Shown here in pieces: positions 1 to 64,000 of a DNA stretch of 64,000 nt (position 1 is the stretch's first letter; each line of letters begins with the position of its first letter). This DNA comes from Pseudonocardia sp. C8. GTDB lineage: Bacteria; Actinomycetota; Actinomycetes; Mycobacteriales; Pseudonocardiaceae. Location: the NCBI RefSeq assembly GCF_014267175.1, contig NZ_JACMTR010000002.1, forward strand, positions 2,319,501-2,383,500, read 5' to 3'. The notes below the pieces were generated by a model. It had not been told where the DNA came from and did no database searches. It was given only the letters and a program-made list of their open reading frames with translations. A program made the position numbers and the translations under genes.

Positions 1-1
1 G

Positions 2-3000
2 ACCCGCGAGGACCTGATGGAGCGGATCGGGGCCCGGATGCGGGCTGACATCGACGGTGGCCTGGCCGCCATCGCCGATGCCGCGCTGCGCGCCCGCCAG
101 GAACATCGGGCGCCCGCGGCGTTCGACCCGCAGGCCGTCATCGAGCTGGCACTCGAGGAGGTCAAGACGCGAAAGCCGGTCTGGACGCGCTCGGACCTCA
201 CCCGAGCGGTCAACAACGCGTTGCCGGACTACCTTGGTGTCCCGGACGGCCGGGACGTCGCCGTGCTGCTGGACCAGCTCACCGACGCCGCCCTGGAGTA
301 CGCGGTCCCGGTGGAGGCCGAACGACCGGGCCATGAGCTGCTACCCGACGACCTACGCCTCGCTGATGGCCGATCCGCGTACCTGGCTCCGGGCGGGAAG
401 CTGTATGCGACACCGGACCAGCTGCACACCGAGCGGATCCTGCTCGCTTCGACCACGGCCCGGGACGGCGCCGCCCGCACTCCGCGTCAGGCCGACCGCT
501 TCCTTGCGGACCTGCGGGCGTCCGGAATCGAACTCGGGGTGGATCAGGCCGCGGCAGTGCGCGGGATTCTCACCTCCGGGGCCCGGGTGGAGACCCTGGT
601 CGGCCCGGCCGGCACCGGGAAGTCCTTCGTCGTCGGCGTGCTCGCCCGCGGGTGGACCGCCCCGGCTGGCGTGGACACCTCGCCCGGCCGGGCGCCGCGG
701 GTGTTCGGACTCGCGACCAGCCAGATCGCCACCGAGGTGCTCGCAGGGGAAGGCCTCACCGCCCGCAACGTCGCCTCGTGGTTGGGTGTGCAAGACCGCC
801 TGCACCCCGGCGCGGCCGAGCAAACCAACCACCCGAGCGACGAGCGGTGGCGGCTGCGCGAGGGCGACCTCGTCGTCGTCGACGAGTCGGCCATGACCAA
901 CACCGATGACCTCGCCGCCATTCACGCCCGCGTCGAGGCGGCCGGGGCCAAGCTGCTGCTCGTGGGTGATCACCGCCAGCTCGCCGCGATCGGCGCCGGC
1001 GGCGGGATGGACCTGCTCGCCGCGTCCGGGAACCGCTACGAGCTCGCCGAGGCACGCCGGTTCACCGCACCGTGGGAGCGGGCGGCCAGCCTGCGGCTGC
1101 GCGACTGCGACGAGTCGGTGCTGCGCGACTATCACCGGCAGGGCCGGATCCTCGACGCCGGGACCGTCGAGGAGGCCGAGGCCTCCGCGGCACGCGCGTG
1201 GCTGGCCGACACCCTCGACGGGCACCGCAGCCTGCTGCTGGTCGGCACCAACGAGCAGGCCGACCGGCTGTCCGCCCAGCTGCGGGGCGAGCTGGTCCGG
1301 CTCGGGCTCGTCGCTGAGCACGGGGTCTGGCTGGGCCGCCAGGGCGTCCCGGCCGGGGTCGGCGACCTCCTCCAGGCCCGCCGCAACGACTGGGACCTCG
1401 CCGGGCTCGCGGGGAACCGCCGCGGCCCGATGAACCGCGAGACCTTCCGCATCACCGCTGTTTCCGACGACGGCTCGGTCGAGGTCACCACCGACACCCG
1501 CCGGGATGGCCCGGGGGAGCGACTGGTCTTGCCCGCCGCCTACGTCGAACGCGACCTGGCCCTGGGCTACGCCGGCACCGTGCACGCCGCCCAGGGCGCG
1601 ACCGTCGACACCACTCACGCGGTGATCAGCCCGACCACCGGTCCTGCCGCGCTCTACGTGGCCATGTCGCGGGGGCGACACGCCAACACCGCCCACGTCA
1701 CCACCCGCACCGCCCCCGACGACCCTGCCGACGGCTCACCCCACCGCCACGAGCTGCGCCGCGACCCGGTCGCCGTGCTCGCGACCATCCTCGACACCGC
1801 CGACCACACCACACCACGCGCGGCGACACAGGTCGCCGAGGACTCCGCCGCGGCCGCCGCCAGCACACGGACCGCGGCCGAGCTGCTCGCCGACGCCGCC
1901 ACCTTCGCCGCGACCGAACGCACCGCGGCCACCCTGGACCGCCTGGCCACCGACGGTGCCCTGACCGGCGAGCAGCGCGACCGGCTCGCGGCCGAAGACG
2001 GGGCCGCCACCCTGACCCGGGTGCTGCGCCGGGCCGAGCTCGCCGGCCTGAACCCCGACACCGTCCTCACCGACGCCGTGCAGCGAGGCCCGCTGACCGG
2101 CTCCCGGAACCTGACCAACGTGCTCTACAGCCGCATCCGCGACGCCCACCGGTTCGACCCGGTCGGCGAAACCTGGGCCGACTACGTGCCCCGCACCGAC
2201 AATTCCCAGTGGCGCGCCTACCTCAACAGCCTGGCCCTCGCCGCCGACGCCCGCACCGTCGAACTCGGCGAGCAGACAGCCCTCAACCCGCCCGGGTGGG
2301 CCACCGCGGCACTGGGGCCCGTTCCCGACGATCTGCTCGCCCGTGCGGAATGGTGCCGCGACGCCGGGCGGGTCGCTGCCTACCGCGAGCTGCGCGGGCA
2401 CGACGACCCGACCGAAGCCCTCGGACCGGCACCGAAGCCGGGGCAGGTCGAGCAGTTCGCCGCCTACCGCGCGGCCTGGCGGACCCTCGGCCGGCCGGAG
2501 ATCGAGCGCGAGCAACTCGAACTGTCGACCGGGCAGCTGCGCATGCGGGTCCGCGCCTACGAGCGCGAGCTGGCCGCCGCACCCCGCTACGTCGCCAACG
2601 AGCTCGCCGGCACCCGCCAGGCCGCGGCCGACCACACCCGCACCGCCGCGCTACGGCGCGCACAGGCCGACGCCGCCACTGACCCCGACGAACGGGCCCA
2701 GCTCCTCGACGACGCCACCCGTGCGACATCACTCGCTGCATTGCTGGCAGCCCGCGCCGAGCAGCTCCAAGAGATCGACGACGCCCGCGGCCACTGGCTC
2801 GTCCACACCGCTCAGACCCGAGTTCAGGCCGACCTGTCGCGGGCTGAACTGTCTGCACGTGGCGCCGAGGGCGAGCCTGATGATCGTGTCACCGCAGCCG
2901 AGTGGCTGGCCGCACACGACGCGGCCATCACCGAAGAAGAACGGCACCGCGAGATCACCGAGGACGACATCCTATCCGAAACGCCTGCTCAACGATGCGC

Positions 3001-3301
3001 GCTCGACGATGAGGTGACCGCCGACGAGCAGACGGCCACGAATCGCACGGACATCCGGGAGATGGCCGACTCCCGCGGCCCACAGGTGCGAGAGGACGCC
3101 GTCCGGGTCCCGGACACCGACGAGACGGCCGACCACCTCGACTACGCCGGCCGGGTACTGGAGGAGATCCGCTATCGGGAATCGGCCGAGAAACTAGACG
3201 CGGAACGGGCCATAGAGCTCGCTCGGTGGCACGACGAGCGCCGCGGGGACAACGCAGTCAGGGACGACCACGTCGACGAGGCTGCAGGACTGCGCGGATG
3301 A
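2..3301 (+). CDS. MobF-type conjugative relaxase/helicase (TraA-like), 5' end outside window
   Basis: Helicase part of a large conjugation relaxase, which nicks and unwinds plasmid or ICE DNA for transfer. The frame is open to base 2, so the first ATG (base 17) is probably internal and the N-terminal TrwC-like relaxase domain lies upstream. Counting from that ATG, a Walker A motif GPAGTGKS sits near residues 196-203, a Walker B-like VVDESAM near 286-292, and RecD-like late motifs TVHAAQGATVD and YVAMSRGR near 520-558. The remaining ~530 residues are Ala/Arg/Glu-rich and probably largely helical. The next gene is a small minus-strand gene. Together with the integrase and phage remnants up to 7.2 kb, this marks an integrated mobile element. 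The helicase assignment is firm; the relaxase assignment rests on family architecture because the catalytic His/Tyr region is not visible. Confidence 0.85.
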   Translation, partial: TREDLMERIGARMRADIDGGLAAIADAALRARQEHRAPAAFDPQAVIELALEEVKTRKPVWTRSDLTRAVNNALPDYLGVPDGRDVAVLLDQLTDAALEYAVPVEAERPGHELLPDDLRLADGRSAYLAPGGKLYATPDQLHTERILLASTTARDGAARTPRQADRFLADLRASGIELGVDQAAAVRGILTSGARVETLVGPAGTGKSFVVGVLARGWTAPAGVDTSPGRAPRVFGLATSQIATEVLAGEGLTARNVASWLGVQDRLHPGAAEQTNHPSDERWRLREGDLVVVDESAMTNTDDLAAIHARVEAAGAKLLLVGDHRQLAAIGAGGGMDLLAASGNRYELAEARRFTAPWERAASLRLRDCDESVLRDYHRQGRILDAGTVEEAEASAARAWLADTLDGHRSLLLVGTNEQADRLSAQLRGELVRLGLVAEHGVWLGRQGVPAGVGDLLQARRNDWDLAGLAGNRRGPMNRETFRITAVSDDGSVEVTTDTRRDGPGERLVLPAAYVERDLALGYAGTVHAAQGATVDTTHAVISPTTGPAALYVAMSRGRHANTAHVTTRTAPDDPADGSPHRHELRRDPVAVLATILDTADHTTPRAATQVAEDSAAAAASTRTAAELLADAATFAATERTAATLDRLATDGALTGEQRDRLAAEDGAATLTRVLRRAELAGLNPDTVLTDAVQRGPLTGSRNLTNVLYSRIRDAHRFDPVGETWADYVPRTDNSQWRAYLNSLALAADARTVELGEQTALNPPGWATAALGPVPDDLLARAEWCRDAGRVAAYRELRGHDDPTEALGPAPKPGQVEQFAAYRAAWRTLGRPEIEREQLELSTGQLRMRVRAYERELAAAPRYVANELAGTRQAAADHTRTAALRRAQADAATDPDERAQLLDDATRATSLAALLAARAEQLQEIDDARGHWLVHTAQTRVQADLSRAELSARGAEGEPDDRVTAAEWLAAHDAAITEEERHREITEDDILSETPAQRCALDDEVTADEQTATNRTDIREMADSRGPQVREDAVRVPDTDETADHLDYAGRVLEEIRYRESAEKLDAERAIELARWHDERRGDNAVRDDHVDEAAGLRG

Positions 3302-3329
3302 CCCGGCTCGGGCCGCGGCCCGTGGACGA

Positions 3330-3728
3330 TCAGAGCGGACGCGGACCGGAGTTCCGCCACGCCCAGCGCAAAGTTGCCTGTATGCCCTCGCACCAACCGG
3401 GACGCGATGTGAGAAGCAGTGGCTGCCGTTCCGGCAACAACTCCGCGGCCAGGAACTCGGCCTCGATCAACTCCTCGTACGCCCGAGTCCGCTTGCCCGA
3501 CACAGGAGCCGCGGCGGGGCGACGTCGCCCATCCGGCGCCGTGTAGTCAGCGGTCGCGAGCCATTGACAGGTGGCCAGCACCCCGGCGGCGTACCAGCCA
3601 TCGGTCTGGCGTGAAGTCGGTCCACCAGCCCGATCGCGCGCGGCCCGCCACACCTCGAGGAACTCCTCGGGCGGCACGCGCAGATTCGCACGCGGAATGC
3701 GCGTACTCCTCTCGGCGGTCGAGTCCAT
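3330..3728 (-). CDS. hypothetical protein, mobile-element accessory
   Basis: A 132-residue soluble protein that I cannot assign to a named family. It is rich in Trp, Arg and Ala, with a core reading FLEVWRAARDR and GWYAAGVLATCQWLA, and has no signal peptide or membrane segment. The frame is open upstream to base 3992, but codons before the chosen ATG (3728) give Pro/Gly/Arg-rich low-quality sequence, so I prefer this start; no strong ribosome site decides it. It faces the relaxase gene tail to tail with a 28-base gap. Placement beside a relaxase suggests an element-borne accessory role (inference). The 264 bases between it and the next minus-strand gene show nothing I recognise. Confidence 0.6.
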   Translation of the reverse strand: MDSTAERSTRIPRANLRVPPEEFLEVWRAARDRAGGPTSRQTDGWYAAGVLATCQWLATADYTAPDGRRRPAAAPVSGKRTRAYEELIEAEFLAAELLPERQPLLLTSRPGWCEGIQATLRWAWRNSGPRPL

Positions 3729-3992
3729 GTCAGCAGAGTCCCACACTGGAGCCGTCTCCAGACCAGCGATGCAGAGATCCCGAGTGCTCAACGGAAGGCC
3801 AGGGGCGCCACTCTCAGTCGCGGGGTCCATATTCGCGATGCCGTGGGATCGGCATCGGCCGTCGCCGAGGGGTAGCTGGACTCGATCCGCTGGAGCACGG
3901 ACGGGCAGCCGGATCCGCCCCAGTCCGCAGCCTGACGGGCCCGCAAGCACGCCCTGCTTCCGCAGGCCAGGGCATGGCGTCTTGTCCGGCAA

Positions 3993-4547
3993 TCAAGGGG
4001 TCCGCGTTGATGTCGGCGGCTCGGTGAGCCGTTCCGGTGGGTCGTTGTCCGGGCGGAGCCATCGCAGCCCGGCGGCGTCGGTGAAGGTGAAGGTGATGCG
4101 GTCGATCCCCGGGACGATCACGGCCTTGTTGTTCTCGTCGATGTAGGCCAGCGGCACCTTGAAGGTGTCCCCGGGTGTGACGACGCGCCCGATTCTCGGC
4201 CCATCGTCGTACGGCCCGAAGTCGACTCGCCAGCGCTGTTGCCCCTCGCGCCCGACGATGTGGAGGTCGACCACTTCGACATCGAACACCGGCGCAGGGC
4301 TGCTGTTGTGGATCTTGACGAGGACGAGCGTGTCTTCCCATGCGGCGTCCGAGTAATCCGCCTCGACGGTGATCAGCCGGGCTTGTGCGGCGTCGCGGTC
4401 GGTCTGTTCCTCGCGCCGCCACTTGCGGTCGCGCCAGCCGAGCCAGACCGCCACACCCACCGCAGCGGCGGTGAACAGCGCGCCCGCGGCCTGGCCGATG
4501 GCGGCGATCCAGTCGGCGACGTGGGGGGCGTCGGCGGCAGAGACCAT
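3993..4547 (-). CDS. hypothetical membrane-anchored protein
   Basis: A 184-residue protein with one N-terminal hydrophobic segment (about residues 13-41, rich in Ala/Val with GALFTAAAVGVAVWLGW), followed by a basic stretch RDRKWRREE. This predicts an N-out anchor with a cytoplasmic C-terminal domain of about 130 residues. The C-terminal part is beta-rich (VEVVDLHIVG, RITFTFTDAAG) but matches no family I can name. It is divergent from the gene at 4601, which also starts with a short hydrophobic segment and a charged helix; the two may be functionally paired. The spacing of 53 bases leaves room for back-to-back promoters. Function unknown. Confidence 0.7.
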   Translation of the reverse strand: MVSAADAPHVADWIAAIGQAAGALFTAAAVGVAVWLGWRDRKWRREEQTDRDAAQARLITVEADYSDAAWEDTLVLVKIHNSSPAPVFDVEVVDLHIVGREGQQRWRVDFGPYDDGPRIGRVVTPGDTFKVPLAYIDENNKAVIVPGIDRITFTFTDAAGLRWLRPDNDPPERLTEPPTSTRTP

Positions 4548-4600
4548 GTGATCAGTGAACCAGGGACGGCCAGGGTCACTAGATCGGTACGCTCCCGACC

Positions 4601-6199
4601 ATGGACCCCGACTCGTGGGCCGCGACCGCCGCAGTCGCCGCGTGGGCCGGGTTCGTTGCGACCGCTGGTGCCGGGTTCTTTACCTTCCGACAGGCGAGGA
4701 CAGCGCGCGAGGCGCTGAGGGAGACCAAGCAGGCCCGCCAGATCGCCAGCGACCAGGCGCGGAGCGCCCGCGAGTCCGCGACTTCAGCGAGCAAGGCCGC
4801 CGAGGCGGCGCTCTGGCAGGCGAGGAACGCCGAGATGCAGACGCAGCTCGCGCGGGCGGAGTACGACCGTGCCGACCGGCCTCGGTTCGAGATCACGGCG
4901 GAGCCGGTGCGCGACGACTGGGATGTCGTCCGCGCGCGGGTCGTCGAGTCCCCGGGGATGCTGTCGGTGACCGTGTACTGGATCGCCGAAGCAGTCATCC
5001 CGGACGGCGAGATCGCCGCGGACAGCAAGCTGAGCGTCGCGCCGCGGGCCGAGACGCATCGGCACGTGGCGAGGAACGGCGACGTCGCATTCGGCCTCGC
5101 CGTGCCGCCCGCGGCCGTCCGCGGCAAGATCCAGTTGACCGTGGCCTGCGCGGAGCAGGACGGCGGTCGCTCGTGGCCGCCTATCCCGGAGGTCGTGCGA
5201 TGGGAGCGTCCGCCGGAGCCGTTCGCCTACTACACCGGTTGGCGCGGCCAGCGGCGCCGCCCGGGCCGAGCCCGGTGCAGCTCACCTTCCGGGTCCGCCT
5301 CGACTTCCCGCTCGGCCCGCTGTGCCTCGTCGTACGCCTGCTCCGCGGTGACCCGGTCCGGCCGGTCTCCGTCGAGCAGCTCGGCCTCGTTGCCGTCCTG
5401 CGAGACGAGCGCTTCGAACTCGTCCTCCGTGCGGTCCACGGTCGACAGGCACTCGGGGCACAGGATCGACGCGGACGGAGGGAGTGGTTGGCTGGCCAGC
5501 GCGACGTACCCGTCGCAGACCGCGCAGCGCAGCGCCCACCGCTTGCGTCCGCCCCGCGGCACGGACGCCGCGGTCGGCACGGCCTTGATCTCCAGCTCGC
5601 CGGGGCCGCCCGGTCTTGCCGGTGTAGAGCCGGGCGTCGGGATGGGCCCCGAAGAGGGCGGGCGACACCTCGTAGAGGTCGACTTCGAGCAGCTCACGGA
5701 CGCCATCGCGCATGCGGTGCCGGGCGGCCTTGTAGCCGATGCTGAACGCCGCCTCCTCGCCGAAGAACTCGATGGTGGACAGCGCCTCCTTGCCTTCCTT
5801 CACCGCCGTGTTCAGCCGCACCGTGGCGATCAGCGCCCCGGCCTCACGGGGCCAGGGCCGCCCGGACCCGGTCCGCCGCGGCAGCCGGTGGTCACCGGGC
5901 ATGAGTTCTTTGATCTCGACGACGCGCCCGATGGGGCAGTCCCACCGGTGCGGGTTGCGCACCCTCGAGACCGCACGACCCAGACCGTGAGACTGGCTGT
6001 CTCAGTCGGGCTTCGGACCGGTCTCGTCATCGGGTGGCGGGCCGGACGGGCGCCGATCGCCGAGCCGCGTGACATTCCCGGCCTGCTCGACGCCTCCGCT
6101 TCGCGTGCGGGACGGTTCGCGACCTGCTCACGTCGCCTCGCGGCGGCCCGGGCTCCGGGCTCGTCGAGCCGTTCGAGACGGGCGATCTCACCCCGGTAA
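4601..6199 (+). CDS. hypothetical membrane-anchored coiled-coil protein, chimeric 3' half
   Basis: Residues 1 to about 215 look like a genuine protein: an N-terminal hydrophobic segment (roughly residues 7-30), a charged Ala/Arg/Glu helix that is probably coiled coil (about 31-88), then a beta-rich domain ending near PEPFAYYTGW. After about base 5260 the frame stays open for another 310 codons but turns into Arg/Ser/Pro-rich sequence that is the antisense of phage prohead-protease coding DNA on the minus strand. The natural stop therefore appears to have been lost at a rearrangement junction near 5250. A gene caller may report the whole frame; only the first ~660 bases deserve trust. Function unknown. 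Confidence 0.5.
   Translation: MDPDSWAATAAVAAWAGFVATAGAGFFTFRQARTAREALRETKQARQIASDQARSARESATSASKAAEAALWQARNAEMQTQLARAEYDRADRPRFEITAEPVRDDWDVVRARVVESPGMLSVTVYWIAEAVIPDGEIAADSKLSVAPRAETHRHVARNGDVAFGLAVPPAAVRGKIQLTVACAEQDGGRSWPPIPEVVRWERPPEPFAYYTGWRGQRRRPGRARCSSPSGSASTSRSARCASSYACSAVTRSGRSPSSSSASLPSCETSASNSSSVRSTVDRHSGHRIDADGGSGWLASATYPSQTAQRSAHRLRPPRGTDAAVGTALISSSPGPPGLAGVEPGVGMGPEEGGRHLVEVDFEQLTDAIAHAVPGGLVADAERRLLAEELDGGQRLLAFLHRRVQPHRGDQRPGLTGPGPPGPGPPRQPVVTGHEFFDLDDAPDGAVPPVRVAHPRDRTTQTVRLAVSVGLRTGLVIGWRAGRAPIAEPRDIPGLLDASASRAGRFATCSRRLAAARAPGSSSRSRRAISPR
5230..5962 (-). pseudogene. HK97-type phage prohead protease remnant (truncated, frameshifted)
   Basis: Read on the minus strand, the first part contains PIGRVVEIKELMPGD and, later, FSIGYKAARHRMRDGVRELL followed by EVDLYEVSPALFGAHPDA. 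This is the conserved core of S78-family prohead (capsid maturation) proteases of siphophages. The recognisable sequence starts mid-domain (HRWDCPIGR), so about the first 80-90 residues are missing. Near base 5612 the frame shifts. A single extra G in the run that reads ACCGGGCGG on the coding strand moves translation out of GGPGELEIKAVP, which resumes in the neighbouring frame and continues through a zinc-ribbon-like segment (CAVC about 20 residues before CPEC) to a stop at 5230. Truncation plus shift makes it a pseudogene, though the shift alone could be a sequencing error. Confidence 0.6.
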
Positions 6200-6448
6200 G
6201 CCGCGAGCACGCTGTCGAGTAGTGCGGGGGCTCGGCTCGACGTCGGTGCCGCCGCCGTCGGCGACCTCCAGAGCGGCGAGGATCGCCGCGATCGCCCGCC
6301 CCTGGGCCGCGGTGATCGCGGCGTCGTACGCGGCCTCGCGGAGGCGCTGGCCCGGTGTCGGGCCGACCACCGTCGGCAGGTGGAGGGCGCGCCGTAGGGC
6401 GGCGAGCAGGCGGGCCAGGGGTCCACGTCGCCGCCGGGTGGTGGCCAC
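6068..6448 (-). pseudogene. small phage-like gene with a frameshift
   Basis: Minus-strand frame from ATG 6448 encodes a basic then Ala-rich helical protein (MATTRRRRGPLARLLAALRR, later AAQGRAIAAILAALEVADGG). At about base 6225 sequence quality switches to the next frame, which continues as ALLDSVLAAYRGEIARLERL. The switch falls on a G run (GCGGGGGC on the plus strand), so one extra base explains it. The 3' limit is uncertain and drawn where coding character fades. It lies just upstream of the prohead protease remnant on the same strand, where small structural or accessory genes are common in phage genomes. No family recognised. Confidence 0.35.
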
Positions 6449-6759
6449 GTCTGGGGGTCGTGCGGGGCCGTCGGCGACCGCCTCGGCGGCCGGCGCGGTC
6501 GAGGGTGTTCATGATCGGAATCGGCTCCAGAGATCTCGGATGCACCGCCCGCCCGGGGTGTGGTCACCGGGTCGCGGGCGGCGGTTGTGTGGTGGGGGAG
6601 TCGGGCCCGATCCGGTCGGGCCCGGAGCCGGTGTTGTGTGTGCGAATGTGTGTGCGCGACGCACACGAATCGACATCAACCGGCATCGATTGCTATTCGG
6701 TCGAACCGCCATTGTCGTGCAGGAATGTCAACGGCTTGCAATCGGTGGTGTCCCCGTGA
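6449..6759. other. gene-free stretch
   Basis: No open frame here has believable coding character on either strand, and I see no RNA gene. The stretch is locally less G+C-rich around 6640-6740 (GTGTGTGCGAATGTGTGTGCG region) than the rest of the window, consistent with the end of a foreign insertion. Confidence 0.5.
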
Positions 6760-6762
6760 GAT

Positions 6763-6806
6763 CTCTGGGGGTCAAGGGGTCGCAGGTTCAAATCCTGTCG
6801 TCCCGG
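6763..6806 (+). other. tRNA 3'-end-like fragment, probable att-site remnant
   Basis: The stretch contains GTCGCAGGTTCAAATCCTGT, a perfect-looking tRNA T-arm (stem, TTCAAAT loop, stem), followed by CGTCCCGG as would be the 3' acceptor strand. No matching 5' acceptor strand, D-arm or anticodon stem lies in the preceding 90 bases, so this is not a complete tRNA. A tRNA 3' end next to an integrase remnant is the usual mark of an element integrated at a tRNA gene. Which tRNA cannot be decided here. Confidence 0.55.
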
Positions 6807-6813
6807 CAGGCAG

Positions 6814-6850
6814 AAGGGCCGGTATCCGTGAGCGTCGGATACCGGCCCTT
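6814..6850 (+). terminator. 15-bp perfect hairpin after the att remnant
   Basis: AAGGGCCGGTATCCG pairs perfectly with CGGATACCGGCCCTT across a 7-base loop. It sits 8 bases after the tRNA-like end and is followed by TCGTC rather than a clean T run. Structure and placement fit a transcription terminator copied with the tRNA end, or a bidirectional terminator also serving the integrase remnant. Confidence 0.6.
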
Positions 6851-6964
6851 CGTCATGTGACCTGCAGGTTTGTGGGTGTCCCGTGGTTCCCGGACGTCCC
6901 CCGCCCTCTCGCGTTCTCGATCTCGTATGGCTGTCCGGACCGGCGTGAGTGACTAACTGAGTGT

Positions 6965-7165
6965 CTACGGTTCAGCGACCGGGAAGATGTCGTCCATCGC
7001 GGTGGCACCGTGCTCCAGGACCGGCCGGATCTGCTGACGGTAGACGGCCTCGGTGATCGCGGTCCCGCTGTGGCCGACGAGCCGGGAGATGTGCTCCAGC
7101 GGAACGCCCGAGTCGGAGCGCAGCGAAGCCGTCCTCCTCTCCTGGGGCGCCCTTCACCGGACGCC
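6965..7165 (-). pseudogene. tyrosine recombinase (phage/ICE integrase), C-terminal remnant
   Basis: Reading the minus strand toward the stop at 6965 gives SDSGVPLEHISRLVGHSGT followed by AITEAVYRQQIRPVLEHGA and ends in DDIFPVAEP. This is the end of an actinobacterial tyrosine integrase: the GHS histidine of the catalytic core and the nucleophilic tyrosine in EAVYR are both present. Upstream the frame degrades (PQERRTASLRS where PRELRHTFVSLL-like sequence is expected) and meets an in-frame TGA at about 7166, so perhaps 300 or more residues are gone. It cannot be functional. Its 3' end faces the att-like fragment, the normal integrase/att layout. Confidence 0.7.
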
Positions 7166-7352
7166 GATAACGCGGTGGCTCATGAGGTCAGCCATCTACT
7201 ACGTCGATTGCTTGGGCAGGGTGTTGCGGAGCCCGGGTGCACGAGGCTGTGTCGTGGCCGGCCACCGGGTCCGTGGCCATAGACAACGCCTTGCGGACTC
7301 GCGGAGCGTGCGTACGGCATAGGTATCGGGCCCTTGACCACAGCGGCGATCT

Positions 7353-8687
7353 TCACGAGGTCCTTGCCGTCGTGGCCTGCTGCGGGAGCCTGATCAGCAT
7401 CAGGGCGACCAGGCTGAGTGCTGCGGCGACGGCGACGTACACCGAGGTGGACAGGCTCGTGCCGGTCGCGGCGTACAGCGCGACCATTGTGAACGGCGCC
7501 AGGCCGCCGCCGATGATGTTCGAGAACTGCGTGCCGAGTGACACTCCGGCGTACCGGATGTCGGGCGGGAACATGGCTGCCCAGATTGCCGTGCCGGGAC
7601 CGAACATCAAGCCGACCGCGAGCTGCCCGACCGACGCGGCGAGGACGATCAACGCGAAGCTCCGCGTCTCGACGAGCGGGAACAACGCGAACATCCATAC
7701 GCCGGCCAGCGCGGCACCGCCGCCGTAGACCTTCCGGTGGCCCACGAGGTCGGCCAGCCACGCACCGGCGACCGTCCCGACGCCAAAGGCGATCATGGAC
7801 AGCATCACGGCGGTGAGCATGGTGCTCTTCGGCATGTCGAGCTCGCGCGTCCCGTAGTCGATCACGCCCGTCGCGATCACGTAGAACGTGATCGTCGCCG
7901 GCAGGTACCCGAACACGACGAGCAGCATCTGCTTCGGTGCGCGGAGCGTTCGGATCACCGAGGACTGCGCGCGACGCTCCTCGATCGCGGTCTCGGCCCG
8001 GTGGAACTCCTGGGAGTCCTCCACGTAGCGGTGCAGGAAGAACGCGACCGGGAACATCAGGACGGTCAGCAGGAACGGGATCCGCCACCCCCACGCGGCG
8101 AACTGCTCGGGGGTGGTCACGCTGCTGATGAACAGGAAGGCCAGCGTTCCGCCCACCATGCCGACCACGACACCGAGCTGGGGGATCGCCCCGTACAGCG
8201 CCCGCCGGTTCGGCGGGGCGTTCTCCAGGGCCAGGAGCGTCGCCCCGCCCCACTGGCCGCCGACCGAGATTCCCTGGAGCACCCGCATGAGCGTCAGCAG
8301 GACCGGCGCGGCCACCCCGATGACGGCGTAGGTGGGCAGCAGGCCGATCAGCAACGTGGAGACGGCCATCAGCATGATCGCCCCCAGCAGGGCGGGCTTG
8401 CGGCCGTGCTTGTCACCGAGGTGTCCGAAGATCGCGGCACCCAGTGGCCGGCCGGCGAACCCGACCGCGAACGTGGCGAACGCGGCGAGCACGCCGACGA
8501 CCGGATCGACCGACGGGAAGAACTGGCTGTTGAGCGCCAGCGTCGCAGCCGTGCCGTAGATCAGGAAGTCGTAATACTCGATCGACTGCGCGGCGATGGT
8601 CGCGACCAGGACACGTCGGCCCCTGGTGCGTTGACGTCCTTGCGGTTCGGTCGCCGTAGTCGGCTCGGAGGATGTCGGCGTCGCCAT
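7353..8687 (-). CDS. MHS-family MFS permease (metabolite:H+ symporter)
   Basis: A 444-residue major-facilitator protein, probably 12 membrane helices, that imports a small carboxylate or related metabolite with protons. Typical MHS features are visible: IEYYDFLIYGTAATLALN in the first helix, GRPLGAAIFGHLGDKHGRK in the loop between helices 2 and 3, and GISVGGQWGG in helix 4-5. The ATG at 8687 is preceded by GGAAAGGGGCG on the coding strand, so I reject the longer frame starting at 8837. It is the first chromosomal-looking gene after the mobile remnant and is divergent from the racemase-like gene at 8906. The 218-base gap must hold both promoters. Substrate unknown; context suggests a carboxylic acid feeding CoA-dependent catabolism. 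Confidence 0.88.
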   Translation of the reverse strand: MATPTSSEPTTATEPQGRQRTRGRRVLVATIAAQSIEYYDFLIYGTAATLALNSQFFPSVDPVVGVLAAFATFAVGFAGRPLGAAIFGHLGDKHGRKPALLGAIMLMAVSTLLIGLLPTYAVIGVAAPVLLTLMRVLQGISVGGQWGGATLLALENAPPNRRALYGAIPQLGVVVGMVGGTLAFLFISSVTTPEQFAAWGWRIPFLLTVLMFPVAFFLHRYVEDSQEFHRAETAIEERRAQSSVIRTLRAPKQMLLVVFGYLPATITFYVIATGVIDYGTRELDMPKSTMLTAVMLSMIAFGVGTVAGAWLADLVGHRKVYGGGAALAGVWMFALFPLVETRSFALIVLAASVGQLAVGLMFGPGTAIWAAMFPPDIRYAGVSLGTQFSNIIGGGLAPFTMVALYAATGTSLSTSVYVAVAAALSLVALMLIRLPQQATTARTS

Positions 8688-8905
8688 TGAACGCCCCTTT
8701 CCGTGTCGGAGACGTGCCGCGATCCGCAGCAGGGCACGAGGGAAGGAAAAATCGGTCGCACTCGGAAGCCGGGAGCCAAAACGGTGGGGGCTCCCGGCAC
8801 GCGGACCGAGGCTATGTCCGATGCCGGCGACATTCAATTCGGAGTTCCCGAATCGGCACTTCGCGACGCGTGAGTTGGAGATGACCGCGGACTGATCTAG
8901 CGTCG

Positions 8906-10084
8906 GTGGACGTGAATGAATCGACGTCGGCCCGCGACCTCCGTGGCCCTCTGGCCGGAATCCGGGTGGTCGAGCTCGGAGGCGTCGGTCCGACGCCGTT
9001 CTGCAGCATGCTGCTCGCCGATCTCGGAGCGGACGTCGTACGGATCGAGCGTCCTCCCGGCTACGACGGCGGCGCGCCGGTCGACCCGCGCTTCGACCTG
9101 CTCCACCGCAGCCGCCGTGCCGCGAGACTGGACCTCAAGAACCCGGACGCGGTCCAGGCCGTGCTGCGTCTCGTCGAGCAGGCCGACGCGCTCGTCGAGG
9201 GCTTCCGTCCCGGCGTCGCCGAGAAGCTCGGGCTGGGGCCCGACGAGTGCCGGGCGCTCAACCCGCGCCTGGTGTACGGCCGGATGACCGGGTGGGGGCA
9301 GGAGGGCCCGTTGGCGCAGGCGCCCGGGCACGACCTCAACTACATCTCACTGACCGGGGTCGTCCACTCGATCGGTGAGCGCGGCGGCCCGCCCGTCATC
9401 CCGTTGAACCTGGTCGGCGACTTCGGCGGCGGCGCGCTCTACCTGGCACTCGGCGTGGTCTCCGCGGTCCTCGAGGCCCGGCAGTCGGGCGAGGGCCAGG
9501 TCGTCGACGCCGCCATGGTCGACGGGTCCGCCTCGCTGATGACCGCGATGTACGGGTTCCGGGCCGCCGGGTACTGGACCGACCGGCGGGGCACGAATCG
9601 CCTCGACTCCGGGGCGCCCTGGTACCACGTCTACGAGACGCGCGACGGTGGCTGGATCGGCATCGGGGCCAACGAGGCCCGGTTCTGGCGGAACACCCTG
9701 AGATTCCTCGGACTCGCCGAGGACGAGATGCCCGACCAGCACGACCAGCGGCATTGGCCCGAGGTCACCGAACGGCTGGCAGCGGTGTTCCGCACCCGCG
9801 ACCGCGACGAGTGGTGCGCGCTCGCCGAGCGGCAGGACCTGTGCCTGGCCCCGGTGCTGTCCATGGCCGAGGCGCCCCAGCACCCGCACCTGCGTGCCCG
9901 CGAGACGTTCGTCGAGGTCCACGGCGTCGTCCAGCCGGCTCCGGCGCCCCGGTTCAGCCGGACTCCCGGTGCGATCGGCGACCCGCCGGCCGAGCCGGGC
10001 AGGCACACCGACGAGGTGCTCGGCGACTGGGGCTTCTCGCCGGAGGACCTCGCGTCGTTGCGTGCCGCGGGCGCAACCGTATGA
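8906..10084 (+). CDS. alpha-methylacyl-CoA racemase-like family III CoA-transferase
   Basis: A 392-residue CaiB/BaiF-superfamily protein most like alpha-methylacyl-CoA racemase, which interconverts 2R- and 2S-methyl acyl-CoAs before beta-oxidation. The racemase signature is present: VYGRMTGWGQEGPLAQAPGH then DLNYISLTG (catalytic His) and LNLVGDFGGG (catalytic Asp), followed by VVDAAMVDGS. Start is GTG 8906 or GTG 8912; no strong ribosome site decides it. It is followed after 135 bases by an acyl-CoA dehydrogenase with its own promoter region. A second racemase-like gene lies at 44917. Together with the downstream dehydrogenase, MaoC and aldolase-like genes it suggests a 2-methyl-branched acyl-CoA substrate (inference). 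Confidence 0.88.
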   Translation: MDVNESTSARDLRGPLAGIRVVELGGVGPTPFCSMLLADLGADVVRIERPPGYDGGAPVDPRFDLLHRSRRAARLDLKNPDAVQAVLRLVEQADALVEGFRPGVAEKLGLGPDECRALNPRLVYGRMTGWGQEGPLAQAPGHDLNYISLTGVVHSIGERGGPPVIPLNLVGDFGGGALYLALGVVSAVLEARQSGEGQVVDAAMVDGSASLMTAMYGFRAAGYWTDRRGTNRLDSGAPWYHVYETRDGGWIGIGANEARFWRNTLRFLGLAEDEMPDQHDQRHWPEVTERLAAVFRTRDRDEWCALAERQDLCLAPVLSMAEAPQHPHLRARETFVEVHGVVQPAPAPRFSRTPGAIGDPPAEPGRHTDEVLGDWGFSPEDLASLRAAGATV

Positions 10085-10113
10085 GACGCACTTCGAGGCG
10101 GGCGAACCCCCGT

Positions 10114-10134
10114 TTCGAGAACGGTCAATTGTTT
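10114..10134 (+). promoter_or_regulatory. shared GGTCAATTG element upstream of the acyl-CoA dehydrogenase operon
   Basis: A 21-base element starting TTCG and containing GGTCAATTG, 86 bases before the ATG at 10220. It matches 17 of 21 positions of the element at 16941-16961 in front of the next operon. Likely a regulator site or promoter element, possibly for the LysR protein encoded between the two operons. Confidence 0.45.
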
Positions 10135-10219
10135 GTCCGGATCAACGAGATTAGGGTCGAAGTCACTCGCGGCACCGACGGGCCGGCGTCGATCGATATG
10201 AGCACAGGAGCGCGAATTC

Positions 10220-11368
10220 ATGTCCGAGAACTTCCTCGACGATTCCCAGTCCGACTGGCTCGCCACCGTGAACGACTTCATGGACAAGGAGGTCACGGTC
10301 GAGTACGTCCGTAACTGTGACTTCCATCGTGAGTACCCCTACGAGGCGTACGAGAAGATCGCCAAGCAGGGCTGGCTCGGCATCATGATCCCGGAGGAGA
10401 ACGGCGGATCCGGGGGTGACATCTTCGACTACTCGCTGATGGCCGAGGGTCTCGGCAAGTTCGGGTTCGACTTCGCGTGCTCGGTGCTCGTGCCGACGTT
10501 CACCGCGATGAACATCGTCAAGTTCGGCTCGCCCGCCCAGCAGGAGCGTTACGTCAAGCCGTTCATCGACGGACGGATCCGCTTCTCGGTGTCGATCTCC
10601 GAGCCGGACGCCGGGTCGGACGCGGCGGCGACGAAGACGCACGCCCGCCGCGACGCGGGCGGCGACTGGATCGTCTCCGGCTCGAAGCTGTGGTGCAGTG
10701 GCGCCGCGGCCGACGACACGATCATCGCGATGCTCGTCCGTACCTCGGAGAACAAGCACAACGGCCTGTCCGTCCTGCTGATCCCGAACGACACCCCCGG
10801 GCTGGACATCCGCAAGCTGCCGACGCTGTCCCGGCACGCCACGGGCACGACCGAGATCTTCCTCGACGAGGTGCGGGTCCCGGCGGACGCGCTGCTCGGC
10901 GAGGAGGGGGACGGTTGGAAGATCATCACCGACCACCTGGAGCTGGAGCGCTGCGCCGTCGCAGCGGCGTACGTCGGGAACGCCCAGACCGCTGTCGACA
11001 CCGCCAACCGCTACGCCCAGCAGCGGACCCAGTTCGGCAAGCCGATCTTCGACTTCCAGGTCCTGAAACACACGCTCGCCGACTGCCAGACGCAGGTGGA
11101 CGCCGCCCGCCTGCTCTGCTATCGGGCGGCCCAGATCAAGGCCAGCGGCCGGCCGGCCGCGCGCGAGACGTCGATGGCGAAGCTCTACGGATCCGAGACG
11201 CTCAAGCGCTGCGCGCTGGAGGGCATGCAGATCCTGGGCGGCTACGCGAACCTGCCCGAGGCGGACATGGAGCGCTACCTGCGGGAGAGCGTCCAGTCCA
11301 CGATCGGCGGCGGCACCTCACAGATCCAGCGCACGATCATCGCCAAGTCGATGCGTCTGCCGGCGTAG
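10220..11368 (+). CDS. acyl-CoA dehydrogenase
   Basis: A 382-residue FAD flavoenzyme introducing the alpha,beta double bond into an acyl-CoA. The N-terminal helical domain holds GWLGIMIPEENGGSGGD; the middle domain has ISEPDAGSDAAATKTHARR; the C-terminal domain has RTQFGKPIFDFQVLKH and ends GGGTSQIQRTIIAKSMRL. The position where medium-chain enzymes carry the catalytic Glu (YEGT) is Gly here, so the base must sit elsewhere, as in isovaleryl or long-chain types, or come from a partner subunit. GGAG lies 11 bases before the ATG. It is first in an apparent operon with MaoC, thiolase-fold, DUF35 and two CoA-transferase genes. Confidence 0.92.
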   Translation: MSENFLDDSQSDWLATVNDFMDKEVTVEYVRNCDFHREYPYEAYEKIAKQGWLGIMIPEENGGSGGDIFDYSLMAEGLGKFGFDFACSVLVPTFTAMNIVKFGSPAQQERYVKPFIDGRIRFSVSISEPDAGSDAAATKTHARRDAGGDWIVSGSKLWCSGAAADDTIIAMLVRTSENKHNGLSVLLIPNDTPGLDIRKLPTLSRHATGTTEIFLDEVRVPADALLGEEGDGWKIITDHLELERCAVAAAYVGNAQTAVDTANRYAQQRTQFGKPIFDFQVLKHTLADCQTQVDAARLLCYRAAQIKASGRPAARETSMAKLYGSETLKRCALEGMQILGGYANLPEADMERYLRESVQSTIGGGTSQIQRTIIAKSMRLPA

Positions 11369-11391
11369 AACGACCACGAGGAGAAGGATCG

Positions 11392-11898
11392 ATGGAGATC
11401 AACAACCGGGTCGACATGCCCTACGACGAGCTCGAGGTGGGGCAGGTCTTCCGCTCCGGCGGACGGACGATCACCGAGGCCGACGTGGTCAACTTCTGCG
11501 CGCTGACCGGAAACTGGATCGAGATCCACTCGAACAGGCACTACGCCGAGCAGACCCGCTTCGGCGAGCGTCTGGTACAGGGCTCGCTGACGTACTCCAT
11601 CGTCACCGGCCTGATCCAGTTCGGGCCTGCCGTCCAGGCGAACTACGGTCTGGACAGGATGCGCTACACGAAGCCGGTGCACATCGACGACACGATCTAC
11701 GCCACGGCTGAGGTGGTAGCGAAGAATGAGAAGGACGACAGCTACGGGGTCACGACGTTCCTGGTCAAGGCGCTCAACCAGGACGGGCACGTCGTGCAGC
11801 GTGGCGAGTGGAGCCTGCTCATGTTGCGCCGCCGCGAGGACCTGGCCGCCCTGCTCGGCGCGTCGCTGCCCACGGAGAAGCAGCCGGAGAAGGTGTGA
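11392..11898 (+). CDS. MaoC-like hydratase, catalytic Asp replaced by Asn
   Basis: A 168-residue single hot-dog-fold protein of the MaoC/R-hydratase family, expected to hydrate an enoyl-CoA. The usual motif (D-x-N-P-x-H-x-D) reads TGNWIEIHSN: the His is kept but the catalytic Asp position is Asn. The following RFGERLVQGSLTYSIVTGL matches the family. GAGGAGAAGGATCG precedes ATG 11392. It lies 23 bases after the dehydrogenase and 29 before the thiolase-fold gene. In steroid side-chain catabolism a MaoC protein (ChsH1) works with a DUF35-bearing partner, and a DUF35 gene is two genes downstream. Whether this copy is active alone is open. Confidence 0.85.
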   Translation: MEINNRVDMPYDELEVGQVFRSGGRTITEADVVNFCALTGNWIEIHSNRHYAEQTRFGERLVQGSLTYSIVTGLIQFGPAVQANYGLDRMRYTKPVHIDDTIYATAEVVAKNEKDDSYGVTTFLVKALNQDGHVVQRGEWSLLMLRRREDLAALLGASLPTEKQPEKV

Positions 11899-11927
11899 CC
11901 GCCGGGCGGCGCGCAGGCGGGGCGAGA

Positions 11928-13160
11928 ATGGGCACCGAGCCGGTTGCGGCGATCGTCGGGATGGGCGACGCGTACGCGACGCGCGACGACCGCAAGGACC
12001 CGATGCAGCTGGCCGTCGAGGCCACGACGGCGGCGCTGGCCGACGCGGGCATCGGCAAGGACCGGATCGATGCGGTGTTCACCGGACGATCGCCGTGGGC
12101 GGACAAGCGCTCCCAGTGGAGCAACGTGTTCGTCTCGCACATGCAGATGCCGGTGACGCTGAGCAGCGAGATCACGCTGCACGGCGCCGGGCTGACGTCG
12201 ACGATCGCCGTCGCCTCCCAGATGATCGCGGCCGGTCGCGCCGACTACGTGCTCTGCCTGCAGAGCGACGCGACCGAACTGTTCGTCGACGCGGTGGCGA
12301 TGGGTGCCGAGGCCGACTCGGACCCGCAGTTCGAGGTGCCGTACGGGCCGACGATCCCGTCGCTCTACGCCCAGGCGGCGCACCGCTACTTCCACGAGTA
12401 CGGCGTGAGCGAGCAGGACCTCGCCGACGTCGCCGTGGCCAACCAGCGATGGGGCGCGCACCACCCGCATGCCGCCAAGGCGCGCCATGGCGAGATCGAC
12501 CGGGAGAAGGTCCTCTGCTCGCCGTACGTCGCGACCCCGCTGCGCCGGTGGATGTGCTCCACCTGGGGCGGCGGCACCGGTGGCGCGCTGATCGTGACCT
12601 CACCGGAGCGGGCCCGCGAAGCGCGTGACCCGATCCACGTGCTCGGCTACGGCTCGGCGTCCACACACGAGTACCTGACCGACCGGATGAACATGTCCCA
12701 CGGCCGCTTCGCCGGCCTGGGCGAGTTCCCGAACCTGACCCACACCGCGTCCGTCGAGGCCGCCCGGCAGGCCTACGCGTCCTCCGGGCTGACTCCCGGC
12801 GACATCGACATGCTGCAGCTCTCGGTCAACTTCGCCCACATGGGACCGATCCTCATGGAGGACCTCGGCTTCGCGAAGAAGGGCCACGGCATCGACCCGT
12901 ACCGGGAGGGTCGCACCGGAGTCGACGGCGACCTGCCGACCGACACGAACGGCGGCTGGCTCTCCTTCGGTCAGCCCGGCATCTCCTGCAACATGGACAG
13001 CCTCGTCGAGGCCGTCCGCCAGCTCCGCGGGACGGCGCTCGGGCTCACCCCGGCGCGACGTCCGCGCACCGTCCTGGTGCAGGGCGCCGGCGGCATGCTG
13101 GCGGCGGCCGGCGTGATGGTGCTGTCCGGCAGTGGAAACGAGCGGGGAGACGAGCGATGA
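11928..13160 (+). CDS. thiolase-fold lipid-transfer-like protein, probable Ltp2-type aldolase
   Basis: A 410-residue thiolase-superfamily protein of the SCP-x/lipid-transfer branch. Where thiolases have the nucleophilic Cys, this one reads ITLHGAGLTST, and the C-terminal catalytic GHP motif reads FGQPG, so both the Cys and the His are missing. That argues against thiolysis and for a retro-aldolase like Ltp2, which cleaves 3-hydroxyacyl-CoAs with a tertiary beta-carbon to a ketone plus a short acyl-CoA. The partner expected for Ltp2, a DUF35 protein, overlaps its stop codon by four bases. ATG 11928 follows GGGGCGAGA; frames upstream overlap the MaoC gene and are rejected. Aldolase role is inference from motif loss and gene order. 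Confidence 0.8.
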   Translation: MGTEPVAAIVGMGDAYATRDDRKDPMQLAVEATTAALADAGIGKDRIDAVFTGRSPWADKRSQWSNVFVSHMQMPVTLSSEITLHGAGLTSTIAVASQMIAAGRADYVLCLQSDATELFVDAVAMGAEADSDPQFEVPYGPTIPSLYAQAAHRYFHEYGVSEQDLADVAVANQRWGAHHPHAAKARHGEIDREKVLCSPYVATPLRRWMCSTWGGGTGGALIVTSPERAREARDPIHVLGYGSASTHEYLTDRMNMSHGRFAGLGEFPNLTHTASVEAARQAYASSGLTPGDIDMLQLSVNFAHMGPILMEDLGFAKKGHGIDPYREGRTGVDGDLPTDTNGGWLSFGQPGISCNMDSLVEAVRQLRGTALGLTPARRPRTVLVQGAGGMLAAAGVMVLSGSGNERGDER

Positions 13161-13558
13161 GCGACTGGCCGCAGCCCTACCGGCTGCTCGACGCCGAACC
13201 CTACTGGACGGCGTGCAACGAGGAGCGGCTGACGTTCCAGCGGTGCGACCGGTGCTCCGACGCGATCTGGCCCGCACACTCGGTCTGCCCGCACTGCTCG
13301 TCGGGCGCGCTGACCTGGGAGGAGTCGATGGGCCGCGGCGTCGTCTGGTCGTTCAGCACGATCATGCGCGCGCCGACGCCGGTGTTCGCCGGGATCGCGC
13401 CGTACACCGTCGGCTTCGTCCGGCTCGACGAGGGCTACCACCTGTTCACCCAGATCGAGGCCGAGCCCGATGCGGTCGCGATCGACATGCCGGTCGAGGT
13501 CCGCTTCGTGCCGCGCGGCGAGCAGGTGCTTCCGGTGTTCGCGCCGAGAGGGAGCTGA
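13157..13558 (+). CDS. DUF35 (zinc-ribbon/OB-fold) acyl-CoA-binding partner
   Basis: A 133-residue protein with an N-terminal zinc ribbon (CDRC then CPHC ten residues later, about residues 32-49) and a C-terminal OB-fold ending in VRFVPRGEQVLPVF, the DUF35 layout. DUF35 proteins bind CoA esters and form complexes with thiolase-fold enzymes; in Ltp2-ChsH2 the DUF35 part is needed for aldolase activity. Its ATG overlaps the preceding stop (ATGA), implying translational coupling and equal production. The next gene starts two bases after its stop. The pairing strongly suggests that the two products form a complex. Confidence 0.9.
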   Translation: MSDWPQPYRLLDAEPYWTACNEERLTFQRCDRCSDAIWPAHSVCPHCSSGALTWEESMGRGVVWSFSTIMRAPTPVFAGIAPYTVGFVRLDEGYHLFTQIEAEPDAVAIDMPVEVRFVPRGEQVLPVFAPRGS

Positions 13559-13559
13559 C

Positions 13560-14735
13560 ATGGCCGGTCCGCTGGACGGAATCCGGGTCCTGGACCTGAC
13601 GTCGAACTTCATGGGCCCGTACGCGTCCCTGCTGCTCGCGGACATGGGCGCGGACGTCGCGAAGGTGGAGTCCCCCGCCGGGGACACCACCCGCGGCGTC
13701 GGCCCCGCGCGGAACCCGGGCATGTCCGCGATCTTCCTGCACCTCAACCGGAACAAGCGCAGCCTGGTCCTCGACCTGAAGACGCCGGACGGCCGGGACG
13801 CGCTGCGTCGCATGGCCCGGGACGCGGACGTCCTGCTGCACAGCCTGCGTCCGGCCGCGATGTCCCGCCTCGGTGTGTCCTATGCCGACCTCGCCGGCGA
13901 CAACCCGCGCCTCGTCTACTGCGGCTGCTTCGGGTTCGGCCAGGACGGCCCGTACGCCGGCAAGCCCGCCTACGACGACCTGATCCAGGCTGCCGTCGGG
14001 ATGCCCGTCCTGCAGAGCCGGCGCTCCGGCGAGCCGGAGTACGTGGCCACCGCCGTCGCGGACCGGGTGGTCGGGATGGCGGCGTCGTCGGCGGTCGCCA
14101 TGGCGCTGTTCCACCGCGAGCGCACCGGGCGGGGCCAGGAGGTCGAGGTCCCGATGTTCGAGACATTCGCGCACTTCACGATGGGCGACCACCTCTACGG
14201 GCACACGTTCGTCCCGCCGATCGGGACCTGGGGCTATGCGCGGATGATGAACGCCGACCGCCGTCCCTACCGAACGCTCGACGGCTACCTCGGGGTGAAC
14301 GTCTACACCGACCGGCACTGGCGGCGCTTCTTCGACGCCGTCGGCCGGCCGGATCTCGCCGCCGACCCGCGGTTCGCCGACATCGCAGGCCGCACCGATC
14401 ACATCGGGGAGCTCTACGCGTTCCTGGCCGAGGTGTTCACCACCCGATCGACGGCCGACTGGGTGACGCTCCTGACGGATGCGGACATTCCGGCCGTCGC
14501 CATGAACACGCCCGAGACGCTCCTCGAGGACCCGCACATGACCGAGGTCGGGTTCTTCGACGAGGTCGAGCACCCCACGGAGGGGCGGCTGCGGACGATC
14601 GGGATCCCGCAGCGGTGGAGCGAGACCGCTCCCGAGCTGCGCCACCCGGCCCCCCGGCTGGGCGAGCACTCGGCGGAGCTGTTGCGTGAGTACGGGTTCG
14701 CATCGAACGAGATCGAGACCCTGACACGGCACTGA
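13560..14735 (+). CDS. family III CoA-transferase
   Basis: A 391-residue CaiB/BaiF protein that moves CoA between an acyl-CoA donor and a free acid, through an aspartyl thioester. The conserved Asp is in KPAYDDLIQAAVG; the N-terminus reads LDGIRVLDLTSNFMGPYASL, and LLADMGADVAKVESP is the usual CoA-binding Rossmann start. It lacks the racemase His/Asp pair (GHD and GDFGGG), so a transferase rather than a racemase is expected. The ATG lies one base after the DUF35 stop, within the same operon. It is followed by a second transferase after 37 bases; the pair may activate the starting acid and recycle CoA from a product, or form a heterodimer. Confidence 0.88.
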   Translation: MAGPLDGIRVLDLTSNFMGPYASLLLADMGADVAKVESPAGDTTRGVGPARNPGMSAIFLHLNRNKRSLVLDLKTPDGRDALRRMARDADVLLHSLRPAAMSRLGVSYADLAGDNPRLVYCGCFGFGQDGPYAGKPAYDDLIQAAVGMPVLQSRRSGEPEYVATAVADRVVGMAASSAVAMALFHRERTGRGQEVEVPMFETFAHFTMGDHLYGHTFVPPIGTWGYARMMNADRRPYRTLDGYLGVNVYTDRHWRRFFDAVGRPDLAADPRFADIAGRTDHIGELYAFLAEVFTTRSTADWVTLLTDADIPAVAMNTPETLLEDPHMTEVGFFDEVEHPTEGRLRTIGIPQRWSETAPELRHPAPRLGEHSAELLREYGFASNEIETLTRH

Positions 14736-14772
14736 CCCGGCACCGACGCCGGATCGGACGGAGGAGAAGACC

Positions 14773-15918
14773 ATGCAGGACCTGCCTCTCTCGGGAGTCG
14801 TGGTGGTGGAGCTGAGCGACAGCGCCTCGGCCCCGTTCGCCGGGAAGATCCTCGCCGAGCTCGGCGCCGAGGTCTGGAAGGTCGAGCGGCCCACCGGCGA
14901 CTCTGCCCGCGGCTGGGGACCGAGCCAGTGGCGGGGGAGCAGCGCCGCGTTCCACGCACTCAACCGTGGACGTCACTACCTCGACCTCGACATCAAGGAC
15001 CGCGACCAGCTCGCCATGCTGCACCGGCTGATCGCCGAGCGCGCCGACGTGTTCCTGCACAACCTGCGCCCGGGCTCGGCAGCCCGCTACGGGCTGGACG
15101 CCGACAGCCTGCGGGTGACCAAATCCGACCTCGTGCACTGCGAGATCGGCGCGTTCGGCGCCACGGGCCCGCTGAGCTCGCTGCCCGGCTACGACCCGCT
15201 GATGCAGGCCTTCTCCGGGATCATGGACATCACCGGGGAGGCCGACGGCGGTCCGGTGCGGGCCGGTGTCTCCATCGTGGACTTCGGCGCCGGGATGTGG
15301 GCGGTGATCGGAGTCCTCGCGGCGCTGCACCGCCGGCACGTCAAGCACGCGGGAGCCTCGGTGGACGCGTCGCTGCTCGAGACCGCGATCGCGTGGATGT
15401 CGGTCGGGATCGCGGGCTACCAGGCGGACGGGAACCCGGGCCGGCGGCACGGCTCCGGGGTCGCGTTCATCGTGCCGCACCGCGCGTACCCGACTGCCGA
15501 TGGCGACCTGATCGTCAGCTGCGCCAACGACGCGCTGTTCGCCAAGCTCGCCGCGGCCCTGGACCGGCACGAGTGGGCGACCGATCCGCGGTTCGCGACG
15601 AACTCGGGGCGCCTGGACAATCGGGACGAGATCGACCGCCTGATCGGCGAGCGCCTGGCCACAGGCACCCGGGCGCAGTGGCAGGAACGCCTGCAGGCCG
15701 CCGGCATCCCGGTCGCGCCGGTGCAGACCACGGCCGAGCTCGTCGCGCACGAGCAGACCCGCGCCCTCGGCATCATCGGCGCGCCGCCCGACGACGACCT
15801 CGGCGTCGTCGGGCTGCCGCTCTCGTTCGACGGAACTCGTCCGCCGCCGCTGCACGGGGTGCGCGAGGTCGGGGCGGACAACGACCTGCTCGACGACGTC
15901 CTGCCTGCCCGCACCTGA
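14773..15918 (+). CDS. family III CoA-transferase
   Basis: A 381-residue CaiB/BaiF protein. The catalytic Asp lies in LPGYDPLMQAFSGIMDITGE, the sequence typical of formyl-CoA and succinyl-CoA:acid transferases. The N-terminus SGVVVVELSDSASAPFAGKI and LAELGAEVWKVERPTGD fits the family. GGAGGAGAAGACC precedes the ATG. It is the last gene of the operon that begins with the acyl-CoA dehydrogenase; the LysR gene starts 67 bases later on the same strand. It is diverged from the transferase just upstream, so it probably uses a different acid. Confidence 0.88.
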   Translation: MQDLPLSGVVVVELSDSASAPFAGKILAELGAEVWKVERPTGDSARGWGPSQWRGSSAAFHALNRGRHYLDLDIKDRDQLAMLHRLIAERADVFLHNLRPGSAARYGLDADSLRVTKSDLVHCEIGAFGATGPLSSLPGYDPLMQAFSGIMDITGEADGGPVRAGVSIVDFGAGMWAVIGVLAALHRRHVKHAGASVDASLLETAIAWMSVGIAGYQADGNPGRRHGSGVAFIVPHRAYPTADGDLIVSCANDALFAKLAAALDRHEWATDPRFATNSGRLDNRDEIDRLIGERLATGTRAQWQERLQAAGIPVAPVQTTAELVAHEQTRALGIIGAPPDDDLGVVGLPLSFDGTRPPPLHGVREVGADNDLLDDVLPART

Positions 15919-15985
15919 CGGTCGGAGCCTTGTCGCACGACGGTCGCTGGGCTTGAATTGCCGCACGACGTCGTGGGAGCCGTGA

Positions 15986-16915
15986 GTGGGTTCGTTCAAC
16001 AGACTGCACCTGATCCGTCAGGTCGACCTCTTCACGCTGCAGCTGTTCCTGTCCGCGGTCGAGGAGCGCCAGATCGGCCTGGCCGCGATCCGGGAGAACG
16101 TCGCCGCCTCCACCGCCACGAAGCGGATCCACGACCTCGAGGGCATCGCCGGCATCGAGTTGCTCGAACGCACGCCGAAGGGGGTGGTGCCGACGCCGGC
16201 GGGGGAGGTGCTCGCCCGCCACGTCCGGACGATCTTCGGGAGTATCGAGGACATCCGGACCGAGATCGCGGCGTTCACCGAGGGGGTCCGGGGCGACCTG
16301 ACCATCTCGTCGGCACGGTCGATCATCGCCCCGTTCCTCGCGCACGAGCTCGGTGAGTTCAACCGGCAGTTCCCGCTCGTCCGGCTCGTCGTGCACGAGA
16401 TCGAGAACGCGGAGATCGTCCACCAGGTGGCCCGCGGGGAGGCCGATGTCGGCGTCTTCGCGTCCGCGCACGAGCTCGACCTGTCCGGCGTCGACGTCCG
16501 CCCGTACCGGCGGGACCGGATCGTCGCCGTCCTGCCGATCGGCCATCGCATGGCCGGTCGGGACCACGTCACGTTCGCCGATCTCCTCCCGGAGAACCTC
16601 ATCGCGGTGGGCCCGATGGCGGGTGCCTTCCGGGCCGCCGCGCGCCGACTCGGTGAGGACTTCGAGCCGACGTTCAGCGTCCGCAGCGGGAGCGTCGCGC
16701 TCAGCCTGGTCCAGGCGGGGCTCGGAGTGACGGCACAGCCGGAGTGCCTGGTCAGTCGCGACTTCGCCGAACGGGTCCGGGTGCTCGAGCTCGCGGAGCC
16801 GTGGGCCGAACGCAAGATCTGCATCGCGACGGCCCGTGGACGCGGTCCGAGCCCGGCCGGCCAGGCGCTGATCGAGCAGCTTCTCGACCACCCCGCCGAG
16901 GACGACGCGACGTGA
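15986..16915 (+). CDS. LysR-family transcriptional regulator
   Basis: A 309-residue LysR-type regulator: N-terminal winged helix (FLSAVEERQIGLAAIREN and TATKRIHDLEGIAGIELLER, ending TPKGVVPTPAGE, about residues 14-75), a linker helix, and a two-lobed periplasmic-binding-like effector domain. The GTG start at 15986 follows GGGAGCC. It sits between two operons that share a GGTCAATTG element (10114 and 16941) and is the best candidate to control both. A GCTTGAATTGCC sequence about 25 bases before the start may be its own promoter or site. Effector unknown; a CoA ester or acid of the pathway is likely. Confidence 0.9.
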   Translation: MGSFNRLHLIRQVDLFTLQLFLSAVEERQIGLAAIRENVAASTATKRIHDLEGIAGIELLERTPKGVVPTPAGEVLARHVRTIFGSIEDIRTEIAAFTEGVRGDLTISSARSIIAPFLAHELGEFNRQFPLVRLVVHEIENAEIVHQVARGEADVGVFASAHELDLSGVDVRPYRRDRIVAVLPIGHRMAGRDHVTFADLLPENLIAVGPMAGAFRAAARRLGEDFEPTFSVRSGSVALSLVQAGLGVTAQPECLVSRDFAERVRVLELAEPWAERKICIATARGRGPSPAGQALIEQLLDHPAEDDAT

Positions 16916-16940
16916 CGTTTTCCTTCCCTCGAACTGCCGG

Positions 16941-16961
16941 TTCGTGGATGGTCAATTGATT
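16941..16961 (+). promoter_or_regulatory. shared GGTCAATTG element upstream of the hydrolase/dehydrogenase operon
   Basis: Second copy of the 21-base element described at 10114 (17 of 21 positions identical), about 200 bases before the ATG at 17162. The distance allows a long leader or an upstream activator site. The remaining 245-base gap shows no open frame. Confidence 0.45.
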
Positions 16962-17161
16962 CCGAGCAGTGTCGGGCGATAAATTCGCAACGGACCGCGT
17001 GCACATTTCTGGGTCCGAAACCCGGGATCTTTCCCGTGTCTGATTCGTGCCGGCAACAGCGAGAAAGGACTCGATTCGGCCGGCTTCGACGACATGTGCT
17101 CCGGCCGCAAACCTGCGCGGCGTGATTGCGCACGGCGCCTGATCCGGGACGACGACAGGAC

Positions 17162-18043
17162 ATGGAGACGACAACGATGTCAGCCACTTCTGCTCCCCGC
17201 GAGTCCGTCGACGTCGGGGACATCCGCGTCACCTACCTGCCCGACGGCGAGGCAGCGGTCGCCGCGACCGCGCTGTTCCCGACGAGCACCCCGGAGCTGT
17301 GGGACCTGCACCGGGACCTGTTCGACGCGGACGGGAAGCTGTTGCTGACCCTCGGCGCCTTCCTGATCCGTACGGGTGACCGCACCGTGCTCGTCGACCT
17401 CGGATTCGGCCCGGATTCCATGAGCTTCCCGGCCGCCGACGGCGAGTTCCGGTCCGGGCGGCTCCTGACCTCGCTGCGCGAGGAGGGGCTGGAGCCATCC
17501 GACGTCGACACCGTGTTCTACACCCACATGCACGTCGACCACGTCGGCTGGACCGGGACGAACGGGGCGTTGACGTTCCCGAACGCGCGCCACCTCGCCG
17601 GTGAGGGCGAGGTCGAGTTCTGGCGCACGCCGGACAACCCGCTGGCCGCGGTCGGTCCGCACCCGGAGGCGGTGCTCGGTCCGCTCGACGGGCGGATCGA
17701 GTCGATCGCCGACGGCGCCACCCTCGCGCCGGGCGTGTCGGTGGTCGCGACGCCGGGCCACACGCCGGGTCACTGCTCGCTCGTGGTGTCGTCCGGTTCC
17801 GCGCGGGCGATGATCCTCGGCGACGTGCTGCACTGCCCGGCGCAGCTCACCGACAACGACGTCTCCCTGGCTTTCGACCTCGACCCGGTCCTCGCGGCGA
17901 AGACCCGCGACCGGATCGCCGCCGAGCTCGAGGGCCGGCCCGAGACCCTGGCCGCGCAGGGGCATCTCACGGGATCCGTGTTCGGCCGGATCATGCGCGG
18001 CGAGTCGCGCCGCACGTGGTCGACGGCGGTGGCGACGTCGTGA
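17162..18043 (+). CDS. metallo-beta-lactamase-fold hydrolase
   Basis: A 293-residue MBL-fold protein with the zinc motif THMHVDH near residues 121-127, further ligands in ATPGHTPGHCSL and ILGDVLH, and a C-terminal helix region. The family includes lactonases and thioesterase-like hydrolases such as AttM and GloB relatives. ATG 17162 follows ACGACAGGAC; an ATG at 17177 is also possible. The stop codon overlaps the GTG of the alcohol dehydrogenase downstream (GTGA), so the two are coupled. A lactone- or thioester-opening role next to an alcohol dehydrogenase is plausible, but the substrate is not visible. Confidence 0.88.
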   Translation: METTTMSATSAPRESVDVGDIRVTYLPDGEAAVAATALFPTSTPELWDLHRDLFDADGKLLLTLGAFLIRTGDRTVLVDLGFGPDSMSFPAADGEFRSGRLLTSLREEGLEPSDVDTVFYTHMHVDHVGWTGTNGALTFPNARHLAGEGEVEFWRTPDNPLAAVGPHPEAVLGPLDGRIESIADGATLAPGVSVVATPGHTPGHCSLVVSSGSARAMILGDVLHCPAQLTDNDVSLAFDLDPVLAAKTRDRIAAELEGRPETLAAQGHLTGSVFGRIMRGESRRTWSTAVATS

Positions 18044-19170
18044 AGACGACCGCGGCGCTGCTCTGGGACACGCCCGGCACCTGGGACGTGCGCGAGGTCG
18101 ATCTCGACCCGCCCCGGGCGGGCGAGGTGCTGGTCAGGATCATGGCGACCGGGTTGTGCCATTCCGACGACCACTTCGCGCAGGGCGACATCCCGTTTCA
18201 TTCCTACCCAGCCTGTGGCGGGCACGAGGGAGCGGGAATCGTCGAGGCCGTCGGCCCGGGCGTGACCCGGGTGGCGCCCGGCGACCACGTCGTCACGTCG
18301 TTCATCCCCGCCTGCGGCCGGTGCCGCAACTGCGTGACCGGGCGGCAGAACATCTGCGTCAACGGCGCACTGATCACCGTCGGGACGCAGCTGGACGGGA
18401 CGTTCCGGATGCATGCCGACGGTCGGGGCGTCGCCCAGAACGCGTGCATCTCCACGTTCTCCGAGTGGACGGTGATGCCGGAGGTGTCGGCGACACCGAT
18501 CCGCCGCGACGTGCCGTTCGAGGTCGCCGCGATCGTCGGCTGCGCGGTGCCGACCGGTTGGGGCTCGGCCGTGCGTGCCGCGGGCATCGACGCCGGGGAC
18601 GTCGTCATCGTCATGGGCGTCGGCGGGATCGGGATCAACGCCGTCCAGGGAGCCCGCCACATCGGCAGCGGGCGCGTGATCGCCGTGGACCCGGTCGAGA
18701 TGAAGCGGGAGCTCGCGCTCGAGCTCGGGGCCACGGACGCGGTCGCACACATCGGCGAGGCGGACGAGCTGGCGCGGAGTCTGACGAACGGGCAGGGCGC
18801 CGATTCGGCGATCGTCTGCGTCGGCGTCGTGACCGGCGAGCACGTCGCCGAGGCGTACGCGACGATCAAGGTCGGCGGCACGGTCGTCGTGACCAGTGCC
18901 GCGAACCACGCGCTCACCGGCATCCCGGTGCCGCTGCTCGACCTCGCCCTGCACGAGAAGCGCATCCAGGGAGCCCTCTACGGGATGGGTGGCCCGGCGC
19001 GGGAGATCCCGCTCATGCTCGACCTGTACAAGGCCGGGTCGCTCAAGCTCGATGAGCTGGTCACCCGGACCTACGACATCGAGCAGATCAACGAGGCCTA
19101 TGCGGACATGCACAAGGGCCTGAACGTGCGCGGGGTCGTGAGCTTCGCCGAACGGCACGCGCGAGCATGA
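18040..19170 (+). CDS. NDMA-dependent (mycofactocin-type) zinc alcohol dehydrogenase
   Basis: A 376-residue medium-chain dehydrogenase of the NDMA-dependent class, whose tightly bound nicotinamide is re-oxidised by mycofactocin in place of free NAD. Motifs: GLCHSDDHFAQGD (catalytic zinc Cys), GGHEGAGIVEAVGPG (His), structural zinc CGRCRNC plus a downstream Cys, and GVGGIGINAVQGA (dinucleotide binding, about residues 195-207). The GTG at 18040 overlaps the preceding TGA. It is paralogous to the gene at 24117. It should oxidise a primary or secondary alcohol to an aldehyde or ketone. Mycofactocin biosynthesis genes are not in the window and must be elsewhere for it to work. Confidence 0.88.
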   Translation: MKTTAALLWDTPGTWDVREVDLDPPRAGEVLVRIMATGLCHSDDHFAQGDIPFHSYPACGGHEGAGIVEAVGPGVTRVAPGDHVVTSFIPACGRCRNCVTGRQNICVNGALITVGTQLDGTFRMHADGRGVAQNACISTFSEWTVMPEVSATPIRRDVPFEVAAIVGCAVPTGWGSAVRAAGIDAGDVVIVMGVGGIGINAVQGARHIGSGRVIAVDPVEMKRELALELGATDAVAHIGEADELARSLTNGQGADSAIVCVGVVTGEHVAEAYATIKVGGTVVVTSAANHALTGIPVPLLDLALHEKRIQGALYGMGGPAREIPLMLDLYKAGSLKLDELVTRTYDIEQINEAYADMHKGLNVRGVVSFAERHARA

Positions 19171-19320
19171 TCGTCGAGTCCGAGACGCACGTCGTCGTCG
19201 GCACCTTCCGCCCGCATCCCGGATCCCCGCCGGGGAGGAGCCCGTGTGCATCGGCGGCCAAGGTCTGGCCGCGCTGTTCACCACTGCCTGAGCAGGCACG
19301 ACAGGAGGGAGAGGACGACC

Positions 19321-20670
19321 ATGCTCGTCCAGCCGGCGACGCCGCACTCCGCGGCGCACTGGAACGAGATCGAGGCGGCCGCACCGGCCGACGCCCGGCG
19401 GGTACAGGACGAGCGACTGCGTGAGCAGGTCGCGTACCTCGCCGAGCACAGCGCGTTCTACCGCGGCAAGATCGGCGCGGAGGCGCTGTCCGCGGTGCGT
19501 GACGTCGACGACCTGGCCAGTCTGCCGTTCACCGAGAAGCAGGAGCTGCGCGACAGCCTCGCGGCCGCGCCGCCGCTCGGGTACCACGTCGCCGCCGACC
19601 CGGCGGAGATCGTGCAGATCCAGGCCTCGTCCGGCACGACCGGCAGCCCGTCCTACGTCGGGCTCACGGTGGGCGACATCCGCACGTGGTGCGAGCTGGG
19701 GGCCCGGGCGTTGTACGCCAACGGGTTCCGGCCCGGTGATCGGATGCTGCACGGGTTCGGGATGAGCAAGGGGTTCGTCGGCGGCATCCCGGTCGTGCAG
19801 ATCGCGCAGTACATGGGGATCGTGGACATCCCGGTCGGCGCCGAAGCCGGTGTGGAGCGGCTGCTGCGGGTGCAGGCCGACCAGCGTCCCGAGCTGCTGA
19901 TCGGCACCCCGCATTTCCTGGCCTACCTGGCCGAGCAGGCGCCATCGGTGGTCGGCGTCCCTGCCCGCGAGCTGGGTGTGCGCGCGATGAGCGTCGGGGG
20001 AGAGCCCGGAGGCGGGCAGCCCGCGGTCCGGGAGAACCTGCAGTCGCTGTGGGGCGCGACGTCACGGGAGATGCTGGGCGGCACCGACATCGCGTGCACC
20101 TACTGGGGCGAGTGCGAGGCCGCGGACGGCATGCACTTCCTCTCGCCCGACCTCATGGTCGCCGAGCTGATCGACCCGGAGTCGGGAGAGCGGGTGGAAC
20201 CGGTCGAGGGCGCCACCGGCGAGCTCGTCTACACCGCCCTGGCACGCCGGGCGTCGCCGCTGCTGCGCTTCCGCACCCGTGACCACGTCGTGGTCACGGG
20301 GACGGAATGCCCGTGCGGGCGCACCGGGTACAAGGTCCGGTGCGTCGGACGCACCGACGACATGCTGATCGTTCGCGGCATCAACGTGTTTCCGTCCGCG
20401 GTGAAGGACATCGTGCTCGGGCTGCGTCCGGAGGCGACGGGTGAGATGCGGATCCGGGCCGACTTCGAGGGGCACTCGACGCAGAAGCCGCTGCCGGTCG
20501 TCGTCGAGCACGCTGCGGGTCTGGCCCCGGACCGGCACGACGAGCTGCGGTGCACCATGGAGGACCGGGTGCGGTCCGCGCTCAACGTCAAGATCGCGGT
20601 CGAGCTCGTGCCCGAGGGCACGCTGAAGCGTCCGGACCACGTGAAGGTCGCGCTCGTCGAGCGGGTGTGA
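19321..20670 (+). CDS. PaaK-like AMP-forming acyl-CoA ligase
   Basis: A 449-residue adenylate-forming enzyme of the phenylacetate-CoA ligase branch, activating an aromatic or other carboxylic acid to its CoA ester with ATP. Visible motifs are IQASSGTTGSPSYVGLT (phosphate loop), MLGGTDIACTYWGECEA (A5 region), FRTRDHVVV and VRGINVFPSAVKDIVL (C-terminal hinge, A8). Length fits PaaK (about 430-440). ATG 19321 follows GGAGGGAGAGGACGACC. The 150-base gap after the alcohol dehydrogenase shows no promoter I can name, so it is probably cotranscribed. Substrate unknown. Confidence 0.9.
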   Translation: MLVQPATPHSAAHWNEIEAAAPADARRVQDERLREQVAYLAEHSAFYRGKIGAEALSAVRDVDDLASLPFTEKQELRDSLAAAPPLGYHVAADPAEIVQIQASSGTTGSPSYVGLTVGDIRTWCELGARALYANGFRPGDRMLHGFGMSKGFVGGIPVVQIAQYMGIVDIPVGAEAGVERLLRVQADQRPELLIGTPHFLAYLAEQAPSVVGVPARELGVRAMSVGGEPGGGQPAVRENLQSLWGATSREMLGGTDIACTYWGECEAADGMHFLSPDLMVAELIDPESGERVEPVEGATGELVYTALARRASPLLRFRTRDHVVVTGTECPCGRTGYKVRCVGRTDDMLIVRGINVFPSAVKDIVLGLRPEATGEMRIRADFEGHSTQKPLPVVVEHAAGLAPDRHDELRCTMEDRVRSALNVKIAVELVPEGTLKRPDHVKVALVERV

Positions 20671-20826
20671 GGATCAGGTGATGACCGCGCGCGCTGCCGG
20701 GGGACGCCGCATCCTGGGAAGGAACTGTCCCTGCCACACGGGGCCGAGCCCTCCCACAGTTGAGGGCGTACGGCAGCGAACCCGCTGGTCGACGAGACCG
20801 GTGCGGCAACCACGAGGAGAGTGGAC

Positions 20827-21762
20827 ATGCCTTCCGACAACGCCGAGCGCGTGAACATCAAGGCGCTGGCCTGGGACATCGCGGCGGACACCTACTTCCC
20901 GCCGGACTTCGATCGCAACCGGACCTACGCCACGGTGATCTGCGCGCACCCGACCGGCAGCTGCAAGGAGCAGACTGCGGGCAACATCTACGCGGTGGAG
21001 CTGGCCCGGCAGGGATTCGTCGCGATCGCCTTCGATGCGAGCTTCCAGGGCGAGAGCGGTGGCCTGCCGCGGTTCACCGAGGACCCGGCCTTCCGGGTGC
21101 AGGACTTCAGCTACGTCATCGACTACCTGGTCACCCAGCCCTACGTCGACGAGAACCGGATCGGCGTGCTGGGTGTCTGCGGTGGAGGCGGATATGCGAT
21201 CAACGCGACGATGACCGAGCGACGGATCAAGGCGCTCGGCGCCGTGACCCCCGGCAACGTCGGCCGGATGATGCGTGAGGGTTTCGTGAACTACGACCCG
21301 GTGGGTGCGCTGGAGGCGATCGCCGCGCAGCGCACCGCCGAGGCGCGCGGGCAGGACCCGGTGGTCAACGATCTGCTTCCGCCGTCGCCGCAGGCTGCCG
21401 AGGAGGCAGGGGTGACGGACATCGACGTGCGCGAGGCCACCGAGTACTACAAGACCGATCGCGGCCGTGCGGAGAACGGTGCGACCAGCTTCCTGTTCTC
21501 CCGCCAGGCGGCGCTGGCCGGCTGGGACGCCTTCGACCGGGCCGAGGTGCTGCTCACCCAACCGATGTGCGTCGTGGTCGGTGACCGGCCGGGCAGCTTC
21601 GGCGCCTACCGCAGCGGCTTCGAGATCTACGGGCGCGCGGCCTCGAAGGACAAGGAACTCGTGGTCGTCGACGGCGCGTCGCACTACGACCTCTACGACC
21701 GGCCCGAGGCCACGGGCACGGCGTTGGAACACCTGATCCCGTTCTACCGCAAGCACCTCTGA
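20827..21762 (+). CDS. dienelactone-hydrolase-like alpha/beta hydrolase with Cys nucleophile
   Basis: A 311-residue alpha/beta hydrolase. The nucleophile elbow reads GVCGGGG, with Cys in place of the usual Ser, as in dienelactone hydrolase; GASHYDLYD near the end carries the catalytic His and HPTGSCKEQTAGN the oxyanion region. It is longer than classical dienelactone hydrolase (about 236) because of an insertion near residues 160-210. AGGAGA lies seven bases before ATG 20827, so I prefer it to the GTG at 20821. A hairpin follows, so it ends the operon. Probably opens a lactone or ester intermediate. Confidence 0.85.
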   Translation: MPSDNAERVNIKALAWDIAADTYFPPDFDRNRTYATVICAHPTGSCKEQTAGNIYAVELARQGFVAIAFDASFQGESGGLPRFTEDPAFRVQDFSYVIDYLVTQPYVDENRIGVLGVCGGGGYAINATMTERRIKALGAVTPGNVGRMMREGFVNYDPVGALEAIAAQRTAEARGQDPVVNDLLPPSPQAAEEAGVTDIDVREATEYYKTDRGRAENGATSFLFSRQAALAGWDAFDRAEVLLTQPMCVVVGDRPGSFGAYRSGFEIYGRAASKDKELVVVDGASHYDLYDRPEATGTALEHLIPFYRKHL

Positions 21763-21769
21763 CACCGAT

Positions 21770-21815
21770 CCGCTGCATCCCGGTCCGGACGTCACCGGCC
21801 GGACGGGATGCGGCG
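21770..21815 (+). terminator. GC-rich hairpin after the hydrolase gene
   Basis: CCGCTGCATCCCG pairs with CGGGATGCGGCGG (one mismatch), with GTCCGG/CCGGAC extending the stem inward. There is no T run, as is common for actinobacterial terminators. It separates the operon ending at 21762 from the LuxR unit. Confidence 0.55.
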
Positions 21816-21865
21816 GACGCGGGCCGGGGAGGATCGCGCTCGCCTCGACGACCAGCCTCGAATGT

Positions 21866-21873
21866 CATATATT
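21866..21873 (+). promoter_or_regulatory. ATATAT element (CATATATTGTGTG) upstream of LuxR gene 1
   Basis: An AT-rich island 68 bases before the ATG at 21941 in otherwise very G+C-rich DNA. TATATT could be a -10 box with transcription starting around 21880. The copy at 29740 has almost the same flank (CATATATTGTGCG) and lies at a similar distance from a paralogous gene. Confidence 0.5.
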
Positions 21874-21940
21874 GTGTGTCGTTCGCGGGCAGTGTCGTCG
21901 TGGCGAACCGGAACGCTGCGTTCCGGGACAGGAGGTGCCC

Positions 21941-23071
21941 ATGGTTCGCGGCTCCACGGTGGCCCGACGAGCCCGAACCCCGGACGCGGTGCTTCCCCTC
22001 GGCGCCGACGTCGTCGCCCTGCTCCAGGAGCTCGCCCACGATGCGCGGGCCGCGCTCGACATCGACCCGGAACCGTTACCGGCGACCGTCACGTCGCGGA
22101 CGGCGCTCCGGCTGCTGGACGAGCTGTGGGACGCGGCCTTCGCGGCGAGCGGGCGGACCACCGGCGCCGGCCCGGGGCGACGGGATCCCGCGCTGGAACT
22201 CCTCCACCGGATCCGGCAGGCCGAGTCGGCGGTGACCGACGCCCGGATGGCCGGCGGGCTCGACAGCCTCGACCGGATCTCGGTCGTGCTGGCGTCCGTG
22301 CGGGACGCGGCGTCGACGGACGACTTCTTCGACCGCGTGCCCGAGGCGGTGTGCGGGCTCGGCTACGACCGGGTCCTCGTCTCGCGGGTCGAGGATGCGA
22401 CCTGGAAGCTGCACCGGATGTGCGTCACCCGGGATCCCCGGTGGGCGGAGGACATCGTCGAGGCCGGGCGGTCGCGGCCGCCCCGGCTGGACGGCCGGCT
22501 CGTCGAGACCGACGCCGCCCGCCACGTCCGCCCGTGCCTCGTGCTCGACGCGCAGAACAACCGCCGGGTGGACCGCAACATCGTGCGGGTCGGGCGATCC
22601 CGGTCGTACACCATCGCCCCGTTGCTCCGGCACGGTGATGTGGTCGGGCTCCTGCACGCCGATCGTTACTACCAGGGAACGGACGTCAGCTCGCTCGACC
22701 AGGCCCTGCTCGGGGTGACGGCCCAGGGCCTGAGCCAGATCCTCGGCCGGGTCGCGACCCTGGACGGGCTGGCGGCACTACAGGCCGGCGTCGAGCGGTT
22801 GATGGCGCCGCCCGGCCTTCCCCCGGGCCGCCCGGTCGTGCCGGCAGCCACCGCTGCGCCCGGCCGGCCGCCTGTGGTGCCGGGATCCCTGACCGACCGG
22901 GAGGCCGACGTGATGGAGCTGCTCGTGGCCGGGTACTCCAACCGGATCATCGCCCAGGCCCTGTCGATCGGTGAGGGCACCGTCAAGACGCACGTCACGC
23001 ACATCCTGCGCAAGCTCGGCGTGGCGAGCCGAGCCGAGGCGATCGCGCTCCACCTGCGGCCACCGCACTGA
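21941..23071 (+). CDS. GAF-LuxR transcriptional regulator, paralog 1
   Basis: A 376-residue regulator. The central region (about residues 105-270) looks like a GAF-type sensor domain (DFFDRVPEAVCGLGYDRVLV, later APLLRHGDVVGLLHADRYYQ). After a Pro-rich linker, a LuxR helix-turn-helix ends the protein (LTDREADVMELLVAGYSNR, IGEGTVKTHVTHILRKLGVA). AGGAGGTGCCC precedes ATG 21941. The gene at 29822 encodes a paralog of identical length and layout. It lies directly before the SMP-30/alcohol dehydrogenase/aldehyde dehydrogenase set and probably controls it. Confidence 0.9.
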   Translation: MVRGSTVARRARTPDAVLPLGADVVALLQELAHDARAALDIDPEPLPATVTSRTALRLLDELWDAAFAASGRTTGAGPGRRDPALELLHRIRQAESAVTDARMAGGLDSLDRISVVLASVRDAASTDDFFDRVPEAVCGLGYDRVLVSRVEDATWKLHRMCVTRDPRWAEDIVEAGRSRPPRLDGRLVETDAARHVRPCLVLDAQNNRRVDRNIVRVGRSRSYTIAPLLRHGDVVGLLHADRYYQGTDVSSLDQALLGVTAQGLSQILGRVATLDGLAALQAGVERLMAPPGLPPGRPVVPAATAAPGRPPVVPGSLTDREADVMELLVAGYSNRIIAQALSIGEGTVKTHVTHILRKLGVASRAEAIALHLRPPH

Positions 23072-23078
23072 GCCCTGC

Positions 23079-23096
23079 CTCCGACCAAGGTCGGAG
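23079..23096. promoter_or_regulatory. 18-base perfect inverted repeat between LuxR gene 1 and the lactonase gene
   Basis: CTCCGACC-AA-GGTCGGAG, 8 bases after the LuxR stop and 91 before the ATG at 23187. It could be a short terminator hairpin for the regulator gene, but the two-base loop is too tight for a good RNA hairpin, which favours a dyad protein-binding site for the downstream operon. Confidence 0.4.
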
Positions 23097-23186
23097 AACA
23101 CCTCTCACCGTTGGCAGACGCGTGCGGCGATGTCGGGCGACAGGGTGTGACCCACGCCAACGACGTCGCACACGAAGGAGCTGACG

Positions 23187-24074
23187 ATGAGTGAACTCAC
23201 ACCGCTCGCGACCGGGCTGACGCACACCGAGGGAGTGCGCTGGCACGAGGGACGGGTCTGGTTCAGCGACATCTACACGCACGGGGTCTACTCGGTGGGG
23301 GAGGACGGCTCCGGCCTGCGGACCGAGGCCGAGGTGAAGGGCGAGCCGTCCGGCCTGGGCTGGCTCCCCGACGGACGCCTGCTCGCGTCCTCGATGCGGG
23401 ACCGCCTGCTGGTCCGCCGGGAGCACGACGGCTCGCTGGTCACCCACGCCGACCTGACCGGGCTGACCGAGTTCCCGCTCAACGACATGACCGTCGGCGC
23501 CGACGGCACCGCGTGGGTGGGTACGTGGGGATTCGACGTGCTCTCGCTTGCACCCCGCAAGCCGGGCACCCTGATCCGGGTCGACCCGGACGGGACCGCG
23601 ACCGTCGTCGCGGAGGCGATGGAGTTCCCGAACGGGGCGACGATCGTCGACGGGCGCACGCTGGTGATCGCGGAGTCGTTCGGCAACCGGCTCACCGCGT
23701 TCGACATCCAGACCAACGGGTCGCTCGCGAACCGTCGCGAGTGGGCGAGGTTCGGGCCCGCCCCGACCGAGACCGACACGGTGAAGGCCATGGGCCAGCT
23801 GACCGTCGGCGCGGACGGCATCTCGCACGTCGACGCCGAGGGTGCCATCTGGGTCGCCGACTTCGTCGACCGCCGGGCGGTCCGGGTCAAGGACGGCGCG
23901 ATCGTCGACCAGGTCTCCACCGGCGACCTCAACTGCTACAGCTGCGCCCTCGGCGGCGCGGACGGCCGGAGCCTGTTCCTCGCCGCCACCCCCGCCGACT
24001 TCGACCCCGAGAAGCGTGCGGGCAACCCGGAGAGCGCCGTGTTCGCGGCCCGGGTCGACGTCCCGCTCGGCTGA
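23187..24074 (+). CDS. SMP-30/gluconolactonase-family lactonase
   Basis: A 295-residue six-bladed beta-propeller of the SMP-30/LRE family, metal-dependent enzymes that hydrolyse lactones. Visible family sequence includes HTEGVRWHEGRVWFSDI (first metal ligand Glu), MEFPNGATIVDG (Asn ligand) and EGAIWVADFVDRRAVRV (Asp ligand). ATG 23187 follows GAAGGAGCTGACG. It is first in an operon with alcohol and aldehyde dehydrogenase genes, 42 bases from the next gene. A lactone product of the Baeyer-Villiger enzyme or of alcohol oxidation is a sensible substrate (inference). Confidence 0.9.
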   Translation: MSELTPLATGLTHTEGVRWHEGRVWFSDIYTHGVYSVGEDGSGLRTEAEVKGEPSGLGWLPDGRLLASSMRDRLLVRREHDGSLVTHADLTGLTEFPLNDMTVGADGTAWVGTWGFDVLSLAPRKPGTLIRVDPDGTATVVAEAMEFPNGATIVDGRTLVIAESFGNRLTAFDIQTNGSLANRREWARFGPAPTETDTVKAMGQLTVGADGISHVDAEGAIWVADFVDRRAVRVKDGAIVDQVSTGDLNCYSCALGGADGRSLFLAATPADFDPEKRAGNPESAVFAARVDVPLG

Positions 24075-24116
24075 ACCGGACACCGGAACCGACACGAACC
24101 AACCAGGAGGACGACC

Positions 24117-25235
24117 GTGCTGACACGGGCTGCAGTGCTGCAGGAGGTCCCCGGCAGCTACCAGGCGACCGAGGTCGAGCTCGAGGACCCGAGGCCCGGG
24201 GAGATCCGGGTCAAGATGAAGGCCGCCGGGATGTGCCACTCCGACGACCACTTCGCCGTCGGGACCCAGCAGGTGCCGATCCTGCCGATCGTCGGTGGGC
24301 ACGAGGGCGCCGGCATCGTCGACGCCCTGGGACCCGGCACGACCGGGTTCACCGAGGGCGACCACGTCGTGTTCTCGTTCCTGCCGGTGTGTGGCCGGTG
24401 CTGGTTCTGCTCCAAGGGGATGCAGAACCTGTGCCGGCTCGGCGCCTCGATCGGGACCGGGGCCCGGTTCACCGACCCGACGTCGTTCCGCATGTCGATG
24501 GACGGCAAGCCGGTCGGCCAGCTCGCCGGGCTCGGCGTGTTCAGCGAGTACGTCACGGTGCACGTCGAGTCCGCGATCAGGATCGACGAGTCGATCCCGT
24601 TCGACGTCGCCTGCCTGACCGGCTGCGGTGTCGGGACCGGCTGGGGCGCAGCGGTGAACTCCGCCGAGGTCCGCCCCGGGCAGGTCGTCATCGTCATGGG
24701 CATCGGCGGGATCGGGATCAACGCGGTGCAGGGCGCCGCCCACGCCGGCGCCGACGTCGTGATCGCCGTCGACCCGGTCCCGTTCAAGCGCGAGTCGGCG
24801 CTCAAGCTCGGTGCCACCCACGCGTTCGCCGACATCGCCGAGGCCGCGGACTTCGCCCGCTCGCTGACCGACGGCCAGGGAGCCGACTCGACGATCGTCA
24901 CCGTCGGCATCCTGCGCAGCAAGCACGTCGGTCAGGCCCTGGAATCGGTCCGCAAGGCCGGCACCGTCGTCGTCACCGGTCTCGGGGACAGCGTGATCGC
25001 CGAGGGCGACATCAACCTGCACCAGCTCACGCTGTACCAGAAGCGACTGCAGGGGTCGCTCTTCGGCGCGAGCGCACCGCTCGCCGACATCCCGGCCCAG
25101 CTGGAGATGTACCGCAGGGGGACGCTCAAGCTGGAGGAGCTGATCACCACCCGGTACACGCTCGACCAGGTCCCGCAGGGATACGACGACATGAACGCCG
25201 GCAGGAACCTGCGCGGCGTCGTCGTCTTCGACTGA
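24117..25235 (+). CDS. NDMA-dependent (mycofactocin-type) zinc alcohol dehydrogenase
   Basis: A 372-residue paralog of the dehydrogenase at 18040, with the same signature: GMCHSDDHFAVGTQQ, GGHEGAGIVDALGPG, structural zinc CGRCWFCSKGMQNLC and GIGGIGINAVQGAAHAG. The GTG start follows AGGAGGACGACC. It lies between a lactonase and an aldehyde dehydrogenase, so alcohol to aldehyde to acid is the likely order of reactions. A strong hairpin (25252-25284) after the stop may reduce read-through to the next gene. It needs mycofactocin, whose genes are not in the window. Confidence 0.9.
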   Translation: MLTRAAVLQEVPGSYQATEVELEDPRPGEIRVKMKAAGMCHSDDHFAVGTQQVPILPIVGGHEGAGIVDALGPGTTGFTEGDHVVFSFLPVCGRCWFCSKGMQNLCRLGASIGTGARFTDPTSFRMSMDGKPVGQLAGLGVFSEYVTVHVESAIRIDESIPFDVACLTGCGVGTGWGAAVNSAEVRPGQVVIVMGIGGIGINAVQGAAHAGADVVIAVDPVPFKRESALKLGATHAFADIAEAADFARSLTDGQGADSTIVTVGILRSKHVGQALESVRKAGTVVVTGLGDSVIAEGDINLHQLTLYQKRLQGSLFGASAPLADIPAQLEMYRRGTLKLEELITTRYTLDQVPQGYDDMNAGRNLRGVVVFD

Positions 25236-25251
25236 CCCGTCCGCACCCCCC

Positions 25252-25284
25252 GCTGCCGGCGCCGTCGTGCACGGCGCCGGCAGC
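25252..25284 (+). terminator. 14-bp perfect hairpin between alcohol and aldehyde dehydrogenase genes
   Basis: GCTGCCGGCGCCGT pairs exactly with ACGGCGCCGGCAGC across a CGTGC loop. No T run follows. It may terminate or attenuate transcription, or stabilise the upstream message, since the next gene starts only 26 bases later. Confidence 0.6.
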
Positions 25285-25310
25285 GCCGTACGCCCCCTCC
25301 GGAGAGAACC

Positions 25311-26774
25311 GTGGAGACCGCACCGACCTTCTTCATCAATGGCAGCTGGGTCCCGCCGAGCACCGACGCCACGATCGACCTCGTCTCGCCCGCGACCGAG
25401 GAGGTCTACGGGACCGCCGCGCTGGCGGCGGAGGCCGACGTGGACGCGGCGGTGACCGCCGCCCGGGCGGCGTTCGACCGCGGGCCGTGGCCGCGGATGC
25501 CGCTCGCCGACCGGATCGCGGCCCTCCAGGGGTTCCTCGAGGTCTACCGGCCGCGGCACGAGGAGCTCGCGGCGCTGGTGACCCGGGAGATGGGGTCTCC
25601 CATCAGCCTGTCCAGGGTCATGCACGCGACGGTCCCGCAGCTGATCGTCGAGGCCTTCCTGGACATGGCCCCGTCGTACCCGTTCCGGCAGGTCCGCCGG
25701 TCGGCGGTCGGCAACGCCCTGGTCACCCGGGAACCGGTCGGTGTGGTCGCCGCGGTCATCCCGTGGAACACGCCGCACTCGGTCGCGATGCTCAAGCTGA
25801 TGCCGGCCCTGCTGGCCGGCTGCACGGTGGTCCTGAAGCCGGCCCAGGAGACCCCGCTCGACGCGGTCCTGCTCGCCGAGTGCGTCGAGGCCGCGGGGCT
25901 GCCGCCCGGGGTGGTCAACGTGCTCACCGCGGACCGGCAGGTGTCCGAACGGCTGGTGACCCACCCGGGCGTCGACAAGGTCAGCTTCACCGGATCGACC
26001 GCGGCTGGTCGGCGGATCGCGGCGCTGTGCGGGCACGACGTCCGCCGGGTGACCCTGGAGCTGGGCGGCAAGTCCGCGGCCGTCGTGCTCGACGACGCCG
26101 ACATGGACACCGTCGTGCGGGCGGTCGGGGCGACCTCGATCCGCAACACCGGCCAGGCCTGCAGCAACAAGACCCGCCTGCTGGTGTCCCGGCGTCGGGC
26201 GGACGAGCTCGTCGAACGGGTGGCCGACCTGCTGTCGTCGCTGAGGGTCGGCGACCCGGCCGATCCGGCGACCGAGGTCGGGCCGCTGGTGTCGGCCCGC
26301 CAGCGGGAACGGGTGGAGGGCTACATCGAGACGGCCCGGGCCGAGGGGGCGAAACTGGTCGTCGGCGGCGGCCGGCCGGCCGGGTGCGACCGCGGATGGT
26401 TCGTCGAGCCCACGCTGTTCGCCGAGGTCACGCCCGCGATGACGATCGCCCGCGAGGAGATCTTCGGCCCTGTCCTGTCCGTGCTGGTCTACGACGACGA
26501 GGACCACGCCGTCGCTCTCGCCAACGACTCGTCCTACGGGCTGAACGGCTCGGTGTTCAGCACCGACACCGAGCGCGGGCTGGCGGTCGCGAGCCGCATC
26601 CGCACCGGCACCGTCGAGCTCAACGGACACCTGGTCGGCTTCCACGCGCCGATCGGCGGGTTCAAGTGCAGCGGTCTGGGGCGTGAGGCGGGGTGGGAGG
26701 GGTTCGATCCCTACACCGAGATCCGGTCGATCGGGGTACCACCCGACGTCGCCGACGTGCTGGAACGCGGCTGA
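25311..26774 (+). CDS. aldehyde dehydrogenase
   Basis: A 487-residue NAD(P)-dependent aldehyde dehydrogenase. Motifs: VAAVIPWNTPHS and FTGSTAAGRR (cofactor binding), LELGGKSAAVVLDDADMDT (catalytic Glu near residue 250), NTGQACSNKTRLL (nucleophilic Cys near 284) and EEIFGPVLSVL. The GTG start follows CCGGAGAGAACC. It closely resembles the protein encoded at 51801, sharing for instance TAAGRRIAALCGHD, so one is a duplicate of the other. It follows the mycofactocin-type dehydrogenase and should oxidise its aldehyde product to an acid. Confidence 0.92.
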   Translation: METAPTFFINGSWVPPSTDATIDLVSPATEEVYGTAALAAEADVDAAVTAARAAFDRGPWPRMPLADRIAALQGFLEVYRPRHEELAALVTREMGSPISLSRVMHATVPQLIVEAFLDMAPSYPFRQVRRSAVGNALVTREPVGVVAAVIPWNTPHSVAMLKLMPALLAGCTVVLKPAQETPLDAVLLAECVEAAGLPPGVVNVLTADRQVSERLVTHPGVDKVSFTGSTAAGRRIAALCGHDVRRVTLELGGKSAAVVLDDADMDTVVRAVGATSIRNTGQACSNKTRLLVSRRRADELVERVADLLSSLRVGDPADPATEVGPLVSARQRERVEGYIETARAEGAKLVVGGGRPAGCDRGWFVEPTLFAEVTPAMTIAREEIFGPVLSVLVYDDEDHAVALANDSSYGLNGSVFSTDTERGLAVASRIRTGTVELNGHLVGFHAPIGGFKCSGLGREAGWEGFDPYTEIRSIGVPPDVADVLERG

Positions 26775-26818
26775 GTCCGCGCCCCGGGTCGGGTCTGGAC
26801 ACGCCGCCCCTGAAAACT

Positions 26819-26828
26819 TAATATATTC
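26819..26828 (+). promoter_or_regulatory. ATATAT element (TTAATATATTCCGTG) upstream of permease gene
   Basis: AT-rich element 58 bases before ATG 26886, also preceded by GAAAAC. The right flank (ATATATTCCGT) is shared with the copy at 46175. A -10-like promoter or regulator site. Confidence 0.5.
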
Positions 26829-26885
26829 CGTGTTCAACGCCGAGCAAGGATGCACGCGGTGCAGCGTGCGAGAGGGGACACCTGG

Positions 26886-28253
26886 ATGTCGCAACCGGAT
26901 TCGCCGGGGACGGGTACGTCGTTGCCGCCCATGAAGGCCAGGCGTGTGGGTCCCGCGGTGGTGATCGGCACGACCCTGGAGTGGTTCGACTTCTACCTGT
27001 ACGCCTCCATGGCCGCCCTGGTCTTCGGGAAGGTCTTCTTCCCCTCGGACGACTCGGCGATCAGCACCCTGGCGGCGTTCGCGACCTTCGCCGTCGGGTT
27101 CCTGGCCCGCCCGCTCGGTGGCGTGCTCTTCGGCATCCTGGGTGACAAGATCGGGCGGAAGGCCGTCCTGTCGCTCAGCCTGCTCCTGATGGGTGTCGCG
27201 TCCGGGCTGATCGGCCTCCTGCCGTCGTACGCGTCGATCGGCGTGGCCGCCCCGGTCCTGCTCGTCGTCCTGCGGATCCTGCAGGGCTTCGGGGCGAGCG
27301 CGGAACTGGGCAGCGCCATCACCGTCGCCTACGAGCACGCGGACGAGAAGACCCGGGGACGCTACGCTGCGCTGCCCGCGCTCGGCGCCCAGATCGGGCT
27401 GCTGGCCGCCTCGCTGACAGTCACGGCCGTGACCAGTTTCGGGGACGAGTTCCTCTACACCTGGGGCTGGCGGATCCCGTTCGTCGCCAGCTTCGGGCTG
27501 GTCGCGATCGGGTACTGGATCCGTCGCTCGATGCCGGAGACGCCGGAGTTCGAACGGGTCGCCACCGAGGAGCGCACGCGCAAGAGCGCGCGGCTGTTCG
27601 CCGACCTGCTGCGGTCGGACTGGCGCGGGCTGGCGGTCGTGGCGGCGATCTACGGTGGCTACGCCGCGATCTCCTACACCTTTAAGACCTTCTCGCTGTC
27701 CTACCTCAGCGAATTCCAGGACGTCCCGGCGAACGTCGGGTCGTTCGGCATCACGCTGGCGAGCGCGGTGGCGATCGTGGTGGTCCCGATCCTCGGCCGG
27801 CTGTGCGACCGGTTCGACCTCCGCCGGATCATGCTGATCGGTGCGGTGGGCGTGCTCCTGCTGGCGTTCCCGATGTTCTGGATCCTCGACACCGGCCGGC
27901 CGGTCCTGATCTGGGGCCTGCTGATCGTCGGCACCGGCGTCCTCGCCCCGCTCATGATCGTCGCGGCGAGCCCGTACATGGCACAGCAGTTCCCGACCGA
28001 CGTCCGGTCCTCGGGGCTCGGTGCCGGTCGCGAGATCAGCGGTGCCGCCGCGGGCGGGCTCGCCCCGCTGGCCGCGCTGACCATGGTCACCGTGTCGCCC
28101 GGGAACGCGACCTGGGGCGTGTCCCTGCTGCTCATGGGCTGCGCCGCTCTCGTCATCGTCGGGTTGTTCTTCGACCAGAAGCCACGCGTCGAGCAGCGGA
28201 CGCGCGCGGCGGCCGACCCCGATGTCAACGTCGAGCCCCAGGCCTCCCGATAG
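26886..28253 (+). CDS. MHS-family MFS permease
   Basis: A 455-residue 12-helix permease of the metabolite:H+ symporter family: GTTLEWFDFYLYASMAALVF in helix 1, RPLGGVLFGILGDKIGRK between helices 2 and 3, and ILQGFGASAELGSAITVAYE in helix 4-5. ATG 26886 is preceded by GAGAGGGGACACC; the ATG at 26850 has no such site. It has its own ATATAT promoter element and is followed by the MmgE/PrpD gene after 34 bases. It is one of three MHS permeases in the window (also 7353 and 55950), which suggests several related acids enter the pathway. Confidence 0.9.
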   Translation: MSQPDSPGTGTSLPPMKARRVGPAVVIGTTLEWFDFYLYASMAALVFGKVFFPSDDSAISTLAAFATFAVGFLARPLGGVLFGILGDKIGRKAVLSLSLLLMGVASGLIGLLPSYASIGVAAPVLLVVLRILQGFGASAELGSAITVAYEHADEKTRGRYAALPALGAQIGLLAASLTVTAVTSFGDEFLYTWGWRIPFVASFGLVAIGYWIRRSMPETPEFERVATEERTRKSARLFADLLRSDWRGLAVVAAIYGGYAAISYTFKTFSLSYLSEFQDVPANVGSFGITLASAVAIVVVPILGRLCDRFDLRRIMLIGAVGVLLLAFPMFWILDTGRPVLIWGLLIVGTGVLAPLMIVAASPYMAQQFPTDVRSSGLGAGREISGAAAGGLAPLAALTMVTVSPGNATWGVSLLLMGCAALVIVGLFFDQKPRVEQRTRAAADPDVNVEPQASR

Positions 28254-28287
28254 CGGCGCCCGCATCCATCCACTCGAAGGAGTCGTC

Positions 28288-29709
28288 ATGCCGGAACCCC
28301 TCGTCGACCAGCTCGCCGGGTTCGCGACGGCGGCGGACACCGCCGCGCTGCCCGCCGCCGTCGTCTCGGAGTCCAAGCGCATCCTGCTGGACTCGCTCGG
28401 GTGCGCCGTCGCCTCGCACGGTGAGCGCGGCGCGGACATCGCCGTGCGCTACGCGCAGGTCCTGGGTGGCCACGCCGACGAGGCGTCGATCATCGGGACG
28501 GACCTGCGCACCACGCAGCTCGGGGCCGCCTTCGCGAACGCGGAGCTGATCAACGCGCTCGACCAGGACGCCGTGCTGCCGCCCGGCCACGTCACCCCCT
28601 ACGTGCTCCCCGGTGCGCTGGCGGCCGCCGAGGCCGGTGGGGTGCCGGGTGCGCGCCTGCTCGCCGCGATCGCGGTGTCCCACGAGATCTCCTACCGGAT
28701 CGGGAAGGCCACCGACTACCTGCGCGACATGAAGGACGGCGTCGTCACGATCCCGCCGGTGATCGGCTACAGCAGCACGATCTTCGGCGCGGCGGCCGCG
28801 ATCGGTGTCACCCGCGGGTACGAGCGGGAGACGGTGGCCGACGCGCTGGGCATCGCCGGCAGCACGGTGCCGGTCAACGCGCAGCGGGCGTGGATGATGC
28901 ACGCCCCCGCCACGACGATCAAGTACCAGCTCGCCGGCGGGATGGCCTGGACCGCGTTGACCGCGGCGTCCCTGGCCGAGTTCGGCCACCGCGGGGACCG
29001 GCGGATCCTCGACGACGCCGAGTACGGCTTCCCGCGGTTCATCGGGACCAAGCGGTGGGTGCCCGAGCCGATCACCGACGGCCTCGGGAGCGACTGGCGG
29101 TTCACCGCCGAGCAGGCGTTCAAGCCCTACCCGCACTGCCGGGTCATGCACGGGATCTTCGACGCCCTGACCGAGATCGTGGACACCCACGACCTGAAGC
29201 CCGACGAGATCGAGTCGATCACCGCGTACGGGGAGAGCTTCGTCCAGCAGCCGACCTGGGTGAACACCGACGTCACCGAGGCGCGGGACGCCGAGTTCAG
29301 CATGACCCACGGTCTGGCCGTCGCCGCCCACCGGGTACCGCCGGGCAAGGACTGGCTCGCCCCCGAGCTGGTGCGCAGCGAGTCGGTGCTGGCGCTGATG
29401 AACCGGTCGCGGTTCGAGCCGCACCCGGACTTCACGGACGCGCTGTCCGGACACGTGTCCGCCCGGCCATCGCGGGTCGAGGTCACCGCGCACGGCGAGA
29501 CCCACGTCGGCGAGCGGAACTTCCCGAAGGGGGTCTCCTCGCCCGACCCGTCGACGTACATGACCGACGACGAGCTGGCCGCGAAGTTCCGGCACAACGT
29601 CGCCGGGGTCCTGTCCGACGCGGACGCCGAGGCCGTGGTCGCCGCGGTCACCGACCTCGAGAACGTCGACGACGTGCGGGTGATCATGGAGCGGCTCCGG
29701 CCGGCGTAG
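28288..29709 (+). CDS. MmgE/PrpD-family protein
   Basis: A 473-residue member of the MmgE/PrpD family, which includes 2-methylcitrate dehydratase, cis-aconitate decarboxylase and isomerases of small acids. Family sequence is clear: [20 protein letters not shown] near the N-terminus, [20 protein letters not shown], and [29 protein letters not shown] precedes ATG 28288. It is cotranscribed with the permease and lies before the second GAF-LuxR gene. Propionyl-CoA from 2-methyl-branched substrates would feed methylcitrate metabolism, but no other methylcitrate gene is here, so the assignment stays at family level. Confidence 0.88.
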
Positions 29710-29739
29710 CCGCCGGGTTGCCCCACCGCGACGGGCATC

Positions 29740-29747
29740 CATATATT
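29740..29747 (+). promoter_or_regulatory. ATATAT element (CATATATTGTGCG) upstream of LuxR gene 2
   Basis: AT-rich element 75 bases before the ATG at 29822. Nearly the same as the one before the paralogous LuxR gene at 21941. Confidence 0.5.
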
Positions 29748-29821
29748 GTGCGTCACATCGGCGGGTCGTGGACGTCCCGGACGGACGGCTCCCGGTGCGG
29801 GAGATCGTCGAGGTGGACACC

Positions 29822-30952
29822 ATGCAGCGCACGCCGGCCGTCCAGGGCGGGGGTGAGGACACGGTCCTCACCCCCGCCCTGGGGTACGAACTGCTCGGCC
29901 TGCGCGCCGATGTGGGTGCCGCCCTCGGGCTCGACCTGGATCGGCTGCCGGTGGACCGCCTCTCCGGGGGCGTCGCCAAGCGCGAGCTCGGCCGGTTGTG
30001 GGGTGTGGTCCTGGACGAGTCGTTCCGGGCGGCCGACTCGGGCACGGTGAGCGGTCCGCGCCACGCCGAGCTGCTCCAGCTCCTCGGGCGGATCCGGAAC
30101 CTCGAGACCGAGGTGAGCGAGTTCCGCGCCGGTCGCGCGCACCCGTCCTACGGCCGCATCGCCGCGGCACTGGCGTCGGTCCGTGAGGCGCGCACGGTCG
30201 ACGACTTCCTGAGCCGCGTCCCGGAGGCGGGCTGCCGGCTGGGCTTCGACCGCGTCCTCGTCTCCCGAGTGACGGACTCGACGTGGAACCTCCACACCAT
30301 GTGCGTGGTGCGTGATCCCCGCTGGGCCGAGGAGATCGTGGCCACCGGCCGGGCTGCCCCACCGGACCTGCACGGTGGGATCGTCGAGGGCGAGGTCGCC
30401 GAGCACGCCGAGGCGCGCCTGCTGCTGGACGCGCAGCGCAGCCACCGGGTGGACCGGGCGCTGATCGAGATCACGCGTTCGACGTCGTACGGGGTCGCGC
30501 CGCTGATCGTGCACGGTGAGGTCGCAGGCCTCCTGCACGGTGACCGCTACCACCAGGGCCGCGACGTCAACGCCACCGACCGGGCACTGCTGTCGCTGAT
30601 GGCGGAGGGACTGGGTCACACGCTCGGCAGGCTCGCCATGGTCGAGGGCCTGGAGGCGCTGCGCGGGTGCGCCGACCGGCTCCTCACCCACGTCCCGCCC
30701 GGTCCCGCACCGGCCGGTCCCGCACCGACCGGCCCCGCGTCGCAGGGCAACCGGGTCCCGCTGCTCACCACCCGGGAGGCCGAGGTGATGGACCTGCTGG
30801 CGCACGGGCGGTCGAACCGCGTCATCGGCCGCGAGCTGCTCATCTCGGAGCGGACGGTCAAGTCCCACGTCACGCAGATCCTGCGCAAGCTCGGGGTGAC
30901 CAGCCGCAGCGAGGCGATCGCGGCCTGGCTTCGCCGCGACGTCACCGGCTGA
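29822..30952 (+). CDS. GAF-LuxR transcriptional regulator, paralog 2
   Basis: A 376-residue regulator, same length as the product of 21941 and alike throughout: sensor region with [20 protein letters not shown] and [20 protein letters not shown], Pro-rich linker, and C-terminal LuxR helix-turn-helix ([38 protein letters not shown]). ATG 29822 follows GAGGTGGACACC. An earlier in-frame GTG at 29768 would add 18 residues with no counterpart in the paralog. It stands before the HyuA/HyuB operon at 31205 and probably regulates it. The 252-base gap downstream contains no gene I recognise. Confidence 0.9.
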
Positions 30953-31204
30953 GCGGCGCGCCGACAGCGGTCCGGGTACGGCATGCACCGTGCCCGGTGG
31001 TCACGTGCCGCGACGACCCTGCCCGAAGGTCCGGGGTGGGCTCGTACCGACGTACGACGCGAACCGTCCGCCGCCCGTCCCAGGATGACCTCCGACACAT
31101 CGCCGGATCGTTCGCGGTCCGGCGGATCCCGCGGGGAGCCGCCCGGCCGCGCCCCGCACGCACCGGACCGCGACGGCGCGACCGCGCACCCCAGGAGGCA
31201 CGAG

Positions 31205-33271
31205 GTGACCGAGCAACGAGGCTCCACCGACTGGATGGTCGGCATCGACGTCGGAGGCACGTTCACCGACATCATCGGGCTCCACCGGACGACCGGTGAG
31301 ATCCGGGACGGCAAGGTGCTCTCGACCCGGCAGCAGGAAGAGGGGGTCCTGCAGGCGCTCGCGGCGATCGACGTCGCCGTCGACGAGGTGGCCGAGATCG
31401 TGCACGGCCACACGGTCGGCATCAACGCGCTGCTGAGCCGGGCCGGCGCCCGGACCGCGCTGCTCGCGACCCGCGGGCATCGCGACCTGCTCGACATCGG
31501 GCGGATGCACCGCGAGTTCGGCAACCGGTTCTACGACCCGACCTGGCTGCGCCCGCACCAGGAACGCCCGGTGGTCGAGCGGGAGGACCGGATCGGCGTA
31601 CCCGAGCGCATCCTGCACGATGGCGAGGTCCGGCTCGCGCTCGACGAGGACGCGGTGCGCGCCGCCGCTCGCGAGCTGGCCGGCCGGGAGATCGAGGCGG
31701 TCGGGATCTGCTTCATGAACTCCTACCGCAATCCCGAGCACGAGCAGCGCGCCGCGAAGATCCTCGCCGAGGAGCTCCCGGGCGCGTACGTCCAGACCTC
31801 CGCGCTGTACCCGGTCACGAAGGAACACGAGCGCACGACCACGGTCGCGCTCGACGCCTATGTCGGCCCGGCCGTCGTCGGCTACCTGAACCGCCTCGCT
31901 GACGCGCTCGCCGCGCAGAGGTTCACCGGCACGTTGTGGATCATGATGACGAACGGCGGGGTCGCTACCTACGAGGCCGCCGGCAAGGCGCCCGTCTTCC
32001 AGCTTGTGTCCGGGCCGGTCGGCGGGGTCACCGGCAGCATCGGCCTGGCACGCCAGTCCGCCCACCGCAACCTGCTCACGATGGACGTCGGCGGGACCAG
32101 CACCGACGTGGCGGCGATCCGGGACGCGCAGACCCCCCTGACCGACCTGTGGACCCTGGAGACCGGGCTGACCCTGACGATGCCGCTGGTCGACGTCGAG
32201 AGCGTCGGGTCGGGAGCCGGCAGCATCATCGGCCGCAACGCGCTCGGCAAGATCGCGGTCGGCCCCCGGTCGGCCGGGTCGGTCCCGGGCCCGGTCTGCT
32301 ACGGGACCGGCGGCACCGAGCCGACGCTGACCGACGCCTGCCTGGTCCTCGGCGTGCTGCAGCCGGACCTGTTCGCGGACGGCCGGATCCGTCCGGACCT
32401 CGACGCGGCCCGCGCGGCGCTCGAGGAGGTCGGGGCGACCTGGGGGATGAGCGGGATCGAGCTCGCCGAGGCGGCCTACCAGGTGGCTTGCGAGGACATC
32501 GCGGCGAAGATCCGCACGATCTCGGTCTACCGCGGGCTCGACGTCCGGGAGTTCGCGCTGCTGCCGTTCGGGTCGGCCGGGCCGATGCTCGCCGACCAGG
32601 TGGGGCAGATCCTCGGCGTGGAGACGGTCGTCGTGCCCGCCACGCCCGGTCAGTTCTCCGCACTGGGCCTGCTGCAGAGCGACCTGCGCGCGACGACGGC
32701 ACAGTCGGTGATGACCCCGCTGCTCCCCGGTTCCGCCGCGGAGATCGAGTCCGGGTTCGCCGGCCTGGAGTCGCGGCTGACCGAGGAGCTGACCGGGCAG
32801 GGCGTCGACATCGCCGGGCTGAGCTTCGACCGGGCCCTGTTCGGGATGTATCGCGGTCAGACCTGGGACAACCGGCTGCCCCTCGGGGCCGGCCGGATCA
32901 CCGAGGAGACCCTGCCGCGGATCGTCGCCGACTTCCATGCCTTCTACCAGGACTCCTACGGCTTCTCGGCCCCGGAGATCCCGGTGGTCGCCTCCACCCT
33001 CGAGGTCACCGCGGTGATCCCGCGCCCGCACCGGGTGCCGTCCGTGGCCCCGGAGCCGGGCGGGTCGCTGCTGGCGCACCGCACGCTGCGGGTGCCCGGC
33101 GCGGGGGAGAGCGTCGAGGTCCCGGTCCACGTCCGGGAACGGCTCGACCCCGGCGAGCGGGTGCCCGGCCCCGCGATCGTGGCCGAGCGGTTCGCCACGA
33201 CCGTCGTCCTCCCCGGGCGGTGCGCGCGCGTCGACGACGACGGCCTCCTGATCATCGAGAACCAGCGCTGA
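31205..33271 (+). CDS. HyuA-family ATPase subunit of an ATP-dependent carboxylase/hydrolase (copy 1)
   Basis: A 688-residue hydantoinase A/oxoprolinase family protein. It has the two actin-like nucleotide motifs, GIDVGGTFTDIIG near residues 13-25 and MDVGGTSTDVAAIRD near 292, and the family core GSGAGSIIGRNALGKIAVGP. Relatives are subunits of acetone and acetophenone carboxylases, N-methylhydantoinase, caprolactamase and 5-oxoprolinase; all use ATP to activate a carbonyl or carboxyl. AGGAGGCACGAG precedes GTG 31205. HyuB follows after nine bases and a zinc-ribbon gene after that. Presence of the zinc-ribbon protein favours a ketone carboxylase (inference). Confidence 0.88.
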   Translation: MTEQRGSTDWMVGIDVGGTFTDIIGLHRTTGEIRDGKVLSTRQQEEGVLQALAAIDVAVDEVAEIVHGHTVGINALLSRAGARTALLATRGHRDLLDIGRMHREFGNRFYDPTWLRPHQERPVVEREDRIGVPERILHDGEVRLALDEDAVRAAARELAGREIEAVGICFMNSYRNPEHEQRAAKILAEELPGAYVQTSALYPVTKEHERTTTVALDAYVGPAVVGYLNRLADALAAQRFTGTLWIMMTNGGVATYEAAGKAPVFQLVSGPVGGVTGSIGLARQSAHRNLLTMDVGGTSTDVAAIRDAQTPLTDLWTLETGLTLTMPLVDVESVGSGAGSIIGRNALGKIAVGPRSAGSVPGPVCYGTGGTEPTLTDACLVLGVLQPDLFADGRIRPDLDAARAALEEVGATWGMSGIELAEAAYQVACEDIAAKIRTISVYRGLDVREFALLPFGSAGPMLADQVGQILGVETVVVPATPGQFSALGLLQSDLRATTAQSVMTPLLPGSAAEIESGFAGLESRLTEELTGQGVDIAGLSFDRALFGMYRGQTWDNRLPLGAGRITEETLPRIVADFHAFYQDSYGFSAPEIPVVASTLEVTAVIPRPHRVPSVAPEPGGSLLAHRTLRVPGAGESVEVPVHVRERLDPGERVPGPAIVAERFATTVVLPGRCARVDDDGLLIIENQR

Positions 33272-33280
33272 GGAGAGACC

Positions 33281-35203
33281 ATGACCATCTCGGCCGAGAT
33301 CCCCTCCGCACCCGCGGAGTTCGAGCTCGACATCCTGCGCTACGGCCTCATCGAGGTCGCCCGCGAGATGAACGACGCCCTCATGCGCAGCGCATTCTCC
33401 CCGGTCTGCCGGGACATCCTGGACTGCACGACGGCGATCCACGCCCGCGGTGACGACGGGTGGGAGACCGTCGCCCAATGGGAGGGCTGCATGCAGCACG
33501 CCTTCACCTCACCGCACATCGTCAACTTCGTGATGGACGAGTTCGACCTCGACGCCCTGCAGGCCGGGGACGTCATCTTCGTCAACGACCCGTGGCGCGG
33601 GACCATCCACCAGTCCGACGTCAACCTGCTGCGCCCCGTGTTCGTGGACGGCCGGATCGAGTTCATGCTGCACTCGACCTCGCACCTGGTCGACCTCGGT
33701 GGACCGATCCCCGGGGGCTTCTCCAACGGGACGCAGACGGCGTTCGAGGAGCAGATCAAGCTGCCGCCGTCGCTGCTCTACGCGAACGACGTACCGGTCC
33801 GTCCGCTGTTCAACTTCATCCTCGAGAACAACCGGGTCCCGCAGCTGGTCCTCGGTGACCTGCGCGCCCTGCACGGCTGCCTCGTCGTCGGCGAGCGTCA
33901 GCTGCAGTCGCTCATCGAGCGGGGCGGCATCGAGAAGGTGAAGGCCGCGGGCCGGTACGCGGTCGAGGCCACCGAGCAGAGCATGCGCCGCGGGATCGCG
34001 GACATCCCGGACGGGGACTACACCGTCGAGGACTTCCTCGACGAGGACGGCGTCACCGACGAGCCGATCCCCGTGCGGGTCACCGTCAAGGTCCGCGGAG
34101 ACAGCATGGAGATCGACTTCTCCGGGTCCGGGCGACAGCCGCTGGGCAACTGCGGCACCGCGTGGTGCGAGGCGGTCCGCTGCATCGAGGCCGTGAAGCT
34201 GATGGTCGACCCGGCGACCCCGGTGAACAGCGGCACCCTGCGCCCGATCGAGACGCTGCTGCCGCAGGGCAGCGTCGTGTGCGTGCTGCCCCCGTCCAGC
34301 TGCTCCAACCACGCCGACATCGGTTCGCGCTGCATCAACGCGGTCGCGAGCGCGCTCAGCGATGCCATCGGGGACCGCTCGATCGCCTGCGACACCGGGA
34401 CCGCGCTGGTCGTCAGCGTCGGCGGGATCGACACCCGCCGCGGGCACGAGGGCAACCCGTGGGGCGCGTTCGCGCTCGCCGGCGGCGGGTGGGGCGGGAC
34501 CTGGAAGTCCGACGGCGTCTCGTTCTGCGTGACGCCGATCGGCAACTGCCGCACGTCGGTCCAGGAGCACGTCGAGATCGAGAGCCCCCTGATCGTCGCG
34601 CAGCACGAGATGCTCCTCGACACCGCGGGCGCGGGCGAGTACCGGGGTGGTCTCGGCTCGGTCTACACCCTCACGGCGCAGTCCGACACCGTCGTCACCA
34701 TCACCTGCGACCGGATCCGGGTCGGCGCGCCCGGCGCCGCCGGAGCCGGCCCCGGATCGCCCGCGTTCGGCTGGTACATCGCCGGCTTCGACCTCGCCCG
34801 GCACGGCGACCCGCTGGACCTGCGGGGGGCGGAGCCGCTGTTCGGCATGTTCGACGACGACGGCCGTCCCGACCCCAACGACGGCGGCTTCTGCCGGGGC
34901 GCACGCTACGACACCGGCAAGTTCTCGGGCATGGTGCTGAAGGCCGGGGACGCCGTCCGGTTCGTCATCGGCGGCGGGGGCGGCTGGGGCGATCCGCTCC
35001 GGCGCGATCCCGACCTCCTGGAGAGCGACCTCCGCAACGGCCTGTACAGCCCGGAGTTCCTCGCGCTGGCCTTCGGCGCCGTCGTCGTCGACGGCCGGAT
35101 CGACCGCGACGCCACGGCGGCGCGCCGCGCCGAGCTCACGCGCCGCCGCGACGCCGGTCAGTGGTCCGTGCCGATCGCCGCACCCGTCAACTGGACTCTC
35201 TAG
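33281..35203 (+). CDS. HyuB-family subunit of an ATP-dependent carboxylase/hydrolase (copy 1)
   Basis: A 640-residue hydantoinase B/oxoprolinase family protein, the partner of HyuA. Family sequence: NDALMRSAFSPVCRDILDC, GDVIFVNDPWRGTIHQSDV, HSTSHLVDLGGPIPGGFSNG, and the Gly-rich end FVIGGGGGWGDPLRRDP. It is shorter than the acetone carboxylase alpha subunit (about 770), so the enzyme is not a simple acetone carboxylase. GAGGAGAGACC precedes the ATG. It is 13 bases from the zinc-ribbon gene. A second, diverged HyuA/HyuB pair is at 47639-51639. Confidence 0.88.
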   Translation: MTISAEIPSAPAEFELDILRYGLIEVAREMNDALMRSAFSPVCRDILDCTTAIHARGDDGWETVAQWEGCMQHAFTSPHIVNFVMDEFDLDALQAGDVIFVNDPWRGTIHQSDVNLLRPVFVDGRIEFMLHSTSHLVDLGGPIPGGFSNGTQTAFEEQIKLPPSLLYANDVPVRPLFNFILENNRVPQLVLGDLRALHGCLVVGERQLQSLIERGGIEKVKAAGRYAVEATEQSMRRGIADIPDGDYTVEDFLDEDGVTDEPIPVRVTVKVRGDSMEIDFSGSGRQPLGNCGTAWCEAVRCIEAVKLMVDPATPVNSGTLRPIETLLPQGSVVCVLPPSSCSNHADIGSRCINAVASALSDAIGDRSIACDTGTALVVSVGGIDTRRGHEGNPWGAFALAGGGWGGTWKSDGVSFCVTPIGNCRTSVQEHVEIESPLIVAQHEMLLDTAGAGEYRGGLGSVYTLTAQSDTVVTITCDRIRVGAPGAAGAGPGSPAFGWYIAGFDLARHGDPLDLRGAEPLFGMFDDDGRPDPNDGGFCRGARYDTGKFSGMVLKAGDAVRFVIGGGGGWGDPLRRDPDLLESDLRNGLYSPEFLALAFGAVVVDGRIDRDATAARRAELTRRRDAGQWSVPIAAPVNWTL

Positions 35204-35216
35204 AGAGGGGAACCCC

Positions 35217-35477
35217 ATGTCCGTCGACCGGCTGCTCTTCCCACGCCCCGACACCGACCGGGTCTCGGTGGAACGTGTCCCGGTGGGGGAGACCTGCCCG
35301 CACTGCGCGAGCACGCACGTCGCCCGGTACCCGGTGGCCAACCACCTCGGACCGCGGATGGTCGTGAAGTGCCAGGACTGCTTCACCCACCTGTCGGTCA
35401 CGCGTCCCGCACCCGAGGACCACTGGCCCGCATGGCGGTCACCGACGCGTGACTGGGCGCCGTCCCGGCTGGGCTGA
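35217..35477 (+). CDS. small zinc-ribbon protein, candidate third subunit of the HyuA/HyuB enzyme (copy 1)
   Basis: An 86-residue protein with a C-x2-C-x21-C-x2-C zinc ribbon (CPHC and CQDC). The same spacing and the words RYPV and VVKCQxC recur in the 81-residue protein encoded at 47379, which also sits beside a HyuA/HyuB pair. In acetone and acetophenone carboxylases a small subunit accompanies the large ones, and for acetone carboxylase it is reported to bind zinc. These proteins may be a reduced form of that subunit (inference). GAGAGGGGAACCCC precedes the ATG. Start-to-stop spacing in the operon is tight. Confidence 0.8.
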   Translation: MSVDRLLFPRPDTDRVSVERVPVGETCPHCASTHVARYPVANHLGPRMVVKCQDCFTHLSVTRPAPEDHWPAWRSPTRDWAPSRLG

Positions 35478-35508
35478 CCGACCGTCACGACCACAGGAGG
35501 AGGACACC

Positions 35509-37086
35509 ATGTCGGTTCCCGCGACGCCGCTGGGCCGGCTGTACGCCCGGACCCACGCCGAGCACGCGGACCGCGCGGCCGTCCGCGACGACCGCCGGGA
35601 GCTGACCTTCGGCGAGCTCGGCACCCGCTCCCGGCGGCTCGCGCAGGCGTTCCGGCGGGCCGGGGCCGGACCGGGGGAGCGGATCGCACTGCTCTCGCCG
35701 AACTGCTGCGAGTGGGTCGAGGTCGAGCACGCCGCGGCACTCGGCGGGCTTCTCCGGGTCGGTCTGCTCCCGCGGCTGCACACCGCGGAGCTCGCCCACA
35801 TCACCGCCGACAGCGAGCCCGCCGTCGTCGTGGTGGACGGCGAGTGGCTCGCCGTCCACGGACGGGGCTGGATCCCCGACAGCGTCGCGCAGGTCGTCGT
35901 CCTCGGCCCGACGGACGTACCCGCCGGGTGCGTGCCGTTCGAGGAGTTCGTCGCCGCGGGCACCGACGACGAGCTCCCGCTGCCGGAGGCCGATGCCGAC
36001 GCGTGGCTGCTGTACACGTCGGGCTCGACGGGCCACCCGAAGGGCGTCCGCACCACCCACGCCAGCATCGGGGCGCTGATCCGCAACGCCCTCGACGCGC
36101 TTCCCCCGATCGGCCCCGGTGACACCGCGTTGCACACGGCTCCGGTCAGCCACTTCAGCGGGGGGATCGCGGCCGTCCTCACCGCGGCCGGCGGCCTCAA
36201 CGTGCTCCACCGGGCGTTCGAGCCCGCGCGGGTCGCCGACCTCGCCGAGCAGGGGGAGATCACCGTGCTCCCGCTCGTCCCGACGATGATCACCATGCTG
36301 CTGGAGGAGCTCGACCGGCGGGGCACGCCGTCCGGCCGGGTCGGCGACGTCCGCCTGCTGCCGTACGCCGGCTCCGCGATCCGGCCCGACCGGGCCGAGC
36401 GGGCACGCGCCTGGTTCGGCGAGGCGATGCAGCAGGTCTACGGCGCGAGCGAGGCGATGCTGCCGATCACCACCCTGCGACCGGGGGACCACGTTCCGAC
36501 CGTGAACGAGCGAGGTCTGCCACGTCTGGCGTCCGCCGGACGGGTCACCCGGCACGTCGAACTGGAGATCGTCGACGAGCAGCGGCACCCGCTGCCGCCC
36601 GGCTCGGACGGGGAGATCCGGACCCGGGGCGAACACGTCGGACCCGGCTACTGGCGCCAGCCGGAGGCCACCGCCGAGACTTTCTCCGACGGCTGGGCAC
36701 ACACCGGCGACGTCGGCTACCTCGACGAGAACGGCTACCTGTTCATCCTCGACCGCCGCAAGGACATGATCATCACCGGCGGGTTCAACGTGTATCCCAG
36801 CGAGATCGAGAACGTCGTCTCCTCGATACCGGGTGTCCACGAGGTCGCCGTGGTCGGCGCCCCCAGCGACCGCTGGGGGGAGGAGGTCACCGCGTTCGTC
36901 GTGCTCGCGGACGGCACCGGGTCCGACGTGGAACGGATCATCCGGCACTGCCGGGAACACCTCGGCGGCTACAAGGTGCCGAAATCGGTCGTCGTCGTCG
37001 ACGAACTACCCAAGACCGGAACAGGAAAGATCCAGAAGCAGGTCCTGCGTGCCGATCTGTGGCGCGGCCGGGACCGCCGGGTCTGA
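35509..37086 (+). CDS. AMP-forming acyl-CoA synthetase
   Basis: A 525-residue adenylate-forming ligase activating a carboxylic acid to its CoA ester. Motifs: LLYTSGSTGHPKGVRTTH (phosphate loop), QQVYGASEAMLP, HTGDVGYLDENGYLFILDRR (A7), DMIITGGFNVYPSEIENV (A8 hinge) and the C-terminal GTGKIQKQVL with the catalytic Lys. CAGGAGGAGGACACC precedes ATG 35509. Following the HyuA/HyuB/zinc-ribbon genes, it could activate the carboxylation product, as benzoylacetate-CoA ligase does after acetophenone carboxylase (inference). It resembles the synthetase at 58868. Confidence 0.92.
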   Translation: MSVPATPLGRLYARTHAEHADRAAVRDDRRELTFGELGTRSRRLAQAFRRAGAGPGERIALLSPNCCEWVEVEHAAALGGLLRVGLLPRLHTAELAHITADSEPAVVVVDGEWLAVHGRGWIPDSVAQVVVLGPTDVPAGCVPFEEFVAAGTDDELPLPEADADAWLLYTSGSTGHPKGVRTTHASIGALIRNALDALPPIGPGDTALHTAPVSHFSGGIAAVLTAAGGLNVLHRAFEPARVADLAEQGEITVLPLVPTMITMLLEELDRRGTPSGRVGDVRLLPYAGSAIRPDRAERARAWFGEAMQQVYGASEAMLPITTLRPGDHVPTVNERGLPRLASAGRVTRHVELEIVDEQRHPLPPGSDGEIRTRGEHVGPGYWRQPEATAETFSDGWAHTGDVGYLDENGYLFILDRRKDMIITGGFNVYPSEIENVVSSIPGVHEVAVVGAPSDRWGEEVTAFVVLADGTGSDVERIIRHCREHLGGYKVPKSVVVVDELPKTGTGKIQKQVLRADLWRGRDRRV

Positions 37087-37149
37087 CAACCGACGGAAAC
37101 ACCGGTCGGGGCACACCGTGTCCGACCGACCGGCCAAGTGGAGGATGCG

Positions 37150-37884
37150 TTGAGTCACCACAAGGTACCCACCCCGAAGGACCGGAACCTGTTCTTCGCG
37201 TGGAGTACGTACACCACCGACTACGACACCTACGCCCGCTGGTACGACGAGGAACACATCCCGCAGGTGATGGACGCGCCGGGAATGGTCGGTGCACAGC
37301 GGTTCCTGATCGCGGACACCAAGCCTCTCCCCGGGGTGGAGTCCCTCGACTTCGGACATCTCGCGATGTACGAGCTCGACGGTTCGGCCCAGGGCTTCCG
37401 CGACGAGGTCAAGCGCAATCTGATGTCGCAGGAGATGGTGCTGCCGGACTTCATGGAGCAGCCATTCCGGGCGCTGTTCCTCTCCGCGGTGAGCGAGCCG
37501 TTCCACACCGAGGCCCTGGCGCAGGTGGAGGACCTCGACGACCGGCAGATGTTCTTCGCGTGGAGCCGGCACACCACCGACGACGCGACGTTCGCACGGT
37601 GGTACGACGAGGAACACATCCCGCAGATCCTCTCGGCACCGGGGATGCTGCGCGCGCAGCGGTTCGCGGTGTCCGGCGTGAAGCCGCTGCCCGGCGTGGT
37701 GACCCCGGACCTGGGCCACCTGGCGATCTACGAGACCACCGGTGGCCTCGAGGGTTTCCGTGCGGAGGTGAAGCGGCAGCTGATGTCGGGGGAGATGGTG
37801 CTGCCGGACTTCATGGTCAGCCCGTTCGCCACGATGTTCCTCACGGCGGTCAGCCCGTTCTTCCTGGCCGCGGACGTGCAGTGA
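37150..37884 (+). CDS. internally duplicated EthD-like dimeric alpha/beta-barrel protein
   Basis: A 244-residue protein made of two tandem ~120-residue copies of an EthD/DUF-type ferredoxin-like domain, marked by FFAWS, ARWYDEEHIPQ, APGM, GAQRF/RAQRF and MVLPDFM in both halves. Such domains normally pair as homodimers; here one chain can form the pair. No cofactor motif is visible. GGAGG lies six bases before TTG 37150, which I prefer over GTG 37138, which has no ribosome site. Its stop overlaps the GTG of the aldehyde dehydrogenase. Roles in this fold class include decarboxylation, isomerisation and auxiliary functions; none can be chosen. Confidence 0.75.
   Translation: MSHHKVPTPKDRNLFFAWSTYTTDYDTYARWYDEEHIPQVMDAPGMVGAQRFLIADTKPLPGVESLDFGHLAMYELDGSAQGFRDEVKRNLMSQEMVLPDFMEQPFRALFLSAVSEPFHTEALAQVEDLDDRQMFFAWSRHTTDDATFARWYDEEHIPQILSAPGMLRAQRFAVSGVKPLPGVVTPDLGHLAIYETTGGLEGFRAEVKRQLMSGEMVLPDFMVSPFATMFLTAVSPFFLAADVQ
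37181..37884 (+). repeat. 360-base in-frame tandem duplication inside the barrel gene
   Basis: Copy 1 begins at 37181 and copy 2 at 37541, a period of exactly 360 bases with no net indel. The DNA is still alike: ACGACGAGGAACACATCCCG and TGGTGCTGCCGGACTTCATG occur in both copies. Copy 2 ends with the gene. Confidence 0.85.
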
Positions 37885-39347
37885 CGGTCGTGCGGACGGA
37901 CGTCGCCGGGGTGCCGGTCCCGCATCTCGGGTCCGCCTACGTCGGGGGTGACTGGGTGTCCGCCACCGGGCCCACCCGGCCGGTGGTCTCGCCGGCGTCC
38001 GGACGCGTCGTGACGGAGGCGGTGTTGCCGTCCGTGGACGAGGCACGGGCGGCGCTCGATCGTGCGAGCGGTCCCGAGGGCCGGGCCTGGTCGGCCACCG
38101 AGGTGTCCCGACGGGTTGCGGTGTGCCGCCGGTTCTGTGACGCGCTGGAACGGCGGTTCGACGACATGGGAGCGGTCTGGGCGGTCGAGGCGGGCATGCC
38201 GGTCCGCTACAGCAGGACGCTGCACCGCTTCGGCGCGGCCGGCGCGTGGCGCGCAGCCCTCGACTCGGCCGAGGACGCGCTGCGCGACGAGCGACGTGAC
38301 TCGCCGCTGGGGGAGGTGCTCGTCCGCCGGGAGCCGGCCGGCGTGGTCGCGGCCGTCATGGCGTTCAACGGCCCGCTCGTGACCGTCGCGTCGAAGGTCG
38401 TCCCGGCTCTGCTGGCCGGGTGTCCGGTCGTGGTCAAGGCGGCCCCCGAGTCGCAGCTCGTCATGCGCCTGGTCGCCGAGTGCGCCGCGGACGCCGGCGT
38501 CCCCGCCGGCGCCCTGAGCATCCTCTGCAGTGAGGTCGACGTCGCCCGTGAGATCACCGCGGACCCCCGCGTCGCCCTGGTCTCGCTGACCGGTGGTCGC
38601 GCCGCCGCGCAGGAGATCATCGATGCGACCCGGCAGCGGTTCGCCCGCACCCATCTCGAGCTGGGCGGCAAGTCGGCCGCCCTGGTGCTCGACGATGCAC
38701 CGGTCGATGCCGTGCTGCGTTCCCTCGTCCCGGGGGCCACCGGAGGTGCCGGTCAGGTGTGCGCGCTGCTGTCCCGGATCCTGGTGCCGGAGAGCCGGCA
38801 CGACGAGCTCGTCGCCGCACTCGGCACCGCCTGGGAGAGCCTGCCGATGGGGGATCCGCTCGACCCCGCGACCGCGGTCGGGCCGCTGATCTCTGCGGCC
38901 GCTCGCGAGCGCACCGAGGGTTTCGTCGAGCGCGCGGTCGCGGACGGGGCCCGGATCGTGTGCGGCGGCCGCCGGCCTCCCGGCCTCGACGCAGGCTACT
39001 TCCTCGAGCCCACCCTGCTCTCCGGCGCCTCTCCGGACTCGGAGATCGTGCGCCGCGAGGTCTTCGGCCCGGTCACGGTCGTGCAGTCGTTCCGCGATCT
39101 CGAGGAGGGGATCCGGCTGGCCGAGGACACTGAGTACGGCCTCGCCGCCACGGTGTACACCCGCGACCGGGATCTGGCGATGGACGTGGCCGGCCGGCTC
39201 ACCGTCGGCTCGGTCGCGATCAACACCTTCGGCCCGACCGTGACGGCACCGTTCGGCGGCCGGAAGTGCTCCGGATGGGGACGCGAGGGCGGCCCGGAGG
39301 GCATCCGGGAGTTCACCGAGCTCAAGCAGATCGTCACCGGACCCTGA
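37881..39347 (+). CDS. aldehyde dehydrogenase family protein
   Basis: A 488-residue aldehyde dehydrogenase, diverged from the two mutually similar ones at 25311 and 51801. Catalytic residues are kept: LELGGKSAALVLDDAPVDA (Glu) and GAGQVCALLSRILV (Cys). The cofactor-site sequence is unusual, reading AAVMAFNGPLVTVASKVVPA where IxPWNxP is normal, and SLTGGRAAAQEI where FTGST is normal. The GTG start overlaps the previous stop (GTGA). Altered cofactor loops suggest a different cofactor preference or a CoA-acylating or semialdehyde-type substrate (inference). Confidence 0.88.
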   Translation: MTVVRTDVAGVPVPHLGSAYVGGDWVSATGPTRPVVSPASGRVVTEAVLPSVDEARAALDRASGPEGRAWSATEVSRRVAVCRRFCDALERRFDDMGAVWAVEAGMPVRYSRTLHRFGAAGAWRAALDSAEDALRDERRDSPLGEVLVRREPAGVVAAVMAFNGPLVTVASKVVPALLAGCPVVVKAAPESQLVMRLVAECAADAGVPAGALSILCSEVDVAREITADPRVALVSLTGGRAAAQEIIDATRQRFARTHLELGGKSAALVLDDAPVDAVLRSLVPGATGGAGQVCALLSRILVPESRHDELVAALGTAWESLPMGDPLDPATAVGPLISAAARERTEGFVERAVADGARIVCGGRRPPGLDAGYFLEPTLLSGASPDSEIVRREVFGPVTVVQSFRDLEEGIRLAEDTEYGLAATVYTRDRDLAMDVAGRLTVGSVAINTFGPTVTAPFGGRKCSGWGREGGPEGIREFTELKQIVTGP

Positions 39348-39400
39348 GCCGCCGCCCTCGACCACCCTGCTGTCCGTACCCGACGAAAGGCGACTCCACG

Positions 39401-40219
39401 ATGTACACCCCCCGACGTCCGAGACCGGAGCGCGCGCTGATCACCGGCGCCGCGGGCGGGGTCGGCTCGGCGACCGCCCGGCGCCTCGTTGCGGACGGAG
39501 CCCGCGTCGCGCTCACCGACATCGACCAGGACCGGGTCCGTGCGCTGGCCGCCGAGATCGGCTCCGCCGCCGTCGTACTCCCGGCGGACGGCACCGACTC
39601 CGACGGCGTCGCGGCCGTCGTCGAGGGCGCGGTCGGTGAGCTGGGCGGTCTGGACACCGTCGTCGCGGCCCAGGGCGCCGCGGTCGGCGGGGGCGTTGAC
39701 CCGCGCCACACCGAGTCGTGGAACCGCGCCCTGGACGTGAACCTCCACGGGACCTTCCACGTGGCCGGGTCGGCGCTGCCGCACCTGGTCGAGGCGTCCG
39801 GCTCGCTGGTCCTCCTGGCCTCGACCGCCGGCCTCATCGCCGGGCCGCCCGGAGCCGCGGGATACACGGCCGCGAAGGCCGCGGTGATCGGACTGACCCG
39901 CTGGCTGGCGCGGGACTACGGCCCGCGCGGGGTGCGGGTGAACGCCGTGTGCCCGGGGTTCGTCCGTACCCCGCTCGCCCAGGGCTCCATGGCCTACCTG
40001 GCGAAGCGGGAGGGCATCACCGCCGACGAGGCGTTCGCGCTGAGCGCCCGGCACGTGCCCCTGCGCCGGGTCGCGGAGCCGGAGGAGATCGCGGCCTGTT
40101 GTGCGTTCCTGGCGTCCGGAGACGCCTCGATGGTGACCGGCCACGTCCTGGTCGCCGACGGAGGGGGCGCCGCGGTGGACGCCTCGACGGTGGCCTTCGA
40201 CCCACCTCCGGTGCCCTGA
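39401..40219 (+). CDS. short-chain dehydrogenase/reductase
   Basis: A 272-residue classical SDR: TGAAGGVGSA (cofactor Gly motif), Asp in ALTDIDQD favouring NAD(H), LLASTAG (catalytic Ser), YTAAKAAVIG (Tyr and Lys) and NAVCPGFVRTPLA. GAAAGGCGACTCCACG precedes ATG 39401. It ends the HyuA/HyuB operon and converges with the minus-strand hydrolase seven bases away. Probably interconverts an alcohol and ketone or a 3-hydroxy/3-oxoacyl intermediate. Confidence 0.9.
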   Translation: MYTPRRPRPERALITGAAGGVGSATARRLVADGARVALTDIDQDRVRALAAEIGSAAVVLPADGTDSDGVAAVVEGAVGELGGLDTVVAAQGAAVGGGVDPRHTESWNRALDVNLHGTFHVAGSALPHLVEASGSLVLLASTAGLIAGPPGAAGYTAAKAAVIGLTRWLARDYGPRGVRVNAVCPGFVRTPLAQGSMAYLAKREGITADEAFALSARHVPLRRVAEPEEIAACCAFLASGDASMVTGHVLVADGGGAAVDASTVAFDPPPVP

Positions 40220-40226
40220 CGGTGCC

Positions 40227-41183
40227 TCATCGGCCGGGAGTGGCCGGACCGTCCGCTCCCCGGCGAGGTCCGGCCGGATCCTGCGCGATCCGGGTGAGGA
40301 AGTCGACCAGGTGCTCGGTGAACACCCCGTTGTCGTCGCCGGTGACCATGTGTCCGGCCTCGACCACCTCGACGCGGAGATGGGGAACGAGCTCGCGCAG
40401 CTCGGCCACGGCCGCGTCGGTCACGACCTCTGACCGTGCACCACGGACGAGCATCGTCGGGATCGTGAGCGCACGGGCGGCCGCGACCAGCCGGGCCTCC
40501 TCCCGGTCGCGGTCGGCCTCCTCGCGACAGGTGAGGAACCGCGGGTCCCAGTGCCAGTACCAGCGACCGTCGGCACGCAGGCGGAGGTTCCTGCGCAGGC
40601 CCTCCGGCGAGCGCGGCCGGGGCCGGTCCGGGGCGAGAGCGGCGACGGTGTCCGCGGCCTCCTCCAGCGAGGCGAAGCCGGCGCCGCCGCCGGACAGGAA
40701 CGCCGCGATCCGGCCACGCCCCTCGGGGGCCGTCCGGGGCACGACGTCCACCAGGACCAGCCCCGCAGCCAGGCCGGGGCACCGACCCAGCGCGGTGAGC
40801 GCGGCGATCCCGCCGAGCGAGGCACCGACGACGACCGGGCGGCCGCCGAGCGCGGTGATCAACGCGCGCAGGTCGGCGGCGTAGTCCTCCACCGCGTAGT
40901 CGCCGGCCGGGGCCCAGTCGCTGTCCCCGTGGCCGCGGAGGTCGACGGCCACCGCCGCCCAGCCGGCGGCGGCGAGCCGTTCGGCGGCGCGTCGCCACGC
41001 GTGGCGGGTCTGCCCGCCCCCGTGCAGAAGGACCACGGTCCCGGAGGCGTCGCCCGCCGCCGGGACCCAACGGTCGCCGGTGAGCCGGACCCCGGCTCCC
41101 GGCAGGGTGAGAGCCTCCCGCCGGATGCCCGTCGCGTGCCCGGTACGGTCGTCAGACCCGTTCTCCGTGGTCCTGGATTCCAT
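40227..41183 (-). CDS. alpha/beta hydrolase
   Basis: A 318-residue alpha/beta hydrolase with nucleophile elbow GASLGG, oxyanion region LLHGGGQTRHAWRR, acid in MLVRGARSEVV and catalytic His in VEAGHMVTGDDN. The fold's members cleave esters, lactones, C-C bonds or epoxides. The coding-strand sequence TATATTCTTCTCGAATGG places a -10-like box eight bases before the ATG, with no ribosome site between, so the message may be leaderless. It converges with the SDR at 39401 and lies downstream of the P450 on the same strand with a 50-base gap. Confidence 0.88.
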   Translation of the reverse strand: MESRTTENGSDDRTGHATGIRREALTLPGAGVRLTGDRWVPAAGDASGTVVLLHGGGQTRHAWRRAAERLAAAGWAAVAVDLRGHGDSDWAPAGDYAVEDYAADLRALITALGGRPVVVGASLGGIAALTALGRCPGLAAGLVLVDVVPRTAPEGRGRIAAFLSGGGAGFASLEEAADTVAALAPDRPRPRSPEGLRRNLRLRADGRWYWHWDPRFLTCREEADRDREEARLVAAARALTIPTMLVRGARSEVVTDAAVAELRELVPHLRVEVVEAGHMVTGDDNGVFTEHLVDFLTRIAQDPAGPRRGADGPATPGR

Positions 41184-41191
41184 TCGAGAAG

Positions 41192-41199
41192 AATATATG
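41192..41199 (-). promoter_or_regulatory. ATATAT element directly before the hydrolase start
   Basis: AATATATG on the plus strand, CATATATT on the minus strand, 8-9 bases before the hydrolase ATG. The plus-strand flank ATATATGATGCG matches the copy at 42550 exactly. Confidence 0.5.
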
Positions 41200-41233
41200 A
41201 TGCGTGAGCAACAGGGAACGGTTGCCAGCCGGG

Positions 41234-42430
41234 TCACGGGCGGACCCGGTACTCCGCCAGCCCGCGCACCCAGAACGACGGCAGCCACTCGACCTCGTCG
41301 GACACCGGGCGCAGGTTCGGGAACCGCTCGAGTGCCATCCCGAGGGCGTGCCCGCACATGAGCTTGCCGAGCACCGCGCCCAGGCAGTAGTGCGGTCCCA
41401 TGCCGAGGGCGAGGTGCCGGCTGACGTTGGGCCGGTTCAGGACGAACCGGTCGGGGTCGTCGAACACCGTCTCGTCGCGGCAGGCCGAGGCGATGTAGGA
41501 CAGGACCATCGAATCGGCCGGGATGGTCGTCCCGTGCAGTTCGATGTCCCGGGTCGCGGTGCGGCTGAGGAACCGCACGGGGGACATGTGCCGGAACGTC
41601 TCGTCGATCACGGCGGCCCGTGACTCCTCGTCGCCCCGGGCGGCGGCCATGGCCTCGGGGTTCCGGAAGCACTCGTACAGCGCCGAGCTGATCAGGTGCG
41701 ACGGCGTCTCGGCGCCGCCGAACTGCAGGATGAAGATCAGGCTGAGGACCTCGTCCGCGGTAAGGACCTGCTGGTCCTCCTCGGCCTGGACGAGCACGCT
41801 GACCAGGTCCTCGGCCGGCCTGCGGCGGCGCTCGGCGATCAGCTCGGTGAAGTACGCGCGCACCTCGGTGACGCTCGTCCGGATCTTGGCCAGTTCCGCC
41901 TCGGGCAGCACGCTGCGGCTCGCCGAGCGGATGAGGTCCGCGGTCCACCGTTTGAACTCGTTGCGGGCGATGACCGGGTCCGCGCCGAGGATCTGCGCGG
42001 TGACGTTCACCGGCACGTTCGCGGCGTACTCGGAGACGAAGTCGAACTCGCCGCCCCGGGCCTCGATCTCGTCGAGCAGCTCGGTGATCAGCGCGCGGAT
42101 GCCGGGTTCCATCGCGCGGGTCACGCCCGGTGTGAACGCACGGTTGGCGAGCCGGCGCAGCCGCGCGTGGTCCGGCGGGTCGGTGCTGATGATGGAGGGC
42201 ACCTCGGGGACGGGATCGAACTCGCCGAGCGCGTTGATGATCCAGTCCTTCGACGAGTACAGGTCCGGCCGCTTGAGGGTCTCCACGACGTCGGGGTAGC
42301 GGAAGATCGCCCACACCCCGAGCGACTCGATGTGGTGCACCGGGGCGTCGCGCCGCATGGCCCGGTAGTAACCGAAGGGGTTCTGCTGGTAGTCGGGGGA
42401 CAGCGGATCGAACCGGAGCGTGGTGGTCAT
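41234..42430 (-). CDS. cytochrome P450
   Basis: A 398-residue bacterial class I P450 monooxygenase. The I-helix motif is FGGAETPSH (residues 237-245, with the Ala-Gly-x-x-Thr pattern reduced to GGAET), ExxR is ETFR at 277-280, and the haem loop ALGMGPHYCLG places the thiolate Cys at 349. CACAGGAGACGCGC precedes the ATG. No ferredoxin or reductase gene is near, so electrons must come from elsewhere. Divergent from the AraC gene at 42611 with a palindromic ATATAT site between. It probably hydroxylates the growth substrate or an early ketone. Confidence 0.92.
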   Translation of the reverse strand: MTTTLRFDPLSPDYQQNPFGYYRAMRRDAPVHHIESLGVWAIFRYPDVVETLKRPDLYSSKDWIINALGEFDPVPEVPSIISTDPPDHARLRRLANRAFTPGVTRAMEPGIRALITELLDEIEARGGEFDFVSEYAANVPVNVTAQILGADPVIARNEFKRWTADLIRSASRSVLPEAELAKIRTSVTEVRAYFTELIAERRRRPAEDLVSVLVQAEEDQQVLTADEVLSLIFILQFGGAETPSHLISSALYECFRNPEAMAAARGDEESRAAVIDETFRHMSPVRFLSRTATRDIELHGTTIPADSMVLSYIASACRDETVFDDPDRFVLNRPNVSRHLALGMGPHYCLGAVLGKLMCGHALGMALERFPNLRPVSDEVEWLPSFWVRGLAEYRVRP

Positions 42431-42543
42431 GCGCGTCTCCTGTGGTGGGGCGGCGGTCGGGGTCGGGCCGACCGTACGAGCGCGAGACCTGCGTCACTAT
42501 CCCGTCGGTGCACGATGCGATCCCGTTCGCGCCGATACCGGGG

Positions 42544-42563
42544 CCGTCTCATATATGATGCGG
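42544..42563. promoter_or_regulatory. 20-base dyad with central ATATAT between P450 and AraC gene 1
   Basis: CCGTCTCATATATGATGCGG reads CCG-n2-TCATATATGA-n2-CGG, an imperfect palindrome with outer bases also pairing. It is 48 bases before the AraC start and 114 before the P450 start, a good place for a site controlling both directions. Confidence 0.55.
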
Positions 42564-42610
42564 ACCACGGTTCGGACAGCGCGCGGCACGACGGGGTGCA
42601 GGGAGGTTCG

Positions 42611-43591
42611 ATGCCTGATGACACCGCCGAAGGGGCGGATCGGCTCAGCATCCGCACGGGCGATCTCGACGTCGCCCGTGCCCACACCTGCCGGGCCTTC
42701 AGCGAGCACGACGTGGTGCTCACCGGTGGCCGGACCCTCGACTTCCGGCTCGACCTCGCCCCGACCCAGCGCCTGACGATCGCGCGCATGGCCTACGGAG
42801 TGGCCGCCTCCGTGGAGGGACCGCCGATGCGGAGCTGCTACCACGTCAACCTCCCGATCACCGGGACGAGCACCGTCGCGCAGCGCGGGGTGCGCCGGAG
42901 CTTCGAGGGAGGAGCGGCCGGCGTCGTCTTCGCCCCGGACGCCCCGCTGATGGTGCGGATGAGTGCGGAGTCGTGGCAGTACCACGTCAAGATCCCGAAG
43001 GAGCTCCTCGAGGCACACGCGGCCACGCTGCTCGGGATGCGGTCGGGCTCCGATCCGGGGTTCGATCTCACGTTCGGCACCCGGGAGGCCGCGCGCCGGG
43101 ACCTCGCCGCGACCGTCGGGCGCCTGTACGACGAGTTCACCGCGCCCGGCGGGCTCTCCTCCGTGCCGGCCGCGTGCCGCCAGGCCGAGTCCGCCCTGAT
43201 GACCTACCTGCTGACCACGTTGCCGAGCCGGATCTCCGGGGCGATGACCGCGGGTTCCGTGACACCCCGGCGCACCCGGATCCGGGAGATCCTCGACCGG
43301 ATCGACGCGGCGCCGGACGCCTCCCTGACCGTGGCCGACTTGGCGTCCGAGGCCGGCCTGAGCGTCCGCGCCCTGCAGGCGGGGTTCCGGGACACGGTCG
43401 GCATGTCGCCCACCGCCTACCTGAGGGCCAGCCGCCTGGACCGGGTCCATGCCGACCTGCTCGCGGGCGCCTCGGTGACGGACGCGGCGACCCGCTGGGG
43501 CTTCTACCACCTGGGCCGGCTCGCCCGTCGCTACCGCGACCGCTTCGGCGTCGTCCCGTCGGACACCGCCCGCCGGGCATCGTCCTCCTGA
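42611..43591 (+). CDS. AraC-family transcriptional regulator, paralog 1
   Basis: A 326-residue regulator with an N-terminal cupin-like binding domain (MRSCYHVNLPITGTSTVAQR, later WQYHVKIPKELLEAHAATL) and a C-terminal double helix-turn-helix (LTVADLASEAGLSVRALQAG, MSPTAYLRASRLDRVHADL). This is the layout of regulators of aromatic and alkyl-acid catabolism. GGGAGGTTCG precedes ATG 42611. The gene at 46200 encodes a paralog with closely matching blocks. It probably controls the P450 and the small SDR unit around it. Confidence 0.9.
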   Translation: MPDDTAEGADRLSIRTGDLDVARAHTCRAFSEHDVVLTGGRTLDFRLDLAPTQRLTIARMAYGVAASVEGPPMRSCYHVNLPITGTSTVAQRGVRRSFEGGAAGVVFAPDAPLMVRMSAESWQYHVKIPKELLEAHAATLLGMRSGSDPGFDLTFGTREAARRDLAATVGRLYDEFTAPGGLSSVPAACRQAESALMTYLLTTLPSRISGAMTAGSVTPRRTRIREILDRIDAAPDASLTVADLASEAGLSVRALQAGFRDTVGMSPTAYLRASRLDRVHADLLAGASVTDAATRWGFYHLGRLARRYRDRFGVVPSDTARRASSS

Positions 43592-43636
43592 GGACCGGCC
43601 GCGTGCCAGGGACAGATCCCTCCCTGGGACGTGTGT

Positions 43637-43644
43637 CATATATC
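43637..43644 (+). promoter_or_regulatory. ATATAT element (CATATATCGTGC) upstream of NTF2-like gene
   Basis: AT-rich element 87 bases before GTG 43731. It is preceded by a short dyad CCAGGGA/TCCCTGG (43608-43629) that may terminate the AraC gene. Confidence 0.45.
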
Positions 43645-43730
43645 GTGCATGGTTCGTCGCGTGCCGGTGGTCATCGTGTCCTCCGGCCCGCCGGCGCCGG
43701 CGGTTCCCGACGAGTCCAACGGAGGACGTC

Positions 43731-44078
43731 GTGACTGCGAAAACCACCGAGGATCTGGCCCGCCACTGGCTCCGGGCGCTGGAGGACGTGGACCTTTTCT
43801 ACGAGTTCTGCGATCCCGGCTGCCGGGTCTGGCACAGTGCCGACAACGCGTGGATGTCCCTCGACGACGCGATCCGGGCCGTGCACGACCGTGGAGGGCT
43901 GCCGGAGTTCACCGGAAGCCGCTACACCCTCACCGAGACCGGCTTCGTCGTGCAGACCTCCGGCCGGCTGGAGCCGCCGGGAGTCACCGTCCACCTCGTC
44001 CAGATCGCGACCGTCGAGAACGGCCGGGTCGTGCGGGCCGAGGAGTACATCGGCCCCGAGATGGACATCGCGGTCTGA
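43731..44078 (+). CDS. NTF2/SnoaL-like small protein
   Basis: A 115-residue protein of the NTF2-like cone fold, with HWLRALEDVDLFYEFCDPGC and RVWHSADNAWMSLDD near the N-terminus and beta strands after. Members include ketosteroid-isomerase-like and SnoaL-like enzymes, as well as non-catalytic binders. CGGAGGACGTC precedes the GTG start. It is followed after 60 bases by an SDR. It is too diverged to assign a reaction; a larger NTF2-like protein is encoded at 57363. Confidence 0.8.
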   Translation: MTAKTTEDLARHWLRALEDVDLFYEFCDPGCRVWHSADNAWMSLDDAIRAVHDRGGLPEFTGSRYTLTETGFVVQTSGRLEPPGVTVHLVQIATVENGRVVRAEEYIGPEMDIAV

Positions 44079-44138
44079 CCCCGGCCGACCCCGTCTCGTC
44101 ACGCATCCCCGCAACCCCGCATCTCCAGGGAGAAGCCC

Positions 44139-44897
44139 ATGTCCGGAATATCGGACCGCTCGATCATCGTCACCGGCGGCGCCAGCGGGATCGGTGAGGC
44201 CGCGGCGCGGCTGTTCGCCGCGAACGGCGCCCGGGTCACCATCGCGGACGTCAGCACCGGCGCGGGTGAGGAGCTCGCCCGCGAGCTCACCGGGAAGGGC
44301 CTGACGGCCCAGTTCGTGACGGCGGACGTCACCGACGAGGAGCAGGTCGCGGCCATGGTCGCGGCCGCGGAGGAGGCCTACGGCCGGCTCGACGGTGCCT
44401 TCAACAACGCCGGCGTGCCGAACCACGGCAAGGACCTCGCGGACCTGACCCGGGCCGAGTTCGACCGGGTCTTCGCGATCAACGTGACCGGGCCGTTCCT
44501 GTGCATGAAGCACGAGATCCCGGCCCTGCTGCGGGCCGGCGGCGGCTCGATCGTCAACACGGCCTCGGTGGGCTCGTTCATCTACATCCCGAAGGCCGCC
44601 GAGTACACCGCGTCCAAGCACGCGCTGGCCGGGCTCACGAAGGCCGCGGCCGCCGAGTACGGCGAACACGGCATCCGGGTCAACGCGATCGGCCCGTCCA
44701 CGTCGAAGACGCCGATGTACATGGAGTACCTCAAGCTGAACCCGGCGTACGAGGAGACCGTCGCGGCGACGCACGCGTTGCGGCGGGGCAGCGAGCCGGT
44801 CGAGCAGGCCGAGGCCGCGATGTGGCTGCTGTCCGACGCGGCCTCCTACGTCACGGGGGTGACCCTGGCCGTCGACGGCGGCTACACCCTCTACTGA
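44139..44897 (+). CDS. short-chain dehydrogenase/reductase
   Basis: A 252-residue classical SDR: TGGASGIGEA (cofactor), IADVST (Asp, NAD-type), NNAGVPNHG, NTASVGSF (Ser), YTASKHALAG (Tyr, Lys) and GVTLAVDGGYTLY at the end. AGGGAGAAGCCC precedes the ATG. It lies in a unit with the NTF2-like gene and converges with the racemase-like gene 19 bases away. Likely oxidises a secondary alcohol or a 3-hydroxyacyl intermediate. Confidence 0.92.
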   Translation: MSGISDRSIIVTGGASGIGEAAARLFAANGARVTIADVSTGAGEELARELTGKGLTAQFVTADVTDEEQVAAMVAAAEEAYGRLDGAFNNAGVPNHGKDLADLTRAEFDRVFAINVTGPFLCMKHEIPALLRAGGGSIVNTASVGSFIYIPKAAEYTASKHALAGLTKAAAAEYGEHGIRVNAIGPSTSKTPMYMEYLKLNPAYEETVAATHALRRGSEPVEQAEAAMWLLSDAASYVTGVTLAVDGGYTLY

Positions 44898-44916
44898 CCG
44901 TGCGGCCCGCGGCCGG

Positions 44917-46002
44917 TCACGCCGGGGCCGGGCCGACCCCCCAGCGCTGCAGCGCCTCCTCGATCGTCGAGGCGTCCCGGGTGGCGTGGGGGGTCCGGCT
45001 CAGCCGCGGAGCGGGGGCCGGCTGCGGGCCGTCCACCGCGTCGAGCAGGGTGCCGCGCTCGCGCAGGTGCGGGTCCTCGACGGCCTCCGCCATGGACAGC
45101 ACGGGCGTGACACAGGCGTCGAGACGGTCGAAGATCTCCGTCCACTCGGCCCGGGTCCGCTCGGCGAACCGGTCGGCGATCCGCTGCTTCACCTCCGGCC
45201 ACCGGTCGCGGTCCCACTGGTCGGGCAGCGTGGCCGGATCGATGCCGAGACCCTCGAGCAGCCGGGACCAGAACTGGGGTTCGATGCTGCCGACCGCCAT
45301 GTACTGCCCGTCCGCGGTGGTGTAGACGTCGTAGAACGGCGCCCCGGTGTCGAGCTCGTTGCGGCCGGGTTCGCCCGGCCACCGGCCCTGGGCCTGCCGG
45401 CTCCAGATGCCGGTCATCAAGAGGCTGACCCCGTCGACCATCGCGGCGTCGACGACCTGGCCCCGGCCGGACCGCTCCCGGTCGTGCAGCGCCGTGAGGA
45501 TGCCGAAGGCGAGCAGCAGGCCGCCCCCGCCGTAGTCGGCGACGACGTTCAGCGGCGGGACCGGGCGCTCGCCGTGGCGGGCGAAGGACCGGAGCGCACC
45601 GGTGAGCGAGAGGTAGTTGATGTCGTGCCCGGCTTCCCACGCACGCGGGCCGTCCTGCCCCCAGCCGGTCATCCGTCCGTAGACCAGCCGCTCGTTGGCC
45701 GCCAGGCACGGCTCCGGCCCCAGCCCGAGTTTCTCCATGACCCCGGGGCGGAAGCCCTCGATGAGCACGTCGGCCCGTTCGATCAGCTCCTTCGCGCGGT
45801 CGAGGTCGTCGGTGGACTTCAGGTCGAGGTTCAGCAATGGGCGGCCGCGGGTAAGCGCGCCGCCGTCGACCGGTGGGCGGGGCCGATCCACCCGGATGAC
45901 GTCGGCACCCGCGTCGGCCAGCAGCATCGCCGCGAAGGGCCCCGGCCCCAGGCCGACGAACTCGACCACCCTGGTGCCGCTCAGCGGGCCTGACCGATCC
46001 AT
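44917..46002 (-). CDS. alpha-methylacyl-CoA racemase-like protein, second copy
   Basis: A 361-residue CaiB/BaiF protein of the racemase branch: VYGRMTGWGQDGPRAWEAGH then DINYLSLTG (catalytic His) and LNVVADYGGGGLLL (catalytic Asp; usual GDFGGG reads ADYGGG), then VVDAAMVDGVSLL. It is diverged from the copy at 8906. The ATG at 46002 is preceded by only a weak GAGTGTGAG. An ATATAT element lies 170 bases upstream. A second racemase in one region suggests two methyl-branched substrates or two branch points. Confidence 0.88.
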   Translation of the reverse strand: MDRSGPLSGTRVVEFVGLGPGPFAAMLLADAGADVIRVDRPRPPVDGGALTRGRPLLNLDLKSTDDLDRAKELIERADVLIEGFRPGVMEKLGLGPEPCLAANERLVYGRMTGWGQDGPRAWEAGHDINYLSLTGALRSFARHGERPVPPLNVVADYGGGGLLLAFGILTALHDRERSGRGQVVDAAMVDGVSLLMTGIWSRQAQGRWPGEPGRNELDTGAPFYDVYTTADGQYMAVGSIEPQFWSRLLEGLGIDPATLPDQWDRDRWPEVKQRIADRFAERTRAEWTEIFDRLDACVTPVLSMAEAVEDPHLRERGTLLDAVDGPQPAPAPRLSRTPHATRDASTIEEALQRWGVGPAPA

Positions 46003-46174
46003 CTCACACTCCGTCCGACGGGCACCTGCGCCCGAGATCCGAGAACGTCGACCGCGTCGATCGACTGCTGTCACACGCCGCCCCGTGCGTCGTCGCGCGG
46101 CCACGCTCCGGGGCGTCGGGCGATGCGCCTCTCCGGTGGACGGTCGCCCGACCACCGGGTTCGCACCTCGGCAG

Positions 46175-46185
46175 TATAATATATT
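46175..46185 (-). promoter_or_regulatory. ATATAT element (TATAATATATT) upstream of the racemase-like gene
   Basis: The most AT-rich copy of the recurring element, between two minus-strand genes; it also lies 15 bases beyond the end of the AraC gene at 46200. Reading the minus strand, AATATATTATAC contains good -10-like hexamers for the racemase gene, which would have a ~165-base leader. Confidence 0.5.
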
Positions 46186-46199
46186 CCGTTTCCGCGCGG

Positions 46200-47183
46200 T
46201 CAGCTCCTGCGCGCGGTCGCCGACGGGAGCTCGCCGAAGCGGTCGCGGTACCAGGTGGCGAACCGTCCGGGGTGGAAGAAGCCCCAGCGCGCCGCGACCT
46301 CGCTGACCGGCCGGCCGGTGCCCGAACCGAGCTCGAGGTGGACCCGGTCGAGCCGGGCCGTGCGCACGTACGCGGTGGGGGACATGCCCGCCACCTCCCG
46401 GAATCCCGCCTGCAGGGCCCGGACGCCGATCCCGGCGACGGCGGCGAGGTCGGCGGTGCTCAGCTGGAGGTCGGGGTGCATGTCGACGTGGTCCATGGCC
46501 TCCCGGACCCGGGAGCGCGTGGTGTGCGCCGGACGGCCGTGCAGCGCCGGGGAGATCCGGCTGGGCACGGTCATCAGGAGCTGGGTCATCAGCGCGGACT
46601 CCATCTCCTGCCGCGCCGCCGGCATCGTGGCCAGCCCGCCGGGACGTTCGAGCTCGGCGTAGAGGAACCCGGCGGTGGCGAGCAGCGCCCGGCCGGGGCC
46701 ACCGGCCAGGTCGAAGGTCAGGGCGGGGTCGAGGCCGCCGTCGAGCGGATGGCCGGCCAGCCGCGCCGCGTGCGCCTCGAGCAGTTCCTTCGGCAGCTTC
46801 ACCACGTACTGGGTGGCGTCGGGGCTCCACCGCACGGTCAGGGGCGCGTCCGGCCGGAAGAGGACTCCGGTCTCGCAGGCTGCCACCGTCGAGCGGATCC
46901 CGCGCTGACCGGCCGTGCTCCAGCCGGTCACCGGCAGGTTGACGTGGTAGCACAGCCGCATCGGGGGTCCGTCGATCACCACGTCGGCGCCGTACCGGAG
47001 CCGGCCCAGGGTCACACGGCCGGACGGCGCGAGATCGAGGCGGAAGTCCAGCGATCGACCGTCGCGCATCCGCATCTCGTGCCGCGCGAAGGTCCTGCTG
47101 ATCTCTTCGCGGGCGGCGTCCGGATCGGTGGTCCGGATGGCCACGGAGTGCCCGGATGCCGGCTCCTGTCCGTGTCGTCCCAT
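46200..47183 (-). CDS. AraC-family transcriptional regulator, paralog 2
   Basis: A 327-residue regulator built like the product of 42611: binding domain with MRLCYHVNLPVTGWSTAGQR and QYVVKLPKELLEAHAARL, and C-terminal helix-turn-helix pair (LSTADLAAVAGIGVRALQAG, MSPTAYVRTARLDRVHLEL). AGGTGGGGAC lies just before ATG 47183, so I prefer it to the ATG at 47201. Divergent from the zinc-ribbon/HyuA/HyuB set at 47379, with an ATATAT element between, and so probably its regulator. The racemase-like gene follows downstream on the same strand. Confidence 0.9.
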   Translation of the reverse strand: MGRHGQEPASGHSVAIRTTDPDAAREEISRTFARHEMRMRDGRSLDFRLDLAPSGRVTLGRLRYGADVVIDGPPMRLCYHVNLPVTGWSTAGQRGIRSTVAACETGVLFRPDAPLTVRWSPDATQYVVKLPKELLEAHAARLAGHPLDGGLDPALTFDLAGGPGRALLATAGFLYAELERPGGLATMPAARQEMESALMTQLLMTVPSRISPALHGRPAHTTRSRVREAMDHVDMHPDLQLSTADLAAVAGIGVRALQAGFREVAGMSPTAYVRTARLDRVHLELGSGTGRPVSEVAARWGFFHPGRFATWYRDRFGELPSATARRS

Positions 47184-47224
47184 GTCCCCACCTGTCGTCA
47201 TCGATCGCTCAAGACATTATGCGC

Positions 47225-47232
47225 CATATATT
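47225..47232. promoter_or_regulatory. ATATAT element (CATATATTCTTG) between AraC gene 2 and the second HyuA/HyuB set
   Basis: AT-rich element 42 bases before the AraC start and 147 before the zinc-ribbon gene start; ACATTATG lies beside it. It can serve either divergent unit. Confidence 0.5.
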
Positions 47233-47378
47233 CTTGCCGCTCCAGCCCTGGGATCTGCGGTTTGCGTACGGCCTCGTGCGTTCGCGGGCTGTCCGTCGGT
47301 GTGCTGCGGCCCTACCGTCCCGCTCCAGTGGCGTGCAGGCGTCTTCCTCGCAGGGACCGACAGTGGAGTCGTACCGAC

Positions 47379-47624
47379 ATGAGCAGTGACACGCGCAGCG
47401 ACACCCGGGACGGCACGGACCCGGCCGACCGGCCGCTGTTCCTCGAACGCGAACCCGTCGACGGCAGCTGCCCCCGGTGCGGGGCGGCGGACCTGCGCCG
47501 CTACCCGGTGAACTCCGAGGGCGGCTGGTTCGACGTCGTCAAGTGCCAGGCCTGCCTGCACTCGGTCAGGCGCGAACCCGGACCACGCCTCGGGCCGATC
47601 CAGCTCCTCTCCGACCTGCTGTGA
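47379..47624 (+). CDS. small zinc-ribbon protein, candidate third subunit of the HyuA/HyuB enzyme (copy 2)
   Basis: An 81-residue protein with C-x2-C-x21-C-x2-C (CPRC and CQAC), identical in spacing to the protein encoded at 35217 and sharing RYPV and VVKCQ. Its N-terminus is acidic and Asp/Arg-rich. In this locus it precedes HyuA, whereas in copy 1 it follows HyuB, so the association has survived a change in gene order. Its stop codon overlaps a possible GTG start of HyuA. Same proposed role: small zinc subunit of an ATP-dependent carboxylase (inference). Confidence 0.8.
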   Translation: MSSDTRSDTRDGTDPADRPLFLEREPVDGSCPRCGAADLRRYPVNSEGGWFDVVKCQACLHSVRREPGPRLGPIQLLSDLL

Positions 47625-47638
47625 CGAAGGGATCGACG

Positions 47639-49690
47639 ATGATCGCAGTCGACGTGGGCGGCACCTTCACCGACGTGGTCGCGCTCCGGGACGGAGCCAT
47701 CCGGACGACCAAGGTGTCCACCGACTACACCGACGTGACCCAGGCCGTGCTCGACGGCGCCCGGACCCTCGGGGTCGAGGACGCCCGGGTGTTCAACCAC
47801 GCCAGCACGCACGGGCTCAACGCGGTGATCACCCGCAACCTGCCGAAGATCGGGTTCCTGGCGACCGAGGGCCACCGGGACATCCTCGACATGGGGCGGG
47901 TGTGGCGGCCCGCGAGCGCGATCCTCGATCCGCGCTGGCGACGCAGCTTCGGTGATGCCGCGCGGCCGCTGGTGCCCCGCTACCTGCGTCGCGGGATCCG
48001 CGAGCGGATCACCGCCGACGGCCGGATCCTGTTCGGTCTGGACGAGGAGCAGGCCCGCGAGGAGCTGGAGGTGCTGCGCACCTGTGGCGTCACCGGCGTG
48101 GCCATCTGCCTGATCAACGCCTACCTGAACCCCGCGCACGAACGCCGGCTGCGCGAGCTCGTGCACGACGTGCTGGGCGACGTGCCGTGCTCCATCTCGT
48201 CCGACGTCTCCCCGCTGGCGAAGGAGTACACCCGCGCGTCGACCACGGTCGTCGACGCGCTGATGAAGCTGATCTACTCCGACTACACGGCGACCCTGGA
48301 AAAGGGGCTCGGCGAGCTCGGCTTCACCGGCCGGCTCAACTTCGCCGACTGCGCCGCCACCCTGGTGCCCGCCGAGCGCGCCATGGAGCAACCTTTCCGG
48401 ATCGTGTTCTCCGGCCCGGCCGCGGGCACGGTCGCGAGCGCCCACTTCGGATCGCTGATCGGCGAGTCCCACCTGCTGTGTGCCGATGTCGGCGGCACGT
48501 CCTGTGACATCAGCGTCGTCACCGGCGGCACGCCCTTCGTCGACACGACCTTCGAACTGGAGCACGACCTCGTCGTCAACGCGTTGGCCAACGAGGTCAC
48601 CGCGATCGGCGCCGGCGGCGGCAGCCTGGTGTCGATCGGCCAGACCGGCGAGATCCAGGTCGGACCCGGCAGCGCCGGCTCGAACCCGGGCCCGGCCTGC
48701 TACGGCCGGGGCGGCAGCCGGCCGACGACCACCGACACCTGCGTCCTGATCGGGATCCTCGACCCGCAGCGGTTCGCGGGCGGATCGGTGAACCTCGACG
48801 CCGGCCTCGCGCGTGCCGCGTTCGAGAGCCTGGACTCGGAGTTCACGTTCGCCCAGCGGGTGCGGTACGCCTACGAGATGGCGGTGCACACCATCGCCGA
48901 GGGCATCTTCAACGTGGCGATCAAGAACGGCGTCGACCCGCGTGACTTCACGCTGATGGCCTACGGGTCGGCCGGGCCGATGCTGCTGCCCGCGGCGATG
49001 GACGCGGTGCACTGCAAGCAGGTCGTCGTGCCCCCGAACCCGGGGCTGTTCTCGGCCCTCGGTCTGCTGTCGGCCGACCAGGTGTTCACCGCCAACCGCA
49101 GCGTCTACACGACCCTCGGCCCCGAGGTGGCCGACCGCATCGACGCGGTGTTCACCGAGATGGAGGAGCAGCTGCGCGAGCGGCTCGACCCGAACGCGCA
49201 GGTGACGCTGGAGCGCAGCTTCGACGGTCACCTGGCCGGGCAGAGCTGGGAGACACCGTTCGTTCCGGTGCCCGACGGCACCATCGACGCCGACGCGATC
49301 GCGGCCATGACCGCCGCGTTCCACGACACGTACCAGGAGCGCTCGGGCAACCGCTTCGAGTACCTGCCGGTGGAGGGCGTGACGTTCCGCGTGCGCGCCG
49401 TGCTCGACACCGAGAAGGTCACCTTCCCCGAGCTGCCCGAACGCGGGCCCGACGAGCCACTCGCTCCGGCTCGGACGGTCACCCTGCGCTACTTCGGCGA
49501 GCTCGGCGGCGACGACGAGGACGCCGGGCAGGAGGTGCCGGCCTACGACCGCACCGCGCTGCGGGCGGGCGACGTGATCGCCGGCCCGGCGATCGTCGAC
49601 GAGGGACTGTCGACCACCCACATCGCAGCCGCGCAACGGCTCACCGTCGGCCGGTACGGCGAGCTGGTCATCCGGAGGAAGGCAGCATGA
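47639..49690 (+). CDS. HyuA-family ATPase subunit of an ATP-dependent carboxylase/hydrolase (copy 2)
   Basis: A 683-residue hydantoinase A/oxoprolinase family protein with nucleotide motifs AVDVGGTFTDVVAL near the N-terminus and ADVGGTSCDISVVTGG near residue 282, and core GAGGGSLVSIGQTGEIQVGP. It is clearly diverged from copy 1 (31205). ATG 47639 has GAAGGGA eight bases upstream; a GTG at 47621 overlapping the previous stop would add six residues. It overlaps HyuB by ATGA. The product should activate a carbonyl or carboxyl substrate with ATP for HyuB; the exact substrate cannot be read from sequence. Confidence 0.88.
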   Translation: MIAVDVGGTFTDVVALRDGAIRTTKVSTDYTDVTQAVLDGARTLGVEDARVFNHASTHGLNAVITRNLPKIGFLATEGHRDILDMGRVWRPASAILDPRWRRSFGDAARPLVPRYLRRGIRERITADGRILFGLDEEQAREELEVLRTCGVTGVAICLINAYLNPAHERRLRELVHDVLGDVPCSISSDVSPLAKEYTRASTTVVDALMKLIYSDYTATLEKGLGELGFTGRLNFADCAATLVPAERAMEQPFRIVFSGPAAGTVASAHFGSLIGESHLLCADVGGTSCDISVVTGGTPFVDTTFELEHDLVVNALANEVTAIGAGGGSLVSIGQTGEIQVGPGSAGSNPGPACYGRGGSRPTTTDTCVLIGILDPQRFAGGSVNLDAGLARAAFESLDSEFTFAQRVRYAYEMAVHTIAEGIFNVAIKNGVDPRDFTLMAYGSAGPMLLPAAMDAVHCKQVVVPPNPGLFSALGLLSADQVFTANRSVYTTLGPEVADRIDAVFTEMEEQLRERLDPNAQVTLERSFDGHLAGQSWETPFVPVPDGTIDADAIAAMTAAFHDTYQERSGNRFEYLPVEGVTFRVRAVLDTEKVTFPELPERGPDEPLAPARTVTLRYFGELGGDDEDAGQEVPAYDRTALRAGDVIAGPAIVDEGLSTTHIAAAQRLTVGRYGELVIRRKAA

Positions 49691-51639
49691 GCACCGACAC
49701 CAGCGCGACCCGGATCCGCGACCTGTCCGACGACGATTTCCGCTCGGCCTACGACTGCGACCGGTTCACCGCGTCCGTCGTCGTCAACCGGCTCAAGTAC
49801 GCCGTCGAGCACATGAGCACGGCGTTCCTGCGCGAGGCGTTCTCCCCGATCATCCGGGACTGGTACGACTTCGCGTGCACGATCAGCGGCCCGCCGGAGC
49901 AGGACCACCGGATGGCCGTGGTGAGCAACAGCCTCACCGTGTTCCTCGGGACGATGGCCGATGCCTGCCGGATCGCGGTCGAGGAGTTCGGCGCGGACAA
50001 CCTGTCCCCGGGTGACGTGCTGATCTGCAACGACCCCTACCGCGGCGGGCGGCACGTCAACGACGTCCTGTTCGTGCGTCCCGTGTTCGTCGACGGCCGG
50101 ATCGTGTCGTTCGTGAACATGTGCGCCCACCAGCTCGACATGGGTGGGACGGTGCCCGGGGGCTTCTCCGCGACCAAGCGATCCGTCTACGAGAACGGTC
50201 TCGTCATCCCGCCGATGCTGCTGTGGTCGGGCGACGAGCCGGTGCGCTCCACGTTCAGCCTCGTGTTCGACAACTCCCGGTTCGGCGGCCTGCTGCTGCC
50301 CGACTTCATGAGCACCCTGCACCAGCTCCAGCTCGGCGAGCGGCTGGTCCGGGAGAACATCGAGCGGTACGGTCTGCAGGCCTACCTCGGTGCGCTCGAC
50401 TACTCCTGTGACACCTCGGCCGAGCTGATGCGCGAGGCGATCGCGCGGGTGCCGGACGGCGACTACCGGGGTCACGCCACGATCGACGCGGACGGACTCG
50501 ACGACACGCTCGACTACACCGTGCGGGTCACGCTGCGCAAGCGCGGCCACGAGATCGAGGCGGATCTGTCGGGAACCTCGGCGCAGGCCCGCACCTGCAT
50601 CAACTCCGGGGTGACCGACGCCAAGACCGCACTCGGCGTGGCACTGACGATGTTGCTGGACCCGGAGATCCCCTTCACGTCCGGGACCTGGCGGCACGTC
50701 GACCTCGTCGCCCCGCCGGGCACGGTGGTCACCGCGATGCCGCCCGAGGGTGCCCCGATGATGTTCTGGGAGACCTCCGGAGCGCTGATCGCGGCGATCT
50801 TCCGGGCGCTCAATCCGGTGCTCGGGGAGAACGCGGTGGGCGGTGACTACGGCTCGACCAACACGCACAACGCCAGTGGCGTCCGCGCGGACGGCACCCC
50901 GTGGACGAGCGCGACCCAGTGCGGTGGCGAGCACGGGCCGTGGGGTGCGACGAAGGAGGGCGACGGCGACAGCTACACGGTGCTGTTCAACCTGAACAAC
51001 CTCGACCCGGCAACGGAGACGATCGAGCACGACTCACCCGTGGTCGTGCTGCGCAAGGAGCATGCGACCGACACCGGGGGAGCGGGCGCGCACCGCGGCG
51101 GTGCGGCCAACCTCAAGGACACGCTCTGGCTGACCGATGCCGAGCAGTACCTGTCCCCGTTCCGCACGAAGGACCCGAGCGGGGTCGGGGCGAACGGCGG
51201 CGCGGCCGGACCCAACGGCGCGATGTGGATCTTCCCGCCGCGCGACGGGGAGCTGCCGGACGCGCTGGTGGGCACCGCCGACGACGTCTACACGGCGAGC
51301 ACCCCGGTCGCCGGTGTGCTGGACCCGCGGACGAAGGCGCTGGACGCGGAGAACGGTGTCTACCACTACTTCGCCAGCGAGAAGTGCTGGCGCACCACTG
51401 CCGGCTCGGTCCTGCGCTGCCTCACCAACGGTGGCGGCGGCTGGGGGGACCCGTTCGAGCGGGACGTGCAGAAGGTGCTCGCCGACGTGCGCGACGAGTA
51501 CGTGAGCGTCGAGGGCGCGGCCCGCGACTACGGGGTCGTCGTGCTCGGCGACCCGCACCGTGACCCGGAGGGGCTGCGGTTCGACGAGGAGGCCACCGCG
51601 CGACTCCGGGCACGGCCTCGCGGCGGAACACCGTCCTGA
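49687..51639 (+). CDS. HyuB-family subunit of an ATP-dependent carboxylase/hydrolase (copy 2)
   Basis: A 650-residue hydantoinase B/oxoprolinase family protein: STAFLREAFSPIIRDWYDF, GDVLICNDPYRGGRHVNDVL, HQLDMGGTVPGGFSATKR and the closing RCLTNGGGGWGDPFERDVQK. It is coupled to HyuA by a four-base ATGA overlap. A strong hairpin follows its stop. It lacks the extra length of the acetone carboxylase alpha subunit. Compared with copy 1 it carries a different substrate-side region, so the two complexes probably handle different carbonyl substrates (inference). Confidence 0.88.
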   Translation: MSTDTSATRIRDLSDDDFRSAYDCDRFTASVVVNRLKYAVEHMSTAFLREAFSPIIRDWYDFACTISGPPEQDHRMAVVSNSLTVFLGTMADACRIAVEEFGADNLSPGDVLICNDPYRGGRHVNDVLFVRPVFVDGRIVSFVNMCAHQLDMGGTVPGGFSATKRSVYENGLVIPPMLLWSGDEPVRSTFSLVFDNSRFGGLLLPDFMSTLHQLQLGERLVRENIERYGLQAYLGALDYSCDTSAELMREAIARVPDGDYRGHATIDADGLDDTLDYTVRVTLRKRGHEIEADLSGTSAQARTCINSGVTDAKTALGVALTMLLDPEIPFTSGTWRHVDLVAPPGTVVTAMPPEGAPMMFWETSGALIAAIFRALNPVLGENAVGGDYGSTNTHNASGVRADGTPWTSATQCGGEHGPWGATKEGDGDSYTVLFNLNNLDPATETIEHDSPVVVLRKEHATDTGGAGAHRGGAANLKDTLWLTDAEQYLSPFRTKDPSGVGANGGAAGPNGAMWIFPPRDGELPDALVGTADDVYTASTPVAGVLDPRTKALDAENGVYHYFASEKCWRTTAGSVLRCLTNGGGGWGDPFERDVQKVLADVRDEYVSVEGAARDYGVVVLGDPHRDPEGLRFDEEATARLRARPRGGTPS

Positions 51640-51651
51640 CCCGCTCCCCGG

Positions 51652-51690
51652 CCGGTCACCGGTTCGACGCGCGGCCGAACCGGTGACCGG
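51652..51690 (+). terminator. 15-bp perfect hairpin after HyuB copy 2
   Basis: CCGGTCACCGGTTCG pairs exactly with CGAACCGGTGACCGG across a nine-base loop, 12 bases after the stop codon. No T run. It separates the HyuA/HyuB unit from the aldehyde dehydrogenase unit, which has its own ATATAT element. Confidence 0.65.
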
Positions 51691-51748
51691 GCAGCGCCGT
51701 CGGCCCGGATCGCACCGACGGACCGACGGCTGGCCGACGGCTTGATCT

Positions 51749-51761
51749 GATATATGATATG
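51749..51761 (+). promoter_or_regulatory. ATATAT element (GATATATGATATG) upstream of aldehyde dehydrogenase
   Basis: AT-rich element 39 bases before GTG 51801, with transcription likely starting near 51765. Flank ATATATGAT is shared with the copies at 41192 and 42550. Confidence 0.5.
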
Positions 51762-51800
51762 AAGAAACAGCAGAGTGCTGTGACGGGGAGGACCACAACG

Positions 51801-53264
51801 GTGACCTGGCAACCGAACGGCTCGGCGTTGTTCATCGGCGGCCGGTGGGTCGCCCCGCAGTCGGGGGAGACGCTCACCGTCACCTCGCCGTACACGGCGC
51901 AGCCGATCGCCACGGTACCGGCGGCCTCGACCGGCGACATGGACGCGGCCGTCGCGGCGGCCCGGCGCGCCTTCGACGGCGGGGACTGGTCCGGGACGTC
52001 GCTGGACGACCGGATGACGGTGCTGCGCCGGCTCTCGGATCTGCTGGGCGAGCGGCGCGACGAGATCGCCTCGGTGGTCACCGACGAGATGGGCTGCCCG
52101 ATCACGCTGTCGCGGTCGATGCAGGCGGCGGGCCCGAAGGTCGTCCTCGACACCTTCCTGGAGCTGGCACCGGACTACCCGTGGGTGAGCCCGCGCGAGG
52201 CCGCCACCGGCCGGTCGGTGGTCTACCGCGAGCCGGTCGGCGTGGTGGCCGCGATCGTGCCGTGGAACGCGCCGCTGCTGATCTCGACCATCAAGCTGGC
52301 CCCGGCACTGCTGGCCGGCTGCACGGTGGTGCTCAAGCCGGCGCCGGAGACCCCGCTCGACGCGTACCTGCTGGCGGAGCTGCTCGCCGAGGCGGGCCTG
52401 CCGGACGGCGTGGTCAACGTCGTCCCGGCCGACCGTGAGGTCAGCGAGTACCTCGTGACCCACCCGGGCGTGGACAAGGTCGCCTTCACCGGGTCGACCG
52501 CCGCCGGGCGCCGGATCGCCGCGCTGTGCGGCCACGACCTGAAGCGGGTGACCCTGGAGCTCGGGGGCAAGTCCGCGGCGGTGCTGCTCGACGACGCCGA
52601 CGTCGCGTCCGCCGCCGAGTCACTGCGGGTCGGCTCGTTCCGCAACAGCGGCCAGGTCTGCAGCCTCAAGACCCGGATCGTGGTGCCCCGCAGCCGGGAG
52701 TCCGAGTTCCTCGAGGCATTCGGCGCGGTCGTCGCCTCGATGCCGGTCGGGGACCCGGCCGATCCGGAGACCGAGATCGGGCCGCTGGTCAGCGCCCGCC
52801 AGCGGGATCGCGTCGAGGGCTACATCGCGGCCGGCCGCGACCAGGGCGCCCGGGTGGTGCTCGGCGGTGGACGCCCGGACGGCCCCGGCGACGGCTGGTT
52901 CGTGGAGCCGACGGTGTTCGCCGGTGTCGAGCGGTCCATGACGATTGCCCAGGAGGAGATCTTCGGGCCGGTCGTGAGCGTGCTGGCCTACGACGACGTC
53001 GAGGACGCCGTCGCCATCGCGAACGACTCGGAGTACGGGCTGAACGGGGCCGTCTTCACCGGCGACCCGGAACGGGGCCTGGCCGTCGCCCGCCGCATCC
53101 GGACCGGCACGGTGGAGATCAACGGCAGCCCGGTCGGGTTCCACGCCCCCATCGGGGGCTTCAAGGCCAGCGGGATCGGCCGGGAGGCCGGACCCGAGGG
53201 TTTCGACGCCTACGTCGAGATCAAGTCGGTCGGCCTGCCGCAGGCTTTCTCCCCGGCCGGCTGA
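51801..53264 (+). CDS. aldehyde dehydrogenase, close paralog of the one at 25311
   Basis: A 487-residue aldehyde dehydrogenase: VAAIVPWNAPLL and FTGSTAAGRRIAALCGHD, LELGGKSAAVLLDDADVAS (catalytic Glu), NSGQVCSLKTRIV (nucleophilic Cys) and EEIFGPVVSVLAYDD. It is the same length as the product of 25311 and alike along its whole length. GGGGAGGACCACAACG precedes GTG 51801; an upstream ATG at 51759 lies inside the promoter-like element and is rejected. It starts a unit with cupin and nitroreductase genes. Confidence 0.92.
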   Translation: MTWQPNGSALFIGGRWVAPQSGETLTVTSPYTAQPIATVPAASTGDMDAAVAAARRAFDGGDWSGTSLDDRMTVLRRLSDLLGERRDEIASVVTDEMGCPITLSRSMQAAGPKVVLDTFLELAPDYPWVSPREAATGRSVVYREPVGVVAAIVPWNAPLLISTIKLAPALLAGCTVVLKPAPETPLDAYLLAELLAEAGLPDGVVNVVPADREVSEYLVTHPGVDKVAFTGSTAAGRRIAALCGHDLKRVTLELGGKSAAVLLDDADVASAAESLRVGSFRNSGQVCSLKTRIVVPRSRESEFLEAFGAVVASMPVGDPADPETEIGPLVSARQRDRVEGYIAAGRDQGARVVLGGGRPDGPGDGWFVEPTVFAGVERSMTIAQEEIFGPVVSVLAYDDVEDAVAIANDSEYGLNGAVFTGDPERGLAVARRIRTGTVEINGSPVGFHAPIGGFKASGIGREAGPEGFDAYVEIKSVGLPQAFSPAG

Positions 53265-53301
53265 GCCTCCTTACCCCGTCACCTCTACAAGGGAGTATCG
53301 C

Positions 53302-53838
53302 GTGACCGGAAAGCACCTCGAGGCCCAGGCCCGCGTCGTCGTCTCGGGCATTGACGAGAACGGGAGGTCGACGATCGTCTCGGACGGGAACACCACCACC
53401 CGGATCGCCGCACCCGGGTTCACGGTGATGGACACCTGGCAGGTCGACGGCCTCCCGGCCCGGGTCGACGCCCCCTCCACACTCACCGAGGAACCCGTCC
53501 TCGACCCGCCGGCGCACGGCCTGGTGGTCCGGCTGGCGAGCTTCCCGCCGGACAAGGAGTTCGACGCCGCCGCCTACGCGGAGTCCCTCGACGCCTTCCA
53601 CGGTGGTGACGCGCACGAGGGCGTCGACGACAGCGCGCACGGCGGGCTGTGGCACGAGACCGACACCGTCGACGTCGTCACCGTGGTCACGGGCGAGCTG
53701 TACGCGGTCATGGAGACCGGGGAGACCCTGCTCCGGCCCGGCGACACCTTCGTCACCCGCGGCGTGAAGCACATCTGGAGCAACCGGACCGACGAGCCGG
53801 TGCTCGTGGTCGCGACGATGATGGCCGCGACCCGCTGA
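53302..53838 (+). CDS. cupin-domain protein
   Basis: A 178-residue single-domain cupin. The C-terminal half carries the beta-barrel: HGGLWHETDTVDVVTVVTGE (first cupin motif, with His and Glu but reduced) and ETLLRPGDTFVTRGVKHIWS (second motif with His). Cupins bind a metal for dioxygenase, isomerase or decarboxylase chemistry or act as sensors. AAGGGAGTATCGC precedes the GTG start. It lies between aldehyde dehydrogenase and nitroreductase genes, 37 and 69 bases away. Reaction unknown. Confidence 0.85.
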   Translation: MTGKHLEAQARVVVSGIDENGRSTIVSDGNTTTRIAAPGFTVMDTWQVDGLPARVDAPSTLTEEPVLDPPAHGLVVRLASFPPDKEFDAAAYAESLDAFHGGDAHEGVDDSAHGGLWHETDTVDVVTVVTGELYAVMETGETLLRPGDTFVTRGVKHIWSNRTDEPVLVVATMMAATR

Positions 53839-53907
53839 TGTGCGGCGTCGCCTCGATCTGACCGCGATCTGGGCGGGTCGTACGAACCGCCCCGCCCCGG
53901 AGGACAT

Positions 53908-54567
53908 ATGGACGTCAAGAAGCTGCTCGACGCGCGCTGGAGCTGCCGGGCCTTCCTGCCCGACCAGGTCCCCGACGACGACCTGCGCGCGATGTTCGAG
54001 ATCGCGCAGCGGACCGCGTCGTGGTGCAACACGCAGCCCTGGCAGGTCGTCGTGACCCGGGGCGAGGCGACCCGCCGGTTCGGCCGCAGCCTCACCGAGC
54101 ACGCCCGCACCCACGACCCGAATCCGGACCTTCCGATGCCGGCCGGCTACTCCGGGGTGTACCGGGACCGTCGCCGGGAGGCGGGATTCGCCCTCTACGC
54201 GAGCCTCGGCATCGGCCGGGAGGACAAGGATCGACGCGAGGTCCAGCGGCTGCGCAACTTCGACTTCTTCGACGCCCCGCACGTTGCCGTGATCACCACC
54301 GACCGGGAGCAAGGCACCTACGGGGCGATCGACTGCGGCGGCTACGTCGCGAACCTGGTGCACGCGGCGACCTCGATGGGGATCGCCTCGATCCCGCAGG
54401 CGGCGATCGCGCTGCACTCCGACCACGTGCTCTCTTACCTGCGGCTTCCCGAGGACCGGCTCGTGGTCTGCGGGGTGTCGTTCGGCTACGCCGACACCGA
54501 CCATCCGGTGAACGGCTTCCGGACGACCCGGGCCGACGCCGACGGCGCCGTCACGTTCCTGGACTGA
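53908..54567 (+). CDS. nitroreductase-family flavoprotein
   Basis: A 219-residue FMN protein of the nitroreductase fold: DARWSCRAFLPDQVPDDDL and ASWCNTQPWQVVV (flavin phosphate site), HAATSMGIASIPQAAIAL and FGYADTDHPVNGFRTTRADA at the end, the usual family layout. Members reduce nitro, enone or quinone groups or dehalogenate. CCGGAGGACAT precedes the ATG. Last gene of the plus-strand unit, it converges with the MaoC gene. An enone-reducing role would suit the region but is a guess. Confidence 0.9.
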   Translation: MDVKKLLDARWSCRAFLPDQVPDDDLRAMFEIAQRTASWCNTQPWQVVVTRGEATRRFGRSLTEHARTHDPNPDLPMPAGYSGVYRDRRREAGFALYASLGIGREDKDRREVQRLRNFDFFDAPHVAVITTDREQGTYGAIDCGGYVANLVHAATSMGIASIPQAAIALHSDHVLSYLRLPEDRLVVCGVSFGYADTDHPVNGFRTTRADADGAVTFLD

Positions 54568-54599
54568 GGGTCAGCCCGGCGGCGTCCCGGAGCCCGTGA

Positions 54600-55058
54600 T
54601 CAGGTACGGGGGCGGACCCGGATCAGGAACCGGAGCTCGCCTTCCTGGGTGACGACGTCGTCCTGGTTGACGAGCCGGAACTCCCGCCGCACCACACCGG
54701 ACGCCCCGTTGGTGCGCAGCCGGGTGTCGATCACCGTGGCGCGCACGTGGACCGTGTCCCCGAACCGGATCGGCGCCCGGAAGGTCCACCGGTCGACGCC
54801 GAGCAACGCGAGGGCCGAACCCTCGATCTCGCCCGTGCGGGACATCAGGCCCAGGCAGAACGACAGCCCGAGAAGCCCGTGCGCCACCCGTTCGCCGAAC
54901 GGCCCCTCGGCGGCGGCGACGGCGTCGGTGTGCACCGGGTTGAAGTCACCGCTCCATGCCGCGAAGGCGACCACGTCGGCCTCGGTGACCGTGCGCGCTG
55001 GTGACGTCGTCACGGCCTCCGGCGACACCGAGGCGAAGTCCTCGAACCACATCGGCAT
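54600..55058 (-). CDS. MaoC-family hydratase with intact motif
   Basis: A 152-residue hot-dog-fold hydratase. The catalytic motif SGDFNPVHTD is complete, in contrast to the protein encoded at 11392, and GPFGERVAHGLLGLSFCLG follows as expected. GAGGGGACGGGCACC precedes ATG 55058. It is in a minus-strand group with an SDR (65 bases upstream), a permease and a SnoaL-like gene. It should hydrate an enoyl-CoA and may pair with the SDR for the next oxidation. Confidence 0.9.
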   Translation of the reverse strand: MPMWFEDFASVSPEAVTTSPARTVTEADVVAFAAWSGDFNPVHTDAVAAAEGPFGERVAHGLLGLSFCLGLMSRTGEIEGSALALLGVDRWTFRAPIRFGDTVHVRATVIDTRLRTNGASGVVRREFRLVNQDDVVTQEGELRFLIRVRPRT

Positions 55059-55123
55059 GGTGCCCGTCCCCTCGTGGCTCCGTGCTCGCCGGGTGGGCCG
55101 GAGCCGATCATCCAGCACGGTGT

Positions 55124-55906
55124 TCAGCCGATCGACCGCCGTGAGGTCCCTCCACCGTCCAGCGTGACGATCGTGCCCGAGGTGTATCCGGATCGCGGGC
55201 TGGCCAGGAACACGAACATGTCGGCCACCTCCTCGGCGGTCGCCATCCGCGCGCCGGGGTAGTTCGCGATCATCCCCGCGATCTCGTCCTGGGGTTCGCC
55301 CCGGTCCGTGGTGCGCGTGCGTAGCACCCGGAAGATGCGTTCGGTGGCGACCGGACCGGGATTGACCCCCAGCACCCGGACCCCCATGTCCAGGCTCCGT
55401 CCGCCGACGGCCCGGGTGAACGCCATGAGGGCGGCGTTGCCGGTCGAGCCCGCGACGTAGTCGAAGTCGAGGTTCTCGCCGCTGGATCCGATGTTGTTGA
55501 GGATGACGCCGGACCGGCGGTCCCGCATCTGTGCGAGGAACGCTCTGGTCAGGTTGATGTAGCCGAAGACTTTGAGGTCCCAGCCTCGTCGCCAGGCCGA
55601 CTCGTCGACCTGCCAGAGATCCCCGCCGGGGATGTCTCCCGCGTTGTTGACGAGCACGTCGATCTCGCCCGCGAACTCGACGACGTGCTCGACCGCATCC
55701 GGCGAGGCCAGGTCGAGGGCACGAAACTCGACCTGGGCACCGATCTCGGTGCGGAGGTCCCGGGCCACCCGGTCGAGGGCGTCCTCGGACCGGGCGACCA
55801 GCTTGAGCCGGGATCCCTCCGCGGCGAACGCGCGCGCCACGCATTCCCCGATGCCCCGGGATGCACCGGTGACGAGGACGGTGCGGCCCGCCAGTTCCAG
55901 GTCCAT
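55124..55906 (-). CDS. SDR-family protein lacking the catalytic Lys
   Basis: A 260-residue short-chain dehydrogenase-fold protein: TGASRGIGECVARAFAAEG (cofactor), VARSED, NNAGDIPGGD and NNIGSSGE. The catalytic segment reads FDYVAGSTGNAALMAF: the Tyr is present but the Lys four residues later is Ser. GGAGGGACC precedes ATG 55906. Family members with YVAGS exist, so this is probably a stable subfamily trait rather than damage. Its reaction is uncertain; it may bind cofactor and act as a non-standard reductase or a partner subunit. Confidence 0.85.
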   Translation of the reverse strand: MDLELAGRTVLVTGASRGIGECVARAFAAEGSRLKLVARSEDALDRVARDLRTEIGAQVEFRALDLASPDAVEHVVEFAGEIDVLVNNAGDIPGGDLWQVDESAWRRGWDLKVFGYINLTRAFLAQMRDRRSGVILNNIGSSGENLDFDYVAGSTGNAALMAFTRAVGGRSLDMGVRVLGVNPGPVATERIFRVLRTRTTDRGEPQDEIAGMIANYPGARMATAEEVADMFVFLASPRSGYTSGTIVTLDGGGTSRRSIG

Positions 55907-55949
55907 GGTCCCTCCGAGTCGGACTGTGCGTGCCGGCGCCGGGTAACGG

Positions 55950-57302
55950 TCAGACGGTTCCGCCACCGGCCGGCTCGGTCGCCCGGGCGGTGGCCTCCTG
56001 GCGACGGCCGAGCAGGTGGACGGCGACGAACGAGATGGCGCACGCGACGGTCATGTAGACGGCGACGCTGGTCCACCCGTACGAGGCATCGAGTGCTGTT
56101 GCGATCATCGGGGCGAACCCGCCGCCGATGACGGATGCGATCTGGATGCCGAGCGAGACGCCGGAGTACCGGACCTCGGTGCTGAACGCCTCGGAGAAGA
56201 ATGCGGGCTGCACCCCGTACATCAGGCTGTGGACGAAGCCGAGCCCGACCACCAGCGCGAGGCTGATGATCCAGAACGAACCGGACTGCACGGCCGGGAA
56301 CAGCACGAACCCGAAGGCCGCGGTGCCGGCCGCGCCGACCATCTGGATGCTCCGTCGGCCGTAGCGGTCGGACAGGGCTCCCGCGAGCGGGAGCCCGACG
56401 CACTGTGCGAGCGAGCCGATCAGGACGGCCGCGAGCAGGGTGGTCCGGGAGACGTCGGCGACCGTGGTCCCGTACGAGATCACGAACGTGACGAACATGT
56501 AGTACGTGACGTTGAGTCCGATGTAGGAGCCGACCGCGAGGGCGACCTCGCGCGGGTGGGTGCGCAGGACGGTGACGATCGGGGAGCGGGCGGGTTTCAC
56601 CGGGGCCTCGGCGGTCGCGTTGCGGTCCTGCTGGAGCCGCTGGAAGGCCGGGGTGTCCTCGAGCTTGACGTGCACGTAGAGCGCCAGCGCGATCGGCGCG
56701 AGGCTGAGCAGGAACGGGATCCGCCAGGCCCACCCCATGAAGACCTCGTCGGAGACGACGGCGGTCACCAGGAGGAAGACGAGGTTGGCGAGCAGGATCC
56801 CACCTGGCGCACCGATCGAGGAGAAGCTGCCGAAGAAACCGCGCCGGCGGGCCGGCGCCGCTTCGGTGGCCAGCAGGACGACGCCGCCCATCTGCCCGCC
56901 GAGCGAGATCCCCTGCACGAACCGGAGGACGACGAGCAGGATCGGCGCCGCGATCCCCAGCGTGGCATAGGTCGGGAGCAACCCGATCGCCGTGGACACC
57001 ACTCCCATGAGCACCAGCGCGACGACGAGGGTCTTCTTGCGCCCCACACTGTCGCCGAAGTGCCCGAAGACGACGCCGCCGAGCGGCCGGGCGAGGAACC
57101 CGACGCCGAAGGTCGCGAACGACAGCAGCAGCGCGGTCACCGCGCTCTGCTCCGGGAAGAACAGCGTCGGGAACACCAGCGCCGCGGCCGTGCCGTAGAT
57201 GAAGAAGTCGTAGTACTCGATGCTCGCGGCGACGGCCGCGACCGAGGAGACGCGGAAGACGTCACGCTCGGAGGCGGCAGTGCCAGGGTGGGGGCTGCCC
57301 AT
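55950..57302 (-). CDS. MHS-family MFS permease
   Basis: A 450-residue 12-helix permease: AASIEYYDFFIYGTAAALVF (helix 1), RPLGGVVFGHFGDSVGRKK (loop 2-3) and VQGISLGGQMGGVVLLATEA (helix 4-5). It is closer to the permease at 7353 than to the one at 26886 in the helix 1 and helix 4 sequences. GAACAGGAGCACGCC precedes the ATG. It is on the minus strand between the SnoaL-like gene and the SDR. Likely imports the acid handled by this group. Confidence 0.9.
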   Translation of the reverse strand: MGSPHPGTAASERDVFRVSSVAAVAASIEYYDFFIYGTAAALVFPTLFFPEQSAVTALLLSFATFGVGFLARPLGGVVFGHFGDSVGRKKTLVVALVLMGVVSTAIGLLPTYATLGIAAPILLVVLRFVQGISLGGQMGGVVLLATEAAPARRRGFFGSFSSIGAPGGILLANLVFLLVTAVVSDEVFMGWAWRIPFLLSLAPIALALYVHVKLEDTPAFQRLQQDRNATAEAPVKPARSPIVTVLRTHPREVALAVGSYIGLNVTYYMFVTFVISYGTTVADVSRTTLLAAVLIGSLAQCVGLPLAGALSDRYGRRSIQMVGAAGTAAFGFVLFPAVQSGSFWIISLALVVGLGFVHSLMYGVQPAFFSEAFSTEVRYSGVSLGIQIASVIGGGFAPMIATALDASYGWTSVAVYMTVACAISFVAVHLLGRRQEATARATEPAGGGTV

Positions 57303-57362
57303 GGCGTGCTCCTGTTCGGTGTGTGGTGGTGGGTCGCGGCGCGCGACGGGAGGCCGGTCGGG

Positions 57363-57908
57363 TCAGGAACGGGGGAGCCGGTCGGCCATGAGGTCCTCGC
57401 GACCGCGGCCGGTCACGAAGTCCGCGGACCCGCGAGCGCCCTGCACGAACGCCCCGCTCGCCACCCCGGGGAGGGCCCAGGGTTCGAGGACGGTGGACCC
57501 GCTCCAGTCGTGCACCATCTGTCGGTAGGCGATGCGCCAGTCGCCGCCCCGTCGCTCCACCCGGTCGACGTAGCGCCCGCAGAAGACGTCGGTGCGGTCG
57601 CTCCCGTTCGCCCGCTGGAAAGTCAGGACCGTCGCTTCGGAGAACGCCACGTCCCCGTCGACCTCGACGAGGTGGTTCGTCACGGCGTGCGTGGTCCAGG
57701 CCGTCCCCGCCAGTTTCGCGGCCACGATCCGATCGGCGAACTCGTGGGCGGGTGCGGCGTCGGCGCCGTGGTTGTCGTAGGCGTCCGGCCAGAACGCCTG
57801 CTTGACGAGCTCGACGTCGCAACGGTCGATCCCGCGGCAGTAGACGAGCAGGTTGTCGGCGACGGCCTGCGTGGCGGCCAGCACGTCGGGCCCGGGCTCG
57901 GTGGTCAT
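57363..57908 (-). CDS. SnoaL/NTF2-like protein
   Basis: A 181-residue NTF2-like protein: NLLVYCRGIDRCDVELVKQA, FWPDAYDNHGADAAPAHEFA and THAVTNHLVEVDGDVAFSEA match the SnoaL-like group found in dehydratase-type and dioxygenase-small-subunit-like proteins. The CDVELVKQAFWPDAYDNHG segment carries the polar residues usual at the pocket mouth. ACGAGGAGCGCC precedes ATG 57908. Divergent from the SDR at 58038, across two copies of a repeat operator. Reaction unknown. Confidence 0.88.
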   Translation of the reverse strand: MTTEPGPDVLAATQAVADNLLVYCRGIDRCDVELVKQAFWPDAYDNHGADAAPAHEFADRIVAAKLAGTAWTTHAVTNHLVEVDGDVAFSEATVLTFQRANGSDRTDVFCGRYVDRVERRGGDWRIAYRQMVHDWSGSTVLEPWALPGVASGAFVQGARGSADFVTGRGREDLMADRLPRS

Positions 57909-57953
57909 GGCGCTCCTCGTCGAGGTCATGCATCCCAGCCCCGAGGAAGCTAC

Positions 57954-57969
57954 AACTGGTATCAGAGTT
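57954..57969. promoter_or_regulatory. operator copy 1, AACTGGTATCAGAGTT
   Basis: A 16-base sequence with a dyad core CTGGTATCAG (CTGnTAnCAG), repeated identically 40 bases away. It lies 46 bases upstream of the SnoaL-like start in the divergent gap. The dyad and spacing fit a GntR/FCD-type regulator; one is encoded at 63293. Confidence 0.6.
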
Positions 57970-57993
57970 TGTCCAGGTCTTGCGTGCAGCCAA

Positions 57994-58009
57994 AACTGGT
58001 ATCAGAGTT
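57994..58009. promoter_or_regulatory. operator copy 2, AACTGGTATCAGAGTT
   Basis: Identical second copy of the 16-base element, 29 bases before ATG 58038 and so probably overlapping the promoter of the SDR/synthetase/monooxygenase operon. Centres are 40 bases apart, which places both on about the same face of the helix. Confidence 0.6.
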
Positions 58010-58037
58010 GGGTCATCACGAACCGAGGACGGGGTGC

Positions 58038-58811
58038 ATGACCGACAGGGGTGTCGCGCTCGTGACGGGCGCAGCCGGCGGGATCGGCCGCAGCGTCTGC
58101 CGCAGGTTGCGCGAGGACGGGTTCCGGATCGCGCTCACCGACGTCGACGAGCGGGCACTGGTCGCGTGCCGTGACGAGCTCGGGACCGGGGCGGAAGACC
58201 TGGGTGTGTTCGCGGCCGACCTGGCCGAGGAGCAGCAGATCGCGGACCTGCCGGGGCGGGTCGCCGCGGAGCTGGGCGGGATCGACGTGCTCGTGAACAA
58301 CGCGGGGGTGCGGACGATCGCCCCGCTGCTCGAGATCGATCCGGCCGACTGGCGACGGACGCTCGACATCGACCTGACCGCGCCGTTCCTGCTCATCCGG
58401 GCCGTGCTGCCGGGGATGCTCGAACGGGGGCGGGGCAAGATCGTCAACATCTCCTCCATGGCCGGGCTGGCGGCCTTCGCCGACCGCGCCGCCTACGCCT
58501 CGGCGAAGGCCGGGCTGGGAATGCTGACCCGCTGCGTCGCGGTGGAGTACGGCCGGCGGGGCATCTGGTGCAACGCCGTCGCCCCCGGCGTCGTCGAGAC
58601 CCCGATGACCAGCTCGTACTTCGACGGCGACGGGCCGATGGCCCGCATGATCCGGGAGTCCACGCCGGTCGGCCGGTGGGCGGTCCCGTCCGACATCGCC
58701 GGTCCCGTCGCGTTCCTGGCCGGGCCCGAGTCCGACTACCTCAACGGCGCGGTCGTTCCTGTGGAGGGCGGGTGGACCGCGGGGTACCCGGCCGCCCGGC
58801 TCTCACCGTGA
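58038..58811 (+). CDS. short-chain dehydrogenase/reductase
   Basis: A 257-residue classical SDR: TGAAGGIGRS (cofactor), LTDVDE (Asp, NAD-type), NNAGVRTIAP, NISSMAGLAAF (Ser), YASAKAGLGM (Tyr, Lys) and GAVVPVEGGWTAGYP near the end. The ATG lies after GAGGACGGGGTGC. First gene of the operon with acyl-CoA synthetase, Baeyer-Villiger enzyme and another SDR, and so possibly the enzyme that makes the ketone for the monooxygenase from an alcohol. Confidence 0.92.
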   Translation: MTDRGVALVTGAAGGIGRSVCRRLREDGFRIALTDVDERALVACRDELGTGAEDLGVFAADLAEEQQIADLPGRVAAELGGIDVLVNNAGVRTIAPLLEIDPADWRRTLDIDLTAPFLLIRAVLPGMLERGRGKIVNISSMAGLAAFADRAAYASAKAGLGMLTRCVAVEYGRRGIWCNAVAPGVVETPMTSSYFDGDGPMARMIRESTPVGRWAVPSDIAGPVAFLAGPESDYLNGAVVPVEGGWTAGYPAARLSP

Positions 58812-58867
58812 GGACCGTCCCGAACCGGCCCGACCGGGCCACCGACCGACCAAGGAGGAGACCGGTG

Positions 58868-60466
58868 ATGATTACGTCCACGTCACCCGGCGCGGGGCCG
58901 ACGGTCGCGTCGGTGCTGCTCCGCGCGCACGCCGAGTTCGGCGACCTGCCCGCGGTCCGGCACCCCGACGGCCGAACGACCTCCTACCGGGAGCTCGGGG
59001 CGTCCGCCCGCCGCTGCGTCGGGGGCCTGCGCGCGCTCGGCGCCGCACCCGGTGACCGCGTGGTCGTGCTGACGAAGAACCGCCCGGAGTGCTTCGTCGT
59101 CGACCACGCCCTGGCGATCGGCGGCTTCGTCCGGGTCGCGCTCAGCTACCGCCTGCACCCGCGCGAGGTCGTCGACATCGTCCGGGACGCCGGCGCGCGG
59201 GTGGTCCTGGTCGACGGCGAGCGGGCCGCGGAGCTCTGCACCGCGCTGTCCGCGGCCGATCTCGACCCCGTCGTGGTCGAGTTCGACATGCCCGTCGCGG
59301 GCTCGGGGTCGGTCGGGTTCGGGTCGCTGCTCGAGGCGTCCGAGGCGGAGCCGGCCGACGTCCGGCCCGAGGACGTCGCCTGGATGCCCTACACCTCGGG
59401 GACGAGCGGACGACCGAAAGGGGTCGTACACACCCACCACAGCCTGCTGTCGATCATGCGGAACGTGCTGGTGGAGCTCCCGGGCCTCGCGAGCACCGAC
59501 GTCGTCGCCCACACGGCGCCGCTGACCCACCTGAGCGGGTACGCCATGCTGGCCGGCTTCCTGCGGGGCGCGTCGCAGATCGCCCTGGACCGGTTCGACG
59601 CCGAGGAGCTCGTGGCGGTGGTCGAGCGACACCGGGTCACCGTGCTGCCACTGGTCCCCACCATGATCAACATGCTGCTCCCGGTGCTGGAGGCGGGAGG
59701 CCGGGACGTCTCGAGCGTGCACACCGTGCTCTACGGGGGATCGCCGATCGCCCCGGAACGGCTGGCCCGCGCCCTGCGCGCGTTCGGGCCGGTGTTCGTG
59801 CAGGGGTACGGGCTGACCGAGATGCCGTGGGCCTCCTGGCTGACCCGGCAGGACCACCTCGTGCGCGACGACGAGCGCGCAGCCGGGCTGCCCGACCGGC
59901 TCGGGTCGGCCGGCCGGGTCAGCCCGTTCGCCCAGCTGCGCCTGGTCGACGCCGACGGCGCGGTCGTGCCCGACGGGGAACCCGGCGAGATCCAGCTGCG
60001 CGGGGACGCCCGGATGGCGGGCTACTGGAACCTGCCGGACGAGACCGCCGCGACGGTCCTCGACGGCGGCTGGCTCGCCACCGGGGACATCGGGCGGATG
60101 ATCGACGGCTTCCTGCACGTCGTGGACCGGAAGAAGGACATGATCGTCACCGGCGGGTTCAACGTGTATCCCACCGAGGTCGAGAACGCGATCTACGCCC
60201 TGCCCGGCGTCGCGGAGGTCGCGGTCGTCGGCGTCCCCGACGAGCGCTGGGGCGAGACCGTCCGCGCCGTCGTCGTCCGCCGGCCCGGCGCCGAGGTGGC
60301 GACGGAGGACATCGAGCAGGCCTGCACCGCGTCGATCGCCGCCTACAAGCGACCCCGCAGTGTCGAGTTCGTCGACGAGCTCCCCAGGACCGGGACCGGG
60401 AAGATCATGCGCCGCGCGGTGAAGGAGCGTTACTGGTCCGGCCACGACCGACTGGTGAACGGGTGA
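58868..60466 (+). CDS. AMP-forming acyl-CoA synthetase
   Basis: A 532-residue adenylate-forming ligase: MPYTSGTSGRPKGVVHTHHS (phosphate loop), GYGLTEMPWASWL, LATGDIGRMIDGFLHVVDRK, DMIVTGGFNVYPTEVENA (A8) and PRTGTGKIMRRAVKE (catalytic Lys). AAGGAGGAGACCG precedes; ATG 58868 is better spaced than GTG 58865. Its closest relative in the window is the synthetase at 35509. It would activate the acid released after Baeyer-Villiger oxidation and ester cleavage (inference). Confidence 0.92.
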   Translation: MITSTSPGAGPTVASVLLRAHAEFGDLPAVRHPDGRTTSYRELGASARRCVGGLRALGAAPGDRVVVLTKNRPECFVVDHALAIGGFVRVALSYRLHPREVVDIVRDAGARVVLVDGERAAELCTALSAADLDPVVVEFDMPVAGSGSVGFGSLLEASEAEPADVRPEDVAWMPYTSGTSGRPKGVVHTHHSLLSIMRNVLVELPGLASTDVVAHTAPLTHLSGYAMLAGFLRGASQIALDRFDAEELVAVVERHRVTVLPLVPTMINMLLPVLEAGGRDVSSVHTVLYGGSPIAPERLARALRAFGPVFVQGYGLTEMPWASWLTRQDHLVRDDERAAGLPDRLGSAGRVSPFAQLRLVDADGAVVPDGEPGEIQLRGDARMAGYWNLPDETAATVLDGGWLATGDIGRMIDGFLHVVDRKKDMIVTGGFNVYPTEVENAIYALPGVAEVAVVGVPDERWGETVRAVVVRRPGAEVATEDIEQACTASIAAYKRPRSVEFVDELPRTGTGKIMRRAVKERYWSGHDRLVNG

Positions 60467-60504
60467 ACCCGATGACCACGACCACGACATCGGAAGGCGA
60501 CACC

Positions 60505-62442
60505 ATGACCGTCCGGGCCGACTTCGCCCGCACCGTCCGGGCCGCCGCCGCGGACGCGAACGTGCCCACGCTGCTGATGGTGCTCGTCCAGCTCACCGGC
60601 GAGACGCGCTGGCTGGACGAACCGTACCGGCCGGTCCGCGGCCGGGGCCTCGACGAGAACGACACCGGCGGGCTCCCCGGGGCGGTCCAGGACGAGATCC
60701 GGGCGGCGGCAGCCGAGGCGATGATCGCCTGGCACCACGGCGACCCGATGCGGATCCCGCATCCGGACGAGGCCCTGCTGACCAGGATGCTGTCGGTCGC
60801 CATGGGGGAGGAGATCCCCGCCGAGTACGGCCCGATGATCGCCGACGACCTCCGCGTCATCATCGGTGGACAGGACCGGCTCCCGGACATGTCGACGCCC
60901 CCGCCCGGCTTCTCGGCCGTCGTCGTCGGCGCGGGGATCTCCGGCATCCTGGCCGCGCACCGGCTGCGTGAGGCGGGGGTGGCGTGCACGGTCCTCGAGG
61001 CGGACGAGCGCGTCGGCGGCACGTGGTGGCGCAACCGCTACCCGGGCTGCGGCGTCGACGTGCCCAGCCACCTCTACTCGTACTCCGGCATCGAGGCCGA
61101 CTGGCCGCACTACTACGCCGACCGCGACCAGCTCCAGGCCTACCTCGAGCGGGTCACCGACGAGTGGGCCGTGCGAGACCTGATCCGGTTCTCCACCCGG
61201 GTCCGGTCCGCGACCTGGGACGACGATCAGCAGCAGTGGGCCGTGGAGACCGAGGGACCGGACGGCACCCGTGCGACGATGCGGGCGAACGTCCTGGTCA
61301 GCGGGGTCGGTGCGTTCGGCACCCCGAAGCTCCCCGACCTGCCCGGCCGGTCCGCGTTCGCCGGCCGGTCCTGCCACACCGCCGAGTGGCCGGAGGATCT
61401 CGACCTCGCCGGGAAGCGGGTCGGCGTCATCGGCAACGGCGCGAGCGCGATGCAGGTCGTCCCGGCGATCGCCGGCACCGCAGCCTCGCTGACGGTCTTC
61501 CAGCGTTCCGCACACTGGGTCGCGCCGTTCGAGAAGTTCCGGCAGGAGATCCCCGAGGCCGTCCGCTTCCTGCTCCGCGAGGTGCCGCTCTACCGGTTCT
61601 GGTACCGGCAGCGACTGGCTTGGGTCCTCAACGACACGCTCTACGAGTCCCTCCAGCGCGATCCCGACTGGCCGGACCCGGAGCGCTCGATCAACGCGAT
61701 CAATGATGCGCACCGGCGGTACTTCACCCGCTACATCGAGCGGGAACTCGAGGGCCGGCCGGACCTGATCGAGAAGGTCGTCCCGGACTACCCGCCCTTC
61801 GGCAAGCGGATCCTGCTCGACAATGGCTGGTACCGGACCCTGCGACGCGACGACGTCGAGCTGGTGACCGAACCGATCGAGCAGATCCTGCCCGGCGGCG
61901 CGCGCCTGGTCTCGGGCCGGGAGGTCGAGTTCGACGTGCTGATCTTCGCCACCGGGTTCGACGTCGTCCGGTTCCTCGCCTCGTTCGAGGTGGTCGGCCG
62001 GGACGGCCGCACGCTACGCGAGGCCTGGGACGACGACGATGCGCAGGCCTACCTCGGGACCGTCGTGTCCGGGTTCCCGAACATGTTCTGCCTGTACGGG
62101 CCGAACACCCAGGCCGGCCACGGGGGCAGCCTGATCTTCTACCTGGAGTGCCAGATGCGCTACGTGCACAGCGTGCTGGACGGGATGTTCCGCACCGGTG
62201 CGGCCGTTGCGGAGGTCCGGTCCGAGGTCCAGGAGAAGTACAACGAGAGCGTCGCCGCGGCGCACGAGCGGATGATCTGGACCCATCCGGGCGTCACGAC
62301 CTACTACCGCAACGCGAAGGGCCGCGTGGTGGTGAGCAACCCCTGGCGGGTCGTCGACTGGTGGTCGATGACCAGGCGGGCGGATCCGGCGGACTTCGAC
62401 CTCCGGCCGGCGGCGAACGACGGGTCGGGGGTGCACCGGTGA
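60505..62442 (+). CDS. Baeyer-Villiger monooxygenase, 4-hydroxyacetophenone-monooxygenase type
   Basis: A 645-residue FAD/NADPH enzyme inserting oxygen next to a ketone to give an ester or lactone. The Baeyer-Villiger fingerprint FAGRSCHTAEWP is at about residues 285-296, between two Rossmann motifs (GAGISG near 142 and GVIGNGASAMQ near 306); ATGFD follows. The ~130-residue N-terminal extension (NVPTLLMVLVQLTGE) and the end KGRVVVSNPWRVVDWWSMT match 4-hydroxyacetophenone monooxygenase (640 residues) rather than shorter cyclohexanone types. ATG 60505 has GGAAGG upstream; ATG 60472 or GTG 60463, overlapping the previous stop, are alternatives. It overlaps the next gene by GTGA. Confidence 0.9.
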   Translation: MTVRADFARTVRAAAADANVPTLLMVLVQLTGETRWLDEPYRPVRGRGLDENDTGGLPGAVQDEIRAAAAEAMIAWHHGDPMRIPHPDEALLTRMLSVAMGEEIPAEYGPMIADDLRVIIGGQDRLPDMSTPPPGFSAVVVGAGISGILAAHRLREAGVACTVLEADERVGGTWWRNRYPGCGVDVPSHLYSYSGIEADWPHYYADRDQLQAYLERVTDEWAVRDLIRFSTRVRSATWDDDQQQWAVETEGPDGTRATMRANVLVSGVGAFGTPKLPDLPGRSAFAGRSCHTAEWPEDLDLAGKRVGVIGNGASAMQVVPAIAGTAASLTVFQRSAHWVAPFEKFRQEIPEAVRFLLREVPLYRFWYRQRLAWVLNDTLYESLQRDPDWPDPERSINAINDAHRRYFTRYIERELEGRPDLIEKVVPDYPPFGKRILLDNGWYRTLRRDDVELVTEPIEQILPGGARLVSGREVEFDVLIFATGFDVVRFLASFEVVGRDGRTLREAWDDDDAQAYLGTVVSGFPNMFCLYGPNTQAGHGGSLIFYLECQMRYVHSVLDGMFRTGAAVAEVRSEVQEKYNESVAAAHERMIWTHPGVTTYYRNAKGRVVVSNPWRVVDWWSMTRRADPADFDLRPAANDGSGVHR

Positions 62443-63188
62443 ACGACCGCTTCTCCAAGACGGTGGCGATGGTGAACGCGGCGGCGGGCGCGGGGATCGG
62501 GGGAGCGGTCGCCCGGCGCCTGCTCGGTGAGGGGGCGTCGGTGATCGTGACCGACATCAGCCCGCGGCGGCTCGAGCGGCTCCGCGCGGAACTCACGGCG
62601 ACCGTCCCCGAGGAACGGGTGCTCGCCCGGGCGGTGGACGCTGCGGACGAGGCCGGCGTCACCGGGCTGTTCGCCGACGTCGACGCCGCGTTCGGCCGTC
62701 TCGACGTGCTCGTCAACAGCGTCGGGCTCAACCGGCTCGCCCCGTTCCCGGACACCGACCTGGACACCTGGAACCGGGTGATCGGGACCTCGCTCACCGC
62801 GCACTTCCTGCACGCCCGTGCAGCGTGGCCGTTGCTGCGGCGATCGGCGGCTCCGTCCGTCGTCAACGTCTCCTCGCTGGCCTCCGAGTCACCGGCCCCG
62901 TTCGGCGAGGTCGCCTACGCCGCCGCGAAGGCCGGTGTGCTGGGGCTGACCCGGGCGCTCGCCGCGGAAGGCAGTCGCGACGGGATCCGGGCGAACGCGG
63001 TCGTGCCCGGGCTGATCTGGAACGACAGTCTCACGAAGGCCGTCGACCCGGACTACGTGCAGGCCTACCGGGCGAGGCAACCCCTGGGGCGCGACGGTGA
63101 CCCGGACGAGGTCGCCGACGTCATCCTGTTCCTCGCCTCGCCCGAGAGCAGGCATGTCACGGGACAGGCGATCCGGGTCGCGGCCTGA
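62439..63188 (+). CDS. SDR-family protein with altered cofactor motif
   Basis: A 249-residue short-chain dehydrogenase-fold protein. The Gly-rich motif reads NAAAGAGIGGA where TGxxxGIG is usual, so the first Gly is Ala. The rest is normal: VTDISPRR (Asp), NSVGLNRLAP in place of NNAG, NVSSLASES (Ser) and YAAAKAGVLGL (Tyr, Lys). Its GTG overlaps the stop of the monooxygenase, so it is translated with it. Cofactor affinity may be changed. Possibly it oxidises an alcohol released from the Baeyer-Villiger ester. Confidence 0.88.
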   Translation: MNDRFSKTVAMVNAAAGAGIGGAVARRLLGEGASVIVTDISPRRLERLRAELTATVPEERVLARAVDAADEAGVTGLFADVDAAFGRLDVLVNSVGLNRLAPFPDTDLDTWNRVIGTSLTAHFLHARAAWPLLRRSAAPSVVNVSSLASESPAPFGEVAYAAAKAGVLGLTRALAAEGSRDGIRANAVVPGLIWNDSLTKAVDPDYVQAYRARQPLGRDGDPDEVADVILFLASPESRHVTGQAIRVAA

Positions 63189-63292
63189 GCCGGCAGCCCC
63201 CGGGGCGCCCGCGCCTGCGTGTTCCGCGATGATCCGGTGCGTACAATCTGCCGTGCGCGCACGCACGCTCGGTGATGATCGGAGGGCCCGGC

Positions 63293-64000
63293 ATGGCGGA
63301 GACCCAGCAGGTGGTCCGCCGCGGGCTGCTTCCCACCCACACCGCCCGGCGGATCCTGCGCGACTTCCACGAGCGCGGGCTCGAACCCGGTGACGGTCTC
63401 GCCGACGAGGCGACCCTGATCAAGCGGTACGAGGTCTCCCGCGGGACGTTGCGCGAGGCGCTGCGCCTGCTGACCTTCCTCGGTGCGGTCACGGTGAAGG
63501 CCGGCCCGAACGGCGGACCGCGCCTGGCCACGCCCGGGCCGGACGTGGTGGCCAGCGCCATGGGCATGGTGGTGCAGTTCCGCGGCGCGACCCTGCGGTC
63601 GGTGTTCGAGGCGCGGATCGCGGTGGAACCCGCGGTCGCCGCGCTCGCCGCCGCGCACCGCACCGAGCACGACCTCGTCCTGCTCGACGACTCCGTGGAC
63701 GCTCTGCGCCGCGCGCAACGGGTCCGGGGCCCGGAGTACGCGGTGCACAGCGGCCGCTACCACCTCCGGGTGGCGGAGGCCGCGCACAACGACGTGCTCG
63801 CCACCATCGTCCCGGCGCTGGCCACGATGACCACGACCGTGCGGTGGCGTTTCCCCCGGGGCAGCCGCGCCGAGCTGACCCGGAGGATCGCCGAGGCCGT
63901 CGAGGCGATCCGCGGGCAGGACGAGGCCGCCGCGTCGACGACCACCCGGGCCATGATCGAGTGGTTGGTCGGGGAGATCGAAACCCAGCAGAGGACCGTG
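63293..64000 (+). CDS. GntR/FadR-family (FCD) regulator, 3' end outside window
   Basis: At least 236 residues, open to the last base of the window. The N-terminal winged helix (DEATLIKRYEVSRGTLREAL, then RLLTFLGAV, about residues 42-70) is followed by a helical FCD effector domain (SVFEARIAVEPAVAALAAAH, VHSGRYHLRVAEAAHNDVLA, with likely metal-binding His). GATCGGAGGGCCCGGC precedes ATG 63293, and TACAAT at 63242-63247 may be its -10 box. It follows the monooxygenase operon and is the obvious candidate to bind the paired sites at 57954 and 57994. Only a short C-terminal piece is likely missing. Confidence 0.88.
   Translation, partial: MAETQQVVRRGLLPTHTARRILRDFHERGLEPGDGLADEATLIKRYEVSRGTLREALRLLTFLGAVTVKAGPNGGPRLATPGPDVVASAMGMVVQFRGATLRSVFEARIAVEPAVAALAAAHRTEHDLVLLDDSVDALRRAQRVRGPEYAVHSGRYHLRVAEAAHNDVLATIVPALATMTTTVRWRFPRGSRAELTRRIAEAVEAIRGQDEAAASTTTRAMIEWLVGEIETQQRTV

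Follow-up and report, generated by a model that had tools for sequence, protein, structure and literature searches.

The enzymes most closely comparable to the loci described here belong to the ATP-dependent HyuA/HyuB superfamily. Acetophenone carboxylase (Apc) serves a route from an alcohol through a ketone to an acyl-CoA. Like acetone carboxylase (AcxABC), it has a small zinc-binding third subunit, gamma, of 15-20 kDa with a long gap between its cysteine pairs. What the zinc subunit does for acetone carboxylase is called unclear in an excerpt of one report (PMC5543143). A 2017 family description, in the accessible part of its text, ties the small zinc subunit to carboxylases and states that every hydantoinase complex lacks it, and reports the known hydantoinases (Hyd) as two genes without a third subunit (PMC5214803). 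Caprolactamase (CapAB) likewise appears as a two-subunit enzyme in extracts of PMC8453981. A small subunit of another kind is VdcD, which is needed for the activity of the vanillate decarboxylase VdcC; the available portion of PMC8379154 describes it as an allosteric activator and a three-stranded zinc ribbon.

We analysed two HyuA/HyuB loci of Pseudonocardia sp. C8, each with a third gene encoding a very small four-cysteine protein. As judged from sequence, HyuAB enzymes with this mini third subunit look like a separate three-part variant of the known superfamily and are probably ketone-carboxylating. The open-access literature covered, partly as excerpts and with subscription journals mostly outside it, reports no third subunit for this HyuAB branch.

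Organization of the two loci

As shown in Table 1, both loci lie within the window, the whole 64,000-nucleotide stretch of DNA analysed.

Table 1. Features of the two HyuA/HyuB loci and their surroundings (positions in the window).
Feature	Position	Strand	Remarks
HyuA1	31205..33271	+	ATP-binding (ASKHA) subunit; PF05378, PF01968; translation scanned from 30983
HyuB1	33281..35203	+	metal-site subunit; PF02538; 640 aa
Small zinc-ribbon protein 1	35217..35477	+	86 aa
AMP-forming acyl-CoA ligase	35509..37086	+	PF00501, PF13193; translation scanned from 35449
Aldehyde dehydrogenase	38001..39347	+	coordinates of the stretch scanned; start approximate
Cytochrome P450	41234..42430	-	
Short-chain alcohol dehydrogenase (SDR)	44139..44897	+	
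CoA-transferase family III	44917..46203	-	
AraC-type regulator	46200..47201	-	divergent to the second triad
Small zinc-ribbon protein 2	47379..47624	+	81 aa
HyuA2	47639..49690	+	ATP-binding (ASKHA) subunit; translation scanned from 47477
HyuB2	49687..51639	+	metal-site subunit; 650 aa; start overlaps HyuA2 stop
Aldehyde dehydrogenase	51759..53264	+	

All four HyuA and HyuB reading frames were open, and both loci matched PF05378/PF01968 and PF02538 far above the curated cut-offs, which places them in the superfamily. H123, D126 and H148 of HyuB2 aligned with the metal ligands H123, D126 and H148 of acetophenone carboxylase beta (counted by eye), and a histidine/aspartate metal site was judged present in HyuB1, by eye from the translation alone. 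The original prediction had described a protein of 81-86 residues with C-x2-C-x21-C-x2-C, RYPV and VVKCQ at both loci, a changed gene order and a HyuB shorter than the acetone carboxylase alpha subunit, and each point was borne out. The three motifs are common to both small proteins, the small gene lies 13 bp downstream of HyuB1 at one locus and 14 bp upstream of HyuA2 at the other, and the HyuB subunits have 640 and 650 aa against 776 aa. In the open-reading-frame listing, small protein 2 was visible only within a longer frame. Small protein gene 1 is preceded by a ribosome-binding site, GAGAGGGG, recognized by eye; the acyl-CoA ligase gene starts 31 bp past it and probably shares its operon. 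A cluster of two large subunits only, the criterion in the accessible text of PMC5214803, does not describe these loci, which both have a third gene.

The small protein is the dedicated partner of one HyuB branch

With small protein 1 as query and a limit of E<=10, the 6.24 Mb genome yielded only two matches besides the protein itself, one at a third HyuAB locus (E 2e-7) and the other to small protein 2 (E 2e-6, 42% over 51 aa), so the similarity of the two small proteins is not due to chance. A profile search found a fourth copy, again upstream of HyuA, and 4 of the 11 HyuB genes of the genome have the partner gene.

There is strong genomic support for the view of the original prediction that the small protein is a genuine component, retained despite a changed gene order and diverged large subunits. 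In 78 of the 79 named loci listed, out of 83 confirmed, a HyuA or HyuB gene of the same orientation lay no more than 400 bp away; at L077 and L118 HyuA was present and no HyuB was seen. Among 200 genomes of the bacterial family, 23 of 25 small-protein matches adjoined HyuA/HyuB, and the partner stood at all 26 HyuB2-like genes with at least 52% identity. These 26 are among the 37 of 45 HyuB matches with E<=1e-60 in the family that have it. The forward (small-protein) and reverse (HyuB) sets of loci overlap in genomes, as several named loci appear to be identical with records of the family set. As controls, 44 further HyuB loci were retrieved, and none had the small partner gene; they comprised 7 from the own genome, 7 from the E<=1e-60 set and 30 from another HyuB search, these 30 being picked after removal of rows already known to carry the partner. 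Left out of the controls were G028:C59, G037:C30, G037:C726 and G006:C108, as well as G106:C15, one of the eight partnerless rows in the E<=1e-60 set. A phylum-wide search detected the small protein in at least 5 of 396 genomes (8 matches), a count that is no measure of abundance because at most 14 candidates per genome were scored. HyuA or HyuB lay alongside 6 of the 8; the short flanks of the two weakest matches (E about 5e-4) contained neither.

In the HyuB tree all 67 partner-bearing rows fell on one side of one branch (marked 98*), and in a second set 20 of 20 were on one branch (marked 99*). The small protein is the dedicated partner of one HyuB branch, across phyla. This genetic partnership with a single branch is established computationally; that the small protein physically binds HyuAB is very probable, and an activating or stabilizing effect is likely.

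Relationship to the gamma subunit and to VdcD

The original prediction implied kinship with the gamma subunit of ketone carboxylases, and this part did not hold. A shortened, diverged gamma would account for a small four-cysteine zinc protein adjoining HyuAB, and gamma-like domains occur either downstream of HyuB, as small protein 1 does, or fused to the HyuB C-terminus. HyuB length also agrees, the median matched length being 649 aa in partner-bearing, 643 aa in gamma-bearing and 577 aa in partnerless HyuB; the extra length of partner-bearing HyuB comes mostly from an insert at about 521-554 of HyuB2. Against this, the small protein aligned to the gamma profile with Prob 8.7 and with the wrong cysteine pair, and gamma-like domains have roughly 40-60 residues between the cysteine pairs versus 21 in the small protein. 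For the control HyuB loci the gamma profile was built partly from the own genome's gamma-like domains. Neither small protein nor any of 8 relatives matched PF08882, the gamma family (hmmscan, E<=1), a weak point of evidence in that the model, without a match in the own genome, also misses the gamma-like domains there. Partner-bearing HyuB grouped with partnerless, Hyd-side HyuB (rows of the bacterial family, all uncharacterised, several on long branches), on a branch separate from the gamma-bearing acetone/acetophenone-carboxylase-like HyuB. A joint clade of partner-bearing and gamma-bearing HyuB was rejected (p-AU 6.3e-5; quick LG+G4 tree, 58 rows, midpoint root). We rejected the gamma candidate on profile, cysteine spacing and HyuB tree, and a gamma origin appears improbable.

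VdcD is, on profile evidence, the nearest described relative of the small protein. VdcD/ShdD have the same C-x2-C-x21-C-x2-C pattern in a three-stranded zinc ribbon of less than 10 kDa (for the small protein the fold is predicted), and the profile-profile alignment with VdcD was in register at Prob 92.6, with a VdcD profile built from two near-identical sequences. VdcD was the first NCBIfam match for small protein 2 and 5 of 8 relatives, all under the cut-off. With NF041205 (cut-off 30 bits) small protein 2 scored 19.3 and 6 of the 8 relatives 16.5-22.7 bits; two relatives were unlisted and small protein 1 gave no match to this model. The kinship is thus one of sub-cut-off scores and a two-sequence profile. 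The partner enzymes differ: VdcC is an unrelated UbiD-type vanillate decarboxylase (UbiD-like, prFMN), not HyuA/HyuB, and no UbiD-type decarboxylase was found at the two annotated plasmid loci.

Predicted fold and zinc-less form

The small protein was predicted to form a three-stranded ribbon (pLDDT 86.5) that is TFIIS-like. This likeness comes from re-alignment restricted to Foldseek's own candidates, so no weight is given to gamma not appearing among the fold matches. Foldseek itself returned no match for the model at E<=0.001, and the search against sequences of solved structures gave nothing significant (best E 0.06, a ribosomal protein; ShdD 0.08). PF26358 is annotated on some relatives.

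A related form that lacks every one of the four cysteines was found, with a predicted sheet still present (pLDDT 83.3). It retains the remaining pattern and the gene position, so the role of zinc in the small protein looks structural, as far as sequence and model indicate. The zinc ribbon of the original prediction is present at both loci and is not an essential trait.

A regulator or metal chaperone that is merely co-operonic is very improbable. Zinc ribbons of such shape are common in transcription proteins and the weak Pfam matches include generic zinc-ribbon families, but the small gene is strictly linked to a single HyuB branch in several phyla, the second locus already has an AraC gene, and the cysteine-free form counts against cysteine-mediated metal delivery.

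Gene context

Neighbouring genes up to 6 kb away were compared within the same bacterial family: a CoA ligase accompanied 23 of 29 partner-bearing HyuB versus 2 of 35 partnerless, an SDR 23/29 versus 3/35, and a Zn-alcohol dehydrogenase 9/29 versus 0/35. Loci within one family are not independent, so counts were also taken per sequence cluster, which gave 10/15 versus 2/21 for the CoA ligase and 11/15 versus 3/21 for the SDR. Loci with cut windows were dropped; the marker queries came mostly from partner-bearing loci, so that close relatives are easier to find there. Both markers were rarer near the triad outside the own family (CoA ligase 15/39, SDR 24/39). A beta-keto-acid cleavage enzyme (BKACE) lies at L091 downstream of small gene-HyuA-HyuB-SDR and another near L037, in total 2 of 66 partner loci.

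This context fits the Apc route, and since CoA ligases and alcohol dehydrogenases are neighbours and BKACE occurs twice, ketone carboxylation is favoured over lactam hydrolysis. Compared with CapAB and Hyd, which have the same ATP and metal subunits, the small-protein loci differ by the third gene, the CoA-ligase/dehydrogenase context and a HyuB about 70 aa longer. In descriptive terms the original prediction of a three-part ATP-dependent carboxylase or hydrolase is supported; of the two, the gene context points rather to the carboxylase.

A three-subunit hydrolase of lactams, hydantoins or imides would work differently: HyuA would phosphorylate the amide carbonyl, HyuB would provide metal-bound water, and the small subunit would only stabilize HyuB. 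At both loci HyuA and HyuB were closer to CapA/CapB than to acetophenone carboxylase among the curated models (locus 1: 415 and 193 bits versus 250 and 123 bits; every score is well short of its cut-off), the best solved relatives by sequence were N-methylhydantoinase and caprolactamase chains, and HyuB lies beside partnerless HyuB in the tree. The closeness to CapA/CapB and the tree position speak against a carboxylase. However, CoA ligase and SDR are usual near partner-bearing HyuAB and rare near partnerless HyuAB, the expected hydrolases; the known hydantoinases in the excerpts of PMC5214803 lack a third subunit, and BKACE at L091 fits a beta-keto-acid product. We consider such a hydrolase possible but rather doubtful. 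CoA ligases and SDRs are also compatible with a pathway hydrolysing a lactam or imide.

Proposed reaction

Each locus may encode a three-subunit ATP-dependent enzyme, most likely one carboxylating a ketone, a proposal we hold with modest confidence; carboxylation is likewise the somewhat preferred choice over hydrolysis. HyuA and ATP would phosphorylate the carbonyl to an enol-phosphate, the activated substrate would move to the HyuB metal site, and bicarbonate or CO2 would be added to give a beta-keto acid, to be handed on by the adjacent CoA ligase (elsewhere by BKACE). The small subunit would be obligate and non-catalytic, a VdcD-like three-stranded ribbon docked on HyuB and holding or activating it, with zinc merely pinning the ribbon. 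The two triads probably differ in substrate.

Tentatively, and somewhat short of probable, these enzymes could form another, third branch among the ketone carboxylases that use ATP but no biotin, arisen from the side of the two-subunit hydantoinases rather than from the acetone/acetophenone carboxylases, with an own VdcD-like activator recruited independently and zinc later lost in one sub-branch. If so, two (de)carboxylase superfamilies with no relation to each other would both need one small module for activation. With the small protein, a different branch gains a small subunit too, one that seems unrelated to gamma and also occurs naturally in a zinc-less form. This offers a direct route to the function of such subunits and to their value as markers of carboxylation. 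It also draws attention to genes now annotated as hypothetical protein, hydantoinase or vanillate decarboxylase subunit D, as likely parts of CO2-fixing ketone degradation.

The Aromatoleum genes CAI06286-88 are, we take it, those of a biotin-type carboxylase. The 'ketone carboxylase' encoded by apk in R. rhodochrous GD02 was considered as an enzyme of the same type as ours and set aside, being matched to CAI06286-88 in the available part of PMC8461187. A HyuAB of unassigned role is mentioned with an actinobacterial microcompartment in an excerpt of PMC10470539.

The two loci of the window

Each of the two HyuA/HyuB pairs adjoins a gene for a zinc-ribbon protein of 81-86 residues, hereafter the small protein. 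Small proteins 1 and 2 share C-x2-C-x21-C-x2-C, RYPV and VVKCQ, and their kinship was recognisable in a sequence search of the Pseudonocardia sp. C8 genome. Four of the 11 HyuB genes of this genome have such a partner: two lie in the window, a third at C2:2.409 Mb and the fourth at about C2:3.804 Mb. In the translations, HyuA1 and HyuA2 both have the ATP motif DVGGTFTD; HyuB carries the His/Asp metal site.

Features of the two loci in the window
Feature	Position (nt)	Remarks
HyuA1-HyuB1 pair, complete	31205-35203	followed by small protein 1
Small gene 1	35217-35477	directly 3′ of HyuB1, tight operon spacing
Repeat protein, 248 aa	37138-37884	two tandem repeats; between CoA ligase and aldehyde dehydrogenase
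Small gene 2	47379-47624	directly 5′ of HyuA2, tight operon spacing
HyuA2-HyuB2 pair, complete	47639-51639	preceded by small protein 2

The CoA ligase gene starts 31 bp 3′ of small protein 1. The repeat protein, presumably EthD-like, reads by eye as FAWSxxTTD...ARWYDEEHIPQ...PGM.RAQRF. Its sole Pfam match was DUF4286, below cut-off, and similar genes were found at 7 of 66 partner-bearing loci.

Association of the small protein with HyuA/HyuB

A ten-sequence alignment was scanned against one genome per species (84,980 species) and gave at least 79 distinct named loci (80 of 83 confirmed matches taken), from Actinomycetota, Burkholderia, Caballeronia and metagenome genomes labelled Gammaproteobacteria, Myxococcota, Desulfobacteraceae and others. 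The adjacency to HyuA/HyuB noted in the original prediction was borne out: 78 of the 79 named loci listed had, on the same strand and no more than 400 bp from the small gene, a HyuA downstream or a HyuB upstream. At the exception, L065, an intervening ORF was flavin monooxygenase-like by eye. Among 200 genomes of Pseudonocardia's family the small protein was present in 15, and 23 of 25 matches adjoined HyuAB; the others were a 21-residue match (L052) and a truncated small gene without HyuAB (L039). The L039 frame (7622-8134) continues past the ribbon into unrelated sequence with no HyuAB close by, and is likely a remnant of a lost locus. A profile search of 5.8 billion proteins found 377 relatives; P0011, P0015, P0019 and others bear the public name 'vanillate/4-hydroxybenzoate decarboxylase subunit D', a label that would be misleading for pathway annotation here.

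In the reverse direction, HyuB2 found 45 HyuB places in the same 200 genomes (E≤1e-60). The small gene preceded HyuA in 26/26 places of at least 52% identity to HyuB2; below 52% it was present in 11/19 and absent from the 7 fetched of the other 8. No small gene was found in 44 control HyuB loci (7 from the HyuB2 search, the other 7 of the Pseudonocardia sp. C8 genome and 30 further ones from relatives), 7 of which had a domain like gamma, the small zinc subunit (PF08882) of acetone (Acx) and acetophenone (Apc) carboxylases.

HyuB tree and gene order

A single branch (SH-aLRT 98) separated all 67 partner-bearing rows of an 89-row HyuB tree from the others; in a second set, with 58 rows, the same was true of 20/20 (99). 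The partner-bearing rows were placed with partnerless HyuB, of which no row is characterised and several are on long branches. HyuB beside PF08882 genes formed a separate group (99) with the HyuB of the Pseudonocardia sp. C8 genome that have gamma-like domains. A joint clade of partner-bearing and gamma-bearing HyuB was rejected in a quick LG+G4 tree of 58 rows (p-AU 6.3e-5).

The order 'after HyuB' is that of the deeper branches, locus 1 included, with depth depending on the midpoint root. The order 'before HyuA' occurs in a 58-row clade, in which L130 is the one reversal; the change of order between the two loci, already pointed out in the original prediction, therefore looks like one old event on this tree.

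Three contigs are titled Klebsiella pneumoniae and are probably mislabelled metagenome bins; the HyuB of two (L104, L114) group with gammaproteobacterial, proteobacterial and myxococcal metagenome genomes, and the third (L103) is outside the tree.

The median matched length of HyuB was 649 aa in partner-bearing (n=29), 577 in partnerless (n=35) and 643 in gamma-bearing loci (n=7). The excess over partnerless HyuB came mostly from segment ~521-554 of HyuB2, filled in <30% of 39 partnerless rows.

A zinc-less form of the small protein

All four cysteines were lost at 11 of the 79 named loci listed, in the fourth copy of the Pseudonocardia sp. C8 genome (L157), at 12 of 13 HyuB2-like loci fetched (several of these records also being among the named loci) and on two Rhodococcus plasmids. 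Ten zinc-less rows were nested within zinc-bearing rows of the HyuB tree (two changes). The fold model (nine sequences, best of five models) had two short helices in place of the first knuckle and kept the three strands, and the pattern YPV-SE-GW-VK-Q--L-S--R-P---LG was common to both forms. Because strands and pattern are retained, zinc most likely serves as scaffolding, and the conserved surface is likely a contact site.

Relation to known systems

PMC5214803 describes three branches, two-gene hydantoinases, gamma-bearing Acx and gamma-bearing Apc, and states that no hydantoinase complex contains gamma. The present HyuB lies on the partnerless side, as opposed to Acx/Apc, yet its locus has a gene for a third, non-gamma subunit, unlike two-gene hydantoinases; the group thus falls outside both descriptions. 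A description of it was not found in the open literature searched.

Gamma-like domains were assigned by cysteine pattern and alignment; PF08882 did not match those of the Pseudonocardia sp. C8 genome. The domain is fused to the HyuB C-terminus in L153 (5681-9415) and L155 (6315-9020) of that genome and in L167 (8216-10621), L228 and L230, and is a separate gene directly 3′ of HyuB in L156. Such natural fusions would fit gamma binding at the HyuB C-terminus.

Gene context and function

Within 6 kb of HyuB in the bacterial family, an AMP-forming CoA ligase occurred at 23/29 partner-bearing, 2/35 partnerless and 3/7 gamma-bearing loci. For SDR, partner-bearing and partnerless counts were 23/29 and 3/35, and for zinc alcohol dehydrogenase 9/29 and 0/35. 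Counted by sequence cluster, the difference held for CoA ligase (10/15 against 2/21, p 8e-4) and SDR (11/15 against 3/21, p 5e-4). Outside the family, partner loci had CoA ligase in 15/39 and SDR in 24/39. Of 66 partner loci, two had a beta-keto-acid cleavage enzyme nearby, one of them L091 (small protein, HyuA, HyuB, SDR, cleavage enzyme). On the two Rhodococcus plasmids, FAD oxidoreductase, SDRs, CoA ligase and nitronate monooxygenase genes lie beside the triad of HyuA, HyuB and small protein.

By analogy with acetophenone degradation, this neighbour set is the one that would be expected for a route from alcohol through ketone and beta-keto acid to acyl-CoA. HyuA/HyuB are, however, nearer in sequence to caprolactamase, which counts against a ketone route and favours hydrolysis. 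We therefore lean slightly towards carboxylation by the partner-bearing enzyme, and give hydrolysis about one chance in three.

In Nocardia (L067, L072-L075, L078, L081, L086, L093) a few kb at most separate the two triads, which are divergent and each include a small gene of their own. In the window the distance is 12 kb and both triads are on the same strand. Both triad enzymes may act in a single degradation route.
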